Shown here: one piece after another, positions 1-64,000 of the stretch | How positions within the stretch are numbered: position 1 is the first letter of the stretch | How the letters are laid out: the number at the start of each line of letters is the position of its first letter | NCBI RefSeq assembly: GCF_000374085.1 | Contig: NZ_KB893570.1 | Coordinates: 65,155 to 129,154, forward strand | Source of the DNA: Spirosoma spitsbergense DSM 19989 | GTDB taxonomy: Bacteria > Bacteroidota > Bacteroidia > Cytophagales > Spirosomataceae | DNA: 64,000 nucleotides | Direction: 5' to 3' | Notes under the pieces: model-generated | The model's input: the letters and a program-made list of their open reading frames with translations, nothing else | Database searches by the model: none | What the model was told of the DNA's origin: nothing | Position numbers and translations under genes: made by a program

Positions 1-2
1 TA

Positions 3-101
3 CTTGGCTTTGACCACACCAAACTGACCTACCAGTTTCAGGGTCGCCCTTTCCGGTTGACTGATGTCGCCGGCAAGATTGTCAAGCCTATTCTGGCCTA
101 A
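3..101 (+). CDS. C-terminal end of an unrecognised protein (partial)
   Basis: An open frame enters the window from the left and stops at TAA 99-101, giving 32 residues that end in [12 protein letters not shown]. The codons look like those of the neighbouring genes, so this is probably the true end of a coding sequence. No domain can be named from so short a tail. The following 72 bases before the convergent transporter gene hold no evident terminator. Confidence 0.5.
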
Positions 102-173
102 TAAGCTGTTTGAGTTAGCGATTGTGACCAGAAGACGGGTGCTGTGGTTAAAGAAATCAACCCAAACAAGCTT

Positions 174-2012
174 CTAAGCGTTATGCTGAACATTTTCCTT
201 AATCCATACCAAACACGCCCGAAAACTTTCGAAAACGTGTTCTTTGGGTATCAGATTTGGAATCAGGTTTACCTTTTCAAGCATTAGCTTAGGCTGTTGC
301 TGTATTCCTACAATCAGAACGACTTTGTCGCTGTTTACTAAACCGGTCAGCACTTCTTCCATAGCGTACAAACCCGATTGGTCCATGTAGGGTACTTGGC
401 TCATCTGAATGATAATACTGCCTGCCGTAGTAGGAATCTGTTTGGCTAGCTGCTGAAAATCGGAGGTGAAACCAAAAAAAAGCGGGCCCTTGATCTGCTT
501 GACAAATACTTCTCCTTTCAGTTCTTCCGGAAAGTCAGACTCATCGGTCCAGGTTTCGTCAGCTAGTGGAATAACATCGGAATCTTTTGAGGTAAGGTCG
601 CCAATCTTTTTCATGAACATCAGCGAAGCTATTACAAGGCCAATACCGACGGCATATACCAAATTCCAGAACGTCGATAGAATCAGTACAACCAGCATAA
701 TGATAACCTCGCTCTTTGGCATATACGGAATAGCCCGCAATCCCCGGTAGTCCATAACCCCAATACCTACCGTCATTAAGATACCGGATAGCACAGCCGC
801 AGGAATCTTTGAGGCTACCGGGCCCAGAACCAATAGAATCATCAGCACCAAAACTGCCGACAGCATACCCGACAGCCGGGTTTTTCCGCCTGAGTTGATA
901 TTGACCACTGTACGGATGGTAGCACCGGCCCCCGGCAAACCGCCAAAAATAGCGGCTATACTATTACCAATACCCTGCCCCACCAGTTCGCGGTTAGGGT
1001 TGTGCCGGGTTTTGGTCATGTTGTCGGCTACTACGGAGGTAAGCAGGGAATCAATACTACCCAGCAGGGCCAGCGAAAGAGCCGTAAAAACATAGGGACT
1101 TAGCGCAGTAAAACTAAATCCGGTAAAAATTTCGAATACCGGTTGCGGTAAGCCCGAGGGAATGGCTTCAATGGGTTTATAAGGCAACCCAAATCCATAC
1201 GCGATACCAGACATGACCAGGAGAGCTACCAGCGTACTCGGCACCCTGGTAGTTATTCGTTTGAAACCGTATATGATGAGAATAGTGCCCGCAGCCAGCA
1301 TAACCTCCAGCCAATTAATGTTTTCGATAGCACGGGGTATCATTTTTATGGCACCAACAACGCCACTGCTTTCTTTGGCCGCCAATGATTGGGACTCCTG
1401 CCGTATCTGTTCCGGTGTTACCAACCTGGCTTTGCGTATCGTTTCCCTGAAATCCTCAATTACGTTTATGTTTTCTCCAGCTTCCTCTTTCAGAATATCA
1501 TCCACAATAACCTCCTCTGCCCTGGGCTTGAACTGACTGACAAAGGCAATATCTTCTTTTGGATAATAGCCCAATGAGGGAATAATCTGAGTAATGATGA
1601 TAATTACGCCGATGGCTGTCATAAACCCCGATACTACAGGGTAGGGTATATATTTGATATATTGACCCATACCCACGCTCCCCAGTACTACCTGAATAAG
1701 GCCCGATAACAGGAAAACGCTCATTATGAGTGGTAATGCTCTGGACACATCGCCTTCATTGACCGCTATAATGTTGGTAATAACAACCATACTAATAGCC
1801 GTCATCGGGGCTGTCGGACCAGATACCTGGGTATTTGTACCACCAAGCAAGGCTGCAAAAAAGCAGATGAAAATGGCCCCGTACAGACCGGCGCTAGGCC
1901 CGAGCCCTGAGCTTACCCCAAATGCAAGAGCAAGTGGCAAGGCCACAATCCCAGCCGTAATGCCACCGAAAAAATCGCCCTTTACGTGGGTAAAATCGAA
2001 CAACTTAGCCAT
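174..2012 (-). CDS. SulP-family (SLC26-like) anion transporter with STAS domain
   Basis: Inner-membrane secondary transporter for an inorganic anion. In this family bicarbonate and sulfate are the common substrates, and the sequence does not decide between them. The N-terminus has the SulP signature (DFFGGITAGIVALPLALAFGV, then GLYGAI and SGPTAPM). About a dozen hydrophobic segments follow, and a C-terminal STAS domain (about residues 500-612) contains the typical strand-helix stretch around PYMDQSGLYAM. A hydrophilic insertion of roughly 85 residues, rich in Glu and Lys, follows residue 150 between membrane segments and is larger than usual. The frame opens with TTG directly before ATG; I chose the ATG at 2012 (612 residues). 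The gene stands alone, and an inverted repeat lies just upstream of its start. Confidence 0.9.
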   Translation of the reverse strand: MAKLFDFTHVKGDFFGGITAGIVALPLALAFGVSSGLGPSAGLYGAIFICFFAALLGGTNTQVSGPTAPMTAISMVVITNIIAVNEGDVSRALPLIMSVFLLSGLIQVVLGSVGMGQYIKYIPYPVVSGFMTAIGVIIIITQIIPSLGYYPKEDIAFVSQFKPRAEEVIVDDILKEEAGENINVIEDFRETIRKARLVTPEQIRQESQSLAAKESSGVVGAIKMIPRAIENINWLEVMLAAGTILIIYGFKRITTRVPSTLVALLVMSGIAYGFGLPYKPIEAIPSGLPQPVFEIFTGFSFTALSPYVFTALSLALLGSIDSLLTSVVADNMTKTRHNPNRELVGQGIGNSIAAIFGGLPGAGATIRTVVNINSGGKTRLSGMLSAVLVLMILLVLGPVASKIPAAVLSGILMTVGIGVMDYRGLRAIPYMPKSEVIIMLVVLILSTFWNLVYAVGIGLVIASLMFMKKIGDLTSKDSDVIPLADETWTDESDFPEELKGEVFVKQIKGPLFFGFTSDFQQLAKQIPTTAGSIIIQMSQVPYMDQSGLYAMEEVLTGLVNSDKVVLIVGIQQQPKLMLEKVNLIPNLIPKEHVFESFRACLVWIKENVQHNA

Positions 2013-2022
2013 CAAAGTCGGA

Positions 2023-2089
2023 GTTTAGTTAATGAAAGACAGAAGGTGCTCTCTAATTGGAAGTGAAATACATCCCTCATTAACTAAAC
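2023..2089. repeat. 13-bp perfect inverted repeat upstream of the SulP gene
   Basis: Arms 2023-2035 and 2077-2089 are exact reverse complements with a 41-nt loop. On the minus strand the arm next to the transporter start reads TCATTAACTAAAC and contains no G. It could be an operator in this 246-bp divergent spacer or a foldable 5' leader. The rest of the spacer (2090-2258) shows nothing I can name. Confidence 0.6.
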
Positions 2090-2258
2090 CCGAAAAGTGC
2101 AGTATCCATTAAAAATAATACAAAAGGATGTGCTGAAACAGAAATTTAGGCCGGGATAATGAATCAACACAATTTGATAATGCCTTTCTGAAGCTACCGA
2201 TTCACAGTGTTATATCTGGAATCATTTCCTTTGCATCAATAGATTAATTCTACCTGCT

Positions 2259-2651
2259 ATGGTACCTCAGACTATACTTTCGTGGTTATACCTAATCGGA
2301 GCGGCTGTATCGCAGACGGGCTGGGCCTACTCAATCAAATACATCCAGTGGGAAACGCTGAAAGCATTGCGCTGGAGCACGTTTTACCAGCTGGATGTTG
2401 GCCTGCCAGCTTTACTTCCCTGGGCAGGGTACGTGGTTTTTGGCATTGTCAACACGGTGCTACTGGCAGCAGCCATGCGTACCATTCCAACGACAACCGC
2501 CTTTACGGTATGGATGGCTCTCACGCTGATTTTCCTGAAAGCTGCGGATGTAATGTGGCTGAAACTAAGCTGGTCGTGGAGTGAGCTTTTTTTCATTTTG
2601 CTCATTACCATCAGTATCGTTGGCCTGAAACTGTCCGGGCCAGCGGAATAG
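2259..2651 (+). CDS. SMR-like four-helix membrane protein (EmrE/SugE fold) lacking the membrane Glu
   Basis: A 130-residue protein with four hydrophobic segments. The third and fourth segments match small multidrug resistance proteins: the stretch IPTTTAFTVWMALTLI aligns with IPTGIAYAIWSGVGIV of EmrE, including the conserved Trp. In segment 1, YLIGAAVSQTGWAYSIKY aligns with YLGGAILAEVIGTTLMKF of EmrE, which places Gln19 where EmrE has the essential proton/substrate-coupling Glu14. It is therefore unlikely to be a normal proton-coupled drug exporter. The loop between helices 1 and 2 is also longer than in EmrE. It converges on gatC with 11 bp between the stop codons. Confidence 0.75.
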   Translation: MVPQTILSWLYLIGAAVSQTGWAYSIKYIQWETLKALRWSTFYQLDVGLPALLPWAGYVVFGIVNTVLLAAAMRTIPTTTAFTVWMALTLIFLKAADVMWLKLSWSWSELFFILLITISIVGLKLSGPAE

Positions 2652-2662
2652 AACAACCCTCT

Positions 2663-2950
2663 TTAGTCCATCACTTTGGGCACTTCAAAAAACTGACCAT
2701 CGTGCTGAGGAGCGTTAGCCAGTGCCTGCTCACGGGGTAGTTGATTTTTGACCTCATCCTCCCGGAGCACGTTTGTCTCGCCGGAAATGTGGGTCAGTGG
2801 TTCAACGCCCATTGTATCTACTTCGTTAAGATGCTCCATCCAGTTGAGCACTTCGTTCAGGCTGTTCAACAGGTCAGCTTCTTCCTCGGGCCGAACTTCC
2901 AGCCGGGCCAGATGAGCTATTTTGTGTAATGCTTCCTTGTCTACTTGCAT
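2663..2950 (-). CDS. gatC: Asp-tRNA(Asn)/Glu-tRNA(Gln) amidotransferase subunit C
   Basis: Small subunit of the GatCAB enzyme, which amidates Glu-tRNA(Gln) and Asp-tRNA(Asn). At 95 residues it has the usual length. It shows the typical N-terminal pattern VDKEALHKIAHLARLEV, a helical middle (LNEVLNWMEHLNEVDTMGVEPLTH) and the C-terminal region LREDEV with FFEVPKV, which wraps around GatA in known structures. It lies 19 bp downstream of plsC on the same strand and is probably co-transcribed with it. gatA and gatB are not in the window. Confidence 0.95.
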   Translation of the reverse strand: MQVDKEALHKIAHLARLEVRPEEEADLLNSLNEVLNWMEHLNEVDTMGVEPLTHISGETNVLREDEVKNQLPREQALANAPQHDGQFFEVPKVMD

Positions 2951-2969
2951 GGTTCAGAGAGGAATAGGG

Positions 2970-3695
2970 TCAGGCTGTTATTTTCTTTTCGCCCTTCAAT
3001 TCATTGTCAATCACTCTATACGTTTCCTGTTTCAGGTTATCCAGGTTAGCCTGCGTCATGCCCACCGTTTCGATAGGTGGATGAATAACCGCCCGCAACG
3101 AGTGCCAGTGAAACCTAACCGGGCTTTTGTCGGGCAGTATCCGGTAATTATCCAGCAGCGTGATGGGCACAATCGGCACCTGCTGCTGAATAGCCATCGT
3201 AAAGGCTCCATCTTTAAACGGAGTCATTTGCGGTGGGTTGGTTGCCTGGATTCCCCCCTCCGGAAAAATCATGATACTCCGGCCCGATGCCAGGGTGCGT
3301 ATGGATTTGGCCAGCGAGTAAGCCCGGCTGTTTGACTGATTGCGGTCTACCTGAACGTGCAATTTGGTAAACATATACCCCAGCAACGGAATACGCTTTA
3401 CCTCACTTTTCCCGATAAAGGCGTAGTAGTTATCCACAACAACACCCATAGCGGCAATATCCAGATACGAAAAGTGATTTGCACAAAAAACATAAACCCC
3501 TTTCGGGTCAGGTCGAAACCGGTGCTCTATCCGAACAGGCATTCCTGCGCAAATAAAGAATAGTTTTCCCCAGATGCGATTGATTCCGTGCGCTATCGGC
3601 TTCCAGCTATCCCGCTGCAAAAAAACGAACTGGATGGGAAACAGTAGTATGTACAGGACGATAAAACAAACAGTGCACCAAATCGTATAAAGCAT
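2970..3695 (-). CDS. plsC: 1-acyl-sn-glycerol-3-phosphate acyltransferase
   Basis: Transfers an acyl chain to lysophosphatidic acid to make phosphatidic acid, the second acylation of phospholipid synthesis, at the inner membrane. The 241-residue protein has an N-terminal membrane segment (residues 1-25). The catalytic HX4D motif is NHFSYLD (His74, Asp79) and the substrate-binding FPEGG motif is at 144-148. Other PlsC-like acyltransferases acting on lipid A or ornithine lipids share these motifs, so the exact acceptor is inferred. It is followed by gatC and preceded by purH on the same strand, 125 bp away. Confidence 0.88.
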   Translation of the reverse strand: MLYTIWCTVCFIVLYILLFPIQFVFLQRDSWKPIAHGINRIWGKLFFICAGMPVRIEHRFRPDPKGVYVFCANHFSYLDIAAMGVVVDNYYAFIGKSEVKRIPLLGYMFTKLHVQVDRNQSNSRAYSLAKSIRTLASGRSIMIFPEGGIQATNPPQMTPFKDGAFTMAIQQQVPIVPITLLDNYRILPDKSPVRFHWHSLRAVIHPPIETVGMTQANLDNLKQETYRVIDNELKGEKKITA

Positions 3696-3740
3696 AACTG
3701 TCTAAATCGCTACGGCGGCCCAACAGGGTTTACCACGATC

Positions 3741-3795
3741 TAAACGATTTATCGGGATTTGCTTACGCCTATACTTTTGTCCTGGAAATCGTTTA
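3741..3795. repeat. 10-bp inverted repeat in the purH-plsC spacer
   Basis: Arms 3741-3750 (TAAACGATTT) and 3786-3795 (AAATCGTTTA) are exact reverse complements. The spacer lies between the purH stop and the plsC start on the minus strand. The arms are 25 nt from the stop and 45 nt from the start, a looser fit than the other spacer repeats in the window. Confidence 0.4.
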
Positions 3796-3820
3796 AATTC
3801 TGATAAAATACCGGTCAGGA

Positions 3821-5389
3821 TTAATGTTTAAAATGCCGGATGCCCGTCGTTACCATTGCCAGACCATGCTCATTACAATAGTCGATAGAATCTTTATCCC
3901 GAATAGACCCGCCCGGCTGAATAACGGCCGTGATACCCGCATTTCCGGCAATTTCAACACAATCGGGAAAGGGGAAGAACGCATCGGATGCCATCACGGA
4001 TCCGGTCAAATCGAACCCGAATGAGTGGGCTTTTTCGATTGCCTGCCGGAGCGCATCGACCCGCGAGGTTTGTCCTACCCCACTAGCCAGTAGCTGCCAA
4101 TATCCCTCACCAGCCTCTTTGGCCAGCACAATCGTGTTAGACTTAGTGTGTTTGCATACTTTCAGCGCAAAGGCCAAAGCCCGGTTTTCACTAGCTGTCG
4201 GTGTTTTTTCGGTAACGGTTTTGAACCGATCAACGCCTTCGGTTTCGTTATCCTTATCCTGTTCCAGCACACCGTTCAAAATGGTTTTAAACATCACGGC
4301 TGGTAACTCGATGGCGTTCCTTTTCAACAGAATCCGATTCTTTTTCGACCGTAGCAGTTCCAGCGCGGCTGGTTCATAATCCGGGGCAATCAGGATTTCC
4401 ATGAACAGCTTGTTCAGCTCTTCGGCCGTTGCCAGATCTACCGGCTTGTTAGTGATAACAACACCACCAAAAGCCGAAACCGGGTCGCAGGAGAGTGCAC
4501 TCAGGTACGCTTCTTTAGCCGTTGGGGCCGTAGCGATACCACAGGCATTGGTATGTTTTATAATGGCAAACGCGGCTTTATCTCCCTCCTTAAATTCGTC
4601 AATCAGATTCACGCAGGCATCCACATCAACCAGGTTATTATAGGACAATTCCTTACCGTGTAGCTTGGTAAACATAGCATCCAGGTTCCCGTAGAACGTA
4701 GCCTGCTGGTGCGGATTCTCACCGTATCGGAGGTGGTTGGCTGGCAAACTCTTGAAATCATAAATTGGCCCGGAGAATTGTGTTTCCTCACTTTTTGCTT
4801 CTGCTTTACTGAAGTAAGCCTGTATGTCCGTATCATAGTGCGACGTTACGGCAAATGCCTCTCCGGCATAACGCCGACGGTCGTTTAGTTCGGTTGTCCC
4901 CTTCTTTTCGGTAAGAAGGTCAACTACACCGGCATACTGGCTTCTTGACGAAACGATTAGTACGTCGTTGTAATTTTTGGCGGCTGCCCGAATTAGGGAA
5001 ATACCTCCAATGTCGATTTTTTCAATGATATCCTCATCCGACGCACCCGATGCTACGGTTTCCTCGAAAGGGTATAAATCGACAATTACTAAATCAATGG
5101 GTGGAATGCGGTGCCGCTCAGCCTGGGCAAGGTCTTCGGGCAGTTCGCGCCGATAAAGAATTCCGCCCATAACGGCGGGGTGCAGGGTTTTTACCCGGCC
5201 GCCAAAAATAGAGGGATAACCCGTCAGGTCTTCTACGGCCGTAACCGGAATACCAAGTTGTTCGATGAATGCCTGCGTACCACCCGTTGAGTAGAGTTTA
5301 ACGCTTTGCTCGTGCAATAACCGGACTAATGGTTCGAGGCCATCTTTATAAAAGACGGAGATTAATGCGGAGGAGATTAGTTGGGACAT
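3821..5389 (-). CDS. purH: Bifunctional AICAR transformylase/IMP cyclohydrolase
   Basis: Catalyses the last two steps of de novo IMP synthesis: formyl transfer from 10-formyltetrahydrofolate to AICAR, then ring closure. The 522 residues match the family length. The N-terminal MGS-like cyclohydrolase domain begins SSALISVFYKDGLEPLV and contains LYSTGGT and the GGRVKTLHPAVMGGIL block. The transformylase domain follows from about residue 200, with LRYGENPHQ, the catalytic IIKHTNACG block and SDAFFPFPD near the C-terminus. A -7 box on the minus strand (TATCTTTG, 5483-5476) gives it a leader of about 80 nt that contains a repeat hairpin. The gene is divergent from the flippase gene. Confidence 0.97.
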   Translation of the reverse strand: MSQLISSALISVFYKDGLEPLVRLLHEQSVKLYSTGGTQAFIEQLGIPVTAVEDLTGYPSIFGGRVKTLHPAVMGGILYRRELPEDLAQAERHRIPPIDLVIVDLYPFEETVASGASDEDIIEKIDIGGISLIRAAAKNYNDVLIVSSRSQYAGVVDLLTEKKGTTELNDRRRYAGEAFAVTSHYDTDIQAYFSKAEAKSEETQFSGPIYDFKSLPANHLRYGENPHQQATFYGNLDAMFTKLHGKELSYNNLVDVDACVNLIDEFKEGDKAAFAIIKHTNACGIATAPTAKEAYLSALSCDPVSAFGGVVITNKPVDLATAEELNKLFMEILIAPDYEPAALELLRSKKNRILLKRNAIELPAVMFKTILNGVLEQDKDNETEGVDRFKTVTEKTPTASENRALAFALKVCKHTKSNTIVLAKEAGEGYWQLLASGVGQTSRVDALRQAIEKAHSFGFDLTGSVMASDAFFPFPDCVEIAGNAGITAVIQPGGSIRDKDSIDYCNEHGLAMVTTGIRHFKH

Positions 5390-5399
5390 GGAATATGCC

Positions 5400-5518
5400 G
5401 AAACAGGCGCCGACTGTTTCAGTCAATAGTTGACAAGTTACCCGAAACAGCCGACGCCTGTTTCAGCCTGAAGTGCAAAGATAGCCAAACGTCTTAACTT
5501 TGCACTTCAGGCTGAAAC
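5400..5518. repeat. Two overlapping inverted repeats with mirror-image divergent promoters
   Basis: Arms 5460-5480 and 5498-5518 are perfect 21-nt reverse complements around a 17-nt centre. Arms 5400-5420 and 5444-5464 match at 19 of 21 positions and share the GAAACAG/CTGTTTC ends. Each arm of the perfect repeat starts inside a Bacteroidota -7 box: TAACTTTG at 5495-5502 on the plus strand (toward the flippase) and TATCTTTG at 5483-5476 on the minus strand (toward purH). The two genes therefore have almost identical promoter-to-leader sequences facing away from each other. I see no clear -33 element for either. Confidence 0.7.
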
Positions 5519-5570
5519 CTGAAGACCTCATCGGTCAAAACCAATTCAGGTTAGCCATTTTCACGATTCA

Positions 5571-7109
5571 ATGAGTACGTTTAAAAAATTAGCGGGCGAC
5601 ACAGCCCTGTATGGGGTAAGTACCATTCTGGGGCGACTGCTGAATTACATTTTAGTACCCATTCAAACGTATGCGTTCAATCAGCCTAAAGAACTCTCCT
5701 CGAACGTTACGTTTTACAGCTACATTGCGCTACTGTTAGTCATCTACACATTTGGTCTGGAAACAGCTTTCTTTCGTTTCGCTGCCCGTAAGCCTGAGCT
5801 ATTGACCAAAACGTTTAGTGAAACACTGAGTCTGGTGTTGCTCATTACGCTTCCATCAACGGCCCTGCTTCTGTATCTGGCACCGGATATAACGGTTTGG
5901 CTGAATTACCCCGGCCAAACAACCTTCATTCGATGGTCGGCCCTGATTGTCGCCATCGATGCCATTACAGCCATACCGTTTGCCCGACTCCGGGTTCAAA
6001 ACAAAGCCCGGCAATTTGTGAAAGTAAAAATGCTCAATGTGGGTCTGGTTGTACTATTCAACATTTTTTTCCTGGTCATCTGTCCCGATGTTAGTAGTGG
6101 TAAGTACCTGACCGGCTTACAACCGTTTGTCAACCTGGTGTATGACCCATCTATTGGCCCCGGTTATATTTTCCTGGCCAACTTACTGGCGAATGCCTGC
6201 TATTTCCTGTTGCTGCGCAATACATTTCGGGGATTTCAGTTTCGATTCAACTGGCCCGAGGCCCGGGTGTTGTTCGTGTACGCCTACCCAATTATGCTGA
6301 CCGGTCTGGCGAACGTTATCAATATTCTGACCGACCGCCTGTTTTTAAGGCATTACCTGCCCGAAGGCTTTTACACGAGTGCCAGCGGAGTCGCGCTTAC
6401 GAACGAAGACGCCCTGGGCATTTATGGTAACTGCTTCAAACTGTCGGTATTCATGGCCCTGGCCACGCAGTCGTTCCGGTTTGCTGCCGATCCGTTCTTT
6501 TTCTCGCGCGCCGACGACAAAAACTCCCCCGAACTATTGGCCCGCGTAACCAAGTGGTTTATTATCGTATGCGTGCTGATTTGGGTAGGGGTTAGTCTGA
6601 ATGTTGATATTATTGGGGTAGCTATGCTGGCTCCCGCTTATCGGCAGGGGTTGGTTATCGTTCCTTTTCTGCTGTTAGGCAATCTGTTTCTGGGGGTTTA
6701 TCAAAATATTGGCTTATGGTTCAAGCTCACCGATAAAACGAAATTTGGAACAATCTTCACCGTTGTAGGTGCTGCCATCACTATAACAGGCAATATTCTT
6801 CTGATTCCCGTTATGGGCTACATGGGTTGCGTTATCGCTTTTCTGACGTCCAGTTTCGTGATGCTGGCCTTATGTTACGCTTTTGGCAATAGGTACTATC
6901 CCGTTCCCTATAACATACGGTCAGCAACGCTTTACGTTCTGGGAGCGGGCCTGCTCATTCTCGGTGTCTGGTTGTTCCCGATTGAAAACTTATGGATTGC
7001 GGTACCCGTACACATCGCCCTCTTTGGTTTGTTTACCGTATTGGTTTTGCTAACCGAACGGGATACGCTTCAGCCTGTATTACTCAGGTTTCAGAAAAGA
7101 CGGGTTTAA
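5571..7109 (+). CDS. Polysaccharide flippase (Wzx-like, MOP superfamily)
   Basis: A 512-residue inner-membrane protein with about 14 hydrophobic segments. The start MSTFKKLAGDTALYGVSTILGR is typical of the polysaccharide biosynthesis/oligosaccharide flippase family. The family moves undecaprenyl-linked glycans, for lipopolysaccharide, capsule or peptidoglycan precursors, across the membrane. The substrate cannot be deduced because no glycosyltransferase cluster is adjacent. A -7 box at 5495-5502 implies a leader of about 60 nt. The gene stands alone between purH and the FG-GAP lipoprotein gene. Confidence 0.85.
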   Translation: MSTFKKLAGDTALYGVSTILGRLLNYILVPIQTYAFNQPKELSSNVTFYSYIALLLVIYTFGLETAFFRFAARKPELLTKTFSETLSLVLLITLPSTALLLYLAPDITVWLNYPGQTTFIRWSALIVAIDAITAIPFARLRVQNKARQFVKVKMLNVGLVVLFNIFFLVICPDVSSGKYLTGLQPFVNLVYDPSIGPGYIFLANLLANACYFLLLRNTFRGFQFRFNWPEARVLFVYAYPIMLTGLANVINILTDRLFLRHYLPEGFYTSASGVALTNEDALGIYGNCFKLSVFMALATQSFRFAADPFFFSRADDKNSPELLARVTKWFIIVCVLIWVGVSLNVDIIGVAMLAPAYRQGLVIVPFLLLGNLFLGVYQNIGLWFKLTDKTKFGTIFTVVGAAITITGNILLIPVMGYMGCVIAFLTSSFVMLALCYAFGNRYYPVPYNIRSATLYVLGAGLLILGVWLFPIENLWIAVPVHIALFGLFTVLVLLTERDTLQPVLLRFQKRRV

Positions 7110-7178
7110 CACTAGCCTGTATATTCTTTTATCGGTAAATTTGTAGATTATTCTCCGTAAAATGTACGTTCATCCTCT

Positions 7179-10100
7179 ATGAAACTGTCTTTCCTAAACA
7201 GTGCGTGGCTGTTGCCCGCTGCGTTTTTGTTTATACTAACCTCCTGCCGGGAAAAAACGCTGTTCGACCGGCTCGACTCCTCTGATACGGGCATTACCTT
7301 TGCCAATACCATTACCGATACTGATACACTCAACATTCTTAACTATCAGTATATCTATAACGGGGGCGGGGTTGGCATCGGCGACTTCAACGGCGACCAG
7401 AAACCCGATGTCTTTTTTGCGGGCAATCAGGTTCCAAATCGGCTGTATATCAACAATACCGAAACCGGAAGTGGAAAACTCCATTTTAACGACATCACTC
7501 AATCGGCGGGTGTTGGCGGGGGGGGGCGCTGGTGCTCCGGCGTAGCCGTCGTTGATATCAATGCCGACGGGAAACAGGATATTTACGTATCGACAACCCT
7601 CCACAAAAAAGCGGCTCAGCGGTCTAACCTATTGTATATCAATCAGGGAAACGGGGCCGATGGACAACCAACATTCCGGGAAATGGCTGCCGACTATGGG
7701 GTTGCTGACACTACTTATACCACCCAGTCAGCCTTTTTCGATTACGATAATGACGGCGATTTAGACCTTTTCGTGCTGGTCGATCAGATTGATGACCCCC
7801 GCAATCCAACCAACCTGCGCGCCCGGGTAAATGACGGTACTTCCCCCAATACCGACCGGCTCTACCGCAATGATTTCGATGCAAAACGCGGCCATGCCTA
7901 CTTCACCGATGTAACGAAACAGGCCGGTACGCTGGCCGAGGGTTTCGGCCTGGGTGTGAATATCTGCGACATCAACCGCGATGGCTGGAAAGATATTTAC
8001 ATTACCAATGATTTTGCCACAAATGATGTGCTCTACATCAATAATCATGATGGCACGTTCACGAATCATGCCCATGATGCCTTCAGGCACACCAGTTCGT
8101 CGGCAATGGGAAATGATGTTGGCGACATCAATGGCGATGGCCTGGCCGATATTATTGCAATGGACATGCTGCCTGAAGATAACCTGCGGAAGAAGAGCCT
8201 GATGGGGCCAAGCAGCTATTTTGCCTACCAGGAATGGGACCGCCTGGGGTATGAGCACCAATATGCCCGAAACACCCTGCAACTGAACCAGGGCGTACAG
8301 CCAATCGATACGTCCCATGTTGGTATGCCGATTTTCAGCGAAATCAGTATGCTGGCCGGGATAGCCGAAACGGAGTGGAGCTGGTCACCACTACTGGCGG
8401 ATTTCGATCAGGATGGCTATCGCGACCTGCTGGTGACCAATGGATTTCCCCGCGATATTACCGACCGGGATTTCACGACCTATTATAGTTCTGTGAATAC
8501 CTACCTGACGGATGCGCTTCGTAAAGAGTTGACTACTAAAATGCCGCAGGTAAAGGTGAGTAACTACGCTTACCGCAATAAAGGCAACGCCACTTTTGAG
8601 AACGCTACGGCTCGCTGGGGAATGACCGAGCCAAGTTTCTCGAACGGTGCGGCTTACGCCGATTTTGACGGTGACGGTGATTTGGATTACGTGATTAACA
8701 ACATCAACGACGAAGCCTTCATCTACCGCAACAACCTGACCGACCTGAAATCGGAAACGGCTCATTCGCTGCGCATTAAGTTTGAAGGGGATGGTGCAAA
8801 CCCAATGGGGCTTGGCGCAACCGTTGAGTACGAACTACCCGACGGCCGTAAGGAGTTTTATGAGCATACGCCATACCGGGGTTTCCTCTCCAGTGTTGAC
8901 CCAATCGCTCATTTTGGCCTCGGCAAATTCACTACGATTAAAAACCTGAAAGTAACCTGGCCCGGCGGCCGGATGCAGATTCTGCCAACCATTAATGCCG
9001 ACCAAACCATTACCGTTAGTGCAAAGAATGCCCGGTCTGATGGCGCGACCCAGGTTAGTATAGCCTCCAATTCATTATTTCAGGACGTGACCGCCGAACT
9101 CGGCATTACGTACAAACACGAAGAAACGGACATCATTGATTTCAATCTGCAAAAAACGCTGTTGCACAAATTAACAGAATACGGTCCTGCTCTGGCCGTA
9201 GGCGATGTCAACGGTGATGGGCTGGCCGATATGGTTATTGGAGGCAGTTCAAAGTTCTCAACGAACATTCTTTTGCAGCAACCCTCAGGACAGTTCATAG
9301 TAAAAGCGATGCCGACAAAATTGTCGGAAGATGCGGGTTTGCTGTTATTTGATGCCGACCTTGACGGTGACTTGGATTTGTACGCAACCAGTGGCAGCCC
9401 TGAGTTTGGCATCAGCGAGTTGACCGAAGCCCTGCGCCACCGCCTTTACGTAAACGACGGAAAAGGCAACTTTACGTTAGCCACCAATGCGCTGCCGAAC
9501 TTTAGCCTGAATGGGTCATGCGTAAAAGCGGCTGATTTTGATGGTGATGGTGACCTGGATTTGTTTGTTGGGGGCCGGGTAGAACCGTACAAATACCCAA
9601 TGGGTGTGCCGAGTTACCTACTCCGAAATGATAGCAAAAAAGGGGAGCCACATTTCAGCGATGTTACAGCGCAGATGGCGCCCGTTCTGGCTAAAGGTGG
9701 CTTGATCTGCGATGCCCTCTGGACGGATTTCGATAAGGATGGCGACGTTGATTTGCTACTGGCCAGCGAGTGGGGGGCCCTCACGATGCTACGGAATGAC
9801 AAAGGCCATTTACAACCAGTAGAAAACAATGGTTTATCGGATAAAGCCGGTTTCTGGAACTCCATCACCCCCGGCGATTTTGACAATGATGGGGATATCG
9901 ACTATCTGGCGGGTAATATTGGGCAAAATAACCTCCTCCGCGCCAGTACCGACCGGCCCGTTCGGATTTACGCGGGAGACTTCGACAACAATGGCTTCTA
10001 TGATGCATTCCCGTCGGTTTATTTCAAAAACGCACAGGGACAATACGAAGAGTACCCCTATTTCGGCTGGGATGATATGGTGAAGCAGATGATTGGTATC

Positions 10101-10730
10101 AAAAAACGCTACCTTGAATATGCCCCATTTGGTCAGGCGACCATGAGCCAGATTTTAACGGAAGAGGAGCGGAACCAGGCCCTGAAACTCTCGGCGAATT
10201 ACCTGTCCAGCAGTTACATTGAAAACAAGGGAAATGGGCAGTTCGAGGTAAAACCATTACCAATCATGGCCCAAACTGCGCCAATATTCGGTATGCTGGC
10301 GCAGGATGTGGACGGTGACGGTAACCTGGATGCCGTTCTGGTGGGCAACGAATACGGTAGCGATATGGTGGGCGGACGTATGGATGCCTTTGATGGACTG
10401 GTACTAAAGGGCGACGGTAAAGGCAATTTCACCCCCTTAACCATTGGCCAGAGCGGTTTCTACGTTCCCGGCAATGCCAAAGCACTCGTTAGCTGGCCCG
10501 ATGTGAAGGGTGAATTAAAAATGGCAGTCACGCAAAACCGGGGGCCATTACGCGTGTTTGCCGTCCGTCAGCCGCAAACATTCACTCCCATTGACCCAAA
10601 AACGACCGCTGTTACTATCCGACTGAAAAACGGGCGTACCCGTCGGCAGGAAATTCCTTTCGGGACATCATTTTACAGTCAGTCAGCACGGGGCGTATGG
10701 CTGCTGCCGGGTGAGTCTATTGTGAAGTGA
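7179..10730 (+). CDS. Large FG-GAP/VCBS-repeat lipoprotein with ASPIC/UnbV domain
   Basis: A 1183-residue surface protein of the CRTAC1/UnbV type common in Bacteroidota. A lipobox ends at Cys23 (FILTSC), so the mature protein is probably lipid-anchored to the outer membrane. At least 13 calcium-binding FG-GAP loops are readable, for example DFNGDQKPDVFF, DYDNDGDLDLFV, DINGDGLADIIA, DFDGDGDLDLFV and DVDGDGNLDAVL; these pack as beta-propeller blades. An ASPIC/UnbV domain lies near residues 540-610 (GATVEYELPDG through LKVTWPGG). Its role is not known; adhesion or glycan handling is a guess. A run of nine G (7518-7526) in the coding sequence is a possible slippage site. The gene ends 1 bp before the convergent DUF4249 gene. 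Confidence 0.88.
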   Translation: MKLSFLNSAWLLPAAFLFILTSCREKTLFDRLDSSDTGITFANTITDTDTLNILNYQYIYNGGGVGIGDFNGDQKPDVFFAGNQVPNRLYINNTETGSGKLHFNDITQSAGVGGGGRWCSGVAVVDINADGKQDIYVSTTLHKKAAQRSNLLYINQGNGADGQPTFREMAADYGVADTTYTTQSAFFDYDNDGDLDLFVLVDQIDDPRNPTNLRARVNDGTSPNTDRLYRNDFDAKRGHAYFTDVTKQAGTLAEGFGLGVNICDINRDGWKDIYITNDFATNDVLYINNHDGTFTNHAHDAFRHTSSSAMGNDVGDINGDGLADIIAMDMLPEDNLRKKSLMGPSSYFAYQEWDRLGYEHQYARNTLQLNQGVQPIDTSHVGMPIFSEISMLAGIAETEWSWSPLLADFDQDGYRDLLVTNGFPRDITDRDFTTYYSSVNTYLTDALRKELTTKMPQVKVSNYAYRNKGNATFENATARWGMTEPSFSNGAAYADFDGDGDLDYVINNINDEAFIYRNNLTDLKSETAHSLRIKFEGDGANPMGLGATVEYELPDGRKEFYEHTPYRGFLSSVDPIAHFGLGKFTTIKNLKVTWPGGRMQILPTINADQTITVSAKNARSDGATQVSIASNSLFQDVTAELGITYKHEETDIIDFNLQKTLLHKLTEYGPALAVGDVNGDGLADMVIGGSSKFSTNILLQQPSGQFIVKAMPTKLSEDAGLLLFDADLDGDLDLYATSGSPEFGISELTEALRHRLYVNDGKGNFTLATNALPNFSLNGSCVKAADFDGDGDLDLFVGGRVEPYKYPMGVPSYLLRNDSKKGEPHFSDVTAQMAPVLAKGGLICDALWTDFDKDGDVDLLLASEWGALTMLRNDKGHLQPVENNGLSDKAGFWNSITPGDFDNDGDIDYLAGNIGQNNLLRASTDRPVRIYAGDFDNNGFYDAFPSVYFKNAQGQYEEYPYFGWDDMVKQMIGIKKRYLEYAPFGQATMSQILTEEERNQALKLSANYLSSSYIENKGNGQFEVKPLPIMAQTAPIFGMLAQDVDGDGNLDAVLVGNEYGSDMVGGRMDAFDGLVLKGDGKGNFTPLTIGQSGFYVPGNAKALVSWPDVKGELKMAVTQNRGPLRVFAVRQPQTFTPIDPKTTAVTIRLKNGRTRRQEIPFGTSFYSQSARGVWLLPGESIVK

Positions 10731-10731
10731 G

Positions 10732-11634
10732 TTAATCTACCCTAACGCGAATATTGGCATCCGATACGCTGGCCGTTCGGCTACTCACGGCGGAGGTGAT
10801 AAAGAAACCTGTAGCCGGTCGGCCGGTGGGGTTCGTGTTGATAATGTTAGTCGGCACGTTGGCGGGTGGGGTAGCAAAAAGCCCCCCATTTGTCACCTGC
10901 GTTCGGACCTGCTGCCAGAAAAGAAAGGCATCGGCCGTTAGGGAATGGACTTCTACCTTTACTATATCCTTCAGCGCATACAGGCTATCCGGATTGATAG
11001 ACCGACGGATAGGCACGATGAATGTCAGACCATCTGCAACCGATGAATTACCCCCAAACACGCCATCCTGCGACGTGATGATGTTGTTCGGTTTGTTCTG
11101 CAACGTTCCATTACGAAAAAACCGAATTCGGTAGTAGTCTACCTGTTTGGGTATGTCGACCGCATAAAACTCGGCCCGATAGCCCTGCGTTGTAGACAAT
11201 GGATTAAGTGCCCGTTTCACAAAAATGAGGGAATCGATGGGCGGTACCGGGTTTATTTTTGAGGTAGACCGGAACGTATCTCCGCCGTACAGAATAGTTA
11301 GCTGATACGTTCGGCCAATGTGCCCCAGCGTATCTTTTCCGGTGGGTTTCCACACATAATAACCCGTGTTCGTGGAGTCTATAAATCGATACGTTTTCCC
11401 GGTATTATCGGTAACCGTGACGGTAGCACTGGTAGCCGCCGGTGGCGTGTTACTATCGAAGTAGCCTGCTGTTTTGGTAAGTCGTATCGTCTGTGAGCCG
11501 GGCTGGTTGGTTAACAGAGCATCTACAGAAAGCTGAACAGGACCGGTATCGAGTTTGGCATCAATAACGGTCGTGCAGCCGTTTAGCCCGATAAATCCTC
11601 CCAGAATATAAAGTAAAAATACAGGACGTTTCAT
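10732..11634 (-). CDS. DUF4249 outer-membrane lipoprotein
   Basis: A 300-residue protein with a lipoprotein signal ending at Cys20 (GLNGC). The following region (VQLSVDALLTNQPGSQTIRLTKTAGYF, then SATVTVTDNTGKTYRF) is typical of DUF4249, a beta-rich family encoded next to TonB-dependent receptors. The frame extends to 11688, but the ATG at 11634 places the signal peptide correctly and avoids overlapping the receptor gene, whose stop is 10 bp upstream. It is probably a surface partner of that receptor; the ligand is unknown. Confidence 0.85.
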   Translation of the reverse strand: MKRPVFLLYILGGFIGLNGCTTVIDAKLDTGPVQLSVDALLTNQPGSQTIRLTKTAGYFDSNTPPAATSATVTVTDNTGKTYRFIDSTNTGYYVWKPTGKDTLGHIGRTYQLTILYGGDTFRSTSKINPVPPIDSLIFVKRALNPLSTTQGYRAEFYAVDIPKQVDYYRIRFFRNGTLQNKPNNIITSQDGVFGGNSSVADGLTFIVPIRRSINPDSLYALKDIVKVEVHSLTADAFLFWQQVRTQVTNGGLFATPPANVPTNIINTNPTGRPATGFFITSAVSSRTASVSDANIRVRVD

Positions 11635-11644
11635 GGTGGAACGG

Positions 11645-14077
11645 CTAGAATTTGAAGTTGTAGGTAACAGATGGAATAATCGTAGCAAAAACCGAATACT
11701 TGATAGCCTCCGTCACCTGTGGTCTATCCGTATTGGGCTGAAAATAAACGGAGAAGGCATTTTTTCGGGCATATACGTTATAGACAGAAAATACCCAGTT
11801 GTCGTCCTTCCGCTTACCTTCCCGTTTGCGTCCCTGCAACGTAGCCGCTAAGTCGAGCCGGTGATAGGCTGGAATACGGTAGTTGTTGCGCGTATTCCCA
11901 TAGTTCTGCGGTACCACAATTCCGTCGTATTCAAACCGGTTTGTGGGAAAGGTTGCCGGGGTACCACTCGCCAGGGTGAAAGTAGCCGAAAAATTCCATC
12001 GTTTAGCCCTGGGGGGGTCAATTAACAGGACTGACGTCAGCACGTGCCGTTTATCAAATCGCGTGGGGTACCAGTTTCCGTTATTGATACCGGCAACCTG
12101 CCGCTCTGTTTTAGCCAGCGTATAGCTTATCCACCCATTCACAACGCCGGTATTTCGTTTCACATAAAACTCAGCTCCGTAAGCACGGCCCTTTCCCGGC
12201 AACAAATCACCTTCCAGGTATTTGTTCAGAATCAGGCGTGCCCCATCGATGTAGTCAATCTGGTTCTGTAACCATTTGTAGTATACCTCTACCGATGCTT
12301 CAAATTCGCTGCCTGTTCCGGTAGAACGACCAAAGTTTTTGAAGTAGCCACCGGCAATCTGGTCAGCCAGTTGCGGCTTGATATTATTCGTCGATGGGGT
12401 CCAGATATCCAGGGGCGTAGAAGCCGACGTGTTGGAAATAAGGTGGACGTACTGCGCCAGTCGGTTGTAACTGGCTTTGAATGAACTGGTATTGTTCAAT
12501 TCGTATTTGGCCGAAAAGCGTGGTTCCCAGTTACCATAAGTCGTAATAATCTGGTTGCGTTTGTACGTGCTGGTCGATACCACCGCCCGTGATTTTCCTA
12601 CCGGCCCATCGGTAGCAAATGTATAGGCTTCGCCGGGTCCAATGTAGTTGAAGAGGGAGTAGCGCAGCCCGTACTGTACTTGCAATTTAGACGTCAGCTG
12701 TTGTTCATTGCCCAGATAAAGGGCATTTTCAAGCGAGTATTTGTTTTCCAGACCGAACGTACGAACGCTTCCCGAGCTGGCCGCCGTGGCCGTGCCAGGC
12801 TGGAAATTATGAAAAATCGCCTGACCACCGAAGGTAACGGTGTTTTTACCCAGGAAGAGCGAAAAATCGGGTTTCAGGCTGTAATCAACAATGCGGGAGT
12901 CGGTACGAAAATAGTCATTAGGGTTTTTCTGTTTCAGGTCGGTGTTGAGCGAGTAGTCGTAGTTGCTGTAATAGGCTGTTGTGTTCAGAAACAGTCTATT
13001 ACTGAACACGTGGTTCCAGCGGGTCGAAACGGTTGTGCTACCCCAGTTAAACCCAAAATCAGCCCCGAATACATCACGACCCAGATAACCGGATATAAAT
13101 ACGGTGTTTTTATCGTTGATTCGATAGTTTGCTTTAGCCGTTAAATCGTAAAAATAGAATTTTGAGCCTTTCAGGTCATTTTTCAGGAAGGGCTGAGCCA
13201 GAATGTCTGCGTACGAACGCCGAGCCGCTACAATAAACGATCCTTTCCCATTAAACAGTGGCCGCTCGTACGATAGTCGACTAAAAATAAGTCCGATACC
13301 CCCATTGAGTTCAGGTTTCTTAGCATTTCCTTCTTTCAGCCGGACATCCAGGATGGAAGCAATCCGACCACCATAGTTGGAAGGAATACCACCCTTAATC
13401 AGTTTGACATCTTTTACCGCATCGGGGTTAAAGACTGAAAAGAAACCAAACAGGTGCGAGGAATTATAGACTGGTGCTTCATCCAGCAGTACCAGATTCT
13501 GGTCGATGCTGCCACCCCGAACGTTGAACCCCGTTGCACCTTCACCCACGGTCGAAACGCCGGGCAAAAGCTGAATACTCCTGATTACATCTACCTCACC
13601 CAGCAAGGCCGGTATCCGCTTCAGCGTTTTCACATCAATCTGGTTGACACTCATCTCGATGTTTTTGACATTATCGTCCTCCCGCTTGGTCGATACGACA
13701 ACTTCCTGAAGCTGCTCACCTTCCTGTTTCAACTCCAGGTTAAGGCGCACGTCGCCCCCGGTTAACTCAACAAATCTCGATTGTTTAGCGTAACCCACAT
13801 AGCTAATAACCAGGTTATAACTTCCGGCAGGAAGCGTAACGGCATAAAATCCATAGCTATTGGTCACGGCACCGGTGCTCGTTTCTTTAACATAGATCGA
13901 AACCCCGATCAGGCCCTCCCCATTGGCGGCATCTTTGATGTAGCCACTAACGGAAAAGGTGGCTGCTGATTGGTCCTTGTTAAAACGGCTGTTCTGGGTC
14001 TGTTGTGCCTTACTCTCCAGGGAAGCAAATACACCAACAAACAGGCAGACCAGCCAATAAGGTATAAAGTATTTCAT
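11645..14077 (-). CDS. TonB-dependent outer-membrane receptor
   Basis: An 810-residue receptor for energy-dependent uptake across the outer membrane. A signal peptide (about residues 1-24) is followed by a carboxypeptidase-regulatory-like domain (about 40-125, VSGYIKDAANGEGLIGVSIYVKETSTGAVTNSYGFY). The plug domain (about 130-250) contains LLPGVSTVGEGATGFNVRGGS, and a C-terminal beta-barrel ends in the aromatic residue Phe. The gene is followed after 10 bp by the DUF4249 lipoprotein gene, a recurrent pair in Bacteroidota. No sigma/anti-sigma genes lie nearby and the substrate is unknown. The 169-bp stretch upstream to the ppk2 end shows no clear promoter. Confidence 0.92.
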   Translation of the reverse strand: MKYFIPYWLVCLFVGVFASLESKAQQTQNSRFNKDQSAATFSVSGYIKDAANGEGLIGVSIYVKETSTGAVTNSYGFYAVTLPAGSYNLVISYVGYAKQSRFVELTGGDVRLNLELKQEGEQLQEVVVSTKREDDNVKNIEMSVNQIDVKTLKRIPALLGEVDVIRSIQLLPGVSTVGEGATGFNVRGGSIDQNLVLLDEAPVYNSSHLFGFFSVFNPDAVKDVKLIKGGIPSNYGGRIASILDVRLKEGNAKKPELNGGIGLIFSRLSYERPLFNGKGSFIVAARRSYADILAQPFLKNDLKGSKFYFYDLTAKANYRINDKNTVFISGYLGRDVFGADFGFNWGSTTVSTRWNHVFSNRLFLNTTAYYSNYDYSLNTDLKQKNPNDYFRTDSRIVDYSLKPDFSLFLGKNTVTFGGQAIFHNFQPGTATAASSGSVRTFGLENKYSLENALYLGNEQQLTSKLQVQYGLRYSLFNYIGPGEAYTFATDGPVGKSRAVVSTSTYKRNQIITTYGNWEPRFSAKYELNNTSSFKASYNRLAQYVHLISNTSASTPLDIWTPSTNNIKPQLADQIAGGYFKNFGRSTGTGSEFEASVEVYYKWLQNQIDYIDGARLILNKYLEGDLLPGKGRAYGAEFYVKRNTGVVNGWISYTLAKTERQVAGINNGNWYPTRFDKRHVLTSVLLIDPPRAKRWNFSATFTLASGTPATFPTNRFEYDGIVVPQNYGNTRNNYRIPAYHRLDLAATLQGRKREGKRKDDNWVFSVYNVYARKNAFSVYFQPNTDRPQVTEAIKYSVFATIIPSVTYNFKF

Positions 14078-14246
14078 TACGTTATCAATAGTATCCTTTG
14101 AGGATAAATACTCAGGTTTTTTTGATAACGCAAAAGTAATCCCGTGTTAGTTCAGCCTAACCAGAAATTAGATAAACCGACTAAATAGCGCGTTGAACGG
14201 CAACAGGTTACCAATAAATTAATTGAAGTTGCTAGGTGGCAGGCCC

Positions 14247-15128
14247 TTATTGCGCCCTAATAATGGGAACGAGTTTCTGTAAGGCTACGAATCGGTCCAC
14301 ATCCGGTTTTTCCTCCGAAATCGGCAGTTTTTTCAGCACTTCTACCAGAATCTTCCCCACCAATAGCCGCATGTTTTTCTTGTCATCAGCCGGAATCACA
14401 TACCAGGGGGTGTTTTCAGTAGCGGTTTCGTTGATAGCATCTTCGTATGCTTTCTGATAGTCATCCCAGAATTCACGTTCTTTAACATCACCCTCTTCAA
14501 ATTTCCAGTTTTTGTCAGCTTCGTCAATACGATCAATCAGCCGGTCGGCCTGTTCTTCTTTGGATACGTGCAGATAAAATTTCACTATCGGAAAGCCATT
14601 CCGGTGCAGAAATTTTTCCATGTCCCGAATGGACTCATAGCGATCTTTAAAGAGTTGTTCCAAATCGTCCGTAACGTTTTCGGGAAGCCGCTGGCTTTCG
14701 GTCAGGATTTCGGGGTGTACTTTGGTAACGATTACTTCCTCATAATACGAGCGGTTGAAGATGCCAATGGTACCCCGTTCGGGTAGTTCGCGCCAGCCCC
14801 GCCATAGCCAATCGTGTCGAAGTTCCTGATCGGTCGGGCGTTTGAACGAGTATCCCTTTATACCCACCGGGTTCGTACCTGTAAATACGTGCTGGATGGT
14901 GCTATCCTTCCCGGCCGCATCCATAGCCTGGAATATTACCAGCAGGCCATAACGGTTGTGGGCGTACATTTTCTCCTGCAGTTTATCAATACCAGAAGCA
15001 TGATCGCTCAGCAGATCTTCATACTCGTCTTTATCGTCATAGAAGTCATCTACTTTAGTAGGTTGTTTTTTAATCTTAAGTGATTTGGAACCGTCGTAAC
15101 GAAATTGCTTTATATCGAAGTCTTTCAT
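14247..15128 (-). CDS. ppk2: Polyphosphate kinase 2-family nucleotide phosphotransferase
   Basis: Transfers phosphate between polyphosphate and nucleotides. At 293 residues it is a single-domain PPK2. The Walker A loop is MDAAGKDS (residues 69-76), followed by the FNRSYYEEV block and the lid region with Arg-rich helices; RLIDRIDEADKNWKFEEGDVKERE is typical of the family. Single-domain members phosphorylate AMP, ADP or both, and the sequence alone does not settle which. The gene is transcribed alone, divergent from msrA. Confidence 0.92.
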   Translation of the reverse strand: MKDFDIKQFRYDGSKSLKIKKQPTKVDDFYDDKDEYEDLLSDHASGIDKLQEKMYAHNRYGLLVIFQAMDAAGKDSTIQHVFTGTNPVGIKGYSFKRPTDQELRHDWLWRGWRELPERGTIGIFNRSYYEEVIVTKVHPEILTESQRLPENVTDDLEQLFKDRYESIRDMEKFLHRNGFPIVKFYLHVSKEEQADRLIDRIDEADKNWKFEEGDVKEREFWDDYQKAYEDAINETATENTPWYVIPADDKKNMRLLVGKILVEVLKKLPISEEKPDVDRFVALQKLVPIIRAQ

Positions 15129-15245
15129 AGTATGATGACGTAAACTTTACGCGGATTAGTGATGTTCTTTCCGTAAGAGTTTATAACCAAAAACCTAACC
15201 AATGGTTGCCATTACCTGCAGCAACTCATTTTTGTTTCAACAAGC

Positions 15246-15812
15246 ATGATAACAAATCAATCAGCCAATACGGACAAGGCAACCCTGGGAACGGGTTGTT
15301 TCTGGTGTACGGAAGCGGTTTATCAATCGCTCGATGGGGTTATTTCAGTTGTATCGGGTTACGAAGGCGGCCGCAAGATAAACCCAACGTATGGAGAAGT
15401 ATGCACGGGGAATACCGGCCACGCCGAATGCGTAGAAATTACGTACGATCCCGCCAAAATAACGTATCAGGATTTACTCGAAGCCTTTTTCCGGAGTCAC
15501 GACCCAACCACACTGAATCGTCAGGGAAATGACGTAGGCACGCAGTATCGGTCGGTTATTTTTTATCATAACGACGAACAGAAGCAACTCGCCGAAACGG
15601 CGATAAAAGAACTGGACAAATCGGGGGCCTATAATAACCCCATTGTAACGGAAGTTACCCCTGCCGAAACATTCTTTGCAGCTGAAGCATACCACCAAAA
15701 CTACTTCATTAACAATCCGAATCAAGGCTATTGCGCCTTTGTCGTTGCTCCTAAAGTAGACAAGTTCAAGAAGGTATTCAAGGACAAGCTGAAGCCGGAA
15801 CTAGCTCATTAG
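15246..15812 (+). CDS. msrA: Peptide methionine (S)-S-oxide reductase
   Basis: Repairs the S epimer of methionine sulfoxide in proteins. The 188-residue protein has the catalytic GCFWC motif (Cys18, Cys21), the GYEGG loop, GHAECVEITYDP and the C-terminal AEAYHQNYF segment. No signal peptide is evident, so it should act in the cytoplasm. It ends shortly before a strong intrinsic terminator. msrB lies separately at 39751-40158. Confidence 0.97.
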   Translation: MITNQSANTDKATLGTGCFWCTEAVYQSLDGVISVVSGYEGGRKINPTYGEVCTGNTGHAECVEITYDPAKITYQDLLEAFFRSHDPTTLNRQGNDVGTQYRSVIFYHNDEQKQLAETAIKELDKSGAYNNPIVTEVTPAETFFAAEAYHQNYFINNPNQGYCAFVVAPKVDKFKKVFKDKLKPELAH

Positions 15813-15840
15813 CAGCAACATCACATAAAACTTTGTCACA

Positions 15841-15869
15841 AAAAAATCCCCGACGCGGGGATTTTTTTT
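15841..15869 (+). terminator. Intrinsic terminator of msrA
   Basis: The stem AAAAAATCCCCG pairs with CGGGGATTTTTT around a 3-nt loop, followed by a T run, 28 bp after the msrA stop. Confidence 0.9.
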
Positions 15870-16029
15870 GCGTTCAGGTTAAACAAAGCAGGAATGGCCA
15901 GAAAAGTAATCCCCTGATATTGAGAAACTTAATACGAATAAATTCTCTTTATTGTGTCAATCGTTTACTTCAGATTAGTATATTCGTACCGTAATGGATA
16001 ATATGACCGATTAATAAGTGACAAGGATA

Positions 16030-16037
16030 TACATTTG
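16030..16037 (+). promoter_or_regulatory. Possible -7 box for the outer-membrane protein gene
   Basis: TACATTTG fits the Bacteroidota TAnnTTTG element and lies 60 bp before the start. No convincing -33 element is visible. The rest of the 285-bp spacer between msrA and this gene is AT-rich with no other feature apart from the msrA terminator. Confidence 0.4.
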
Positions 16038-16097
16038 CTACGCCAATTGTTTCATATTTACTTTGTTTCAAATTCTAACGTAAATCAGTAGAACAAA

Positions 16098-16622
16098 ATG
16101 AAAAAAATCAACTTTTCAATCTTATTGGTGCTTGGCTTGTTAGCCGGTACCCAATCGTTTGCTCAACTTGCCATCGATAAGGGCACCAAATTTGTCAACC
16201 TCGGAATTGGCGTTGGAGGTTATTCCAGTGCCGGTGGTATCGCCTTCGGTGCATCCGCTGACTTTGGCGTTGCACCTAACTTTACGGTGGGTGGCCAGAT
16301 TGCTTACCGTAGCTTCAACTATGGCTATCTTGGCTACAACGATAAAATCAATTACCTGTATTTTGCAGCTCGTGGTTCTTATCACTTTAACCAATTGCTA
16401 AACTTGAGTACTGACAAAGCTGATCTTTACGCAGGATTAGGCATTGGTTACGAAAGCGTTTCTTACAGCAACAACATTTACGGTGGCAGTACCTTCGGGA
16501 GTGGCATTTTCGTTCCTATCCACCTGGGGGGTCGTTATTTCTTTAGCGATAACGTAGGTGGTTTTGCTGAATTAGGTACTGGTATTGCTCCGCTCCTGTT
16601 GGGCGTTACCTTCAAGTTTTAA
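16098..16622 (+). CDS. Small outer-membrane beta-barrel protein
   Basis: A 174-residue protein with a clear signal peptide (MKKINFSILLVLGLLAGTQSFAQ). Alternating glycine/aromatic strands follow (FVNLGIGVGGY, FTVGGQIAYRSFNYGY, YFAARGSYHF, LYAGLGIGYESVSY, VPIHLGGRYFF), and the final residue is Phe. This is the usual build of an eight-stranded barrel such as the OmpA/OmpX-like or porin-family proteins of Bacteroidota. The function is unknown; probably structural or stress-related. It is transcribed alone and closed by a strong hairpin. Confidence 0.85.
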   Translation: MKKINFSILLVLGLLAGTQSFAQLAIDKGTKFVNLGIGVGGYSSAGGIAFGASADFGVAPNFTVGGQIAYRSFNYGYLGYNDKINYLYFAARGSYHFNQLLNLSTDKADLYAGLGIGYESVSYSNNIYGGSTFGSGIFVPIHLGGRYFFSDNVGGFAELGTGIAPLLLGVTFKF

Positions 16623-16635
16623 TTAACCAATAGCG

Positions 16636-16686
16636 TACCCAACAGAAAGGCCAATCCTGAGTTAGGATTGGCCTTTCTGTTGGGTA
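16636..16686. terminator. Bidirectional terminator hairpin
   Basis: Perfect 23-bp stem, 16636-16658 with 16664-16686, and a 5-nt loop. It lies between the convergent barrel gene and prolyl oligopeptidase gene and probably ends transcription from both sides. Confidence 0.85.
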
Positions 16687-16693
16687 TATCAAG

Positions 16694-18838
16694 TTACTTA
16701 CTCGCTACTTCCCTCAGGCTTTTCACACCCATATTCCAGAGAATAAAGGAATAGATATCGGCTGCTGTTTCGATATTCTTTTTGGTATTACTCGCTCCAT
16801 GCCCAGAATTGGTATCTATCCGAATCAGGACGGGGTTATCTCCTTTGTACAATTCCTGCAACGTAGCCGCGTATTTGAACGAGTGCGCCGGAACAACCCG
16901 GTCATCATGGTCGGCGGTGGTGATAAGCGTGGCCGGGTAATTCAGACCGGGCTTGATGTTCTGTATTGGCGAGTAAGCGTATATTGCCTTAAACTCCTCA
17001 GGGTTATCACTGCTACCATAATCGGCAATCCAGTTCCAGCCAATGGTAAATTTGTGAAACCGCAGCATATCCATGACACCCACCTGCGGAATAGCCACCC
17101 GAAACAAGTCAGGTCGCTGATTCATAACGGCACCTACCAGCAGTCCGCCGTTCGAGCCTCCCTGTATCGCCAGTTTGTCCGTACTCGTATAGTTCTGGGC
17201 AATAAGGTACTCGGCAGCCGCAATGAAATCATCGAATACGTTCTGTTTCTTGAGTTTCATCCCCTGTTCGTGCCATTTCTCGCCATACTCACTACCACCC
17301 CGCAGGTTAGCCTGGGCATACACGCCACCCTGCTCAAGAAAGGGAATCCTGAACGGACTGAATGCCGGTGGTAAACTGATGTTGAAGCCTCCGTATCCAT
17401 AAAGCAGCGTTGGATTTGTTCCGTCCAGTTTCAATCCTTTCCGGTACGTCAGGAACATAGGCACTTTTGTACCGTCTTTGCTGGTGTAGAAAACCTGCTT
17501 GGTTTCGTATTCGTCCGGCTTAAAATCTACTTCGGGGGCGCGGAAGACGCTGCTCTTTCCGGTGGCAATGTCGTAGCGGTAAATGGTAGGCGGAAAAGTG
17601 AACGAGGTAAATGTGTAGAATACGAATTTATCGTCTTTCTCCCCCCCAAACCCACCGGCAGAACCCAGTGCTGGCAGCTGGACTTCACTTTCTTTTTTCC
17701 CCTTGTAATTGAACACCTCTATTTTTGAGGTCACGTCTTTCGAGTACTCAACAAATAGTTTTTCACCAGCAGCATTAACACTATTCTCCGCAATGGGTTC
17801 GGGTTTTTCGGGAATAAGTGTCGAAAATGCTCCCTTCTTTGTGTCGTAGGCAATTACCTTGCTGTTAGGAGCTTTCTCGTTGGTCAGAATTAGTAGCCGT
17901 GCACCGTCATTGTCCACTACATTATAGCTAAAATCTGTCACTTCGGCCACAACTGGTTTGAATGTATTGCCAGCTGGTGCCAATTGCTTATCCATATAGA
18001 AGAGGGCATTTCCATCTTTGCCTTGCCCCCGGTCGCTCACCGTTAGTAGCACAAACCGCTCATCGTCGGTGGTACGAACGGTATGGAAACGCTGCGGGTG
18101 GCTGGCATCTTTAAATACCAGCCGGTCGGCCGATTGCGGTGTGTTCAATTTATGAAAATACACCTGATGGTTTTCATTTTTAGCCGCCAGTGCGCTTCCT
18201 TCGGGTTTGGGGTAGCGGCTGTAATAAAACCCATCTCCCTGCCAAGCAGCCCCTGAAACTTTTACCCATTCAATGGTTTCGGGCAGGTACTTTTTGGTAG
18301 CCAAATCCATTATCTGGTACTCCTGCCAGTCGGAACCACCTTTCGATAAACCAACCACGGCGTACTTTCCATCTTTCGAGAGGGAGAATGCCCCCAGGCG
18401 GGTGGTGCCATCCGTCGACAATTTATTCGGGTCAATGACGATTTCGGGCGTGGCATCAAGTCCTCTCTGCCGGTATAATACCGACTGATTCTGAAGACCG
18501 TCGTTTTTCGAGTAATAATACCATTCTCCCCGGCGGCTCGGTGCCGAGTATTTAGGATAGTTATACACCTGTTCCAGCCGGTCCTGCATCTGCTTCCGAT
18601 AAGGAATCTGGGCCAGATAATCGAATGTAACTTTATTCTCGGCCTTAACCCAATCGGCTGTTTCTGCCGAACGGTCATCTTCAAGCCAGCGGTATGGGTC
18701 TTTAACCTGTGTACCATGATAGGTATCAACCTGGTCTGTTTTACGTGCATTAGGATAGGAAAGAGGCTGGGTGTTCTGACCCATAGCCACCGAAGTACTG
18801 ACCATAAGAAGCAACTGAAGAGACGAAAAATGACGCAT
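16694..18838 (-). CDS. Prolyl oligopeptidase (S9A family)
   Basis: A serine peptidase that cuts short peptides after proline. The 714-residue protein has a signal peptide (cleavage near residue 20, SVAMGQ), so it is probably periplasmic. The order is propeller domain then C-terminal alpha/beta-hydrolase. The nucleophile is Ser562 in GGSNGG, the acid is an Asp in ADHDDRVVP (near 645), and the base is His680 in SGHGASN. The typical N-terminal block DPYRWLEDD is present. The gene lies downstream of the DEDDh exonuclease gene with a 44-bp spacer. Confidence 0.95.
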   Translation of the reverse strand: MRHFSSLQLLLMVSTSVAMGQNTQPLSYPNARKTDQVDTYHGTQVKDPYRWLEDDRSAETADWVKAENKVTFDYLAQIPYRKQMQDRLEQVYNYPKYSAPSRRGEWYYYSKNDGLQNQSVLYRQRGLDATPEIVIDPNKLSTDGTTRLGAFSLSKDGKYAVVGLSKGGSDWQEYQIMDLATKKYLPETIEWVKVSGAAWQGDGFYYSRYPKPEGSALAAKNENHQVYFHKLNTPQSADRLVFKDASHPQRFHTVRTTDDERFVLLTVSDRGQGKDGNALFYMDKQLAPAGNTFKPVVAEVTDFSYNVVDNDGARLLILTNEKAPNSKVIAYDTKKGAFSTLIPEKPEPIAENSVNAAGEKLFVEYSKDVTSKIEVFNYKGKKESEVQLPALGSAGGFGGEKDDKFVFYTFTSFTFPPTIYRYDIATGKSSVFRAPEVDFKPDEYETKQVFYTSKDGTKVPMFLTYRKGLKLDGTNPTLLYGYGGFNISLPPAFSPFRIPFLEQGGVYAQANLRGGSEYGEKWHEQGMKLKKQNVFDDFIAAAEYLIAQNYTSTDKLAIQGGSNGGLLVGAVMNQRPDLFRVAIPQVGVMDMLRFHKFTIGWNWIADYGSSDNPEEFKAIYAYSPIQNIKPGLNYPATLITTADHDDRVVPAHSFKYAATLQELYKGDNPVLIRIDTNSGHGASNTKKNIETAADIYSFILWNMGVKSLREVASK

Positions 18839-18882
18839 AGTGTATGTTGATGATTATAGATGAACTGTATTTCTACACCGCA

Positions 18883-19404
18883 TTAGTGCGCGGCAGGAAT
18901 TAAACCCTGCGAATCGTGCCGGAGCAACATCTCAAACAACAGGACGGTAGCCGCAGCATCGCCCTGAGCCCGATGCCGTCCGTTGAGCGGAATACCCAGC
19001 GAATAGCAAAGTTTTCCTAAACTGTAGGATGGATGGCCCGGAATTAGTTTGCGACTCGTTCGGACGGTACAAAGGGTACGCCGGAAAAAATCGTATCCTA
19101 GCAAGTTCAATTCTTTTTGGACGAAAGCAAAGTCGAAATTAACGTTGTGTGCCACAAAAACAGCTCCTTCCGTAATGGAAAGCACATTGGTAGCTACCTC
19201 GGCAAAAGTAGGTGCGTTCTGCACCATTTCATCAGAAATACCCGTGAGATGGCGAATGAAGGGAGGTATGGGACAGCCGGGGTTCAACAGCGAATGAAAG
19301 GAGTCGACAACCTGTTTTCCATCGTGGCGGAAGATAGCGATTTCAGTAAGTCGTCCGGGGCCTTTTACATGCCCGGTTGTTTCAACATCAACGATACAAT
19401 ACAC
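18883..19404 (-). CDS. DEDDh 3'-5' exonuclease (DnaQ-like)
   Basis: A 173-residue protein made of a single exonuclease domain. The acidic residues are in DVETTG (ExoI), HNVNFDFAF (ExoII) and HRAQGDA (ExoIII, with the DEDDh histidine). It resembles the epsilon proofreading subunit of DNA polymerase III. Many Bacteroidota relatives carry an extra C-terminal GIY-YIG/UvrC-like part, which is absent here, so the specific role (proofreading, repair, RNA trimming) is open. The start codon is GTG at 19404. Confidence 0.85.
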   Translation of the reverse strand: MYCIVDVETTGHVKGPGRLTEIAIFRHDGKQVVDSFHSLLNPGCPIPPFIRHLTGISDEMVQNAPTFAEVATNVLSITEGAVFVAHNVNFDFAFVQKELNLLGYDFFRRTLCTVRTSRKLIPGHPSYSLGKLCYSLGIPLNGRHRAQGDAAATVLLFEMLLRHDSQGLIPAAH

Positions 19405-19477
19405 AACTGGTGATTTAGCAGTACCCCGTAAACAATTTTTGATGGGTAATGAGTTCGGTACGGGTAAGGGGTAAGAC

Positions 19478-20995
19478 TTATTCCTGAATTCCGTTCAGAG
19501 ACATGGAAACGGGCAGGGAATGATTATGAACTGACTTTCGGACTACAACCCCCTCACGAATCAGGCGAAGCGCATACGCCAATACGTAGTCCCGATTGGT
19601 CATCAGGTCATCGTAACTACGGGTGATGGCAAAATCCGGCTCAACGGTAAATCCATTAGCCCGGTCGGCAACAACGGCATGGGTCATTTTTTTCAGCGGA
19701 ATTCGAACCTGAAGTTTGGAGTACGGCAGAGTTACCGTTTTGAAATGGCCCGCAAAATCACCCCAGTACGCGCTGCCGCTGGCTTCGCCAATAAAGGTAC
19801 CCAGCCCTGCATCCAGTGTTTTGGCTAACACAGTGGTGGTTGCTGAAAACGAAGCGCCATTCATCAGGAAATACAGATTTCCCGAAAATGCGTCTTTACG
19901 GCGGGGGTGAAAGCGTTTGTGCGATAAACGGCTGGAAAAGCCCCCTGTCTTGTCGGTTTTGTATTGCAGGCTGAAATTCAAAGCTGACAGCGGATTCCAG
20001 CGATTGACCAGTTCGGCACGGGCAGCCTTTTTCATGGCTTCCTGCTCCATGAGTCTGAACGGCTCAGGCATCCAGTAACGGAGTAGCCGACCAGAGTTCA
20101 ACACCACTCCTCCCCCGTTTCCCTGCATATCGACAATGAGGTTTTGTACATTCTGCTGATGTATCTGCTTGAAAACGCGTTTCAATTGCCGGTTGAATGC
20201 CCACTGAAAGGGGTCCTTCTTTTTCAATCCCATGAAAGACGAGACCCGCAACACAGCCGTACGGGTAAGTGTATCAATCATATTGACCGATAAGTTTGCC
20301 GGTTGATTCAGTTCAACACCATACCGCTTGCGGATCGTCTGCCGGAAAGTACTGAGCGTTGGACAGGGTAAACAGGTTTTTTGAACCAGGGTATCACCAG
20401 CCAGTCGGTAAGTAATCGTAACCGTACTGGATGACCCATACCAAGCCGCGTAATAATCAGCGAACTGTACCAGGCTCCACTGTCGGCGACCAGTCAGGTT
20501 GTCCCCATCAGAACCAGAATGATCGATACTCATCAACGCGCGATGTAAATCACCAACGGTGCGGCCATTAATCGTGAGCAATTCGGTACCACGTACCAGG
20601 CTCGTATCTGCCGAAACATTATGACTGATGAAGTACTGATCCTCTACCGGCCGGATATAAAAGGGCAGAAAGTGCGTCTGCTTCCCAATATAATTTTTTC
20701 GGTGATTGAGGTTCGTATGACCGTCTTTTATGGCAGCAACCAGGGGACTGATGTGGCGAAAGAAAGGAAGATAGTCCATCGGCCCGGTCAATCCGTTATA
20801 CAACGAGTCGTAGAGTTGTTCCATTCGGGCCTGGGGCGTGTAATACCCCATACCGGGATGCAGTAAATCGAGTTTTCGCTTCAGGTAAGTGAGGTCAGTA
20901 CGAGTCTGCGCATCGGTAAGTACCTGGGCAGAGGCCGTAAGGCAGATCACTCCCGTTAGCAGACTCATCAAAAATAAGCTTCGGCCAGTCTTCAT
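19478..20995 (-). CDS. S41-family peptidase (C-terminal processing protease-like), exported
   Basis: A 505-residue protein with a signal peptide (cleavage near LTASAQ, residue 24). A helical N-terminal segment (LKRKLDLLHPGMGYY) is typical of the Bacteroidota IRBP/tricorn-like S41 subgroup. A PDZ-like part (residues about 110-175) and the S41 core follow, with NLIVDMQGNGGG and the likely nucleophile Ser384 in GASFSA, then FIGEASGSAYWGDFAG. The substrate is unknown. The 180-bp spacer upstream holds no feature I recognise. Confidence 0.82.
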   Translation of the reverse strand: MKTGRSLFLMSLLTGVICLTASAQVLTDAQTRTDLTYLKRKLDLLHPGMGYYTPQARMEQLYDSLYNGLTGPMDYLPFFRHISPLVAAIKDGHTNLNHRKNYIGKQTHFLPFYIRPVEDQYFISHNVSADTSLVRGTELLTINGRTVGDLHRALMSIDHSGSDGDNLTGRRQWSLVQFADYYAAWYGSSSTVTITYRLAGDTLVQKTCLPCPTLSTFRQTIRKRYGVELNQPANLSVNMIDTLTRTAVLRVSSFMGLKKKDPFQWAFNRQLKRVFKQIHQQNVQNLIVDMQGNGGGVVLNSGRLLRYWMPEPFRLMEQEAMKKAARAELVNRWNPLSALNFSLQYKTDKTGGFSSRLSHKRFHPRRKDAFSGNLYFLMNGASFSATTTVLAKTLDAGLGTFIGEASGSAYWGDFAGHFKTVTLPYSKLQVRIPLKKMTHAVVADRANGFTVEPDFAITRSYDDLMTNRDYVLAYALRLIREGVVVRKSVHNHSLPVSMSLNGIQE

Positions 20996-21175
20996 CGGTA
21001 CAGATTACGGTGACACTCCATCTTTTCTGATGAAGTATTTTTTGTACGGTGAAGATAAAATCTGGCGTAACTATAATCAAGTTAAAATGTTTAAAGATGA
21101 GATAAAATTTTGTATTAAGCCCGAAGCGCAGTCTATTGACGCACCAGGAGCTGATTCTGTACTATCACACGGTAG

Positions 21176-21412
21176 CTATTGATCTTTACGATGAGGAATG
21201 ACAGTCCAGTGTTTCACGCCTGGAAGATGCTCCCCTACAATAGCAGCCGCCACATCTTCTAAGTTTTCTTCGTTCGTAATAAAAAACAAGCTTTCAATGT
21301 CTTTCTCATTTTGGGTGGTACGTACCTCATAATACTCGTTGTGGTGCTCGATCGCGTGTCTTTCGACAAGTTGGTACTGGGCCATATTTTTCAGCAATAG
21401 GTGAGTAAGCAT
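21176..21412 (-). CDS. Small protein of unknown function
   Basis: An open frame of 78 residues if read from the Met at 21412; the frame extends to 21454, and a shorter start exists at 21385. The composition is that of a soluble acidic protein (EHHNEYYEVRTTQNEKDIESLFF, then ENLEDVAAAIVGEHLPGVKHW). The alternation suggests a small alpha/beta fold. I do not recognise the family. It sits alone, divergent from the DUF177-rpmF cluster. Confidence 0.5.
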   Translation of the reverse strand: MLTHLLLKNMAQYQLVERHAIEHHNEYYEVRTTQNEKDIESLFFITNEENLEDVAAAIVGEHLPGVKHWTVIPHRKDQ

Positions 21413-21563
21413 AACCCATTTTAATACAATTGGTTTAGCTGATCCTGTTGGCAAAAGGTAGAGACACCAACGGACTACCCACCAGCCTGTCCCTTAAATA
21501 CTATCTAACCCGTAAAAGCCAAAAACCTTTTTTACTTCACTTTCCTGATTGACAAACATTTTG

Positions 21564-21571
21564 TACCTTTG
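21564..21571 (+). promoter_or_regulatory. -7 box of the DUF177-rpmF cluster
   Basis: TACCTTTG fits the TAnnTTTG consensus. It predicts a transcript start near 21578 and a leader of about 23 nt before the GTG at 21601, which supports that start codon. Confidence 0.65.
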
Positions 21572-21600
21572 CGGTCTTAATTTTTGAAAGCATAGACAAG

Positions 21601-22137
21601 GTGACTCCGTTACGCGCATACGACATTCATATTGTTGGATTAGACAACAAGCGATACGAGTACGATTTTGCGTCGGACAGTACCTTCTTCGCGTCACTGG
21701 ATCAGGAACTGATTGCAAAAGGTAACGTTCAAACACACCTGATTCTGGATAAGTCGGAGACAATGATTCGGCTGGATTTTCACATTATAGGTTTTGTTGA
21801 GCAAACCTGTGACAGAAGCCTCGATGAATATGAGGAGCCGGTTGATACCAGGCAAACCATGTTGCTGAAATTTGGCGACCACAATGAAGAGTTGAGTGAT
21901 GAAATTGAACTCATCGAGCGGAATACAACGACCATTAACGTAGCCCGTTATATTTTTGAGTTCATCAGTCTGTCTTTACCCATGAAACGGCTTCACCCCC
22001 GTTTTCGGAACGAAGAAGAAGGCGACGACGAAGAGAATGGTAAAATAATTTACCGTTCCGATTCAGAAGAAAACGAAGAGGATCAGTCGGGTGTTGACCC
22101 CCGCTGGGCCGCTTTGAGAAAATTGAGTGATAATTAA
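21601..22137 (+). CDS. DUF177 (YceD-like) protein, 23S rRNA accumulation factor family
   Basis: A 178-residue protein with the DUF177 layout: an N-terminal beta-rich half, a middle motif where the CxRCL pattern would be (here QTCDRSLDEYEEPV) and an acidic C-terminal tail (EEEGDDEEN and following). In E. coli the family member YceD is needed for normal 23S rRNA levels. Identification rests strongly on position, immediately upstream of rpmF, which is conserved across bacteria. The start is GTG, supported by the nearby -7 box. Confidence 0.8.
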   Translation: MTPLRAYDIHIVGLDNKRYEYDFASDSTFFASLDQELIAKGNVQTHLILDKSETMIRLDFHIIGFVEQTCDRSLDEYEEPVDTRQTMLLKFGDHNEELSDEIELIERNTTTINVARYIFEFISLSLPMKRLHPRFRNEEEGDDEENGKIIYRSDSEENEEDQSGVDPRWAALRKLSDN

Positions 22138-22178
22138 GACAATTAATTAGTTCGTGCCGGGCACCGGTGCGATTTGAC

Positions 22179-22249
22179 GTTTGTAGTAGCTGCTGTGGCT
22201 CCTACAATGAACTATAAACCGCGCCGGCGAACCGGCTTAAACTACAAAC
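22179..22249 (+). promoter_or_regulatory. Foldable leader in front of rpmF
   Basis: GTTTGTAGT (22179-22187) pairs with ACTACAAAC (22241-22249), and inside it GCCGG pairs with CCGGC around CGAA near 22223-22236. The outer stem ends 6 nt before the L32 start, so the structure could mask initiation. Autoregulation by L32 is possible but not shown. Confidence 0.4.
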
Positions 22250-22255
22250 TGAACA

Positions 22256-22450
22256 ATGGCACATCCAAAACGACGCCACTCCAGCACCCGGCGCGATAAG
22301 CGCAGAACTCATTACAAAGCGACACCGGTAGCACTGTCTACAGATGCTCAAACCGGCGAAGTGCATCAGCGCCACCACGCCCACATTTTTGAGGGAAATC
22401 TTTTTTATAAAGGGCAGATGATTGTCGAGAATTACGCCAAAACGGCCTAA
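22256..22450 (+). CDS. rpmF: 50S ribosomal protein L32 (zinc-free form)
   Basis: A 64-residue protein beginning MAHPKRRHSSTRRDKRRTHYKA, the L32 signature. The four zinc-ribbon cysteines of the C+ form are absent; the corresponding region reads STDAQTGEVHQRHHAHIFEGNL. The YYKG-type end (FYKGQMIVENYA) is kept. Cys-free L32 occurs in other Bacteroidota to my knowledge. The gene lies between DUF177 and plsX in the standard order. Confidence 0.95.
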   Translation: MAHPKRRHSSTRRDKRRTHYKATPVALSTDAQTGEVHQRHHAHIFEGNLFYKGQMIVENYAKTA

Positions 22451-22466
22451 ATCTGATCGATTTTTG

Positions 22467-22514
22467 AAGAGTATTTCGTTGACGTCTTTCCCAGGATGAA
22501 CGCGAAATACTTTT
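22467..22514. repeat. Inverted repeat in the rpmF-plsX spacer
   Basis: Arms 22467-22478 and 22503-22514 match at 11 of 12 positions. The left arm begins 16 nt after the rpmF stop, but the right arm is 82 nt from the plsX start. A second short pair (ACCTCCC/GGGAGGT) lies between there and the plsX start. It may be a processing or partial termination structure. Confidence 0.45.
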
Positions 22515-22596
22515 TTATTGCCTGTCACCTCCCTATTTTTACGCATATTTACTTTACCATTCAACTTACCTGGGAGGTATTGAACAAACCGAGTCG

Positions 22597-23538
22597 ATGA
22601 AAATTGCAGTGGATGCAATGGGTGGCGATTTTGCCCCCGAAGCAATTGTAGAAGGAGTACTATTGGCCGCTGCTGAATTGCCGGAACATGTAACCATTGT
22701 ACTTATCGGCAGACAGGCTTCCGTAACACCCCTGCTTCAAAACCATAATTCTGAAGCAGTTGCCCGTATTGAGCTGGTCAACGCCGATGATGTAATTGAT
22801 ATGAGTGAGCACCCTACAAAGGCGCTCTCGCAGAAGCCCAATTCCAGCATCGGAGTTGGGTTTAAGCTTTTGAAAGACAGACAGATTGATGCCTTTTGCA
22901 GCGCCGGAAACACGGGCGCCATGCATGTAGGTGCCCTGTTTAGTATTAAAGCAATCGAAGGCATTCTGCGCCCCTGCATTGCAGGCTTTGTTCCTCAGGT
23001 TACGGGCGGTTATGCCATTATGCTTGATATTGGGGCTAACGCCGACTGTAAGCCGGAAGTACTTGAGCAATTTGGCCATGTAGGGTCAATCTATGCGAAG
23101 TATGTATTTGGTATTGACCGGCCCCGGGTAGCCCTGATGAACATCGGTTCTGAAGAACAGAAGGGTTCCTTGGTCGCGCAGGCAACTCATCAGCTACTGA
23201 AAGATAATCAGCACATTAACTTCGTTGGCAACATAGAAGGCGGAGACTTTTTCGATGCGAAAGCCGATGTTATTGTAACGGATGGATTTACAGGCAATGT
23301 TCTGTTTAAACTGGGGGAATCCTTTTACCAGGTAGCTAACAAGCGTGGCATACAGGATGATTTCCTGGATAAAACCAACTACGAATCGGTCGGTGGCAGT
23401 CCGATTCTGGGTGTGAATGGTAATGTGATTATTGCTCATGGTATTTCCTCCCCGCTGGCTATAAAAAATATGATTGGCCTGGCCATCCGGCAGGTGGAGT
23501 CCGATTCATATGTCAAAATTGCCCAGGCATTGAGTTAA
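22597..23538 (+). CDS. plsX: Phosphate acyltransferase
   Basis: Converts acyl-ACP to acyl-phosphate, the donor used by PlsY at the start of phospholipid synthesis; a peripheral membrane enzyme. The 313 residues match the family. Signatures are KIAVDAMGGDFAPEAIVEG at the N-terminus, CSAGNTGA, MLDIGANADCKPE, ALMNIGSEEQKG, NIEGGD and VTDGFTGNV. It is followed by fabH, as in many bacteria. Confidence 0.97.
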   Translation: MKIAVDAMGGDFAPEAIVEGVLLAAAELPEHVTIVLIGRQASVTPLLQNHNSEAVARIELVNADDVIDMSEHPTKALSQKPNSSIGVGFKLLKDRQIDAFCSAGNTGAMHVGALFSIKAIEGILRPCIAGFVPQVTGGYAIMLDIGANADCKPEVLEQFGHVGSIYAKYVFGIDRPRVALMNIGSEEQKGSLVAQATHQLLKDNQHINFVGNIEGGDFFDAKADVIVTDGFTGNVLFKLGESFYQVANKRGIQDDFLDKTNYESVGGSPILGVNGNVIIAHGISSPLAIKNMIGLAIRQVESDSYVKIAQALS

Positions 23539-23546
23539 TTTATGCT

Positions 23547-23591
23547 TTACGGTTAATGACAGACTGTTGACCCATACTTCATTAAGCGTAA
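23547..23591. repeat. Stop-to-start inverted repeat, plsX-fabH spacer
   Basis: Arms 23547-23559 and 23579-23591 match at 12 of 13 positions. The left arm begins 9 nt after the plsX stop and the right arm ends 16 nt before the fabH start. The right arm overlaps the -7 box of the fabH promoter. Confidence 0.6.
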
Positions 23592-23596
23592 CTTTG
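23567..23596 (+). promoter_or_regulatory. Internal promoter for fabH-efp-accB-accC
   Basis: TTG (23567-23569), a 19-nt spacer and TAACTTTG (23589-23596) form the best-fitting Bacteroidota promoter in the window. The predicted leader is only a few nucleotides long before the fabH start at 23608. Confidence 0.7.
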
Positions 23597-23607
23597 TACC
23601 CCAACTT

Positions 23608-24591
23608 ATGAGTAAAGCTGCCATAACAGGAATTCACGGCTACGTTCCCGACTACATACTGACCAATGCAGAGTTGGAGCGTATGGTGGATACAAATGAT
23701 GAATGGATTACAAGTCGCACCGGTATTAAAGAACGGCATATCCTGAAAGGCGAAGGTATGGGGTCCTCGCACATGGGGTCGAAAGCAGTAGCAGGCTTGC
23801 TCGAAAAGATGAATATTAAGCCTGAACAGGTTGATTTACTCATTTGTGCCACAACGACCCCCGATTACGTGTTTCCCTGTACCGCTAACCTGATTTGCGA
23901 TATGGTGGGTATTCGTAATATAGGAAGCTTTGACATTCAGGCCGCCTGTTCCGGTTTTCTGTATGCCCTTACCATTGGAACACAGTTTATTGAAACAGGA
24001 AAGTACAGGAAAGTAATCGTTGTAGGCGCCGATAAAATGTCGGCCATTACCGATTATACAGACCGCACTACCTGCGTTCTATTCGGCGATGGGGCCGGAG
24101 CTGTGATGCTCGAGCCTAACGACGAGGGCGTAGGTGTCCTCGACTCCATTATTAAATCGGACGGCAGTGGCCAGAATCACCTCTTGCAGAAAGCGGGCGG
24201 CAGCCGCTATCCGCCCTCGCACGAAACAGTAGAGAAACGCTGGCATTACGTTTATCAGGATGGGCCGTCCGTTTTTAAATTCGCAGTTAAAAACATGGCT
24301 GATGTATCCGCTGAAATAATGGAACGGAATCATCTATCAGGCTCTGATGTAGCTTGGTTGGTGCCTCATCAGGCCAACAAACGCATTATTGATGCTACCG
24401 CTCACCGGATGGGTATCGAGTCCGACAGAGTCATGCTCAATATTCACAAGTACGGCAACACCACAGCGGCCACTATCCCCTTGTGTCTATTTGATTATGA
24501 GTCGCAGTTAAAAAAAGGGGACAATCTGATTATGGCTGCTTTCGGGGGTGGCTTTACATGGGGGGCTGCCTATATAAAGTGGGCCTATTAA
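23608..24591 (+). CDS. fabH: 3-oxoacyl-ACP synthase III
   Basis: Starts fatty acid synthesis by condensing acyl-CoA with malonyl-ACP. The 327-residue enzyme has the full catalytic triad: Cys114 (QAACSGF), His254 (PHQANK) and Asn284 (KYGNTT). The C-terminal [13 protein letters not shown] is typical. It sits between plsX and efp and has its own promoter. Confidence 0.97.
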
Positions 24592-24606
24592 TTTTTATGT
24601 ATGGTA

Positions 24607-24658
24607 TATGATATAGGATGTATTTTCCTCTACCATGTATTATACATCTTACATCATA
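24607..24658. repeat. Stop-to-start inverted repeat, fabH-efp spacer
   Basis: Arms 24607-24622 and 24643-24658 match at 14 of 16 positions. The left arm starts 16 nt after the fabH stop and the right arm ends 11 nt before the efp start. The right arm, TACATCTTACATCATA, contains no G and is made of repeated TACATC-like words. Confidence 0.65.
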
Positions 24659-24669
24659 CATCTTAAACA

Positions 24670-25233
24670 ATGGCAACGACCGCAGACATTCGAAATGGAC
24701 TGGTCTTAGATTACAATAACGACCTTTTTCAAATTACAGAATTCCAACATGTTAAGCCCGGAAAAGGGGCTGCTTTCGTACGAACAAAGTTAAAAAGTCT
24801 CACGACTGGCCGCGTCATTGACAACACCTTCAATTCGGGTGCTACAATTTACCCGGTTCGTGTTGAACGTCGAAAATTCCAATACCTTTACAAAGACGAA
24901 GCCGGTTTTAACTTCATGGATCAGGAGACGTTCGATCAGATCAATCTGGACGAAAAAATCATTGATGGGGCAGATTTGATGAAGGAAGGTCAGGAAGTTG
25001 AAATTCTTATCAACGCCGAAAGTGACACGCCCCTTTCCTGCGAATTACCCCCATTTGTTGAACTGGTAGTAACTTATGCAGAGCCGGGTATTAAAGGCGA
25101 TACAGCCAATAGCCCTAAAAAGCGGGTAGAAGTAGAGTCGGGTGCCAAGATTATGGTTCCACTTTTTATCGAGTCAGGAGCAAAAATTAAGGTTGATACC
25201 CGAACACGCGATTACGTAGAACGAGTGAAATAA
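24670..25233 (+). CDS. efp: Elongation factor P
   Basis: Rescues ribosomes stalled at proline stretches. The 187-residue protein has the three-domain EF-P layout. The modification-site loop is KPGKGAAF with Lys32 at the position of E. coli Lys34. The conserved C-terminal end is IKVDTRTRDYVERVK. No modification enzyme gene is in the window. It lies between fabH and accB in a conserved order. Confidence 0.97.
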   Translation: MATTADIRNGLVLDYNNDLFQITEFQHVKPGKGAAFVRTKLKSLTTGRVIDNTFNSGATIYPVRVERRKFQYLYKDEAGFNFMDQETFDQINLDEKIIDGADLMKEGQEVEILINAESDTPLSCELPPFVELVVTYAEPGIKGDTANSPKKRVEVESGAKIMVPLFIESGAKIKVDTRTRDYVERVK

Positions 25234-25251
25234 GTCTTTGAATGATCTATT

Positions 25252-25328
25252 ATAAATGATGAATGATGAATAAATAGCCGCTTCGGTTATGGTTAATGTG
25301 TTTTCAGGATGCATCATTCATCATTTAT
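25252..25328. repeat. Stop-to-start inverted repeat, efp-accB spacer (17 bp perfect)
   Basis: Arms 25252-25268 and 25312-25328 are exact reverse complements, built from the tandem word ATGATGA. The left arm starts 18 nt after the efp stop and the right arm ends 12 nt before the accB start. The right arm is free of G. Confidence 0.8.
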
Positions 25329-25340
25329 GGTTCAAGCACT

Positions 25341-25820
25341 ATGAGTACACAAGATATACAGCAACTTATTGACTTCATCTCCCAATCAGGCTTGGATGAG
25401 GTTAACATCGAGACAACCGACCTGAAGATCAGCGTTAAGCGGTACGGTCAAAATCCCCCATCGGCTCCCGTTGCCATGGCGGCACCAGTCACCCCTGCCT
25501 TGCAAATGCAGGCTTCGACACCAGTACCTGCGGCTTCGACACAGGTAGCAGCTTCACCACCAAAGGCTGATACATCGAACTACATTACCATTAAGTCCCC
25601 CATGATCGGTACATTCTATCGGTCAGTCAATCCTGAGTCGCCCATGTTTGTAGAAGTTGGTGACAGTATCAGTGAGGGTAAAGTGGTATGCATCATTGAA
25701 GCCATGAAATTGTTCAACGAAATCGAATCAGAGATTTCGGGGCGTATTGTGAAAATACTTGTCGAAAATGCGACTCCCGTCGAGTATGACCAGCCGTTGT
25801 TTTTGGTAGAACCCATTTAA
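25341..25820 (+). CDS. accB: Acetyl-CoA carboxylase biotin carboxyl carrier protein
   Basis: Carries the biotin of acetyl-CoA carboxylase, the first committed step of fatty acid synthesis. The start at 25341 gives 159 residues beginning MSTQDIQQLIDFI; the longer frame would run back through the inverted repeat. A Pro/Ala-rich linker (about 37-78) precedes the biotinyl domain, with biotinylated Lys123 in EAMKLFNEI and the thumb-bearing sequence before it. It is paired with accC. Confidence 0.97.
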   Translation: MSTQDIQQLIDFISQSGLDEVNIETTDLKISVKRYGQNPPSAPVAMAAPVTPALQMQASTPVPAASTQVAASPPKADTSNYITIKSPMIGTFYRSVNPESPMFVEVGDSISEGKVVCIIEAMKLFNEIESEISGRIVKILVENATPVEYDQPLFLVEPI

Positions 25821-25821
25821 C

Positions 25822-25895
25822 TGAAAGAGTGAAAGAGCGAAAGAGCGAAAGGGTGTCTAGAACATTTTTCGCTCTTTCGCTCTTTCACTCTTTCA
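25822..25895. repeat. Stop-to-start inverted repeat, accB-accC spacer (29 bp perfect)
   Basis: Arms 25822-25850 and 25867-25895 are exact reverse complements around a 16-nt loop. The left arm is a tandem array of the octamer GAAAGAG(C/T). It begins 1 nt after the accB stop and the right arm ends 11 nt before the accC start. No T run follows, so it is not a normal terminator. Confidence 0.9.
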
Positions 25896-25906
25896 CTCTT
25901 TAGACC

Positions 25907-27250
25907 ATGTTTAAAAAAATTCTTATCGCCAATCGGGGCGAGATTGCGTTACGTATTATCCGTACCTGTCGCGAGATGAACATCAAAACGGTTGCCGTTT
26001 ACTCGACGGCCGACCGAGATAGTTTGCACGTACGCTTTGCCGATGAAGCTGTATGTATTGGTCCTCCCGCAAGCCGCCAATCGTACCTGAGTATTCCTAA
26101 CATCATTTCAGCAGCCGAAGTAACCGGAGCCGACGCTATTCATCCTGGCTATGGATTCTTGTCGGAGAATGCCGAGTTTTCCCAGATATGTGCCGACTAC
26201 GGTATCAAGTTTATTGGGGCAACCGCCGAACAAATTAATGGCATGGGCGATAAGGCTACGGCTAAAGCGACCATGAAAGCAGCTGGTGTACCGGTCATTC
26301 CCGGCTCAGAAGGACTGCTGGAGTCATTTGAGCAGGGCCAGAAATTGTCGGCGGCTATGGGTTATCCAGTCATTGTGAAGGCAACGGCCGGTGGCGGTGG
26401 TCGAGGAATGCGGATTGTTCGGTCGGAAGGAGAATTTGAAAAGGCCTGGAATGATGCCCGCACCGAAGCCGGAGCCGCTTTCGGCAACGACGGCCTATAC
26501 CTGGAGAAATACGTTGAAGAGCCGCGCCATATCGAAATTCAGATTATTGGTGATCAATTCGGTAAAGTCTGCCATTTGTCGGAAAGGGATTGCTCCATTC
26601 AGCGCCGGCATCAGAAATTAATTGAAGAGACGCCGTCGCCAATCGTATCTGATGAACTTCGGCAACGAATGGGCGAGGCTGCCATAAAAGGAGCACAAGC
26701 CATTGGCTACGAAGGAGCCGGAACCGTTGAGTTTCTGGTGGATAAACATGGAGATTTTTACTTCATGGAGATGAACACCCGGATTCAGGTAGAGCACCCG
26801 ATTACGGAGGAAGTAACCGACTTTGATTTAATAAAAGAGCAAATTAAGGTAGCGGCAGGCACCGAGATTTCAGGACGCAACTACACTCCGAAACTGTTTG
26901 CCATGGAGTGCCGCATTAATGCTGAAGACCCGGCTAATGGGTTTCGGCCATCACCGGGTAAAATCACGAACCTTCACTTCCCCGGTGGTCATGGTGTCCG
27001 GATTGACAGCCATGTGTACAGCGGCTATACTATTCCACCAAACTATGACTCGATGATTGCCAAATTGATTGTATCGGGTCAATCACGGGAAGAAGTGATT
27101 ACCCGCATGAAACGAGCTTTGCAGGAGTTCGTTATCGAAGGTATAAAAACGACGATTCCCTTTCATATCCGATTGATGGATGATCCTAAATTCCAATCAG
27201 GTCAGTTCACAACCGCCTTTCTGGATACGTTTGATTTTAGCAAGTTGTAG
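25907..27250 (+). CDS. accC: Acetyl-CoA carboxylase, biotin carboxylase subunit
   Basis: ATP-dependent carboxylation of the biotin on AccB. The 447 residues match the family. Signatures are [22 protein letters not shown] at the N-terminus, [13 protein letters not shown], the ATP-grasp glycine loop [31 protein letters not shown] with the catalytic Arg, and [14 protein letters not shown]. It ends the cluster and is followed by a terminator. Confidence 0.98.
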
Positions 27251-27283
27251 AAAAAGGGCTTTAGTCCGTGATACCTCATTAGA

Positions 27284-27330
27284 AAATACGAGGTGGTCTG
27301 CTTTACTGGCAGGCCACCTCGTATTTTTTT
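27284..27330 (+). terminator. Terminator after accC
   Basis: An 18-bp stem (27284-27301 with 27309-27326, one G-U pair) with a 7-nt loop and a T run of seven. It separates the acc cluster from the symporter gene. Confidence 0.9.
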
Positions 27331-27342
27331 AATACCCACTGC

Positions 27343-28989
27343 ATGAATCACCTCGCTACTGCCGATTATCTCGTTTTCTTTGTTTACTTCATCATTGTTG
27401 TTGGCTACGGTTACTGGGTTTACCAGCGGAAACGCTCATCCCAGATGAGCACTACCGACTTTTTTCTGGCCGAAGGGTCGCTTACCTGGTGGGCCATTGG
27501 TGCTTCGCTTATTGCTTCTAATATTTCGGCAGAGCATTTTATCGGCATGGCAGGTTCGGGTTTTGCCATGGGGCTGGCCATCTCGTCTTACGAGTGGTTC
27601 GCTGCCGCTACGCTGATTATTGTGGCGGCATTTTTTATCCCCATTTACCTTCGGAACCATATATATACTATGCCCCAGTTTCTGGCGCAACGATATAGCG
27701 ATACGGTTAGTACGATTCTGGCCATATTCTGGCTTGTCGTTTATGTGCTGGTTAACTTAAGTTCCATTCTATACCTTGGTGCCATTGCCATCGAGTCGCT
27801 GGTCGGAATTTCGTTTACGGCCTGCACCATTGGGCTGGCCATATTTGCTATTTTCATTACACTCGGAGGCATGAAAGTTATTGGCTATACCGATGTGATA
27901 CAGGTAGTTGTATTAATCTTTGGCGGGCTGGTTGTTACTTACCTGGCACTGCAACTAGTAGCACAGGAAACCAGCGGTTCGGCCACCGCCAGCGTGTGGA
28001 GTGGTTTACTCTCGCTCCGTCAGAAAGCTGATAGCCATTTTCACATGTTTTTTCCGAAAGGCAACCCGAATTACGAAGTGCTACCAGGCATGGCGCTGGT
28101 AACGGGCGGCATGTGGCTCAATAACCTGTATTACTGGGGTTGCAACCAATACATTGTGCAACGAGCATTGGGAGCCGATCTGAAAACGGCTCGTACCGGA
28201 ATCCTGTTTGCGGCTTTCCTGAAATTGATGATTCCCCTCATTGTGGTTATTCCAGGCATTGCTGCCTACGTACTGTATCAAAGCGGACCTTTCCGCGAAG
28301 CGATGACCGACGCTTCGGGCGTCGTAAAACCCGATCAAGCGTATCCAGTCCTGATGAACCTATTGCCAGTAGGTATGAAAGGGCTTGCTTTTGCGGCTCT
28401 GACAGCGGCTGTCGTTGCTTCACTAGCCAGCAAATGCAATTCTATTTCAACCATTTTCACGCTCGACCTTTATAAAAAATACGTAAACAAAAATGCATCG
28501 GACCAAAAGCTGGTTAACGTAGGCCGCTGGGCGGTGGTGGTTTCTTTCCTGGTAGCCATTGCCGTAGCCCCCATGCTGCGATCACTCGATCAGGTATACC
28601 AGTACATTCAGGAGTATACCAACTTCGTTACGCCCGGTATCTTTGCCATATTTCTGCTGGGGTTCTTCTGGAAGCGGGCCACCAACCGGGCGGCCCTGAC
28701 GGTGGCCATTATAACGCTTCCCCTCTCCACGTTGCTCAAATTCTGGCCCGAGGTAACCAACTTATTTGGTATTCAGTCCGATTCGATTCCCTTCCTGCAC
28801 CGCACCACCTGGGTATTCTGCATCGACATTCTATTGATGGTGGTTATCTCACTGACCGATCCGGCCGGGTATGCTAACAATAAGGAAATCATCGTTGACA
28901 AGCAGATGTTCCGGGTAACCCCTTCGTTTGTCATTGGATCGGTTAGTATTTTTGGTATTTTGGCTGTGTTATATACTATATTCTGGTAA
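27343..28989 (+). CDS. Sodium:solute symporter (SGLT-like), probably for a sugar or myo-inositol
   Basis: A 548-residue inner-membrane transporter of the SSS family with about 14 membrane segments. Family signatures are TTDFFLAEGSLTWWAIGASLIASNISAEHFIGMAGSGFAMGLA and the GGMKVIGYTDVIQ segment. The first part resembles the SGLT/sugar branch. The next gene encodes myo-inositol oxygenase, so myo-inositol is a reasonable substrate guess, but this is inferred from position only. A predicted start at 27343 follows the accC terminator by 12 bp. Confidence 0.88.
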   Translation: MNHLATADYLVFFVYFIIVVGYGYWVYQRKRSSQMSTTDFFLAEGSLTWWAIGASLIASNISAEHFIGMAGSGFAMGLAISSYEWFAAATLIIVAAFFIPIYLRNHIYTMPQFLAQRYSDTVSTILAIFWLVVYVLVNLSSILYLGAIAIESLVGISFTACTIGLAIFAIFITLGGMKVIGYTDVIQVVVLIFGGLVVTYLALQLVAQETSGSATASVWSGLLSLRQKADSHFHMFFPKGNPNYEVLPGMALVTGGMWLNNLYYWGCNQYIVQRALGADLKTARTGILFAAFLKLMIPLIVVIPGIAAYVLYQSGPFREAMTDASGVVKPDQAYPVLMNLLPVGMKGLAFAALTAAVVASLASKCNSISTIFTLDLYKKYVNKNASDQKLVNVGRWAVVVSFLVAIAVAPMLRSLDQVYQYIQEYTNFVTPGIFAIFLLGFFWKRATNRAALTVAIITLPLSTLLKFWPEVTNLFGIQSDSIPFLHRTTWVFCIDILLMVVISLTDPAGYANNKEIIVDKQMFRVTPSFVIGSVSIFGILAVLYTIFW

Positions 28990-29051
28990 TTCCGGGCATG
29001 ATTTTACGCCGACGAACTCCCGTACTCTACTGATTAACAGGAAAAAAAGTC

Positions 29052-29059
29052 TAAATTTG
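29052..29059 (+). promoter_or_regulatory. Possible -7 box for myo-inositol oxygenase
   Basis: TAAATTTG lies 21 bp before the ATG at 29081 and fits TAnnTTTG. No clear -33 element is seen. Confidence 0.45.
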
Positions 29060-29080
29060 TCTTCTAATTTTTCAGCCGTC

Positions 29081-29935
29081 ATGATTAGCGAAACAGCCCC
29101 ACTTACCAGTCTGGATCAATGGGAAGACGACTTGCTGAGTCGTTATCCCGAACCCGAACATAAGTCGAAAGAAGATTACCGGAATTACGATACACCGGAA
29201 CGCGATACGGTCCGGGAATTTTACCGGCTCAATCATACCTACCAAACCTATGATTTCGTGCGTGAAAAAGAGCGCGAGTTTCTGGCCTTCGATAAAAAAG
29301 AACTGCCGGTTTGGGGAGCAATGGAGTTCCTAAACACCCTTGTCGACGATTCAGACCCCGATACAGACCTGGATCAGCTTCAACATCTGCTTCAAACCGC
29401 CGAAGCCATCCGCGCCGACGGTCATCCGGATTGGTTTGTTCTGACCGGCTTTCTGCACGATATGGGCAAAGTGTTGTGTCTTTTTGGCGAGCCTCAATGG
29501 GCCGTTGTAGGGGATACCTTCCCGGTTGGCTGTCAGCATTCAGACAAGATTGTTTACCCCGAATTCTTCGCCAACAATCCCGACAGTCAGGATGAGCGGT
29601 ATAATACCAAATATGGTGTGTACGAACCGAACTGCGGCTTGCGGAACGTGCATATGTCGTGGGGCCACGACGAATACCTGTACCAGATCATGAAGGATTA
29701 TTTGCCCGAACCGGCTCTATACATGATGCGCTACCATTCGTTTTATTCGCAGCACCGCGAGGAGGCTTATAATCACCTGATGGATGAGCATGACCACGAG
29801 ATGTTCCAGTGGGTACGCAAGTTTAATCCGTATGACCTATACTCAAAAAGCCCAAAGCCCCCCGTAGTAAGTGAACTGAAGCCTTACTACGAGGAGTTGA
29901 TCGCTAAATATTTGCCGGCTACCCTCAAACTTTAA
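29081..29935 (+). CDS. myo-Inositol oxygenase
   Basis: Opens myo-inositol with O2 to D-glucuronate, a di-iron HD-domain enzyme first known from animals and plants. The 284 residues match the animal length. All six iron ligands are present in order: His102 (QHLLQTAE), His126 and Asp127 (LHDMGK), His196 (SWGHDEY), His219 (YHSFY) and Asp252 (FNPYDLY). The block FGEPQWAVVGDTFPVGC is nearly identical to the human enzyme. I chose the ATG at 29081, since the frame upstream overlaps the symporter gene. With the upstream symporter it suggests inositol uptake and conversion to glucuronate; no downstream uronate genes are in the window. Confidence 0.95.
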   Translation: MISETAPLTSLDQWEDDLLSRYPEPEHKSKEDYRNYDTPERDTVREFYRLNHTYQTYDFVREKEREFLAFDKKELPVWGAMEFLNTLVDDSDPDTDLDQLQHLLQTAEAIRADGHPDWFVLTGFLHDMGKVLCLFGEPQWAVVGDTFPVGCQHSDKIVYPEFFANNPDSQDERYNTKYGVYEPNCGLRNVHMSWGHDEYLYQIMKDYLPEPALYMMRYHSFYSQHREEAYNHLMDEHDHEMFQWVRKFNPYDLYSKSPKPPVVSELKPYYEELIAKYLPATLKL

Positions 29936-29950
29936 AAGTCAGGCGGCCTG

Positions 29951-30016
29951 ATCAGACAATAAAAATTCCGTAAGTGCTTGATAAATCAAGCACTTACGGA
30001 ATTTTTATTGTCTGAT
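29951..30016 (+). terminator. Long hairpin after myo-inositol oxygenase
   Basis: A perfect 32-bp stem (29951-29982 with 29985-30016) with a loop of two bases, 15 nt after the stop. An A5/T5 tract is inside the stem and no T run follows, so it may terminate transcription, protect the mRNA 3' end, or both. Confidence 0.75.
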
Positions 30017-30020
30017 TATG

Positions 30021-30028
30021 TAGATTTG
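30021..30028 (+). promoter_or_regulatory. Possible -7 box for the second symporter
   Basis: TAGATTTG lies 19 bp before the start at 30048, directly after the long hairpin. The -33 region would fall inside the hairpin and shows no match. Confidence 0.35.
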
Positions 30029-30047
30029 GCGGTTTGACTGCTCCATT

Positions 30048-31436
30048 ATGCTCCTCTTCTTCATTTCACTTTACCTACTTTCCAACGTAGCTGTTGGTGC
30101 CTGGGCGGCCCGTCGCGTAACGACTTCGCAAGACTTTGTGCTGGCGGGTCGGCGGTTACCTCTGTTGCTGGCGGCCTCCGTAACGTTTGCTACCTGGTTT
30201 GGCTCAGAAACCATTATGGGTGCTCCGGCGATGTTTGTAGAAGGTGGATTTCTGGCGGTTATCGAAGAGCCTTTTGGGTCAGCGTTATGCCTGTTTCTGG
30301 TTGGTGCTTTTTTCGCTCGCCCGCTCTATCGACTTAATATTACAACGTTCTGCGATTACTTCCGTATCCGATATGGTCGGTCGGCGGAGTTACTCTCCGC
30401 ATTGATGGTTATACCTTCCTATTTTAGCTGGATTGCCGCCCAACTGGTAGCCATTGGCATTGTGTTGAGTGTGGTAACTGACATTCCCCGTGCGTACTGC
30501 ATTGTTGGTAGCGCAGGCGTTGTTATGATTTACACATTGCTGGGTGGTATGTGGTCCATTTCCATTACTGATTTTTTCCATAACCTGATTATCATTCTTG
30601 CACTGGCCGTTTTAGGCGTGCTCTTGTGGAATGAGGTTGGTGGTTGGGAAACGATAGAAAAACAGACCCCCCCGGGCTTTTTTCGTTTCCTGCCAAAGTC
30701 GACGGGAAAAGACTGGCTGGCGTATGTTGCCGCCTGGATTACGATTGGCCTGGGATCTATCCCACAACAGGATGTTTTTCAGCGTGTGATGGCCGCCAAG
30801 ACAGAGAATACGGCCGTTCGGGCCTCATTCCTGGCATCAGGTATGTACGTTACGATTGCCATGCTGCCCCTGTTCATTGCGCTTAGTGCCAAACTACTTC
30901 ATCCTGACCTACCAAAAGATAATCAACTCATTATTCCGAACATGGTAATGCAGCATGGTAGCTTTCCTTTGCAGGTGTTGTTTTTCGGGGCAGTAACGTC
31001 GGCCATTCTGAGTGTATCGAGTGGGGCTATTCTGGCACCAGCGACGGTCTTTGGGGAGAATGTGATGAAGTTTTTCCGGCCGGATATTGCTGATAAGACG
31101 TTGCTAAGGGCAATCCGCTGGTCAATAGTAGTCATCACTCTCATCTGCGTCTTGATGAGCACCACCCGTGATACAAACATCTTCGATCTGGTTGGTGAAT
31201 CATCAGCTTTTAGCCTTGTTTCTTTGTTTATTCCCTTAACGGCCGGCATTTACTGGAAACGGGCGAACCTGACAGGATGCCTCTGTTCTATGCTCATTGG
31301 GTTCATTGTGTGGCTACTTTGCTTATGGCTACAAACCGAAATTTCGCCGATGTTGTGGGGCTTGCTGGCGAGTACGGTTGGAATGGTAGCAGGGAGCCTG
31401 TTTTTCAGGCATCCAGTAGCCGCCGATGATAATTAA
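30048..31436 (+). CDS. Sodium:solute symporter (SSS family)
   Basis: A 462-residue transporter with about 13 membrane segments. It has the family N-terminus (ARRVTTSQDFVLAGRRLPLLLAASVTFATWFGSETIMGAPAMFVEGG), and ITDFFHNLIIILAL corresponds to the sodium-symporter helix. It is closer to the proline/pantothenate-like branch than to the first symporter. The substrate is unknown. Its 3' end overlaps the convergent DinB-like gene by 32 bp. Confidence 0.85.
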   Translation: MLLFFISLYLLSNVAVGAWAARRVTTSQDFVLAGRRLPLLLAASVTFATWFGSETIMGAPAMFVEGGFLAVIEEPFGSALCLFLVGAFFARPLYRLNITTFCDYFRIRYGRSAELLSALMVIPSYFSWIAAQLVAIGIVLSVVTDIPRAYCIVGSAGVVMIYTLLGGMWSISITDFFHNLIIILALAVLGVLLWNEVGGWETIEKQTPPGFFRFLPKSTGKDWLAYVAAWITIGLGSIPQQDVFQRVMAAKTENTAVRASFLASGMYVTIAMLPLFIALSAKLLHPDLPKDNQLIIPNMVMQHGSFPLQVLFFGAVTSAILSVSSGAILAPATVFGENVMKFFRPDIADKTLLRAIRWSIVVITLICVLMSTTRDTNIFDLVGESSAFSLVSLFIPLTAGIYWKRANLTGCLCSMLIGFIVWLLCLWLQTEISPMLWGLLASTVGMVAGSLFFRHPVAADDN

Positions 31437-31851
31437 TCTGGCCCAGATGATACATTAGGTGCGAGGATAAATGCACCAGAAGGTATTCGGTGGTCATTGG
31501 TTTACCAAATACCTGTTGTGGGTATTCAGCCTCGAGTTGTTCGATGGTCAGGTTTTCTAACGCACGCTCAACAACGGCATTAGTTTCATCTATTTTAGTC
31601 AGTAACTCACTCCGGGAAACATTTTTCAGCGAGAACTCCAGGTCGCGGTGGCGTACATAGCCCGTTTTCCCAAGTTCGGCACCGATGAACGCATTCAGAT
31701 TACCAACCAGATGCAGACACAGATTCCCGGCCGAATTGCTGATGCCTTTTTCGGTGTACCAGATTTTTTCTTCGCTCTGATATAATTCAATCTCCCGCTT
31801 CAGTTGTTCAAGATCACGGCGAAAGAGGGCTTTCAGTGTTTGAGTAAGCAT
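31405..31851 (-). CDS. DinB/DUF1572-like four-helix protein
   Basis: A 148-residue helical protein with the histidine pattern of the DinB/YfiT superfamily: LCLHLVGNLNAFIG near the middle and LLVHLSSHLMYHLGQINYHRRLL at the C-terminus, which would bind a metal. Members include bacillithiol- or mycothiol-dependent transferases and many of unknown role. I chose the ATG at 31851; the longer frame would run through the Nudix gene. It lies 46 nt after the Nudix stop on the same strand. Confidence 0.8.
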   Translation of the reverse strand: MLTQTLKALFRRDLEQLKREIELYQSEEKIWYTEKGISNSAGNLCLHLVGNLNAFIGAELGKTGYVRHRDLEFSLKNVSRSELLTKIDETNAVVERALENLTIEQLEAEYPQQVFGKPMTTEYLLVHLSSHLMYHLGQINYHRRLLDA

Positions 31852-31852
31852 A

Positions 31853-31902
31853 GGTAGTAGACGATTTTCGATGCAGTCTGGTATTTTTTCGTTCCTACTA
31901 CC
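31853..31902. repeat. Short stop-to-start inverted repeat, nudix-dinB spacer
   Basis: GGTAGTAG at 31853-31860 pairs with CTACTACC at 31895-31902. On the minus strand the upstream arm covers the Nudix stop codon and the downstream arm ends 1 nt before the DinB-like start. It is only 8 bp, so weak alone, but the placement fits the other spacer repeats. Confidence 0.4.
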
Positions 31903-32350
31903 CGAAATACTGTTGCTCAATCCGACCGATGTAACCCAGATAGCTGGCACTATCAAACCAGGGCTGGAGTCTAGCGCCGATGTTTGGGTAAAGGTTAAGG
32001 TTGCCCAGTTCGTTGATGGGTTTCCAGACAACATCGAGGGCCGTTGTTTCATCGGAGTTTAAGACTGGCGTACCGGTAAATGTCCGGACGGCAAAGACGA
32101 CGTGCAATACGTCGTCATTACGCTCAGTGAGCAGCATTTCACCCGCCAGAATCATTTCGCCCACTTCGATTAAAACACCCAGTTCTTCACGGATTTCGCG
32201 AACAATCGTCTCAGGCAAGATTTCCCCCCGGTTAGGGCTACCACCGGGCAAAGCGAATACATCCTGCCCCCCGTACGAGTAACGCATGAACAAAACTTCT
32301 ATCTGGCTATTACTCTTTCGCCAGATGAGGGCGGATGGACGAACTTTCAT
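31898..32350 (-). CDS. Nudix hydrolase
   Basis: Hydrolyses a nucleoside diphosphate derivative; substrate unknown. The 150-residue protein has a complete Nudix box, GGSPNRGE followed by seven residues and REIREELGV. I chose the ATG at 32350 (MKVRPSALIW, the usual first strand). The longer frame to 32416 would cross the inverted repeat upstream. It lies between dps and the DinB-like gene. Confidence 0.88.
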   Translation of the reverse strand: MKVRPSALIWRKSNSQIEVLFMRYSYGGQDVFALPGGSPNRGEILPETIVREIREELGVLIEVGEMILAGEMLLTERNDDVLHVVFAVRTFTGTPVLNSDETTALDVVWKPINELGNLNLYPNIGARLQPWFDSASYLGYIGRIEQQYFG

Positions 32351-32363
32351 ACCGGAAACATAC

Positions 32364-32414
32364 GAAAGAGCGACTGCTTTCCCAACTTGTTGCTGGAAAA
32401 ACAATCGCTCTTTC
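32364..32414. repeat. Stop-to-start inverted repeat, dps-nudix spacer
   Basis: GAAAGAGCGA (32364-32373) and TCGCTCTTTC (32405-32414) are exact reverse complements. On the minus strand the first arm lies 24 nt after the dps stop and the second ends 13 nt before the chosen Nudix start. The arm word is shared with the accB-accC repeat. Confidence 0.6.
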
Positions 32415-32438
32415 AAACTTATCAGTCCTGTCTGGCCC

Positions 32439-32945
32439 TTAGTTCAAATCCCGTGTGGTTTCGAACAGGAACCAGGTACGCCGTTCGGTTTCGTCGATAT
32501 ATACTTCCAGTAAGCTGGCGGTGGCTACATCTTCGGCATCATCAGAAATCTTATGCGCATCACGCATGTTCTTTGCCATCTTCCTGTTTTCGGAAAGAAG
32601 ATCCTTCAACATGTCTTTTGCCGTTACAAAATCCTCGTCGTTGTCTTTCACCCGTTGCAACTGGGCAATGTGCGCAACTGACCGGATTGTATTGGCTCCA
32701 ATTTTACGAACACGCTCAGCAAGGGGGTCAATCGTGGCAAAAATCTGGTCAGCCTGTTCATCAAGTAGAAGATGATAATCACGAAAGTGACGACCCGACA
32801 TATGCCAGTGGAAGTTTTTAGTTTTGATATATAACGCGAAGGCATCAGCTACCAGGCCATTTACGGCTTCGGCTACTTTTTCGCGCCCTTTTTCCTTCAG
32901 GTCAGAAGGAGTGTCCAGTTCATCAATTTCATTAATCGCTTTCAT
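32439..32945 (-). CDS. dps: Dps-family ferritin-like protein
   Basis: Forms a 12-subunit shell that oxidises iron and protects DNA in starvation or oxidative stress. The 168-residue helical protein has the ferroxidase pattern His46 (KNFHWHMSG), His58 and Asp62 (DYHLLLDEQADQI). The N-terminal tail is short and acidic, so direct DNA binding is not obvious. Its 78-bp spacer from the upstream oxidase gene may also fold imperfectly across stop and start. Confidence 0.92.
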   Translation of the reverse strand: MKAINEIDELDTPSDLKEKGREKVAEAVNGLVADAFALYIKTKNFHWHMSGRHFRDYHLLLDEQADQIFATIDPLAERVRKIGANTIRSVAHIAQLQRVKDNDEDFVTAKDMLKDLLSENRKMAKNMRDAHKISDDAEDVATASLLEVYIDETERRTWFLFETTRDLN

Positions 32946-33023
32946 CTGTTGGTCTGTTTTAGGGACTAGAATCCATTCTTACACAAGAACATAGTGTCGG
33001 CTGGATTGTTTGTTAAATTCCCC

Positions 33024-34220
33024 TTAAAAACGGGTCAACGCTTTTTCCGCCACCGTATTGCCGATGGATAATGACGATGTGGCGGCTGGCGATGGGGCAT
33101 TGAGCACATTAATAGCTTTATCCGTTTCTACAATAGCAAAATCATCGAGAAGGCCACCGGTTCGGTCACAGGCCTGCGCGCGAACCCCGGCGCCCCCAGG
33201 CTCCAGATCGTCTTCCTGAATTTCGGGAATCAAGGCCTGTAATGCTTTGGTAAAGGCTGATTTAGAAAATGACCGGTACATTTCACCGAGGCCCGTTTCC
33301 CAATATTTGGCGGCTACTTTTTGAAAGCCCGGCCAGGCTAGTGTCTGCGCCAGTTCTTTCAGATTGATGTCTGATTTTTTATAGCCTTCCCGCTGGAAAG
33401 CCAGTACCGCGTTAGGGCCAGCCTCCACTCCCCCGTGAACCATGCGAGTAAAATGAACACCAAGAAACGGAAAGTTAGGATCAGGAACGGGGTAAATCAG
33501 GTTTTTGACCAGGTATTCTTTCTGGGATTTGAGCTTAAAATACTCTCCCCGAAATGGCACAATACGAACATCTATGGGTTCGCGCTGCGTTAGTTGAGCA
33601 ATTTTATCGGAATACAGACCAGCGCAGTTGATGACCAGTTTTGTTTCGTAGCAATTCTTATCCGTCACCACGATACTGATGCTCGTACCGGTAGTTACCT
33701 GTTCAACGCGTTCACCCAATCGAATTTCTCCCCCCAATAGCTTGAACTTCTCAGCGTATTTGTCAGCGACCTGCTTGTAGTCAATTATGCCTGTTTGTGG
33801 TACAAACATGCCGGCAACTCCGGTTACGTGTGGCTCAATGTCACGCATTTCAGTCACCGACAGCTTTTTTAAACCAGCAAGACCGTTTTGTAATCCACGT
33901 TGATAGAGGGTTTCCAACTGGGGTACTTCTTCCTGTTTTGTCGCTACCACAATCTTGCCACACAAGTCGTATGGAATAGCTTCGGCATTACAGAAATCAA
34001 GTAACATCTGGTAACCCCGAATGCAGTTTATAGCTTTCAGGCTACCGGGTTTATAGTAAAGCCCGGAGTGGATGACACCACTGTTGTGCCCGGTCTGGTG
34101 TTGCGCTACGGCAAATTCTTTCTCCAGCAGAACGACGTTAAGAGCCGGTCGCTGCTGTTTCAATTGTAAGGCGGTGGCTAGTCCAACAATACCACCACCG
34201 ATAATCACTACGTCTGTCAT
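33024..34220 (-). CDS. lhgO: L-2-hydroxyglutarate oxidase-like FAD enzyme
   Basis: A 398-residue FAD-dependent oxidoreductase of the DAO fold. The N-terminal dinucleotide motif is GGGIVG (residues 8-13), followed by KEFAVAQHQTGHNSGVIHSGLYYKPGSLKA, which is characteristic of LhgO, and the C-terminal block GAGVRAQACDRTGGLLDDF. LhgO oxidises L-2-hydroxyglutarate to 2-oxoglutarate and feeds electrons to the membrane. I chose the ATG at 34220; the frame upstream overlaps the preceding gene. Confidence 0.92.
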   Translation of the reverse strand: MTDVVIIGGGIVGLATALQLKQQRPALNVVLLEKEFAVAQHQTGHNSGVIHSGLYYKPGSLKAINCIRGYQMLLDFCNAEAIPYDLCGKIVVATKQEEVPQLETLYQRGLQNGLAGLKKLSVTEMRDIEPHVTGVAGMFVPQTGIIDYKQVADKYAEKFKLLGGEIRLGERVEQVTTGTSISIVVTDKNCYETKLVINCAGLYSDKIAQLTQREPIDVRIVPFRGEYFKLKSQKEYLVKNLIYPVPDPNFPFLGVHFTRMVHGGVEAGPNAVLAFQREGYKKSDINLKELAQTLAWPGFQKVAAKYWETGLGEMYRSFSKSAFTKALQALIPEIQEDDLEPGGAGVRAQACDRTGGLLDDFAIVETDKAINVLNAPSPAATSSLSIGNTVAEKALTRF

Positions 34221-34245
34221 TTGCGACCAAAGATACGCATTCTGT

Positions 34246-35505
34246 TCACTGCAACTGCCCTTCAATCCAGTCCAGGCCCCGGCCATAAAGCGCATGAGCA
34301 AAACGTACCCGATTATCGAATTCGGCGTTTTCCGTATGCCCATCGGTCATAAATTTCCGCACAAGTCGGGCATTATCTGATGCCTGAGGCTGTTCAATTT
34401 CCGATTCAGTTTCGGTACGAAAGGCCGAAAATGCCGGAGCATCGCCCTCAAAATGCTGAAAAAACAAATGGCCTTTGGGTGTACGTACGGCACACAAAAC
34501 GCCACTCGACCGGCTCGTCGACGGCGCCAGGCTCCCCTCCAGGCCCCGTTTTAGTACGATGACTCCATCGAAACCCGCCAGCATGGCCAGTTCTGCCATT
34601 TTCATCTGATACGTAATATGAAATACGGACGTCACTAATATTCGGGCGTGGCAGGGATTGAGAACTTTCTCGAGTGTAGCCAGAAATGGCCGCTTAATAA
34701 TGACAGTACGCCGGTCTACCCACCTATTGAGCGCGGGCGACAGTGCTTTCTGATCCAGTACCCAGCCAAATGAATGTAGGGGCGTATCGAGTTCGTGGTT
34801 ACTTTGCAGAAACTGGCAGCCCAGATTCATGTAAAGGTCAAGAGCGTTGAGCATAAACTTAGGGCCTCCAGACCGGCCAACCATGGATATCGCCCCGTAG
34901 CCCCGTTTCTGGAAAAACTGTCCCAGCAATGGTGTAATCAGATAACTGTGTTCAACCCCATCAAAGGGATCAGCCAGTTGAATCAAGGGTCGGTCGGCGC
35001 AGCTTATGGGGCCAAAACCAGGCGAGTACGTTCGTTCGGCAGCGCGCATCAGTCCATGATATTCTTCGTTGGTTTCGTGCCGGACTCGCATAATACTGAC
35101 TGCCAGCCCCCGAAAAGTCTCGCATACGCCATCGCCGAACAGGTAATCGCCCAGTTGTTCCGCTTCACTCACCTGCAGATTTGCACCACGAACGAGTTTG
35201 ATGGCTACTGGATATAGTCCCACGGGTAAATCGGGGCAAATTTTGTTGATAAAATAGGTGGGGTGTCCAAAAGCTCCTTTACCAATTACCTCTTCCAGTG
35301 TTTTCTCTTCGGGCGTCATTCCTTTGGCCAGCAATGCACCTAAAAAGGCCCCACGTTGCAATGGATGAGCCGTTGGATCGGTTAGGGCAGCCCGGCAATC
35401 GGTTAATAATTCGGGGGTAAGGGGTTTGCTACCGTACTTACCAATGCCAATATGTTTGATACCACGCCCAAGCGGGGTGCTGGTGGCAGGTGTATCCAAA
35501 ACCAT
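34246..35505 (-). CDS. TrpD2-like (YbiB-type) anthranilate phosphoribosyltransferase paralogue
   Basis: A 419-residue protein of the glycosyltransferase-3 superfamily. The N-terminal helical part (GIKHIGIGKYGSKPLTPELLTDCRAAL, GAFLGALLAKGM) resembles TrpD. The PRPP-binding GTGGDG block of real TrpD (present at 45229-45246 in this window) is replaced by DPFDGVEHSYL, and the KHGNHG block by MVGRSGGPK. It is therefore unlikely to make phosphoribosylanthranilate. E. coli YbiB, a nucleic-acid-binding protein, is the nearest described type, so a nucleic-acid role is possible. It sits 25 bp upstream of the LhgO gene. Confidence 0.75.
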   Translation of the reverse strand: MVLDTPATSTPLGRGIKHIGIGKYGSKPLTPELLTDCRAALTDPTAHPLQRGAFLGALLAKGMTPEEKTLEEVIGKGAFGHPTYFINKICPDLPVGLYPVAIKLVRGANLQVSEAEQLGDYLFGDGVCETFRGLAVSIMRVRHETNEEYHGLMRAAERTYSPGFGPISCADRPLIQLADPFDGVEHSYLITPLLGQFFQKRGYGAISMVGRSGGPKFMLNALDLYMNLGCQFLQSNHELDTPLHSFGWVLDQKALSPALNRWVDRRTVIIKRPFLATLEKVLNPCHARILVTSVFHITYQMKMAELAMLAGFDGVIVLKRGLEGSLAPSTSRSSGVLCAVRTPKGHLFFQHFEGDAPAFSAFRTETESEIEQPQASDNARLVRKFMTDGHTENAEFDNRVRFAHALYGRGLDWIEGQLQ

Positions 35506-35638
35506 AAGACTAACGTGTTTAACTGAGCAGTAGGGAGTAAGTAAAAGTAAACAAAAAAGACCTATTCACGGCTGGACATACCAGACACTTTTTAGCGTAC
35601 AGCCCCCTTTAATTACTTAACCGAAAAAGCACCAGGTG

Positions 35639-36904
35639 TCAAAATCGGGTGTATATCTCTTTCAATAACTCGCCCGTTCGTCGGCGCATTTCACTTACCG
35701 GCTGGGTAAAGTTATTGTGCATAATACTGAAATAAAGCAACTTACCCTGTTTGGTTACTATATAACCACTCAAATTATAAACGCCCGTCATCGAACCAGA
35801 TTTGGCAAATACATAGGGGTTACCATCCATCCCAAGATTTCGTAATGTTCCAGACTGCCCGGCGGCTGGGAGTAAAGCAAAAAGCCGCTTCTGGGGTATT
35901 TTTTCCGCTATTTTCGTGAGCAAAGCAATTAATACATTAGGCGTAAAGGCGTTGTAACGCGACAAGCCAGAACCATCGACCCACCGGGCAGCACCTGCCG
36001 GTATGTGCAGAACAGAATCGGTCATTCGATGCAGTTCAGCTACCGGGTCAAGTTTAACTTTATTCCGTTCGGCGGAGATCATGAACAGCGTTTGCTCGGC
36101 AAATTGATTATCACTTACGTGAAGCATCCGTTTGTAAAGCGAGTCGGCCGGTGTCCCGCGTACTACCAGTGTTGTCGCGGGTATAGGAACCGAAACGACA
36201 TTCACTTCCCGATGCAGTGTATCGGCCAGTAATCTGGCAGCCAATTCAGGCGACCATCGAAACGGCACATCCTGTCGAATAGACTGGTTGCTGGCCGGGC
36301 GGGTAAATTGATTGGAATACTCGGCTCTGCGGACCCCACCCGGCGCAGTACCGGCGGCCATGTGAACGCTATCGGCCAGTAAGCGAGGACTTATCGTGCT
36401 GTTCCGAAAGCGAACAACATTACCGTATATGGGCAACGGAGCTAGTTCGGGCGAGTAATCATCATTGTAATCGTCCCAGGCCCAGCCCGGCCCAAAACGT
36501 GGTCCATTATAGTTGGCGGCAGAAAAGAACAGGCGCTCCGGGCGATTCCTCAGAAAAGCCAGCACTGTTGTATCAGGCAGATCGGGGTGGAGCAGCAGCG
36601 GATTTCCCGTTCCCCAAAAGAGTAAGGAATCAGCACGAATTGTGTAGCGTAATGCCGGGAGCGAGTCAGGCAAATACAACAATCCGGCATAAAAACTAAA
36701 CAACTTCGTATTCGACGCGGGTACAAAAGGCTTATCGGCATTATACTGTATCAATGCCCGCTGCCGAACCGGGTCATACAAAGCGACACCAGTAAAATGA
36801 TCCGTATAGACTGACTTTGTCCGAAGTTCACGACGAATATGCCGGGCCGGAGAGCAGGCAAGAACCAGCGAAAGAAGCAGGAAGAAGCTAGAAACGATTT
36901 TCAT
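35639..36904 (-). CDS. dacB: D-alanyl-D-alanine carboxypeptidase/endopeptidase (PBP4, S13)
   Basis: Trims peptidoglycan side chains in the periplasm. The 421-residue protein has a lipoprotein-like signal (LLSLVLAC, Cys17). The three penicillin-binding motifs are S64-N-T-K67, SDN in HVSDNQFAEQ and KSG in FAKSGSMTG. The spacing between motif 1 and 2 leaves room for the extra domain typical of S13. It lies 21 bp downstream of the secreted protease gene. The 133-bp region beyond its stop shows no clear terminator. Confidence 0.9.
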   Translation of the reverse strand: MKIVSSFFLLLSLVLACSPARHIRRELRTKSVYTDHFTGVALYDPVRQRALIQYNADKPFVPASNTKLFSFYAGLLYLPDSLPALRYTIRADSLLFWGTGNPLLLHPDLPDTTVLAFLRNRPERLFFSAANYNGPRFGPGWAWDDYNDDYSPELAPLPIYGNVVRFRNSTISPRLLADSVHMAAGTAPGGVRRAEYSNQFTRPASNQSIRQDVPFRWSPELAARLLADTLHREVNVVSVPIPATTLVVRGTPADSLYKRMLHVSDNQFAEQTLFMISAERNKVKLDPVAELHRMTDSVLHIPAGAARWVDGSGLSRYNAFTPNVLIALLTKIAEKIPQKRLFALLPAAGQSGTLRNLGMDGNPYVFAKSGSMTGVYNLSGYIVTKQGKLLYFSIMHNNFTQPVSEMRRRTGELLKEIYTRF

Positions 36905-36925
36905 ACGTGAACCACCAGATCAGGA

Positions 36926-39574
36926 TTATTTTACAATAATAACCTTCTTCGTTAGGAGTAGATCATCCGCTTTCAACTGTATAAAGTATAACCCTTCGGG
37001 TAATTGACTTAAATCAAGTTGCTCACTGATTTTTGTGCCCGTTGCTTTTAGCGTGAGTTGCTGCATGAGTTGCCCGGTTGGCTGAGTAATAGTTACCGTA
37101 ATCTCAGCCAACGCTTTGGGAAGATCAGCCTCCAGTTTTATCGACCCGCTACTAACCGGATTAGGATATAACCTGAATGTTCCGACAGAAACGGGGTCAG
37201 CGGCCAGCACAGGGGGTGGCGGACCAGCCTGAATCCGGAGATTATCAATAGACCAACCCCAGCCGTACGATAACTGGTCGGCAAATAACCGAAACCGAAT
37301 CAGAACCTGATCCCCGGCTTTGAAAGTCGCTCCCGGTTTCAGAAGGGGTATTTCCCGCTTTCGGTACATGGCCGGAAAGCCGCCCGCTTTTGAATTTCGC
37401 TCGCCATATAGCCCTGGCACAAGGTCGCTATTGTAAGCCGTCAACCACTCCCCCCTGTCGTTGGACGTATAGGCATCGATCAGCGGTTTCCAGGTACGAC
37501 CACTGTCGCTGGAACCTTCCACAATGACGTAGTCATAGAAAGTCGCATCGCCCAGCCGGCTGCTGGCATCCCCCGACTCGACCAGTACAATTTCGTCAAA
37601 ACGAATGTAGGCGCTGTCCGGGTTAGCTTTTATCCGAATAGGAGCCAACAATACTATATCATTATTAGCCTGCGATTTAAAGTCATTACCATTGCGGTAC
37701 GGATGTTCTGAATGAATGGCCGGATCACCAAAACTGGCAGGAGTCGTAATAGAAAAGCCATTTCCCACAAAGTCGCTGGCCACACCAGTTTCGTTGAATG
37801 TCGTTGTGTAATGATCGCGTACTGCCCGAAGCCCCACCACCGTCAACTGATAGAAACCGTTGACTGGATTGGCACGTTGGTTTTTGGTTCGCGCGTTGTC
37901 CTGCGCTACGATCCGATAGGTGACTTTATCACCAGTTTTCAGTGAATTGGCGGGAAAAACAACTCGATTCGCATAAACGGAGTCGTAGGTAAAATTACCA
38001 ATGGTCAGGCGACTATAGTTTAAGAGTATGTTTGGTTGCGCTACACCATTAATCTGGTATTCAACATAAGCCGAAGCGATACCACTTCTGTCGTCGGAAA
38101 TACGGGCATAGATTGGCAGACTATCAATCGTAGTTGTTGAGAATAAGGACTGTTTGGCGGGGCTAAACTGAATGGTGGGTGGCGTTGTGTCTGGGCCTAC
38201 CTGAATATGATACCAGGTTTTTGCCCCATTTAACTGCCTGCCAGGGTTCACGAATGATTTCCCCGTTACGTCCTGCGCCTGAATGTAATACCAGATATCA
38301 CCTTTAGCCTGGGCAGCAGGTAGCGTATACCGATATTCGTTGGTTGTATCGACTCGGACAAGTGGAATAGCCGTAAAGGCGGTATCGCTGGCGGTGGGGG
38401 CACTTTTTCGGTAGAATAACTGGCCAGACGCCGGAATAATCGTTGTGTCGCTAATAATTCGGGCACTAAACAGCAGGTCTTTAGCCTCTTCGCTGTTGGA
38501 TAAAGGCGTGTGCAGAACGGATGTTGTCTTCCATTCCATATCAGAAAAGAACGTCGCTACCAGTGGGCCGGGAGAGTGAATGGATTCGGCCTGTTTTAAC
38601 GTGGGTGTCATCAGTGAATTTTCGTTTCCTGTAGGATACGTGTCTTCATCCAGGTGATAAATGCTGGTTGACCGGGAAAATTGTGATTTGGCATGGAGCC
38701 GGAGTTTCTGAACCGTGGTCTGCCGGAGTATCGCTCCGTTGAGGAACAGGTCATTGCCCGTTAATTGCTGGTTTAACTCAGGGGAGTTATTCGGGAATTC
38801 TTTCTGAGACGTTACCAACCGCCTTACCGGACCGCCGGCCCCGCCCGTTTCAATAAAGCAATCGTAAACCGATGGCAAAGCTGCCAGATATTGACCAACA
38901 ATCTGGCCGGAAGGAGTACTAGTCGTGTTGAAAAAACCAATGAACCCCAGCCCATGTGTCAGTTCGTGCAGTACTGCCGTTACCATATCTGTCTGGCCTT
39001 TGGGGGTGAGCCCATCGGTACCGAAGTACCATTCATTGTTTCGGTTGAAGTCCGCTATGATATCCGCTTCGCCAGGGGAATTCAGCTCGCGATGGGCAAT
39101 CTTTTCGGCCAGTGCAATGGGGTAAAACGCCGTTGCTTTTTGTGCTCCATCAATACTATACCGATACGATGTTGGCCCCGCTGAACCCAGTAAGCCCGGC
39201 GTATCGGAAATCCAGTTAGCCTGTATTCGAATCGGCACGGAGGACGTAATTAATGTCGACCAGATATCGACCGCGTACTGAAAAGCCCGTTTTGCTTCGG
39301 GGGTGAAGTTGGTATAGGTAACGATAAACTGCGATTTTGGGGCAGCAGGACGGCCCGACGCGGTTTTTCGCTGGAGAAAAACCGCGGGCGGTGATACCTG
39401 CGTAAACGCATCCCGGTTGTCGCTATAGTAGTCTATTTTGGACCCAGGAGCAGATAAGCTTAGTGGAGACGAAGGTGCTATTGGCGAAGCGGAAGAAGCC
39501 ATTTTTTGGGCAACCATTGGATTTGCCAGCATGACCACACTGCATAACACCCCTACAATCTTCCCGTACATCAT
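36926..39574 (-). CDS. Secreted zinc metalloprotease-like protein with T9SS sorting domain
   Basis: An 882-residue protein with a signal peptide and a catalytic-type motif His203-Glu204-x-x-His207 in HELTHGLGF. An N-terminal domain of about 400 residues carries this motif. Beta-sandwich regions follow (about 440-560 and 580-780), and the C-terminal type A sorting domain (YPNPVSSG, LPEGLYFIQL, KKVIIVK) directs export through the type IX secretion system. The third zinc ligand is not obvious. The substrate is unknown. Confidence 0.85.
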   Translation of the reverse strand: MMYGKIVGVLCSVVMLANPMVAQKMASSASPIAPSSPLSLSAPGSKIDYYSDNRDAFTQVSPPAVFLQRKTASGRPAAPKSQFIVTYTNFTPEAKRAFQYAVDIWSTLITSSVPIRIQANWISDTPGLLGSAGPTSYRYSIDGAQKATAFYPIALAEKIAHRELNSPGEADIIADFNRNNEWYFGTDGLTPKGQTDMVTAVLHELTHGLGFIGFFNTTSTPSGQIVGQYLAALPSVYDCFIETGGAGGPVRRLVTSQKEFPNNSPELNQQLTGNDLFLNGAILRQTTVQKLRLHAKSQFSRSTSIYHLDEDTYPTGNENSLMTPTLKQAESIHSPGPLVATFFSDMEWKTTSVLHTPLSNSEEAKDLLFSARIISDTTIIPASGQLFYRKSAPTASDTAFTAIPLVRVDTTNEYRYTLPAAQAKGDIWYYIQAQDVTGKSFVNPGRQLNGAKTWYHIQVGPDTTPPTIQFSPAKQSLFSTTTIDSLPIYARISDDRSGIASAYVEYQINGVAQPNILLNYSRLTIGNFTYDSVYANRVVFPANSLKTGDKVTYRIVAQDNARTKNQRANPVNGFYQLTVVGLRAVRDHYTTTFNETGVASDFVGNGFSITTPASFGDPAIHSEHPYRNGNDFKSQANNDIVLLAPIRIKANPDSAYIRFDEIVLVESGDASSRLGDATFYDYVIVEGSSDSGRTWKPLIDAYTSNDRGEWLTAYNSDLVPGLYGERNSKAGGFPAMYRKREIPLLKPGATFKAGDQVLIRFRLFADQLSYGWGWSIDNLRIQAGPPPPVLAADPVSVGTFRLYPNPVSSGSIKLEADLPKALAEITVTITQPTGQLMQQLTLKATGTKISEQLDLSQLPEGLYFIQLKADDLLLTKKVIIVK

Positions 39575-39689
39575 ATCGACATTAATCTTTCAGACGAGTA
39601 AATTTCGGGTCTAAATAACCATTATCAATGGTCTGTACGCTAAGAATGACCCTGTTGCCAAAAATAAATGGATGAACATAGCAGAAATA

Positions 39690-39731
39690 AGATTGCCTGT
39701 TTTATGGTGTAATTCATAAAACAGGCAATCT
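39690..39731 (-). terminator. Hairpin downstream of msrB
   Basis: A 17-bp perfect stem (39690-39706 with 39715-39731) with an 8-nt loop, 20 bp past the msrB stop. No T run follows on the minus strand; its role as terminator is likely but not certain. Confidence 0.65.
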
Positions 39732-39750
39732 CAATGGTCACCAACGGTTT

Positions 39751-40158
39751 TCAGGCCGGTTCGGCGGGCCGTTTTAGTACGAGCGAGACCGAATTCAGAC
39801 AGTATCGCATGCCGGTTGGTTTCGGCCCATCATTAAAAACATGTCCGAGATGGGCATCACACACGTTGCATAGCACCTCTACCCGGCGCATGCCGTAACT
39901 ATCATCTTTCTCAAGACGAACACGCTCTTCCTCGATTGGTTCGGTGAAACTGGGCCAGCCAGTGCCCGACTCAAACTTGGTCGTCGATTCGAATAGTTCC
40001 GTACCACAGCACACGCAGGCATAAACACCCGGGTCATGGGCTTCGCAATACTCTCCCGTGAAAGCCCGCTCCGTTCCTTTACCACGCGCCACCCGATATT
40101 GTTCCGGCGTAAGCAGTTGCTTCCACTCTTCGTCAGATTTGATAACTTTCTGAATCAT
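39751..40158 (-). CDS. msrB: Peptide methionine (R)-S-oxide reductase
   Basis: Reduces the R epimer of methionine sulfoxide. The 135-residue protein has the catalytic Cys120 in RYCLNSVSL and four zinc cysteines (48, 51, 97, 100). Blocks TKFESGTGWPSF and GHVFNDGP are standard. It is divergent from recQ, with an inverted repeat whose arms abut both start codons. Confidence 0.97.
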   Translation of the reverse strand: MIQKVIKSDEEWKQLLTPEQYRVARGKGTERAFTGEYCEAHDPGVYACVCCGTELFESTTKFESGTGWPSFTEPIEEERVRLEKDDSYGMRRVEVLCNVCDAHLGHVFNDGPKPTGMRYCLNSVSLVLKRPAEPA

Positions 40159-40163
40159 AATAG

Positions 40164-40317
40164 TAGTTTGATGTTCGATGTTCGATGTTGTAAAGGCGCG
40201 AATATTTCATCCCAATCAAACAACGCTTTGATAACGATTTGGGTTTTGATGCCGTATTTTTGTTTGTCGTTAAATCGAACAACAAGACGGTACTGCACAA
40301 CTTCAAACATCAAACTA
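40164..40317. repeat. Inverted repeat abutting both starts of the msrB/recQ divergent spacer
   Basis: Arms 40164-40182 and 40299-40317 match at about 16 of 19 positions; the outer 12 are perfect. Reading each gene's own strand, both leaders end in AACATCAAACTA, 5 nt before the msrB ATG and 3 nt before the recQ TTG. The left arm contains a tandem TTCGATG word. Confidence 0.65.
40255..40262 (+). promoter_or_regulatory. -7 box for recQ
   Basis: TATTTTTG fits TAnnTTTG and predicts transcription from about 40270, which excludes the longer reading frame upstream and supports the TTG start. Confidence 0.5.
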
Positions 40318-40320
40318 AAA

Positions 40321-42234
40321 TTGACTATCCGGCAACTATTACAACAATTTTGGGGATACGAACACTTCCGGCCTATGCAGGAAGATGTAGTCAATCGGGT
40401 GCTGGACCGTCAGGATGCCCTTGTACTGATGCCAACGGGGGGCGGAAAATCCATTTGCTTCCAGGTGCCAACCCTGGCCATGAAAGGCGTTTGTATTGTG
40501 GTAACACCCCTCATTGCGTTGATGAAGGACCAGGTCGAGCAGTTACGAAAGCGGGGTATTCCGGCTGCGGCCATCTACTCCGGTATGCACTATCGGGAAA
40601 TTGACACGACGCTGGACAACTGCATTTACGGTAATCTGAAGTTTCTGTACGTTTCTCCTGAGCGATTACGAACCGAGCTTGTCATTGAACGGGTAAAGCA
40701 AATGACCGTTTGTTTATTGGCGGTCGATGAAGCACACTGCATTTCGGCCTGGGGCTATGACTTCCGCCCTCCCTATTTGCAAATTGCCGAATTTCGTCAA
40801 CTCATTCCCGACACCCCCATCATTGCCCTGACTGCTTCGGCCACGCCCGATGTTCAGACGGATATTGTTGATAAACTGACGCTGCGGGAGCCTGTTATCT
40901 TCCGGCAAACCTTTGCACGGCCCAACCTCTCCTACTCCGCCGTTTTGGAAGAGGACAAAGAAAACCGCCTGTTACGGGTGCTGCAAAACGTGCCGGGCTG
41001 CGGAATTGTTTACGTTCGGAGCCGTCGGCAAACGCAACAGATTGCCCAATGGCTTTTAAAACATGAAATTTCGGCTGATTTCTACCACGCTGGTCTGACT
41101 ACCCAGCAACGGTCCGACAAGCAGGACTTCTGGATGAAAGGGGATACGCGGGTTATGGTCGCCACGAATGCGTTTGGTATGGGTATCGACAAACCCGATG
41201 TTCGCACGGTGGTTCACCTCGACGTTCCTGATTCGCTCGAAGCCTACTATCAGGAAGCGGGTCGGGCTGGTCGCGATGGGCAGAAATCCTACGCCGTCAT
41301 GCTGTACACCCCCGGAGATTTGGAAAACCTGCGTTTCCGAACCGAGCAGTTGTATCAACCTGTAGCTATGTTGCGCCGGGTCTATCAGGCGCTGGCGAAT
41401 TATACCGCGGTACCGCTTGGTGGGGGCGAGTTTAGTAGTTATGACTTCGACATGGGCGCTTTCACCGCTACGTTCAGTCTGCCCCAGCAGGAAACCCACT
41501 ACGCCCTGAAACAGCTACAACTGGAAGGGTTGATTCAATTAAGTGAGAACTACTTTCATCCCTCCCGGCTAACTATTGTGCTGGACAACCGGCAGCTTTA
41601 CGAGTTCCAGGTACTGAATCCCCGTCTCGACCCATTCCTGAAGCTACTACTCCGGTTGTACGGGGGCGAACTGTTCACCGACTTCATTACCATCTCGGAA
41701 TCCACGCTGGCCCGAACCTATCTTGTCAATCAGTCGGAAATTGAGCAGTTACTCACGCAGTTGCATCAGCGGAACGTGGTCATTTACGAAAAGCAGAAGG
41801 ACAAACCCCAGTTAACGTTTCTAACACCCCGATACGATGCTCCGTCGTTGCCGGTCAATACGCAGGAGTTAAACCGACGCAAAGAACTGGCCATGCGAAA
41901 GGTACAGGCGGCCACCCTGTATACCGAACACCCAACCCAATGCCGCACCCGGCTATTACAGGCTTATTTCGGAGAAAAACCAGGAGACCGTTGCGGCATC
42001 TGCGATAACTGCCTTAAAAAGAAGAAAAAGTTAGAGCAAAGTCAGTCAGCCGTCCGGGAGCAGGTTCGCGAATACGTTGCCCTGGCCAATGGGCCGGGCG
42101 TATCACCCAAACAACTCGCGCATTACTTCGCCCAAACCGATGCAGAGTCTCTTACTCAAACCCTGAAACAAATGCTGGCCGAAGAGGAAATTCGATACAC
42201 GAAAAGTGGAAATCTGACACTAAATGTAGGGTGA
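40321..42234 (+). CDS. recQ: ATP-dependent DNA helicase RecQ
   Basis: A 3'-5' helicase in recombination and repair. From the TTG at 40321 it has 637 residues starting with TIRQLLQQFWGYEHFRPMQ, the usual RecQ N-terminus; no ATG is available there. The Walker A is MPTGGGKS (37-44), DEAH at 136-139 and the aromatic-rich loop AWGYDFRPPY. The RQC zinc cysteines (CRTRLLQAYFGE, CGICDNC) are present. The C-terminal HRDC domain appears to be absent or short. Confidence 0.93.
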   Translation: MTIRQLLQQFWGYEHFRPMQEDVVNRVLDRQDALVLMPTGGGKSICFQVPTLAMKGVCIVVTPLIALMKDQVEQLRKRGIPAAAIYSGMHYREIDTTLDNCIYGNLKFLYVSPERLRTELVIERVKQMTVCLLAVDEAHCISAWGYDFRPPYLQIAEFRQLIPDTPIIALTASATPDVQTDIVDKLTLREPVIFRQTFARPNLSYSAVLEEDKENRLLRVLQNVPGCGIVYVRSRRQTQQIAQWLLKHEISADFYHAGLTTQQRSDKQDFWMKGDTRVMVATNAFGMGIDKPDVRTVVHLDVPDSLEAYYQEAGRAGRDGQKSYAVMLYTPGDLENLRFRTEQLYQPVAMLRRVYQALANYTAVPLGGGEFSSYDFDMGAFTATFSLPQQETHYALKQLQLEGLIQLSENYFHPSRLTIVLDNRQLYEFQVLNPRLDPFLKLLLRLYGGELFTDFITISESTLARTYLVNQSEIEQLLTQLHQRNVVIYEKQKDKPQLTFLTPRYDAPSLPVNTQELNRRKELAMRKVQAATLYTEHPTQCRTRLLQAYFGEKPGDRCGICDNCLKKKKKLEQSQSAVREQVREYVALANGPGVSPKQLAHYFAQTDAESLTQTLKQMLAEEEIRYTKSGNLTLNVG

Positions 42235-42378
42235 GCACTGGCTGCTGGTGGACCAGCACAATTCACATTGCCGACTATTGTAACCCTAGATCGTTATCGA
42301 TTTGGCTTCCGGGTTGTACGCCCCGACCAGACTACCATTGAAGCGATTCCTTTAGAGCGGTATAGTTTAGTACAATAG
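42235..42378 (+). pseudogene. Possible coding remnant between recQ and tRNA-Pro
   Basis: An open stretch without a start ends at TAG 42376-42378 and reads LDRYRFGFRVVRPDQTTIEA near its end. Codon use looks genuine, and GFRVVR is like the last strand of formylglycine-generating-enzyme-type domains. It is too short to assign. It could be the decayed tail of a gene, or chance. Confidence 0.2.
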
Positions 42379-42442
42379 GGTAGCTGGCCCTTCTCTGATC
42401 ATATTAAAGCGACTAATTTCCGGGGAAAGTTTACGCAACGTA

Positions 42443-42474
42443 TTGACTATAACAAAACAAACGTTTTATCTTTG
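42443..42474 (+). promoter_or_regulatory. Promoter of tRNA-Pro and probably the trp operon
   Basis: TTG (42443-42445), 21 nt and TATCTTTG (42467-42474) predict a start near 42481, a few bases before the tRNA. No second promoter is visible before the trp leader peptide. Confidence 0.65.
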
Positions 42475-42484
42475 TGCGCTCAAT

Positions 42485-42577
42485 CGGGGTGTAGCGCAGC
42501 CTGGTAGCGTGCTACGTTCGGGACGTAAAGGTCGTGGCCGGGCCGCCGGTGCGGTTCGAATCCCACCACCCCGACCA
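42485..42577 (+). tRNA. tRNA-Pro (anticodon CGG) with 16 extra nucleotides in the T-arm
   Basis: A perfect acceptor stem CGGGGTG/CACCCCG with discriminator A and encoded CCA (42575-42577). The D-arm has AGCCTGGTA in the loop and the anticodon loop TTCGGGA gives anticodon CGG. The T-loop TTCGAAT is at 42555-42561, followed by CCCAC. The matching 5' strand GTGGG is interrupted: GTGG at 42534-42537 is followed by 16 GC-rich bases (42538-42553) and then G. The anticodon stem also has a C-A mismatch at the top (27-43). It is 93 nt instead of about 77. It could be a functional variant with a bulge or enlarged variable region, a processed insertion, or a decaying gene. Confidence 0.8.
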
Positions 42578-42592
42578 AAACGAAATTTAACG

Positions 42593-42646
42593 ATGAATAA
42601 CGCAGTAAACATGATTTGGTGGTGGCACTCTTCTCAACCGAGATGA
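42593..42646 (+). CDS. trpL: trp operon leader peptide
   Basis: A 17-residue frame MNNAVNMIWWWHSSQPR with three consecutive TGG Trp codons (42617-42625). It lies 15 nt after the tRNA-Pro 3' end and 99 bp before trpE, and is followed by a terminator hairpin. The arrangement is that of ribosome-mediated attenuation, in which a ribosome stalled at the Trp codons prevents terminator formation. The leader start can pair with downstream GTTTAC (GTAAACA 42605-42611 with 42663-42669). The competing antiterminator helix is not clear by eye. Confidence 0.85.
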   Translation: MNNAVNMIWWWHSSQPR

Positions 42647-42683
42647 GGGTTGCCCCTATTGTTGTTTACCAGAAAACGATATA

Positions 42684-42720
42684 AAGGCTCACCGTCATCC
42701 CGGTGAGCCTTATTTTTTTT
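42684..42720 (+). terminator. trp attenuator
   Basis: AAGGCTCACCG (42684-42694) pairs with CGGTGAGCCTT (42701-42711) around a 6-nt loop, followed by eight T. It lies 37 nt after the leader peptide stop and 25 nt before trpE. Confidence 0.9.
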
Positions 42721-42745
42721 CCTTTTCAGTAAAAATTACCAGAAA

Positions 42746-44203
42746 ATGACTACGACAAAACCCACTACCTACCGCGTTATCAGCCGCCACAAGCGGATGC
42801 TAGCCGATATTATTACGCCGGTCAGCATCTACCTACGTATCCGTGACCGGTTTTTGAACAGTATTCTGCTCGAAAGCTCAGACTATCATGGCAACGAAAA
42901 CTCGTTTTCGTACATCGCCTTCGACCCGGTTGCCCGATTCTCGTACGAGACTGGAAGGCTGACCATTAAGATGCCGGAAGAACCGGAGCAAACCCGCGAC
43001 TTACCTATTCAGGAAATGAAGGGTGCTCTTCAGCAATTCAAAGACAGCTTTCAACACCAGAAATCTCCTTTTTCTTTTATTACAAATGGTCTGTTCGGGT
43101 ACTTTGGCTATCCGGCTGTGCAGAGTTTTGAAGATATTACCCTCCACGCTCCCGTACCGCCCGAAAACCAGATTCCGGCCGCCGTTTTTATGGTGTATCG
43201 CTATGTATTGGCTATCAACCACTTTAAAGATGAGCTATATCTGTTTGAACATAGCTACATTCCGGAAGGAGAAACCGAAGACCCAGCATCAATCGAAACA
43301 CCGGAGCAGGACCGGCTCGACTACATTAGTGAGTTAATTACGGGTCGAAACTATCCTACCTACACCTTCAGCACGGCTGGGCCCGAACAGTCGAACTTCA
43401 CGGACGATGCGTTCAGGGGGGTTATTCAGAAAGGCATTGACCATTGCCATCGGGGTGATGTATTTCAGATTGTGCTGGCGCGTCGGTTTTCGACCCCGTT
43501 CATAGGCGATGAATTTAATGTATACCGGACGCTACGGTCGCTAAACCCCTCCCCATATCTATTCTATTTCGATTACGGCAGTTATAAACTATTCGGTTCC
43601 TCGCCCGAATCGCAGATTGTAGTTAAAGACCGAAAAGCCACCATTTACCCCATTGCAGGCACCTTCCGGCGTACGGGCGACGACATCCGGGATGCCGAAC
43701 TGGCGCAGAAGCTATACGACGATCCCAAAGAGTCGGCCGAGCACGTTATGCTGGTAGACCTGGCCCGCAATGACCTAAGCCGTAACTGCGATGTGGTCAA
43801 CGTAGAGACGTTCAAAGAAGTGCAATATTACTCACACGTTATTCACCTGGTCTCTAAAGTGGTGGGTAACCTAACCGAAACCGCCGTCCCATTGCAGATT
43901 GTGGCCGAAACGTTCCCGGCTGGTACGCTCTCGGGCGCACCCAAGCATATGGCGATGACCCTAATAGACCGATACGAGAATCTGAGCCGTAGTTTCTATT
44001 CCGGCAGTATTGGCTACATGGGTTTTGACGGGGAGTTCAACCATGCCATTATGATTCGGACCTTCATGAGCAAGGATAACACACTGTACTATCAGGCTGG
44101 GGCGGGTGTAGTAGCCAAATCAGTCGTTGAAAGTGAACTACAGGAAGTCCATAACAAACTGGCTGCTCTACGAATGGCAATTGAACAGGCAAAAAATTTA
44201 TAG
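42746..44203 (+). CDS. trpE: Anthranilate synthase component I
   Basis: Converts chorismate to anthranilate with ammonia delivered by TrpG. The 485 residues match the family. The LLESSD motif near residue 38 is the tryptophan feedback-binding site. The C-terminal chorismate-binding domain includes DVFQIVLARRF, FGSSPE, PIAGTFRRTGDD, MLVDLARNDL and SGAPKHMAM. First gene of trpEGDCFBA. Confidence 0.97.
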   Translation: MTTTKPTTYRVISRHKRMLADIITPVSIYLRIRDRFLNSILLESSDYHGNENSFSYIAFDPVARFSYETGRLTIKMPEEPEQTRDLPIQEMKGALQQFKDSFQHQKSPFSFITNGLFGYFGYPAVQSFEDITLHAPVPPENQIPAAVFMVYRYVLAINHFKDELYLFEHSYIPEGETEDPASIETPEQDRLDYISELITGRNYPTYTFSTAGPEQSNFTDDAFRGVIQKGIDHCHRGDVFQIVLARRFSTPFIGDEFNVYRTLRSLNPSPYLFYFDYGSYKLFGSSPESQIVVKDRKATIYPIAGTFRRTGDDIRDAELAQKLYDDPKESAEHVMLVDLARNDLSRNCDVVNVETFKEVQYYSHVIHLVSKVVGNLTETAVPLQIVAETFPAGTLSGAPKHMAMTLIDRYENLSRSFYSGSIGYMGFDGEFNHAIMIRTFMSKDNTLYYQAGAGVVAKSVVESELQEVHNKLAALRMAIEQAKNL

Positions 44204-44215
44204 TATCAGGAGTAA

Positions 44216-44268
44216 GTAATGGAAGTGAGGAGCCACCAATTCTATTTTCTTCTCCTCACTCCTATTAC
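44216..44268. repeat. Stop-to-start inverted repeat, trpE-trpG spacer
   Basis: Arms 44216-44232 and 44252-44268 match at 15 of 17 positions, with further partial pairing outward. The left arm starts 12 nt after the trpE stop (partial pairing begins at 44207). The right arm ends 23 nt before trpG and is a G-free run of CTCC/CACTCC words. Confidence 0.65.
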
Positions 44269-44291
44269 ACACTCCCCACTCCTTAAAAAAA

Positions 44292-44858
44292 ATGAAACTT
44301 CTTGTTTTAGATAATTACGATTCCTTCACCTATAACCTCGTGTATATTCTGCGGGAGTTAGGAACAAAGCCCGATGTAATCAGGAATGATAAAATCGCGC
44401 TGGAATCCGTTGGACAGTATGACAAAATCATGCTTTCGCCGGGGCCGGGAATCCCCTCCGAAGCGGGTATTATGCAGGATCTGGTCCGTATGTACGGACC
44501 TACCAAAAGCATTTTGGGTATCTGTCTCGGCCATCAGGGTATTGGCGAAGTATACGGAGCTACGCTGGAAAATCTGGGTGAGGTATTGCACGGTGTAGCC
44601 CATCGGACCATCATCACCGACCGCTCTGAATACCTCTTTCAAGACATTCCCGACGAATTGACGGTGGGCAGGTATCATTCCTGGACGGTTGTGCCTGACT
44701 CATTACCGGCAGATCTCCGCGTAACGGCTGTAGATGAGAAGGGCCGTATCATGGGTCTGATGCATTCACACTATGATGTCCGGGGATTGCAATTTCACCC
44801 GGAGTCGATTTTGACCGAAAACGGCGTGAAGATGATTCAAAACTGGTTAGCACTGTAG
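44292..44858 (+). CDS. trpG: Anthranilate synthase component II (glutamine amidotransferase)
   Basis: Releases ammonia from glutamine for TrpE. The 188-residue class I amidotransferase has Cys78 (GICLGHQ), His169 and Glu171 (FHPES). The N-terminus LLVLDNYDSFTYNLV is typical. It may also serve p-aminobenzoate synthesis, as in some bacteria, but its place in the trp operon favours anthranilate. Confidence 0.97.
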   Translation: MKLLVLDNYDSFTYNLVYILRELGTKPDVIRNDKIALESVGQYDKIMLSPGPGIPSEAGIMQDLVRMYGPTKSILGICLGHQGIGEVYGATLENLGEVLHGVAHRTIITDRSEYLFQDIPDELTVGRYHSWTVVPDSLPADLRVTAVDEKGRIMGLMHSHYDVRGLQFHPESILTENGVKMIQNWLAL

Positions 44859-44976
44859 AGACGCGATACCTCGCGTCTCATGTGCGACAGCAATAAATAG
44901 CATTTGTGCAAACTGCACACAATCACACACAGTAGCAAAACCCTCCGGTCAGGAGAGACGCGAGGTATCGCATCTC
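44858..44976. repeat. Stop-to-start inverted repeat of two REP-like palindromes, trpG-trpD spacer
   Basis: Arms 44858-44879 and 44955-44976 match at 21 of 22 positions. Each arm is also a hairpin on its own: the left is GAGACGCGA, a 4-nt loop and TCGCGTCTC. The left arm overlaps the last base of the trpG stop and the right arm ends 17 nt before trpD. Confidence 0.85.
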
Positions 44977-44993
44977 TCCACATAAACTAAACC

Positions 44994-45980
44994 ATGAAAG
45001 CGATTCTCAATCACTTATTCGAATACAAACACCTAACCAAAGACCAGGCGCGTGAAGTGCTTCTGGGCATTGGCCGGGGTGAGTACAATCCAGCGCAGAT
45101 AGCCTCCTTTCTGACCGTTTATATGATGCGTAGTCTACGGCTTGAAGAACTTGAAGGCTTTCGCGATGCGATGCTTGACCTTTGCCTGCCAGTCGACCTG
45201 GCAGACTACGATCCAATGGACCTCTGCGGCACCGGGGGGGATGGCAAAGACACCTTCAATATATCGACGCTGTCCTCCTTCGTCGTTGCCGGAGCGGGGC
45301 AGCGGGTTGCCAAGCACGGGAATCATGGGGTGTCATCGCTGGTTGGTTCGTCGACGGTTATGGAATACTTAGGCTATCGATTTACGAATGATGTGGGCGA
45401 ACTACAGCGAAAGATGGAAACAGCGGGCATTTGTTTCCTTCACGCGCCCCTCTTCCATCCGGCCATGAAAAATGTTGCCCCCATCCGGAAAGATCTGGGC
45501 GTAAAAACTTTTTTCAATGTACTGGGACCAATGATAAATCCGGCAAGGCCCGCCAAGCAGCTTGTTGGGGTGTTTAGTCTTGAATTGGCACGATTATATG
45601 CGTACCTTTATCAGCAAACCGACAAGCAGTTTATGATTCTGCACGCCCTGGATGGCTACGACGAAATTTCGCTGACCGGCGCGTTCAAAGTTATTACCAG
45701 CCAGACAGAACAGGTGCTGGAACCAAGACAGTTAGGGTTTGATGTGCTGAAGCCCGAATCACTGGCCGGCGGACAAACACTGGATGAATCAGCACAGATA
45801 TTTATGAATGTGCTGAACGACAAAGCCACCTCTTCTCAGAAACAGGCCGTTCTGGCTAATTCGGCCATGGCATTGCTGGCTGCCGGGAAAGTCAACGGCC
45901 GGGAAGATGCGGTGGCAATGGCACGGGAATCATTGGAAAGCGGAAAGGCGTTGAACTGTTTTAAGAAGTTAATTGCATAA
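44994..45980 (+). CDS. trpD: Anthranilate phosphoribosyltransferase
   Basis: Adds phosphoribose from PRPP to anthranilate. The 328-residue enzyme has the GTGGDGKDTFNIS motif and KHGNHGVSS, which bind PRPP, and the NVAPIRKDLGVKTFFNVLGPMINP block. It is the functional counterpart of the motif-poor paralogue at 34246-35505. Confidence 0.97.
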   Translation: MKAILNHLFEYKHLTKDQAREVLLGIGRGEYNPAQIASFLTVYMMRSLRLEELEGFRDAMLDLCLPVDLADYDPMDLCGTGGDGKDTFNISTLSSFVVAGAGQRVAKHGNHGVSSLVGSSTVMEYLGYRFTNDVGELQRKMETAGICFLHAPLFHPAMKNVAPIRKDLGVKTFFNVLGPMINPARPAKQLVGVFSLELARLYAYLYQQTDKQFMILHALDGYDEISLTGAFKVITSQTEQVLEPRQLGFDVLKPESLAGGQTLDESAQIFMNVLNDKATSSQKQAVLANSAMALLAAGKVNGREDAVAMARESLESGKALNCFKKLIA

Positions 45981-45995
45981 AACCAGCCGTTAGTC

Positions 45996-46044
45996 GTCAT
46001 TTTTAGTCATTTTTTTTGTTTCGCGATGAATGACAGTCAATGAC
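45996..46044. repeat. Stop-to-start inverted repeat, trpD-trpC spacer
   Basis: Arms 45996-46011 and 46029-46044 share two GTCATT/AATGAC words in register (12 of 16 matches). The left arm starts 15 nt after the trpD stop and the right arm ends 24 nt before trpC. Weaker than the neighbours. Confidence 0.45.
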
Positions 46045-46068
46045 CACTACTGACTACTCTGACAACGA

Positions 46069-46893
46069 ATGACAATTCTTGACGAGATTATTGCGCAAAA
46101 GCGAATCGAAGTAGCCCAGCGAAAAGAAACTACGCCAGTATCAGCACTGGAACAAATGCCCGACTTCAAACGGATATGCCTGTCGACACGGGATGCCGTT
46201 CAGGAATTTCGCTCGACGGGTATCATTGCGGAGTTTAAACGCAAATCCCCCTCTAAAGGCATCATCAATGCCAAGGCCGATGTAACAGAAACCACGCAGG
46301 GTTATGTTCGGGCGGGAGCAGCCGTCCTGTCCATATTAACCGATGAGCCCTTTTTTGGCGGAATACCGGCCGATTTGCAGGCTGCGCGGCTGGCGAATCC
46401 TGAAACGCCGATTTTGCGCAAAGACTTTGTTATTGACCGCTACCAGCTTCTGGAAGCTAAAGCCTGGGGTGCCGACGTTGTTTTGCTGATTGCCGCTTGC
46501 CTAACGCCGGAAGAGGTCAATGAACTTAGTATGCAGGCCCACGACCTGAGTTTACAGGTACTCCTTGAAGTACACGATGAGGATGAACTGAATCGTTGTC
46601 TCACGCACAACGTCGACCTGGTGGGTGTCAATAATCGCAACCTGAAGACATTCAAAACCGATATCGAGACATCGCTTCGGCTGATTGAGCAAATTCCAGA
46701 CACGTTTGCAAAAATCACCGAAAGTGGTTTGACCGATGCGGCAACCATGATAACCCTTTTCAAGGCCGGTTTCGACGGTTTTCTCATCGGCGAAGCGTTT
46801 ATGAAAACTACTGACCCAGCCGCAGCGCTGCAAGCATTAGTAACAGATTTTCAATCACGAATGCCCACCTTCATCAACTCGTTCAACTCATGA
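46069..46893 (+). CDS. trpC: Indole-3-glycerol phosphate synthase
   Basis: Closes the indole ring. The 274-residue TIM barrel has the N-terminal ILDEIIAQKRIEVAQRK, EFKRKSPSKGII with the catalytic Lys, LRKDFVIDRYQ and VGVNNRNLKTF. Its stop overlaps the trpF start by 4 bases. Confidence 0.97.
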   Translation: MTILDEIIAQKRIEVAQRKETTPVSALEQMPDFKRICLSTRDAVQEFRSTGIIAEFKRKSPSKGIINAKADVTETTQGYVRAGAAVLSILTDEPFFGGIPADLQAARLANPETPILRKDFVIDRYQLLEAKAWGADVVLLIAACLTPEEVNELSMQAHDLSLQVLLEVHDEDELNRCLTHNVDLVGVNNRNLKTFKTDIETSLRLIEQIPDTFAKITESGLTDAATMITLFKAGFDGFLIGEAFMKTTDPAAALQALVTDFQSRMPTFINSFNS

Positions 46894-47528
46894 AAATAAA
46901 AGTGTGCGGTCTACGCGACGCCGAAAACATAAAAGACATAGCCGCTCTACATCCTGATTTTATTGGCTTTATCTTCTACGATCAGTCTTCCCGTTTTGTT
47001 GGTGACGATTTGGACGAAGCGGTTGTAAGGTCACTCCCCAAGTCGATTCGAAAGGTAGGGGTATTTGTAAATGCCAGCCCGGATTATATTCTGAGAAGTG
47101 TAAAAAAATACGATTTTCAGTACGTGCAGCTTCACGGTAGCGAAACACCCGATTACTGCCGTAGCCTGAGGAACCGGGGTATTAACATCATCAAAGCATT
47201 TCGGGTGAATGAGTCGTTCAACTTCTCGATGCTGAATAACTATAAGGCTCAGTGCGACTTTTTTCTGTTCGATGCCAAAGGGGAGCAGCCTGGTGGAAAC
47301 GGTATTACGTTCGACTGGCAAATCATGAGCCGATACGATAACGAAAAACCCTTTTTCATCAGCGGTGGTATTGGCCTGGACAACCTCGACGAGTTGGTTG
47401 CCCTTAAGAATATTAAGCCCTATGGGGTGGACATAAACAGCCAGGTCGAAACGGAGCCCGGAGTAAAAGATGTAGCCAAAGTGAAGGAATTGATTGACCG
47501 GCTCCGGCCTGTTGAGGAAGAAGCATAG
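46890..47528 (+). CDS. trpF: Phosphoribosylanthranilate isomerase
   Basis: Isomerises phosphoribosylanthranilate for TrpC. The 212-residue TIM barrel begins KIKVCGLR with the catalytic Cys6. The general-acid Asp lies in LFDAKGEQPGGNG, and SGGIGLDN and GVDINSQVETEPGVKD form the phosphate end. It starts within the trpC stop (ATGA), indicating translational coupling. The 76-nt spacer to trpB lacks the stop-to-start repeat seen elsewhere. Confidence 0.95.
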   Translation: MKIKVCGLRDAENIKDIAALHPDFIGFIFYDQSSRFVGDDLDEAVVRSLPKSIRKVGVFVNASPDYILRSVKKYDFQYVQLHGSETPDYCRSLRNRGINIIKAFRVNESFNFSMLNNYKAQCDFFLFDAKGEQPGGNGITFDWQIMSRYDNEKPFFISGGIGLDNLDELVALKNIKPYGVDINSQVETEPGVKDVAKVKELIDRLRPVEEEA

Positions 47529-47604
47529 TAACGGGGTTTTTACGTGACGGGACCTTGAGTTCCCTCCTTTTGTCAGGATTACGCTTAGATTAGTACTCAT
47601 TCGT

Positions 47605-48804
47605 ATGCAAACCACAATAGAACCACAAACCTCTTTTGAGGTAACGGATCAAGGATTTTATGGCCATTTCGGCGGGGCTTTTATTCCCGAAATGCTTTAC
47701 CCGAACGTAGAAGAACTACGTCAGAATTACCTCTCCATTATTGCTGATCCCGGTTTTCAGACTGAGTTCTGGCAATTGCTGGAAGACTACGTTGGTCGGC
47801 CGACGCCTTTATTTCTGGCAAAAAGATTATCGGCGCAAATTGGTGCAACCATATACCTCAAACGCGAAGACCTGTGTCATACCGGAGCGCATAAAATAAA
47901 TAACACGATTGGTCAGATTCTGGTCGCGCAACGGCTGGGCAAGAAACGTATCGTTGCCGAAACGGGAGCGGGTCAGCATGGTGTAGCAACGGCAACAGTT
48001 TGCGCATTGATGGGTATGGAATGCATCGTTTATATGGGCAGCATCGACATGGAACGGCAAAAGCCCAATGTTGACCGGATGCGGATGCTTGGCGCAACAG
48101 TCGTGCCGGCCACATCGGGTAGCCAAACCCTTAAAGATGCCACAAACGAGGCCATGCGTCACTGGATTAATAATCCTGTTGACACTCACTATATTATTGG
48201 TTCTGTGGTAGGGCCACACCCATACCCGGACATGGTCGCCCGGTTTCAGTCGGTCATTTCGGAAGAAATCAGAAAGCAACTTTTCACTAAAACCGGGCGC
48301 GAAACACCCGACTATGTGGTGGCTTGTGTAGGTGGAGGCAGCAATGCTGCGGGGGCGTTTTTCCATTACCTAAATGAACCCTCCGTACGCCTGGTAGCCG
48401 CAGAAGCCGCTGGACAGGGCGTTTCGTCAGGACACTCGGCCGCTACCACTGCCCTTGGTAAACCAGGTGTTTTACACGGTAGCCGCACCATTCTGATGCA
48501 AACTGAAGATGGTCAGGTAACAGAGCCTTATTCTATTTCGGCTGGTCTGGATTATCCCGGCATTGGCCCGCTGCACGCACACCTGTTTGAGTCAGGCCGG
48601 GGCGATTTTTACGCCATTACCGACGATGAGGCTTTACAGGCTTGTTTTGAACTCAGCCAACTTGAAGGCATCATCCCCGCCCTGGAAACTGGACACGCAC
48701 TGGCGGCACTCGCTAAAATGAACCTCAAATCGGAGGATGTTATCGTAGTTTGTTTGTCAGGCCGGGGCGATAAAGATTTGAGTACTTATTCAAAGTATCT
48801 ATAG
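47605..48804 (+). CDS. trpB: Tryptophan synthase beta chain
   Basis: Joins indole and serine. The 399-residue PLP enzyme has Lys97 in HTGAHKINN, the GAGQHGVA loop and the C-terminal CLSGRGDKD phosphate-binding end. It is paired with trpA downstream. Confidence 0.98.
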
Positions 48805-48819
48805 ATTGTACAGCCACTA

Positions 48820-48903
48820 ATTGTCATTCCCGGTCATTAGTTGTCATCAATCGTTTACTAATACCTGACAATCGAATGACTAAGAATGACCGTTAATGAC
48901 AAT
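48820..48903. repeat. Stop-to-start inverted repeat, trpB-trpA spacer
   Basis: Arms 48820-48838 and 48885-48903 match at 17 of 19 positions, built from repeated GTCATT words. The left arm starts 15 nt after the trpB stop and the right arm ends 12 nt before trpA. Confidence 0.75.
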
Positions 48904-48915
48904 CAATAACAACCA

Positions 48916-49710
48916 ATGACCCTATTAACTACCCAGAACCGTATTTCAGACCTGTTTTCACAAAAAAGTGAACGACTGCTGAACGTTTATTTCACCGCTG
49001 GTTTTCCAAATCTTGTCGATACCGTACCCATTCTTCGTGGTTTACAGGCAGCCGGTGTAGACCTGGTTGAAATAGGGATGCCCTACTCTGACCCCGTTGC
49101 TGACGGCGAAACTATTCAGCAAAGCAACGGAAAAGCACTGGAAAATGGTATGTCGTTGAAGAAGCTGTTTACTCAGCTAGCCGATTGTCGTCAGGAAGGC
49201 ATCACTGTCCCGATTTTGCTGATGGGCTATATCAATCCAGTACTACAATTCGGAGTAGAAAACTTTTGCCGGAAGTGCCAGGAAGTCGGCGTTGATGGCG
49301 TTATCCTACCCGATTTACCACTGGATTTATTCCTGTTTGACTATGCCGAAACATTCCGCAGGTATGGTATTCTGAATGTACATCTTATTACACCCCAAAC
49401 ATCAGAAGCACGAATTCGGCTCATTGACGAAGAGTCGGAAGGGTTTATTTATATGGTCTCATCGGCCAGTATTACAGGTTCCGTAAAGGGCGTTAGCGAT
49501 ACCATGGAGACCTACTTCAAGCGTATTCAGGCTATGAACCTGCGAAATCCGAGACTGATTGGATTTGGTATCAATAACCACGAAACCTTCGACATGGCCA
49601 GCCAATATGCCAATGGAGCTATTGTGGGCAGTGCTTTTATTCGGCACCTGGATGAAAAAGGGATATCACCTGATACCATTCGGGCATTTGTGCAGACGAT
49701 TCGGGCCTAG
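48916..49710 (+). CDS. trpA: Tryptophan synthase alpha chain
   Basis: Cleaves indole-3-glycerol phosphate to indole, which passes to TrpB. The 264-residue TIM barrel has the catalytic Glu52 and Asp63 in VEIGMPYSDPVADG, and the GFGI and GAIVGSAFIRHL phosphate-binding loops. It ends 17 bp before hisIE. Confidence 0.97.
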   Translation: MTLLTTQNRISDLFSQKSERLLNVYFTAGFPNLVDTVPILRGLQAAGVDLVEIGMPYSDPVADGETIQQSNGKALENGMSLKKLFTQLADCRQEGITVPILLMGYINPVLQFGVENFCRKCQEVGVDGVILPDLPLDLFLFDYAETFRRYGILNVHLITPQTSEARIRLIDEESEGFIYMVSSASITGSVKGVSDTMETYFKRIQAMNLRNPRLIGFGINNHETFDMASQYANGAIVGSAFIRHLDEKGISPDTIRAFVQTIRA

Positions 49711-49715
49711 CGGCT

Positions 49716-49723
49716 TACCTTTG
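49716..49723 (+). promoter_or_regulatory. -7-like box just before hisIE
   Basis: TACCTTTG fits TAnnTTTG, but it predicts a start at about the hisIE ATG (49728), so a transcript from it would be leaderless. Read-through from trp may be the main source. Confidence 0.3.
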
Positions 49724-49727
49724 CGTC

Positions 49728-50336
49728 ATGAATTCCGATATTAACTTCAATAAATCACCTGACGGTCTGTTGCCAGCCGTTATTCAGGATGCGGAAACGG
49801 GTAAAGTGCTAATGTTGGGCTACATGAACAGTCAGGCATACGAAAAAACCCTTGCTGAAAACATCGTAACATTCTTCAGCCGGAGCAAAAAACGGCTCTG
49901 GACAAAGGGGGAAACATCCGGCAATTTTTTGCACGTGCGGGAAATGCTGGCAGATTGCGACGGCGATACGCTGCTGATTAAGGCTACCCCTACCGGGCCG
50001 GTTTGCCACACCGGAGCCGATACATGTTTTGAAGAGGTTAATCAGGGAAAGGGACAATTCCTGAATTACTTGCAAGCCATCATCCACGACCGGAAAGTGA
50101 ATCCGTCCGACAAGTCTTACACGACTACCCTATTTAACCGGGGAGTCAATAAGATTGCGCAGAAGGTAGGCGAGGAAGCCGTTGAGCTGGTAATTGAAGC
50201 AAAGGACAACAACGACGACTTATTCAAAGGGGAAGCGGCCGATTTACTCTTTCATTTTCTGGTGTTGTTAGAGCAGAAGAATATGGATTTAGACGACATT
50301 GTATCCGTTCTGAAAAGCCGTCATATCAAACAATAG
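49728..50336 (+). CDS. hisIE: Bifunctional phosphoribosyl-AMP cyclohydrolase/phosphoribosyl-ATP pyrophosphatase
   Basis: Catalyses steps 2 and 3 of histidine synthesis. In 202 residues the HisI half (about 1-110) has ADCDGDTLLIKATPTGPVCHTG with metal ligands, and the HisE half (about 115-200) has KVGEEAVELVIEAK and EAADLLFH. No other his gene is in the window. It is probably co-transcribed with trp and so under tryptophan attenuation in part. Confidence 0.96.
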   Translation: MNSDINFNKSPDGLLPAVIQDAETGKVLMLGYMNSQAYEKTLAENIVTFFSRSKKRLWTKGETSGNFLHVREMLADCDGDTLLIKATPTGPVCHTGADTCFEEVNQGKGQFLNYLQAIIHDRKVNPSDKSYTTTLFNRGVNKIAQKVGEEAVELVIEAKDNNDDLFKGEAADLLFHFLVLLEQKNMDLDDIVSVLKSRHIKQ

Positions 50337-50344
50337 CTTCCTGT

Positions 50345-50415
50345 TTAGAGTTTGTCTTTTCGATAGCGGCAAGTGCCTCGGTGGTACCTGCGAGTCGTTT
50401 CTCACCAAACTCTGA
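50345..50415. repeat. Stop-to-start inverted repeat, hisIE-holin spacer
   Basis: TTAGAGTTTG (50345-50354) pairs with CAAACTCTGA (50406-50415), with one G-U pair. The left arm starts 8 nt after the hisIE stop and the right arm ends 8 nt before the next start. Confidence 0.5.
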
Positions 50416-50423
50416 CTAATTCA

Positions 50424-50759
50424 ATGGGCCTTATTATTCGCATTCTTATTAGTGCCGTAGCAGTGTGGGTTGCCTGCTACTTTATTCCAGGCGTTTCCGC
50501 AACCGGCGGAGCAGGAACCTACCTGATTGTAGCCATCGTACTGGGCTTTCTGAATGCTTTCATTAAACCTGTACTAACTATCTTGACTATTCCTATCACC
50601 ATTATAACCCTTGGCCTTTTTCTGCTGATTATTAATGTGCTAATGGTTTATCTGACTGCCTACTTAATACCCAATTTCCACGTCAACGGCTTCATTGCTG
50701 CCCTGTTATTCAGTATTGTAGTGTCAATCGTGACTGCCCTGATTGACGCGATTGTGTAA
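50424..50759 (+). CDS. Holin-like four-helix membrane protein (Phage_holin_4_2 family)
   Basis: A 111-residue protein with four hydrophobic segments and the family pattern GFLNAFIKPVLTILTIPITIITLGLFLLIINVLMVYLTAYLIP. Despite its name the family is widespread on bacterial chromosomes with no phage nearby, and its role is unknown. I chose the ATG at 50424 (MGLIIRILISA). It is followed by a terminator. Confidence 0.85.
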   Translation: MGLIIRILISAVAVWVACYFIPGVSATGGAGTYLIVAIVLGFLNAFIKPVLTILTIPITIITLGLFLLIINVLMVYLTAYLIPNFHVNGFIAALLFSIVVSIVTALIDAIV

Positions 50760-50778
50760 GCAGACGATAATTCTTCAG

Positions 50779-50816
50779 AAAAATGCCCTGACTAAAAAGT
50801 AGTCAGGGCATTTTTT
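50779..50816 (+). terminator. Terminator at the end of the trp-hisIE-holin unit
   Basis: A 16-bp stem (50779-50794 with 50800-50815), 5-nt loop, T run. Confidence 0.9.
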
Positions 50817-50890
50817 ATTATTCGTTAATACCCCAATTTTCATCTTTTTTAAAGACATTGGAGGTATCGGGACAAAACCTCAAAATAAGA

Positions 50891-51265
50891 ATGACATTCA
50901 TCCAAACCCCAGATGCCCCTGCGCCGGGAGGCCACTATTCTCAGGCTGTCGTCCACAATGGGCTAGTGTTCCTATCAGGAATTTTGCCTATCACTCCAAC
51001 CGGAGAGAAACTCTCTCAAGCCACCATATCCGGGCAAACTGAGCAGGTTTTGGCTAACCTCGATGCCATTCTACGGGCAGCCGGATGCACCCGTGAAAAC
51101 GTACTGAAAACAACTATTTTCATTGCGGACATTGAGGCATGGGGCGGGGTGAATCAGTTGTATGCTCAGTTTTTTGGCGACCATCGCCCGGCCCGCTCGG
51201 TCGTTCCTTGCTCCCCACTACATTATGGTTTTGGTATTGAACTAGAGGCAATAGCTGCGCTCTAG
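50891..51265 (+). CDS. ridA: RidA-family enamine/imine deaminase
   Basis: Hydrolyses reactive enamines released by PLP enzymes such as threonine dehydratase. From the ATG at 50891 it has 124 residues: FIQTPDAPAPGGHYSQAVVHNGLVFLSG at the N-terminus, the key Arg in RPARSVV and the C-terminal IELEAIAAL. The position-120 Glu equivalent is in the last strand. It lies just downstream of the trp unit and converges on the macroglobulin gene, 11 bp apart. Confidence 0.9.
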   Translation: MTFIQTPDAPAPGGHYSQAVVHNGLVFLSGILPITPTGEKLSQATISGQTEQVLANLDAILRAAGCTRENVLKTTIFIADIEAWGGVNQLYAQFFGDHRPARSVVPCSPLHYGFGIELEAIAAL

Positions 51266-51276
51266 TTCTGCCACAG

Positions 51277-54200
51277 TTACTTTTGTCCAACACTCACCCG
51301 CTCACCCGCGGAATGCGCCGAAAATTCCGGTGCGTAGAAACACTGCACAGTGGCCACGCCCGCTGAAAAATCGCCAGTTTGGGCAACGCGCAGGTCGTAT
51401 TCAAAAACGTGCGTACCCACAGGCAGGTAGTTCATGAAGAAATCGGTGCTGGCATCGCGGGGGGATTCGTAGTACCCTAAACCATTCTGGTATTTGTAGC
51501 CCGACAAAGCCGCTATCGGCTCGAAGCCCGACGCACGGCTGTCTTTCAGGTGGACGTATTCCATTAACCGGTCCGTTTTAAGAATCAGGCGGACTTTGAT
51601 GAGGTCACCGGGTTTCAGGGGCGTTTTCTCCGTAATTGGCGTATTGACAGGGCCACTGGGCGAATCGTGTTGCACGTACAGCATTTTTTGCACCGACAAG
51701 CCTGCGCTACCGGGCATTACCTTATCCAGCGGTTCGAAATGCTGCCAGTATAACGCGCCCCATGCCGGTCCATCATCCTTTTTTGTGATGCTGATGTTGC
51801 CCATCTCTGGCCTTATTTCAGAAGCCACGTAAGTCACTTTCTGGTACCCCGTAATGGCATCGGCTTTCGTAACCCGGCTCTCAATGGGCTCCCCGCCCAG
51901 ACTCACCTGCGTAGTTGTGCCTGTGCTGAGCCAACTGCTACCCCGCAGCAAAAGGGCATAAACAGCTTCTGTAGTGGCTTTGGTGGATGACCACGACTGA
52001 GTCTGTTTCTGACGCAGCAGCCAGCGTTTCATGTCATCGACTTCTGCCGAAACCGGATTTATTTCGCCAAAAGCTTCAATTAGATAGGCCTGGGTTTCGA
52101 TGGGCGCTTGATACCACTGCAAACCGCTCACGTTGTCTGGCCAATACATGCCTAACTCGTCTGATTTCTTCGACCGTTCCCGCATAGAATTGATAATGCC
52201 CGTGGCGGTTTTTGTATCACCGAAACGATTGAGCCCCATGGCCGCTAAGGCCTGCCCCTGCAATGATTGTTTTGTCCAGTCGGCAGCTACCTGGCTTTTC
52301 ACGAACGACAGAAGTGTTTTTTCGACTGGTTTATCCTGATAGAAACTACGGGCGTAGAGATACTGCGTCGCCGAGAAGTACCACGAACCGATAACTTTGC
52401 CCTTCTTTTGGGTACTATTTTTTTGCTGTTCGTCCATCCAACGCTTCATTTCAGTATCGACGTATTGGATGGCACTGGTTTGCATTTCAGCTAGTTTTGG
52501 CTGTAGATCATCCGGGAACTGAACCGCACCGGCGGACCGGCCCAACCTGGTTAAATGGCCAAAGCCACTCAGAATATGCAATGTCATGGATAAATCCGGC
52601 TGCATCCCACCGAACCAGCGGAAGCCTCCTTCGGGCGTTTGTAACTGTTGCAGTTTTTCAAATGCCAACCGCTGTTCACTGGCCATCCGGTTGGCATCCA
52701 ACAGTTGGCCTAGCTTGGCCTGACGCTCGGTTTCGGAGCGGGCACTGGCCAGCCAGGGTGAGTTTTCGAGGGTAACGGCCTTCAGTTCTTCGTTGCTTTC
52801 GAGCGGAGATGTTGGCGGGTTTTTCTGCCAGGTATCAATCACCTGCCGGAATTCGGGTTTACTGTTTACGATATGAGCGGCCAAACTATTAGCATACAGC
52901 CGACTGAACAACTGCTCGGCGCATTCGTACCGGTATTCCATCAGGTACGGCAATGACTGTAAGGCGTACCAGGCGGGGTTGCCCGTTACCTCTACCGTTA
53001 GCCGTTCGTGCCGGGTGGGCAGTTCCGGGTTCAGTCCGGTCAGTTCTTTCAGCGTAAACGACTTCGTGGCCGGACCATTTACCCAGAATGGTTTGGTATC
53101 CGTTACCAGCATCCGGTTCGGCAGGATGGGTACGGTGAACTCTTCGCCATCCGTAAACGAACCGGATTGCACTGTAAAACGGCAGGTTACAGCATCCAGC
53201 CCCGATGGAATCACCAACGTCCAGCCAACTGCATGCCCCTGACCGGCCGCTACCGTAACAGTCGTTTGCAGATTGCCTTTTACTACTCTCTGATTGACAG
53301 ACTCTCCTGTCAGGGCGTTCACCAGACTGAGGGCTGCCGTTACGTCGAGCGTTTTATCACTCAGGTTATTGACGCGGGCTTGAACACGGATGGAATCGCC
53401 TTCGCGCAGAAAGCGGGGTGCATTGGCCGTAATCATCAGTTCTTTTTGGGTAATGATTTCCCGTTCCAGCGTACCCGTTTTCAGGTCTTTGGTGTGGGCG
53501 AAGGCTAGGAGCCGCCAGCGCGTAAGGGCTTCCGGCATTGTAAATTTCAGCACTATCCTCCCCTGCTCGTCGGTTTTCAGGTTTGGTAGGAAAAAAGCCG
53601 TTTCGTTGAAGTTTCGGCGGGGGTTAACGGTGGGTATACCATTTGAGGTAGCATTACCTAATGTTGATGGCTCGGCGGCAACTGCTTCGTACAGTTTTTC
53701 GACAGCGGGTGGAGATGCAAAACCATCTGCCGCCTGCATTGGAGCTGCCCGAGCGGCACTCATAGCGGCAACTTCCCCTTTAAACCTGATTCCAGAACCG
53801 CCATACGCAATCTGCCTGCTCCGCCCGATTGCCAATTGGTCATATTTCCTGATGGGTACCGCGGGTTCAGGTCTGTAGTGGTAGAACAGGCTGTAAGTGG
53901 ATTGCACTTCAAAACCACTGGAACGCCAGTTATAAAAGGCAGGCGTGTAGGAATTGTAAATAGCTGTTGGCCAGTTGAGTGGTACAAATGTATCCAGCGA
54001 GGCATCATAGAGGGTGGCTACCAGTTCGGCGGGTGTCTTTTCCAGTCCTTTTATCCGTAATGTCCATTCCTCCTGATCGCCAGGCTTAAGTTTGGTACGG
54101 AACGTTTCGGTTTCAATGGTCAATTGCTTGTTAGTGAACGGCACCGTTATCGTCTGCGACTTCTGGTAAAGTCGTCCGTTCTGTATCATCGCGAAATGCA

Positions 54201-57200
54201 CGGCGAATCCACCCCGCTGGCTTTCAGTAACGGGTAGTGCTATGCGCCGGGGCGTTCCGTCCGTTTTTAGCCACTCCTGCCGCACTATTTTGTGGGCTTC
54301 CTGAACAGTCATTAGTACATAGCCTGCCTGACCATTACCCACCCAGAAAACAGCTTCTTCACCCGGTTCGGCGGTGGCTTTGCGAACCTGTACCCAATTA
54401 TCAGGGCGGACGGAAGCCGTGGGCTGTTTATCGTTTACGGCGGCAAAAAACGCTTGCTCCGTAACGTTGTAACCCGTCGAGTCAGTCACGGTGAGTTCAG
54501 CTACATATTCGCCGGGAGTGTACCGGTCGGGGGTAAGTTTAATGAGTGAGTCGGCGGGAGAATTGATTGTTTGCTGTTGTACCACTTCTCCTTTCGGCCA
54601 TGAACGCAGGTCATTTTCGTCCGCGTATACGTCATTTGGAAATAGCTTTTCAAAATCAGCTTTGCTCAAAATATACCGGTCGGGTCGCGGCCACAGACGT
54701 TCGCGCAGTGGGCGCGTTGGTGGTTGTAAGCGATAAACCGTCAACTGACCTTTTGCTACTACCCGCTCCCCAGCCTGATTAGCAATCTTTACCGGAACCG
54801 TAGTTGGTTCACTCGTCTCCACCTGTGGCGGAACAGTCAGACTGATTTGCAAAGCGGAGTAGCCTATACCGAGCGTTTTTGTTGCCGAACGGGTTTCGCC
54901 CGCCCGGTCGGTAGCATCGATAGTAACAACAAAATCGAAAACCGGATTGGTAGCGCGGGCCTGCCCAGGGTCGGGTTCAGCCGTAAACGTGACACTGATG
55001 TCTCCCTGCGCATCCGTTTGCGCCACGCCATTTGTAATCTCGGTCTGGTTTGAATTTCGTGGCCCTCTAAAACCACCGTATCCACCAGACCACCAATCCC
55101 AGCGGGGTCGGAGTTGTCGCATGACCCGGTAGCGGACGTCGGCCCCATCGACAACCGCGCCCGAAAAAGTTTTAACATTAGCCGATACAGTAACTGCCTG
55201 ACCCAGTTTAAACGACTGCGTAATTGGGTTGACTTTTACTTCGAACGTGGGGCGTTTGTACTCTTCTATCTGAATTGCAGTGCTGCCGAAAGGCGTTTGC
55301 AGGGTCATCTGACCGGTTATTCGCCCGACGGGTGCGGTAAAACTGGCATCGAACGTACCGAATTCATTGGTTTTCAGCGTTTGCTTGGCAATACTTTTCC
55401 CGTTCTGGTCGAGAAAATCAAGGGTAACATCCTGATTCGGGCTCACCGCATACTGGTTCGTTTTGCCAGCGTATAGTAAACCCTTCACGTAAATCAACTG
55501 ACCGGGACGATAGATGGCCCTATCCGTAAAGAGATTAACGTGCGTTTGCGACTGCTCTTCATTATGTATTGTATAGTCCGGGTAATTGTACTGCTGCTCG
55601 GACAGGAGCATATCGTTGCCAACGGTAATCAGATACTGAAAACTCGATTGGGTCGGCATATCACTCGTGGGAATCTTAACCCAGCCGTTGGCATCCGTCG
55701 TATACGTTTTTACGGGTGTCAATGAATTAACCCTTATTACCGCGACCACTGCATTCCTGATGGGTTCACCCGTCAATCGATTCGTTACGACAATCGGTTG
55801 GGTTGCTCCATTGGTTGCTGACGTCAACAGATAACTAAGCCCCGACACGGTAAAGGATGCGAACTGAACTGGCTCTGTCTTATCGGAAAACGTATCGTCT
55901 GATGTGGCTAACAGGATATACTGCCCGATGGGTAACCCCTTAACCGGTATCTCTACCGAATGCTGGTTGAGGTCTCCGTTGTCGGGTAAGGAAACGGAGG
56001 TTTCGACCACAAAAGGTCGTTTGAGCCATACTGCATACAATTTCTTTCGCTGCTCCTCATTGCCATTATTGTTTTGGAACGTTTGCACCTCAGCGACCGT
56101 CGCCCGGAAAATCCGGTAAAGTAATTTGCTAACGTTCTGATAGCTGACCAGCGCCCGAAATGGCTTATCCGGTACATTCACCTGCTCTACCTGCACAGTG
56201 AAGGTAGGGGCAGTCAGACGACTCAGCAGTTGCGCAGCCTGTTTGGCTGATAGCGTTTTGGGGAACCGTTTAATAATATCGCGGCACAGGTCGGCGGACT
56301 GTTTCCGGTTCCAGCGCGATGGATCAGTTTTTGGGTCTTTGGGGTCATCGTTATCATCCAATGGACGAACCGGACTACCCGTATTCGCCAGAAACTGTGC
56401 TAGCTGAAAAGTATAAACCGCTTCGGTTGGCCGGTTTTTGTACTGGGTAATCTGATCGTTCAGCGTTTTTTGGTACAGCGAATCGCGCTTTGGCAGCGTA
56501 CTATGCCGATGAACAAATTCCAGTCGCTGCACATCCGTGTCCGCCAGTGCGTCGGGCGATGCGTCATTCAAATGAAAGGCCACTACTTGCTGGTACAATA
56601 GCAACGCCTGATAACGACCCGAGAGTGAATCCAGGCTTTGAATCGTGAGTTTGGCAAATGTTTCGGGATTGGAAAAGTAATCCGGCCGGTCCAGTTCAAA
56701 CCGAAAAACAGGCTTCAGTAAGTCAGGCTCGGTATTCTGAAAGAAGTCGATTGCCCGGTGAGCGAGCAGGTCATACAGCGTAGGTCGAAGTGGTCGCACA
56801 TCCGGGTCGCCTTTATCCAACAGGGCATCATAGGCCGAAATGGGCGTTTTTTGTAATAGGGTCTTTTGCTGAACAGATGCCAGATAGGCAGATGTCACAG
56901 CATCGACCAATTGGTGCGCATCCCAGGTTGTAAAATCACCCGTCGAATCATTCGGGTTTGGCAATTGATTTGACGGAGCATTGGGCGTAGTCTTACCAAC
57001 CGTGGCCCGGCCAATCGTGGCACGATCATAAAATTTGTAGCGGTTTTGCTGGAAATACTGCCAATACACATCCGCCAGTACCGATTGCAGAACGGACTTG
57101 GCCGGTTCGGGCGTGTCGACAACATCTGTTCGTATAGAGCGGACCAATTCTTTATACGCTTTTTCATCCGAGTAACTCCGGAAAATCATCCGCGACATGA

Positions 57201-57405
57201 CCGCTTTAGCCACCTGCGGATAGTTTTCCTGTGCTTTGGCTTCCTTATAAATTCGGTTAGCTATTTCCAGGGCAGATTTTGGTAAGCCCTTAGCTGCCAG
57301 GGAATCAGCTCGTTTCCAGTCGCGGGCGTAATCGGGCATGGGTTTATTCTGAGCAGATGAGGCCAGTGACAACAGAACGAAGAAAAGAGTCAGGTAAGCA
57401 TGCAT
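51277..57405 (-). CDS. Bacterial alpha-2-macroglobulin with thioester
   Basis: A 2042-residue exported protein with a signal peptide (cleavage near LASSAQ, residue 19). The N-terminal third is helical and repeat-like (TPR-type). MG domains follow, including the MG2-type block VNLFTDRAIYRPGQLIYVKGLLY. The A2M family core follows (LPNLKTDEQGRIVLKFTMPEALTRWRLLAFAHT). The thioester motif Cys1495-A-E-Q is in YECAEQLFSR, and the thioester domain after it includes GGFRWFGGMQPDLS. In this family it traps proteases that attack the envelope. No penicillin-binding protein 1C gene, the usual partner in proteobacteria, is next to it. Confidence 0.93.
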   Translation of the reverse strand: MHAYLTLFFVLLSLASSAQNKPMPDYARDWKRADSLAAKGLPKSALEIANRIYKEAKAQENYPQVAKAVMSRMIFRSYSDEKAYKELVRSIRTDVVDTPEPAKSVLQSVLADVYWQYFQQNRYKFYDRATIGRATVGKTTPNAPSNQLPNPNDSTGDFTTWDAHQLVDAVTSAYLASVQQKTLLQKTPISAYDALLDKGDPDVRPLRPTLYDLLAHRAIDFFQNTEPDLLKPVFRFELDRPDYFSNPETFAKLTIQSLDSLSGRYQALLLYQQVVAFHLNDASPDALADTDVQRLEFVHRHSTLPKRDSLYQKTLNDQITQYKNRPTEAVYTFQLAQFLANTGSPVRPLDDNDDPKDPKTDPSRWNRKQSADLCRDIIKRFPKTLSAKQAAQLLSRLTAPTFTVQVEQVNVPDKPFRALVSYQNVSKLLYRIFRATVAEVQTFQNNNGNEEQRKKLYAVWLKRPFVVETSVSLPDNGDLNQHSVEIPVKGLPIGQYILLATSDDTFSDKTEPVQFASFTVSGLSYLLTSATNGATQPIVVTNRLTGEPIRNAVVAVIRVNSLTPVKTYTTDANGWVKIPTSDMPTQSSFQYLITVGNDMLLSEQQYNYPDYTIHNEEQSQTHVNLFTDRAIYRPGQLIYVKGLLYAGKTNQYAVSPNQDVTLDFLDQNGKSIAKQTLKTNEFGTFDASFTAPVGRITGQMTLQTPFGSTAIQIEEYKRPTFEVKVNPITQSFKLGQAVTVSANVKTFSGAVVDGADVRYRVMRQLRPRWDWWSGGYGGFRGPRNSNQTEITNGVAQTDAQGDISVTFTAEPDPGQARATNPVFDFVVTIDATDRAGETRSATKTLGIGYSALQISLTVPPQVETSEPTTVPVKIANQAGERVVAKGQLTVYRLQPPTRPLRERLWPRPDRYILSKADFEKLFPNDVYADENDLRSWPKGEVVQQQTINSPADSLIKLTPDRYTPGEYVAELTVTDSTGYNVTEQAFFAAVNDKQPTASVRPDNWVQVRKATAEPGEEAVFWVGNGQAGYVLMTVQEAHKIVRQEWLKTDGTPRRIALPVTESQRGGFAVHFAMIQNGRLYQKSQTITVPFTNKQLTIETETFRTKLKPGDQEEWTLRIKGLEKTPAELVATLYDASLDTFVPLNWPTAIYNSYTPAFYNWRSSGFEVQSTYSLFYHYRPEPAVPIRKYDQLAIGRSRQIAYGGSGIRFKGEVAAMSAARAAPMQAADGFASPPAVEKLYEAVAAEPSTLGNATSNGIPTVNPRRNFNETAFFLPNLKTDEQGRIVLKFTMPEALTRWRLLAFAHTKDLKTGTLEREIITQKELMITANAPRFLREGDSIRVQARVNNLSDKTLDVTAALSLVNALTGESVNQRVVKGNLQTTVTVAAGQGHAVGWTLVIPSGLDAVTCRFTVQSGSFTDGEEFTVPILPNRMLVTDTKPFWVNGPATKSFTLKELTGLNPELPTRHERLTVEVTGNPAWYALQSLPYLMEYRYECAEQLFSRLYANSLAAHIVNSKPEFRQVIDTWQKNPPTSPLESNEELKAVTLENSPWLASARSETERQAKLGQLLDANRMASEQRLAFEKLQQLQTPEGGFRWFGGMQPDLSMTLHILSGFGHLTRLGRSAGAVQFPDDLQPKLAEMQTSAIQYVDTEMKRWMDEQQKNSTQKKGKVIGSWYFSATQYLYARSFYQDKPVEKTLLSFVKSQVAADWTKQSLQGQALAAMGLNRFGDTKTATGIINSMRERSKKSDELGMYWPDNVSGLQWYQAPIETQAYLIEAFGEINPVSAEVDDMKRWLLRQKQTQSWSSTKATTEAVYALLLRGSSWLSTGTTTQVSLGGEPIESRVTKADAITGYQKVTYVASEIRPEMGNISITKKDDGPAWGALYWQHFEPLDKVMPGSAGLSVQKMLYVQHDSPSGPVNTPITEKTPLKPGDLIKVRLILKTDRLMEYVHLKDSRASGFEPIAALSGYKYQNGLGYYESPRDASTDFFMNYLPVGTHVFEYDLRVAQTGDFSAGVATVQCFYAPEFSAHSAGERVSVGQK

Positions 57406-57552
57406 AGATTATGGCGGTAGCAGGTTGTTGGAATAGATAAGTAAAAGCAGTTTTTCCACAACATTCTTTACTAAGACCCTGGTACGAGTGAAAGGGTTTA
57501 ATTAACTCCGGTAAGTATATTTAGCCTTATTTAGCTCATACGCCTTTCTGCT

Positions 57553-58134
57553 ATGCCTGCACTGCTCGTGTTATTCGCTTATCTTCTTCCGTTTTTCATA
57601 CAGCCCGAGGTAAAAAAAACGTACCCGATTGGTCAAATCAAGGTGGATTCCGGAGAGATACTTTTTTGGTTATATGATGAAACCCCTGTTCATAAAGCCA
57701 GTTTCATCAAACTCGCTAACGAAGGGTACTGGGATACGCTTACCTTCAATCGGGTCATCAACAATTTTGTGGCGCAGGGCGGTTGCCCCGATACACCGGC
57801 GGGTTTCTCCAATTCGCCCTATCTACTAAAACCTGAATTCAATCCCGCTATACGGCATACATACGGCGCCGTAGGTGCCGGTCGTGATAATAATCCAGAC
57901 AAGCTTTCTGCGGGTTGTCAGTTTTATATCGTGCAGAATAAAAACGGGCTTCCCCGTCTCGACAATAACTACACCGTTTTCGGACAGGTTTTCAGAGGAA
58001 TGGAATTGATAGATACCATTGTAGCCCTTAAAACCGACTCGACCAATACACCATTGACACCCATTAGGCTGGATATTAACGTACTCAACCTAACGGCTGG
58101 AGAACTGAAAAAGCTGGGTTATATAGTAAAATAA
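57553..58134 (+). CDS. Peptidyl-prolyl cis-trans isomerase, cyclophilin type, exported
   Basis: A 193-residue cyclophilin with a hydrophobic N-terminus (about residues 1-18) that suggests export. It contains NFVAQGG and the core sequence SAGCQFYIVQNKNGLPRLDNNYTVFGQVFRGM, which holds the usual Phe and Trp/Leu-region residues of the active site. It is flanked by two envelope genes on the other strand. Confidence 0.93.
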   Translation: MPALLVLFAYLLPFFIQPEVKKTYPIGQIKVDSGEILFWLYDETPVHKASFIKLANEGYWDTLTFNRVINNFVAQGGCPDTPAGFSNSPYLLKPEFNPAIRHTYGAVGAGRDNNPDKLSAGCQFYIVQNKNGLPRLDNNYTVFGQVFRGMELIDTIVALKTDSTNTPLTPIRLDINVLNLTAGELKKLGYIVK

Positions 58135-58196
58135 CCTTACCGTTTATGCTATTTCTCTATATTCAAATAGCCTCTATCTGAAAGCTGGGAGAGCTG

Positions 58197-61100
58197 TCAC
58201 TTTTTCACCGAATACATTACTTTTTCAGAGCCCGGCAGCCCATCGAAACTTATTCCCTCAGCCACCACCTGAATCGTTGTTGCGTTATCTGTGTTGTAAA
58301 ACGTTACGGTTGCCTTACCGTTGGCATCGGTTTGTAGGGCTGGATTCCAATACAAAGTAGCCCGAAAATCAACCGGAGTCGTACTGATGGTCGAGTTGGC
58401 ATACTGGGGTGAGTAAAACTCCCGGCTAACCGCGTAACCGACGACTTTACTGATAACCTGATTGATTTTTGCATCTCCTTCCCCACCCCGCCGGGTAAGA
58501 ATATTAACGACGCCAGCGCTAGCCCGTACGCCAAAGATGGCGTAGGTAGCCGGATTCTTTAACACATCAATCGCTTCAACATCGTTGGGATTAATGGTTG
58601 CCAGAACGTTATTATCTATTATAATCCCATCTATCATAACTGCGGCCGGTTCGTTACGAATACTTATCGAACCGGAGCCATCTCTATTCATAAAAACGTC
58701 AACGCCCGCTACTTGGCCCTGTATCATACGCAACACATTAGGCATTGACCGCATCTGATCGGTAGCTACTACGGTTGCATCCGCAGTCCCGTACATTATA
58801 CGCCGGGAATCGGTCCGGCTGGCATCTAATTTCCGGGCTTTCACATTCACGGTCTGTAGCAACCGGCCGCCATTTTCGCGCAGTTGTCTGGTTAACGCCT
58901 GCATTTCCAATGCCTGATTAATAAGGGCCTGCTGGTCGGCTTTGCCACTAACCGCTAAGGAAGGCAAGGACACAAAATCGGGTGCCGTCTGTTCATTCAA
59001 TGATAGCCGGATGGGCCGATTCGTACCGTGACGGATAATGATCGTTGCCGTATCGGAAAACAACAGGTTCACCATCGAAAACCGACCATCCTTATCCGTT
59101 GTGATGTCCATCGGTATTAAACGCTGGCCCGTTTTTAACATACCTGTCAACGAATCTTCACGAGCCAGTTTGTGGTCATCCCCATAGCGTACCTGACCGC
59201 CTATAGATAAGCCTGTTTCCGGGCTATAAATCGGGCGAGTGGCGCTATCGCTCAAGATGGCCTGCCAACTAAAGCGTCGCCAGCCGTGGGTCATCATCAC
59301 ATAATCCAGATACTGTCGGGCGTGGGTTTGCATCGAATCAAAATAATATTCCGGGGCTTCGATATGACCCCGTAAATCGGAGGTCAGCAACAGGTAACTC
59401 CGTAGGGTAGCGGCTCCAGTCTCCAGCTCTAATGCCTGTTTAGTGTCAGTAACGGCTAATGAGAGTTTAGTAGAAACGGGTTTTCCCGATGGATTACTGA
59501 CCAAAAAGTTGAGCGTAACGGGTTGCCGGGGCCGATACGTGTCTTTATCGGACTGAATTTGAATGTGTAATTCCCGGTGCTGATTGATAAATGCCAGTCG
59601 CTCCGCCACAGGGTGATTATCGGCATCAAACAGCGTAAGATGCAAAACCCCATCCTGCCGAATCGAATCATAAGGAATGGCCACCAGCATTTCGGTTTTG
59701 CTGGCACCCAACTGCACCTGATAGCAAACATGCCCCCGCACATGCGCAAACAAGGTTAACTGCCCCATCTCGGGCTGATTACTCCGAATCAATACGCGTA
59801 GAGCCTGGGGATTGGTCAGGTTATCGACTGCCAATTCATAGCCGGTGGGTTGTGCCGATGGCACGTCAACCGCGGTTAGCTGACCATCGGCAGAGGAGGC
59901 CAACACGCGGTAATGCTGGCCGGGTAGGGGCGTAAGTGTAAACGTGCCCATTCCCTGATGCAGGCTTTGAAAATCGCTTAGCGTGTCCCCTTTTTGATTT
60001 GTTAGCACACCCATTATGGCTACGCTCTGGCCCTGGCCATCGAGTGCCTGAAACGCTACCCGTGCAGGCAGTCCTTCCACTAAGTTGCCACCTTCGGGAA
60101 ACAGGCGTAACGTTAGTCCGACTGCCGGGGTCAATGTATTGGCTACCGGAAAGTCAGTTCCTGACTCAATCCGTATACGTTTTTGGAATAGGAATTCATC
60201 GCCCGTGTTCCGCATCCAGTTGGTGTAGGCCAGGAGTTGATAGGTGCCGCCAGGTAGCGAAGCGGGCAGGGTGATATTGCCCGGAGCCTGCCCCGTACTA
60301 TCAATGTGGAGCATTTGGCTAACCCGAAGCCTTCCGGTCGAATCAACCAGATTCACGTACAGCGTCTGGCTTAGAGCGTCGGGCTTATGCTCGGCAGCAT
60401 CAACCAAATACGCATTATACCAGAGGGTATCGCCCGCTACGTACTGCATCCGGTCGGTGTGCAAATAGACTTTCTCCGCATAATAAGCGGTTTTGTCAGT
60501 GGGTAATGCCTGCGCCAATACAGTTTCACTCGGGGCAATCGACCCATCTAGTTGCGCAGGTTGCCAGTCGGCGGGGAGTAGGGTTGACAGCCGATCCTGA
60601 GCTAAAGAGCCTTGCATCTGTACACCATTCGGCACGGTAATCCAGCCATTGGTGAGTATCTGCATCGAACCAGTGGGTATCTTTATTCTGGTATATGCAT
60701 AGCGGGCATCCCTATACGGCGAGTATGGCGATTGAGCTTTGGTGTAAAAAACAATGAGGGGCTTGGCGAGAACAAGCGTTCGTTCAAACGGCAGTTGGCC
60801 CGGCTGAATCAGGTCCGACTGGTGAATAGGCTGTAGCTTCTGACCAATGGCCTGTTTTAGCGTAACCGAACCACTTGAATCGTAGGTTGACAGGGTAGAA
60901 TCCTGTTCCTCATATACCAGAAAGTTCTGCTGTTCGTAATTACCGGCGATTAAGCTGGCCATCAGATGCCGGGTTGAGCCTAAGTAGGCCCGCATCCGGT
61001 TCCGCTGAAACCGTTTTTCCTGCCGCTTGTTTTTTGGATCAATTTCTTCAAACCGAGCCGAGCCACCGTAGTACACCTGCTTCGCTTCGCCATCGAAATA

Positions 61101-61658
61101 CACCAGGTCGAACCAGAGTCGGTAGCCTAATGCCTGGTTCTCTATTTGGAGCGGCTCCGTAACCACAGCTTTCAGATGCCCGTTATCCTCCCCGAAATGA
61201 AGAACATCAGGATTGAGCAATACACATTGGCTGCCGAAGGGTTCGCCGAATAGTTGACTCTTAAACTGTTGAAGCTGCCGCTGCCACACCTTCTCGTTCC
61301 GCTTAGCCGTTACGGTTACCCCAGCCAACGTTTGATCGCCGGGTTTCAGCCGAAAGGTTATCGGTTGAACCTCAGTACTGATCAGACGCAACGTTTGCCG
61401 GGCTGTTTGATAACCCACAAACGAAGCCACTACCTCCACGGTACCCAATGGTACATTAATCAGCACGAAGTGGCCTTTGGTATCGCTGACGGTGCCGTGT
61501 GTGCTGTTGTTCAAATAAACATTGGCAAATGGCATGGGCTGGCCGGTAACGGCATCGTTGACGTACCCTGATAGCGTAATTGTGGTCTGGGCGAAGGATG
61601 CCAGCCCACAACTGGTGAGCAGCCAGGTGGTACAAATCAGAAAGGCATAACAACGCAT
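58197..61658 (-). CDS. TonB-plug/macroglobulin-type surface protein without a barrel
   Basis: A 1153-residue protein with a signal peptide (about 1-23). A carboxypeptidase-regulatory-like domain (about 25-110, LSGYVNDAVTGQPMPFANVYL) is followed by an MG2-like domain (about 395-500, KVYLHTDRMQYVAGDTLWYNAYLVD). Beta-rich repeats follow, then a TonB-receptor plug-like domain (about 940-1045, PNVLRMIQGQVAGVDV and ASAGVVNILTRRGG). The C-terminus ends as a macroglobulin-like strand region (FRATLYWNPALQTDANGKATVTFYNTD), with no 22-strand barrel. The function is unknown. It may partner with the macroglobulin gene nearby. Confidence 0.82.
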   Translation of the reverse strand: MRCYAFLICTTWLLTSCGLASFAQTTITLSGYVNDAVTGQPMPFANVYLNNSTHGTVSDTKGHFVLINVPLGTVEVVASFVGYQTARQTLRLISTEVQPITFRLKPGDQTLAGVTVTAKRNEKVWQRQLQQFKSQLFGEPFGSQCVLLNPDVLHFGEDNGHLKAVVTEPLQIENQALGYRLWFDLVYFDGEAKQVYYGGSARFEEIDPKNKRQEKRFQRNRMRAYLGSTRHLMASLIAGNYEQQNFLVYEEQDSTLSTYDSSGSVTLKQAIGQKLQPIHQSDLIQPGQLPFERTLVLAKPLIVFYTKAQSPYSPYRDARYAYTRIKIPTGSMQILTNGWITVPNGVQMQGSLAQDRLSTLLPADWQPAQLDGSIAPSETVLAQALPTDKTAYYAEKVYLHTDRMQYVAGDTLWYNAYLVDAAEHKPDALSQTLYVNLVDSTGRLRVSQMLHIDSTGQAPGNITLPASLPGGTYQLLAYTNWMRNTGDEFLFQKRIRIESGTDFPVANTLTPAVGLTLRLFPEGGNLVEGLPARVAFQALDGQGQSVAIMGVLTNQKGDTLSDFQSLHQGMGTFTLTPLPGQHYRVLASSADGQLTAVDVPSAQPTGYELAVDNLTNPQALRVLIRSNQPEMGQLTLFAHVRGHVCYQVQLGASKTEMLVAIPYDSIRQDGVLHLTLFDADNHPVAERLAFINQHRELHIQIQSDKDTYRPRQPVTLNFLVSNPSGKPVSTKLSLAVTDTKQALELETGAATLRSYLLLTSDLRGHIEAPEYYFDSMQTHARQYLDYVMMTHGWRRFSWQAILSDSATRPIYSPETGLSIGGQVRYGDDHKLAREDSLTGMLKTGQRLIPMDITTDKDGRFSMVNLLFSDTATIIIRHGTNRPIRLSLNEQTAPDFVSLPSLAVSGKADQQALINQALEMQALTRQLRENGGRLLQTVNVKARKLDASRTDSRRIMYGTADATVVATDQMRSMPNVLRMIQGQVAGVDVFMNRDGSGSISIRNEPAAVMIDGIIIDNNVLATINPNDVEAIDVLKNPATYAIFGVRASAGVVNILTRRGGEGDAKINQVISKVVGYAVSREFYSPQYANSTISTTPVDFRATLYWNPALQTDANGKATVTFYNTDNATTIQVVAEGISFDGLPGSEKVMYSVKK

Positions 61659-61669
61659 ATTGGCTACTG

Positions 61670-64000
61670 TTACTGCTTTAGCAAAAACGCGGTTAAATCG
61701 GCCAGTTGCTGGTTCGACATACCTAACGCCGTGGGATCGGGCATCAGGCTGGTTTTATACTGGCGACGGGAGAAAACATCACTGGCTAGTATCGTGTGCT
61801 TCTGGCCTTTTATCCCTTTAACTACGAGGGCATCAGCCCCGTCGCTTACCAGAAAACCATAGTAGGTCTGTCCCTTCTTGGTGGTAATAAGCCAGGGTTC
61901 ATAACCGAAGGCAATCCCTGCGTTGGGATAGATGATATTATCCAGCAGCGAATTTTTATCGAATTTCTGGTAAATCTGCGTCAATTCCGGACCAACGTCA
62001 GCCCCCTGCTGACCGTGCCGATGGCAGGTAATACAATACGTTTTAAAAACCGTTTGGCCTTTCTGGCTGTTACCCGACAGCATAGCAATCTGTACGACAG
62101 CCGGATCGTCGTTGCTCATTTTTTCGGCTTTTTCAGGCACGGGAACATTTTCCTCTTTCGTCTCTACCGATACCGCCTGCACCGGAACCGTAGATACAGG
62201 AACAGTTTTGACCGGCTCTTTTTCCATTATTGTCTTTATACCCGCTGCATCGGCCACTGGTTGAGCCGGAGAGCTTGAAATACTAGCTATCGATGGCTTT
62301 TCAGCCACTGGCTGAGACTTTTCGACCATCGCCTGAGTTGGGGGTTTCCAGGGAAAATACTCTTTGCCCATTGTTTTAACCGACTGGTCTTTATTGGTTC
62401 GAATACCAGGTCCAGCCGCCTTGATTAAATCATCCGATAGCTTTCCATCAGCGGCCAGACCAATCAACAGTTTTGCTCCTTCAGCATCTTTGGACATGGT
62501 TACCGCCATTTTTCGCTTATCAGCGGCCGATGTATTTTCATCCAGGAGAACCTGCCGGTTGGTCAGCATTTTCTGTTCCTCCACCGACGTATTGACGGGC
62601 ATCACGTCATCCCAGTTCAGGAATTTGGCCCAGTCGTTACCCCGCCTGAATCCTAACCAGTATTGGGCCTGATCCGCCACGTCTTTATCTGTCGATTTCG
62701 ATAGTTCCAACATTGCCTTCGCGGCTGGTTCGCTCTTGACAAACCCAATCGTGACGATGGCCTGTTGCCGGGCAGCTGCGGTTAGGGAAGGATTATCAGC
62801 TCGTTTTTTCAACATCGGAACGGCGGACGGCGGATGTAATTCCCAAACAAGGTCGGCCGTTCGCTGGTCCCAGTCGGCAGGATCTTCGGGCATTGTCTGA
62901 CGCAAATCAAAAAACAACGCTTCTTCTTTTCCGTCAGCGGCCTCACCCAATGCATTCAAATACCAGGGGTCCTTCCCATCATACCCTTTCACCAGATTGT
63001 TCAGGATAAATCGGCACTCAGCAAAAGGGATGTCCCGCACGGCCACAGCCACTTCCCGCCGAACAGCCGCGTTTCGGTCGACCGAGAGGTTGCCCAGTAA
63101 AGGCAGCAGGGCTTTCTGAGAGGCCGTAAGGGCTGGAATTGCTTTGGAATTGGCGGGCGTTATACTACGCAACGCCCTTAGCGCTACCAGCCGAACCGGC
63201 GCATCAACGGCTTTCAAAAGTCGTTCAACCTCAAACTGACCTTCGGCCCCGAGTTGGGCCAACAGAAAAATAGCGCGTGCCCGGAAATAAGGATTTGGCG
63301 AGGCCAATAGCCCCATTACGGGCTCAATTACCTTCTCACCCTGCTTGGCCAGTGCCTCAAATCCCAATACCCGAACATTGACTGCCGGACTACAGAGGGC
63401 AGCAATTTGCCCCTGTGTTGTTCGTAAATCAATCTTAGGCGCCTTGAGCTTTTTACCTTTGGGCGTAATCCGGTAAATACGGCCATACCCTTTTTGATCT
63501 TTCATCTGATGCCCTCCAACAACGGGATCGTACCAGTCGGCAATGTAGATGGCTCCATCCGTCCCTACCGCTACATCGCTGGGCCGGAACCATTTACGCG
63601 TGTCACTGGTAGTAGCATCCCATTTGTAATTGGCATCCACTTCTGGAAATGTGCTGATCAAATCCGTTCGCGGAAGTCGGTAGCCCGCGCCGGTGGGTTC
63701 AGGTTTGTAACTGAAAATGACGTTCCGACCGGCATCAGCACTGAGTAGCATTCCCCGATACTGCGGGCCAAGTTCATCTCCTTCGTACATAACCATACCC
63801 GTTGGCGACCCTGCCCCCGTGATGTCACCGGCCGGCATCACACCGGGGTCCTCCTGGTGCCAGTGTGCCACTGGAATTGGTTGGCCGGGGCGTTGGTCTC
63901 CCTGCCAGTAACGCGTACCATCACTGCTAAAATACCCCGCGTTGGCACCTTCCATCAACCAGCTTGTACGGCAGGCCACCACCTGATCGTCATTATCATT
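61670..64000 (-). CDS. Membrane-bound-dehydrogenase-type protein with HEAT repeats and c-type cytochrome (partial)
   Basis: The frame is open to the window edge, so the N-terminus is missing; the apparent first codon at 63982 is an internal GTG, and the residues beyond it continue NDNDDQ. Visible parts are the end of a beta-propeller sugar-dehydrogenase-like domain (FRPSDVAVGTDGAIYIADWYDPVVGG), alpha-helical HEAT-like repeats (about residues 185-470), a low-complexity Pro/Val/Glu linker, and a C-terminal heme-binding domain with CITCH (CxxCH) and DVGPEL. Such proteins carry electrons from oxidation of sugars or other substrates. The terminal region also has FGYEPWLI and the axial-type Met in SLMPDPTALGM. 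Confidence 0.88.
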   Translation of the reverse strand, partial: NDNDDQVVACRTSWLMEGANAGYFSSDGTRYWQGDQRPGQPIPVAHWHQEDPGVMPAGDITGAGSPTGMVMYEGDELGPQYRGMLLSADAGRNVIFSYKPEPTGAGYRLPRTDLISTFPEVDANYKWDATTSDTRKWFRPSDVAVGTDGAIYIADWYDPVVGGHQMKDQKGYGRIYRITPKGKKLKAPKIDLRTTQGQIAALCSPAVNVRVLGFEALAKQGEKVIEPVMGLLASPNPYFRARAIFLLAQLGAEGQFEVERLLKAVDAPVRLVALRALRSITPANSKAIPALTASQKALLPLLGNLSVDRNAAVRREVAVAVRDIPFAECRFILNNLVKGYDGKDPWYLNALGEAADGKEEALFFDLRQTMPEDPADWDQRTADLVWELHPPSAVPMLKKRADNPSLTAAARQQAIVTIGFVKSEPAAKAMLELSKSTDKDVADQAQYWLGFRRGNDWAKFLNWDDVMPVNTSVEEQKMLTNRQVLLDENTSAADKRKMAVTMSKDAEGAKLLIGLAADGKLSDDLIKAAGPGIRTNKDQSVKTMGKEYFPWKPPTQAMVEKSQPVAEKPSIASISSSPAQPVADAAGIKTIMEKEPVKTVPVSTVPVQAVSVETKEENVPVPEKAEKMSNDDPAVVQIAMLSGNSQKGQTVFKTYCITCHRHGQQGADVGPELTQIYQKFDKNSLLDNIIYPNAGIAFGYEPWLITTKKGQTYYGFLVSDGADALVVKGIKGQKHTILASDVFSRRQYKTSLMPDPTALGMSNQQLADLTAFLLKQ

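Follow-up and report, generated by a model that had tools for sequence, protein, structure and literature searches.

Operon spacers in Spirosoma spitsbergense DSM 19989 were found to carry two complementary arms, one close behind the upstream stop and the other close ahead of the next start, which raises the question of whether these inverted repeats are kept as mRNA folds or as products of DNA copying. The window, that is, the whole stretch analysed, comprises 64,000 nt of contig NZ_KB893570.1, and the identities of its genes were confirmed by profile. Each named spacer was scored against 300 dinucleotide shuffles, and the number of shuffles that reached the real score is given with it:

23547..23591, plus strand: plsX-fabH inverted repeat, arms 23547-23559 and 23579-23591; score 10, 0/300 shuffles.
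24607..24658, plus strand: fabH-efp inverted repeat, arms 24607-24623 and 24642-24658; score 11, 1/300.
25252..25328, plus strand: efp-accB inverted repeat of GATGAAT units, period 7, arms 25252-25268 and 25312-25328; score 17, 0/300.
25822..25895, plus strand: accB-accC inverted repeat of GAAAGAGY units, period 8, arms 25822-25850 and 25867-25895; score 29, 0/300.
31852..31897, minus strand: nudix-dinB spacer, inverted repeat not significant; score 4, 191/300.
32364..32414, minus strand: dps-nudix inverted repeat with a short loop of 9, arms 32394-32414 and 32364-32384; score 12, 0/300.
44209..44275, plus strand: trpE-trpG inverted repeat of GGAGTGA words, arms 44209-44232 and 44252-44275; score 12, 0/300.
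44859..44975, plus strand: trpG-trpD inverted repeat, arms 44859-44879 and 44955-44975; score 18, 0/300.
45991..46049, plus strand: trpD-trpC weak inverted repeat of GTCATT words, arms 45991-46001 and 46039-46049; score 8, 14/300, marginal.
47529..47604, plus strand: trpF-trpB spacer without inverted repeat, the internal negative; score 5, 232/300.
48820..48903, plus strand: trpB-trpA inverted repeat of GTCATT words, arms 48820-48838 and 48885-48903; score 13, 0/300.
50347..50413, plus strand: hisIE-holin weak inverted repeat with 8-nt arms; score 8, 7/300, marginal.

The complementary arms reported in the preliminary description are thus largely real. Eight of its 11 spacers are clear (0-1/300 shuffles) and two are marginal, whereas nudix-dinB, with the gene borders of this analysis, is not distinguished from its shuffles; the absence of a repeat from trpF-trpB, which had also been noted, was borne out. 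In the ten clear or marginal spacers, the arms lie 0-24 nt past the stop and 10-19 nt ahead of the start, as described.

We next consider how common the arrangement is. The genome survey covered 864 kb and spacers of 30-300 nt, with a score of at least 12 taken as a strong inverted repeat; 135/432 co-directional, 50/121 convergent and 26/103 divergent spacers lay outside this range, and we also excluded any spacer containing ambiguous bases, any duplicated genome and any arm pair identical to one already counted. The gene caller was simple, and starts outside the acc and trp genes are possibly off by some codons. A strong inverted repeat was present in 75/297 co-directional spacers, compared with 0.1 in shuffles. 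Nineteen of the 75 were terminator-like, and 27 others had both ends within 30 nt of the stop and the start. The claim that most long operon spacers carry such a repeat therefore holds in the named operons but not genome-wide. Short spacers lack it in this genome, as had been claimed: none of the 72 co-directional spacers between 30 and 69 nt long reaches score 12. The relative G004 has an inverted repeat in 2/10 spacers of 50-69 nt. The features of an intrinsic terminator (short loop, G+C-rich stem, T run) were not found in the stop-to-start hairpins of this genome, 26/27 of which have a loop of at least 12 nt. No stop-to-start hairpin was seen in 272 co-directional spacers of Runella, Siphonobacter and Dyadobacter. 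The hairpins may be insertions into a conserved short spacer, but core spacers that lack a hairpin often match in length those that have one, so many of them may be decayed hairpins.

Most arms consist of tandem words. A dominant lag of 7 or 8 was found in 101/170 arms (lag 7, 53; lag 8, 48), compared with 3/40 for terminators. The words, whose families and likenesses to other repeats were assigned by eye, include GAAAGAGT, GAATGAGT, GATGAAT, GGAGTGA, GTCATTx, TAAGTCG, GTTTACG and others, and the loops vary freely. The start-side arm is G-poor, as the preliminary description had it: the 5' arm has G>C in 189 cases, C>G in 39 and equality in 25. Since a palindrome is identical from both strands and convergent spacers show the bias weakly (42:23, equal 7), this composition alone is no pointer to transcription. 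Nor did a single element emerge, in agreement with the statement that the arms are not one dispersed element; that statement fails for the accB-accC arms, whose family recurs at no fewer than 38 further genome places by our count, 30 of them matched on both strands, a lower bound with 40/115 first-look candidates scored. Intergenic 8-mer enrichment revealed little besides GAGCGAAA and T- or A-rich words, and a plasmid search with the accB-accC spacer yielded two matches, a Spirosoma plasmid and a weak one in Rhizobium. The apex module GGCTGACGC..GCGTCAGCC was rejected as a common seed of the hairpins, with six exact genome places only. This module occurs with several arm families.

Tandem intergenic words have precedents. 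The short tandemly repeated repetitive (STRR) heptamers of filamentous cyanobacteria, a different phylum, are likewise 7-nt tandem words in variable spacers. The 53 arms of lag 7 are tandem 7-nt intergenic words of the TAACTGA/STRR type, and the 48 of lag 8 fall outside the strict definition. As far as the relevant parts of MacGregor 2015 (PMC4679880) go, TAACTGA heptamers form direct repeats in Beggiatoaceae, Cyanobacteria and Bacteroidetes. Like the arms here, they are 7-nt intergenic tandem words near start codons, with a broad, patchy phylogenetic spread and unit-step indels; unlike them, they are direct repeats, with one inverted set of 170 in the genome studied there, whereas the present spacers hold paired inverted arrays and many coexisting word families.

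Covariation between stem arms is usually read as proof of a functional RNA helix. Among ortholog pairs, which overlap so that the counts are not independent, we found 44 compensatory pairs, 132 one-sided changes (44 G.T, 43 A.C, 45 transversions) and 1606 unchanged pairs; by our arithmetic, about one compensatory pair is expected if the sides mutate independently. This set left out pairs below 78 per cent identity or with more than 25 nt length difference, as well as 114 positions that were already mismatched in the pair's reference. The loops of the aligned pairs differ at 270/1420 sites. In Spirosoma luteum, for example, the efp-accB arms are identical and the loop is changed at 9/43 positions. 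Compensatory changes, the evidence that the preliminary description had proposed to look for, are thus in excess of independent mutation.

The covariation, strong as it is, is blind to wobble. If pairing were selected in RNA, G.U should be tolerated above A.C on the sense strand, and this signature is absent from the stop-to-start stems: 188 distinct hairpins hold 4612 Watson-Crick pairs, 106 G.T, 106 A.C and 130 other mismatches, and the G.T:A.C counts by score bin are 26:23, 23:32, 34:33 and 23:18. When 1400 distinct co-directional spacers were scored again under four schemes, the counts were 105:104, 181:208, 160:174 and 50:45, and those of this genome alone 13:10, 27:26, 20:19 and 7:2. By contrast, short-loop (<=10 nt) stems of the same spacers gave 28:2, 85:39, 94:43 and 12:1, and co-directional terminators 11:1. 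Because G.T equals A.C in the stop-to-start stems whereas terminator-type stems with short loops show 28:2, no RNA-level filtering of pairing is visible in the former. One mismatch matters little to an RNA stem of 25-40 bp, so the lack of a wobble preference is weaker evidence there. Score bins 12-18 are likewise without a wobble preference.

Template-switch mutation, named as an alternative in the preliminary description, gains direct footprints from the compensatory changes, a loop inversion and an insert found in one or both arms. In the accB-accC spacer, L232 carries the L231 loop in inverted form (15/17 nt) with the arms in place. This is the one clear inversion among 552 ortholog loop pairs, and across 552 x 40 shuffled pairs a value of 0.85 over 15 nt was never attained. 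No inversion was present in another set of 210 loop pairs, which overlaps the first and whose filters did not return the L231/L232 pair. A 16-nt GC-rich insert is missing from L012; L224 carries it in one arm, and both arms carry it in L242 and a similar word in L035, a series that is not one proven line of descent.

We regard the hairpins as probably being dispersed tandem-word palindromes that are kept perfect by template switching and tolerated in promoter-poor spacers. Their mirror symmetry appears to be maintained mainly by DNA copying errors and not by the need for an mRNA fold. A word array or a ready palindrome would enter a spacer and then grow by unit gain. Replication would stall at the hairpin, and the polymerase, as the footprints suggest, would copy arm from arm or cross the loop. 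An arm that has changed would thereby pass the change to its partner, inserts would turn symmetrical and loops would flip. Selection would then remove palindromes that fall in promoters or within the final ~10 nt ahead of the start codon and spare the stretch past the stop, leaving a palindrome that fills the spacer from just past the stop to about 12 nt ahead of the start. The stop-to-start geometry would chiefly mark the places that tolerate such DNA, and effects on mRNA stability or coupling, if any, would be secondary. Loss of SbcCD was rejected as the cause of palindrome survival: SbcD has a match in 94/121 genomes of the family, 87 of them over the cut-off, and it is over the cut-off both in this genome and in Dyadobacter, which is without stop-to-start hairpins.

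The geometry itself was compared with sliding the same span within the same spacer. For non-terminator hairpins as a whole, anchoring at both ends is no better than sliding (17/39, null mean 14.4). Only in the tandem-word class are the stems shifted towards the stop relative to sliding (d5<=6 in 53/88, null mean 34, maximum 46; d5<=3 in 31/88, null mean 20, maximum 33), and the median clearance of this class is 5 nt past the stop and 12.5 nt ahead of the start (n=88).

A purely mutational account does not predict one observation, the retention of the accB-accC hairpin. Among core genomes whose orthologous accB-accC spacer is 50 nt or longer, 50/55 carry a hairpin there, with arms from several unrelated word families, compared with 88/158 for the other three acc spacers (p 1e-6). 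It is conceivable, if on balance unlikely, that certain operon spacers of the Spirosoma-Larkinella-Fibrella clade, accB-accC above all, are sites where any hairpin will do: entire hairpins would be exchanged between unrelated word families with a stop-to-start helix almost always in place, template switching would supply the variation, and selection would favour the presence of a helix whatever its sequence, which would make the spacer a sequence-free device. To our knowledge, the phylum is without Shine-Dalgarno signals. In accB-accC alone, G.T stands at 31 and A.C at 19 (p 0.12). The hairpins, and this one in particular, may have a role in the cell at the RNA level.

That the hairpins protect the upstream mRNA against exonucleases, serve in its processing, or keep Rho away from the start-side arm, which is rich in C and poor in G, is improbable in our judgement. 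The composition of that arm would suit this, as would the location of the hairpins, which lie just past stops where genes are co-directional or converge and are nearly missing where genes diverge. Against it, the pairing preference expected at the RNA level is absent, the G/C bias of the arms is strand-independent, and most spacers vary between species in whether a hairpin is present.

The preliminary description had favoured coupling independent of sequence, in which the helix hides the initiation region until a ribosome finishing the upstream gene opens it; in a variant, the stem joins stop to start, and in either case the downstream gene is translated only once the upstream gene has been finished. 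This we consider quite improbable, although several findings speak for it. The stem base, a median of 5 nt past the stop and nearer than sliding predicts, is within reach of the terminating ribosome; core-clade co-directional spacers have stop-to-start hairpins in 72/313 cases and divergent ones in 0/53 (1/77 in this genome); accB-accC retains its hairpin while word families change; and tandem-word hairpins are rarer in convergent than in co-directional spacers (1/99 vs 30/429, p 0.017). However, the wobble preference is absent under all four scoring schemes, and no helix covers the start codon: an arm reaches into it in 0/88 tandem-word hairpins, the stem ending a median of 12.5 nt ahead (a separate inverted repeat that touches a start in L014 was left out of this same-hairpin count). 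A passage of PMC6847099 names the -20 to +20 region around the start, part of which is inside the helix here. Some tandem-word hairpins have no start downstream or lie between diverging genes (4/77 divergent spacers of this genome), if less often than in co-directional spacers. Palindromes whose two ends lie at most 30 nt from the neighbouring genes are no rarer in convergent than in co-directional spacers, both in this genome (15/71 vs 27/297, some of the convergent ones perhaps being unmarked terminators) and in the core clade (13/38 vs 72/313), and the 272 spacers of the three outlying genera have none. The sister species L139 has replaced or weakened three trp hairpins: its trpE-trpG spacer is unrelated sequence by eye, and the scores of trpG-trpD and trpB-trpA drop from 18 to 7 and from 13 to 9, respectively. 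In E. coli, according to the part of PMC5318159 concerned, disruption of the intercistronic dusB-fis stem alters translation; that stem likewise lies near the end of the upstream gene and beside the next start, whereas in the present stems RNA-level selection on pairing was not seen.

REPINs are dispersed short intergenic palindromes, often paired. Mobile elements of the REP/REPIN type moved by RAYT transposases are a very improbable source: the genome has 13 Y1_Tnp matches, several of them fragments, and some spacer arms are themselves short palindromes (AGACGC..GCGTCT, in each trpG-trpD arm and REP-like, CGGGTTTCCACCCG, GCGGACATCTTGTCCGC, ACGGGCTTCAGCCCGT), but the tandem-word arms (101/170) lack self-palindromy, and RAYT mobilisation of that class was rejected since the five inspected matches are flanked, by eye, by other repeats or none, the clusters beside two of them (CCCGTAGGGAC..GTCGGTAG and CCCGATAGGGGCTGACGGTCAATA) not being tandem-word arms. 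One co-directional hairpin of this genome, L091:14495, belongs to a REP-like class outside the tandem-word class, which RAYT transposases may have moved, and matches by eye the repeats beside the L159 transposase gene. The GTAG- and CGTC-tagged REP palindromes, as characterised in the portion of PMC3733652 used here, are dispersed, short, intergenic and often paired, and such arms occur in some spacers here; unlike them, most arms are tandem words without an internal palindrome, and, one spacer hairpin excepted, the repeats by inspected transposase genes are of other families.

Literature searches of open-licence papers returned no description of such stop-to-start spacer hairpins. The closest parallel to template switching between arms is Monttinen and Loytynoja 2022 (PMC8794818), where, in the sections that bear on this point, template-switch (quasi-palindrome) mutation creates and maintains RNA hairpins. 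Multi-base compensatory change, loop inversion and insertion in a stem half are shared with that system, as is an excess of 5'-G pairs (G-C 1715, C-G 763 here); the predicted U-A excess is absent here (A-T 1971, T-A 1610). Their hairpins lie in rRNA genes, with RNA selection and G-U intermediates, whereas ours lie in protein-operon spacers and show no wobble preference, tandem words and longer stems.

Collectively, these 188 distinct stems are a natural set with strong covariation yet no wobble preference. A simple count of G.T against A.C separates DNA-level copying from RNA-level selection and is applicable to any bacterial hairpin family. Tandem-word palindromes fill the operon spacers of one clade, with turnover from one sister species to another, and their many sites should allow template switching to be followed in a bacterium.

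The preliminary description had reported complementary arms in eleven named spacers of the acc, trp, his and dps regions. The identity of the genes it named was verified by profile, and the best inverted repeat of each spacer was scored against 300 dinucleotide shuffles. The observation proved mostly right, since the arms were clear in 8 of the 11 spacers (0-1 of 300 shuffles matched the score); they were marginal in hisIE-holin and trpD-trpC, where 7/300 and 14/300 shuffles reached the real score, and the repeat claimed for nudix-dinB did not hold (191/300). The trpF-trpB spacer, described as lacking an inverted repeat, indeed lacks one (232/300). Very long terminator-like stems, which do not belong to the stop-to-start class (both ends ≤30 nt from the flanking stop and start), were also seen at operon ends and in one convergent spacer:

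window 16636-16686, very long terminator-like stem
window 27283-27327, very long terminator-like stem
window 29951-30016, very long terminator-like stem
window about 50778-50822, very long terminator-like stem

The frequency of such repeats was determined in forty 20-kb stretches of the window's genome (genes from a simple codon-usage caller; spacers of 30-300 nt). Inverted repeats scoring ≥12 occurred in 75/297 co-directional spacers (shuffles, 0.1), 31/71 convergent spacers (0.0) and 7/77 divergent spacers (0.6). Nineteen of the 75 co-directional hairpins were terminator-like, and 27 non-terminator ones had both ends ≤30 nt from stop and start, with a loop of ≥12 nt in 26 of them; the both-ends count was 15/71 for convergent and 1/77 for divergent spacers. 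A survey also covered 80 named loci, which are orthologous and so not independent samples. In Spirosoma, Rudanella and kin, Larkinella and Fibrella, both-ends non-terminator hairpins were found in 72/313 co-directional, 13/38 convergent and 0/53 divergent spacers. The co-directional figures were 4/73 for Rhabdobacter and kin, 7/94 for Arcicella and kin (with 2/19 divergent), and 0/272 for Siphonobacter, Runella and Dyadobacter, including 0/201 in Dyadobacter at the survey threshold. Convergent spacers of Dyadobacter carry period-7/8 palindromes of other words (TCGGCAA, CCGCCGA) at loci L066:3680, L067:3823, L068:3679 and L072:3766.

Orthologous accB-accC spacers of ≥50 nt were compared across 108 distinct genomes at a threshold score of ≥10; the named locus nearest to the window was that of Spirosoma luteum (EF-P identity, 98 per cent). 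The hairpin was present in 37/40 close genomes (EF-P identity ≥86 per cent), in 13/15 further core genomes (81.5-86 per cent, including two Siphonobacter), and in 3/14 and 4/7 genomes outside the core, while the three other acc spacers carried one in 88/158 core cases (p 1e-6 versus accB-accC). The arms at accB-accC consist of GA[AT][AT]GAG[TC] words in most species, and of TAAGTCG, TAGTCGA, GTTTACG, GTTTGCT or GTCATTG words at the same position in others. Loops were mostly unrelated, an identity of 0.75 being reached in 17/552 ortholog loop pairs. In the trp operons of 20 relatives, at least five arm families were distinguished by eye at trpB-trpA. In the sister-species locus L139, trpE-trpG holds unrelated sequence and the repeats are weaker (trpG-trpD, 7 versus 18; trpB-trpA, 9 versus 13).

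The arms have a periodic composition. Among 170 arms of ≥16 nt, the dominant period was 7 in 53 and 8 in 48, compared with 3/40 terminators having either period; the words include GAAAGAGT, GAATGAGT, GATGAAT, GGAGTGA, GTCATTx, TAAGTCG and GTTTACG. The accB-accC arms recur at no fewer than 38 further places in the same genome, 30 of them matched on both strands, a lower bound given that 40 of 115 candidates were scored. The arms therefore belong to more than one family, of which at least one is dispersed, and are not unrelated one-off sequences; the earlier view that they are mostly unrelated and not one dispersed element is correct in part. One apex sequence, GGCTGACGC..GCGTCAGCC in exact or slightly varied form, is enclosed by arms that belong to three or more unrelated word families (centre of L211-L216; also L175, L098, L176, L195 and L199), with six exact places in the same genome.

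In a second, smaller class, each arm is itself a short REP-like palindrome. Paired palindromes of this kind (GCGGACATCTTGTCCGC, ACGGGCTTCAGCCCGT and others) occupy the whole spacer in trpB-trpA of relatives L144-L148 and L152 and in trpE-trpG of L142, 1-4 nt off the stop and 2-4 nt off the start. Loci L159 and L161 of the same genome contain Y1_Tnp transposase genes adjoining clusters of REP-like repeats (CCCGTAGGGACATAACAGCGAAGCGTCGGTAG; CCCGATAGGGGCTGACGGTCAATA), which are likely its RAYT-REP system; the hairpin at L091:14495 resembles the first of these repeats (CCCGTAGGGACATAACAGCGAAGCGTCGGTAG, L159).

The T arm of the tRNA-Pro gene (anticodon CGG; window 42485-42577) contains a GC-rich insert of 16 nt. 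The gene measures 93 nt, whereas four relatives have 75-77 nt; a comparable insert lies at this position in relative L144. The window's genome has 25 occurrences of the word GGNCCGCCGGNGCGGT (control pattern, 0), with many different flanks, and the word is possibly a very small mobile element.

If an RNA helix is selected, single changes that leave G.U on the sense strand should outlast those leaving A.C, and a DNA-level process should give parity. Stop-to-start stems of 188 distinct hairpins held 106 G.T and 106 A.C mismatches, with 26:23, 23:32, 34:33 and 23:18 per stem-score bin. When the count was repeated under four scoring schemes for 1400 distinct spacers, the ratios were 105:104, 181:208, 160:174 and 50:45, and short-loop stems from the same spacers gave 28:2, 85:39, 94:43 and 12:1; the numbers for the own genome alone (13:10, 27:26, 20:19 and 7:2) are too small to decide. 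Translational coupling as the cause of arm pairing, as previously proposed, is thus not supported. An RNA effect may be concealed solely at accB-accC (31:19, not significant, p 0.12).

Tandem-word hairpins, whose arms are arrays of 7- or 8-nt words, lie nearer the stop than a sliding null (d5 ≤6 in 53/88; null mean 34, maximum 46). In 11/88 cases an arm overlaps the stop codon or the end of the upstream gene; arms reach into the start codon in 0/88, with a median clearance of 12.5 nt before the start. In Flavobacterium, structure is described as lowered across -20 to +20, and a role in promoting initiation is discussed for A at -3, -6, -12 and -13 (PMC6847099). Clearance before the start only, with none needed past the stop, is the trace expected from tolerated inert palindromes; a terminating ribosome could also possibly anchor the hairpins. 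Counts of tandem-word hairpins in co-directional, convergent and divergent spacers were 30/429, 1/99 and 4/111 for three Spirosoma genomes, and 62/313, 3/38 and 1/53 for the named loci of the core clade. Their lower frequency in convergent spacers (p 0.017) mildly favours an operon link, but the 4/77 divergent spacers of the own genome with such hairpins (p 0.27) speak against a strict one.

Compensatory changes between arms of orthologous spacers, which the preliminary description had proposed looking for, were present. Alignable ortholog pairs showed 44 compensatory, 132 one-sided (44 G.T, 43 A.C, 45 transversions) and 1606 unchanged base pairs; a further 3 had changed in both arms to bases that do not pair, and 51 had one side deleted. 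Loops differed at 270/1420 sites. At accB-accC, the loop of L232 is the reversed loop of L231 over 15/17 nt with the arms in place, a level attained by none of the shuffled pairs (552 pairs, 40 rounds). No inversion was found among 210 loop pairs of an overlapping set whose filters did not return the L231/L232 pair. A 16-nt GC-rich insert is absent from L012 and present in one arm of L224, with similar words in both arms of L242 and L035. The compensatory changes, loop inversion and arm inserts are of the kinds that template switching is described as leaving in rRNA hairpins (PMC8794818). The 5'-G pair excess in the stems (G-C 1715, C-G 763) also agrees with that paper, although its predicted U-A excess was not found.

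Collectively, the spacer hairpins are confirmed as a feature of the whole clade and are best explained as dispersed tandem-word palindromes that template switching keeps perfect, and a sequence-free role at accB-accC is the most interesting possibility remaining.
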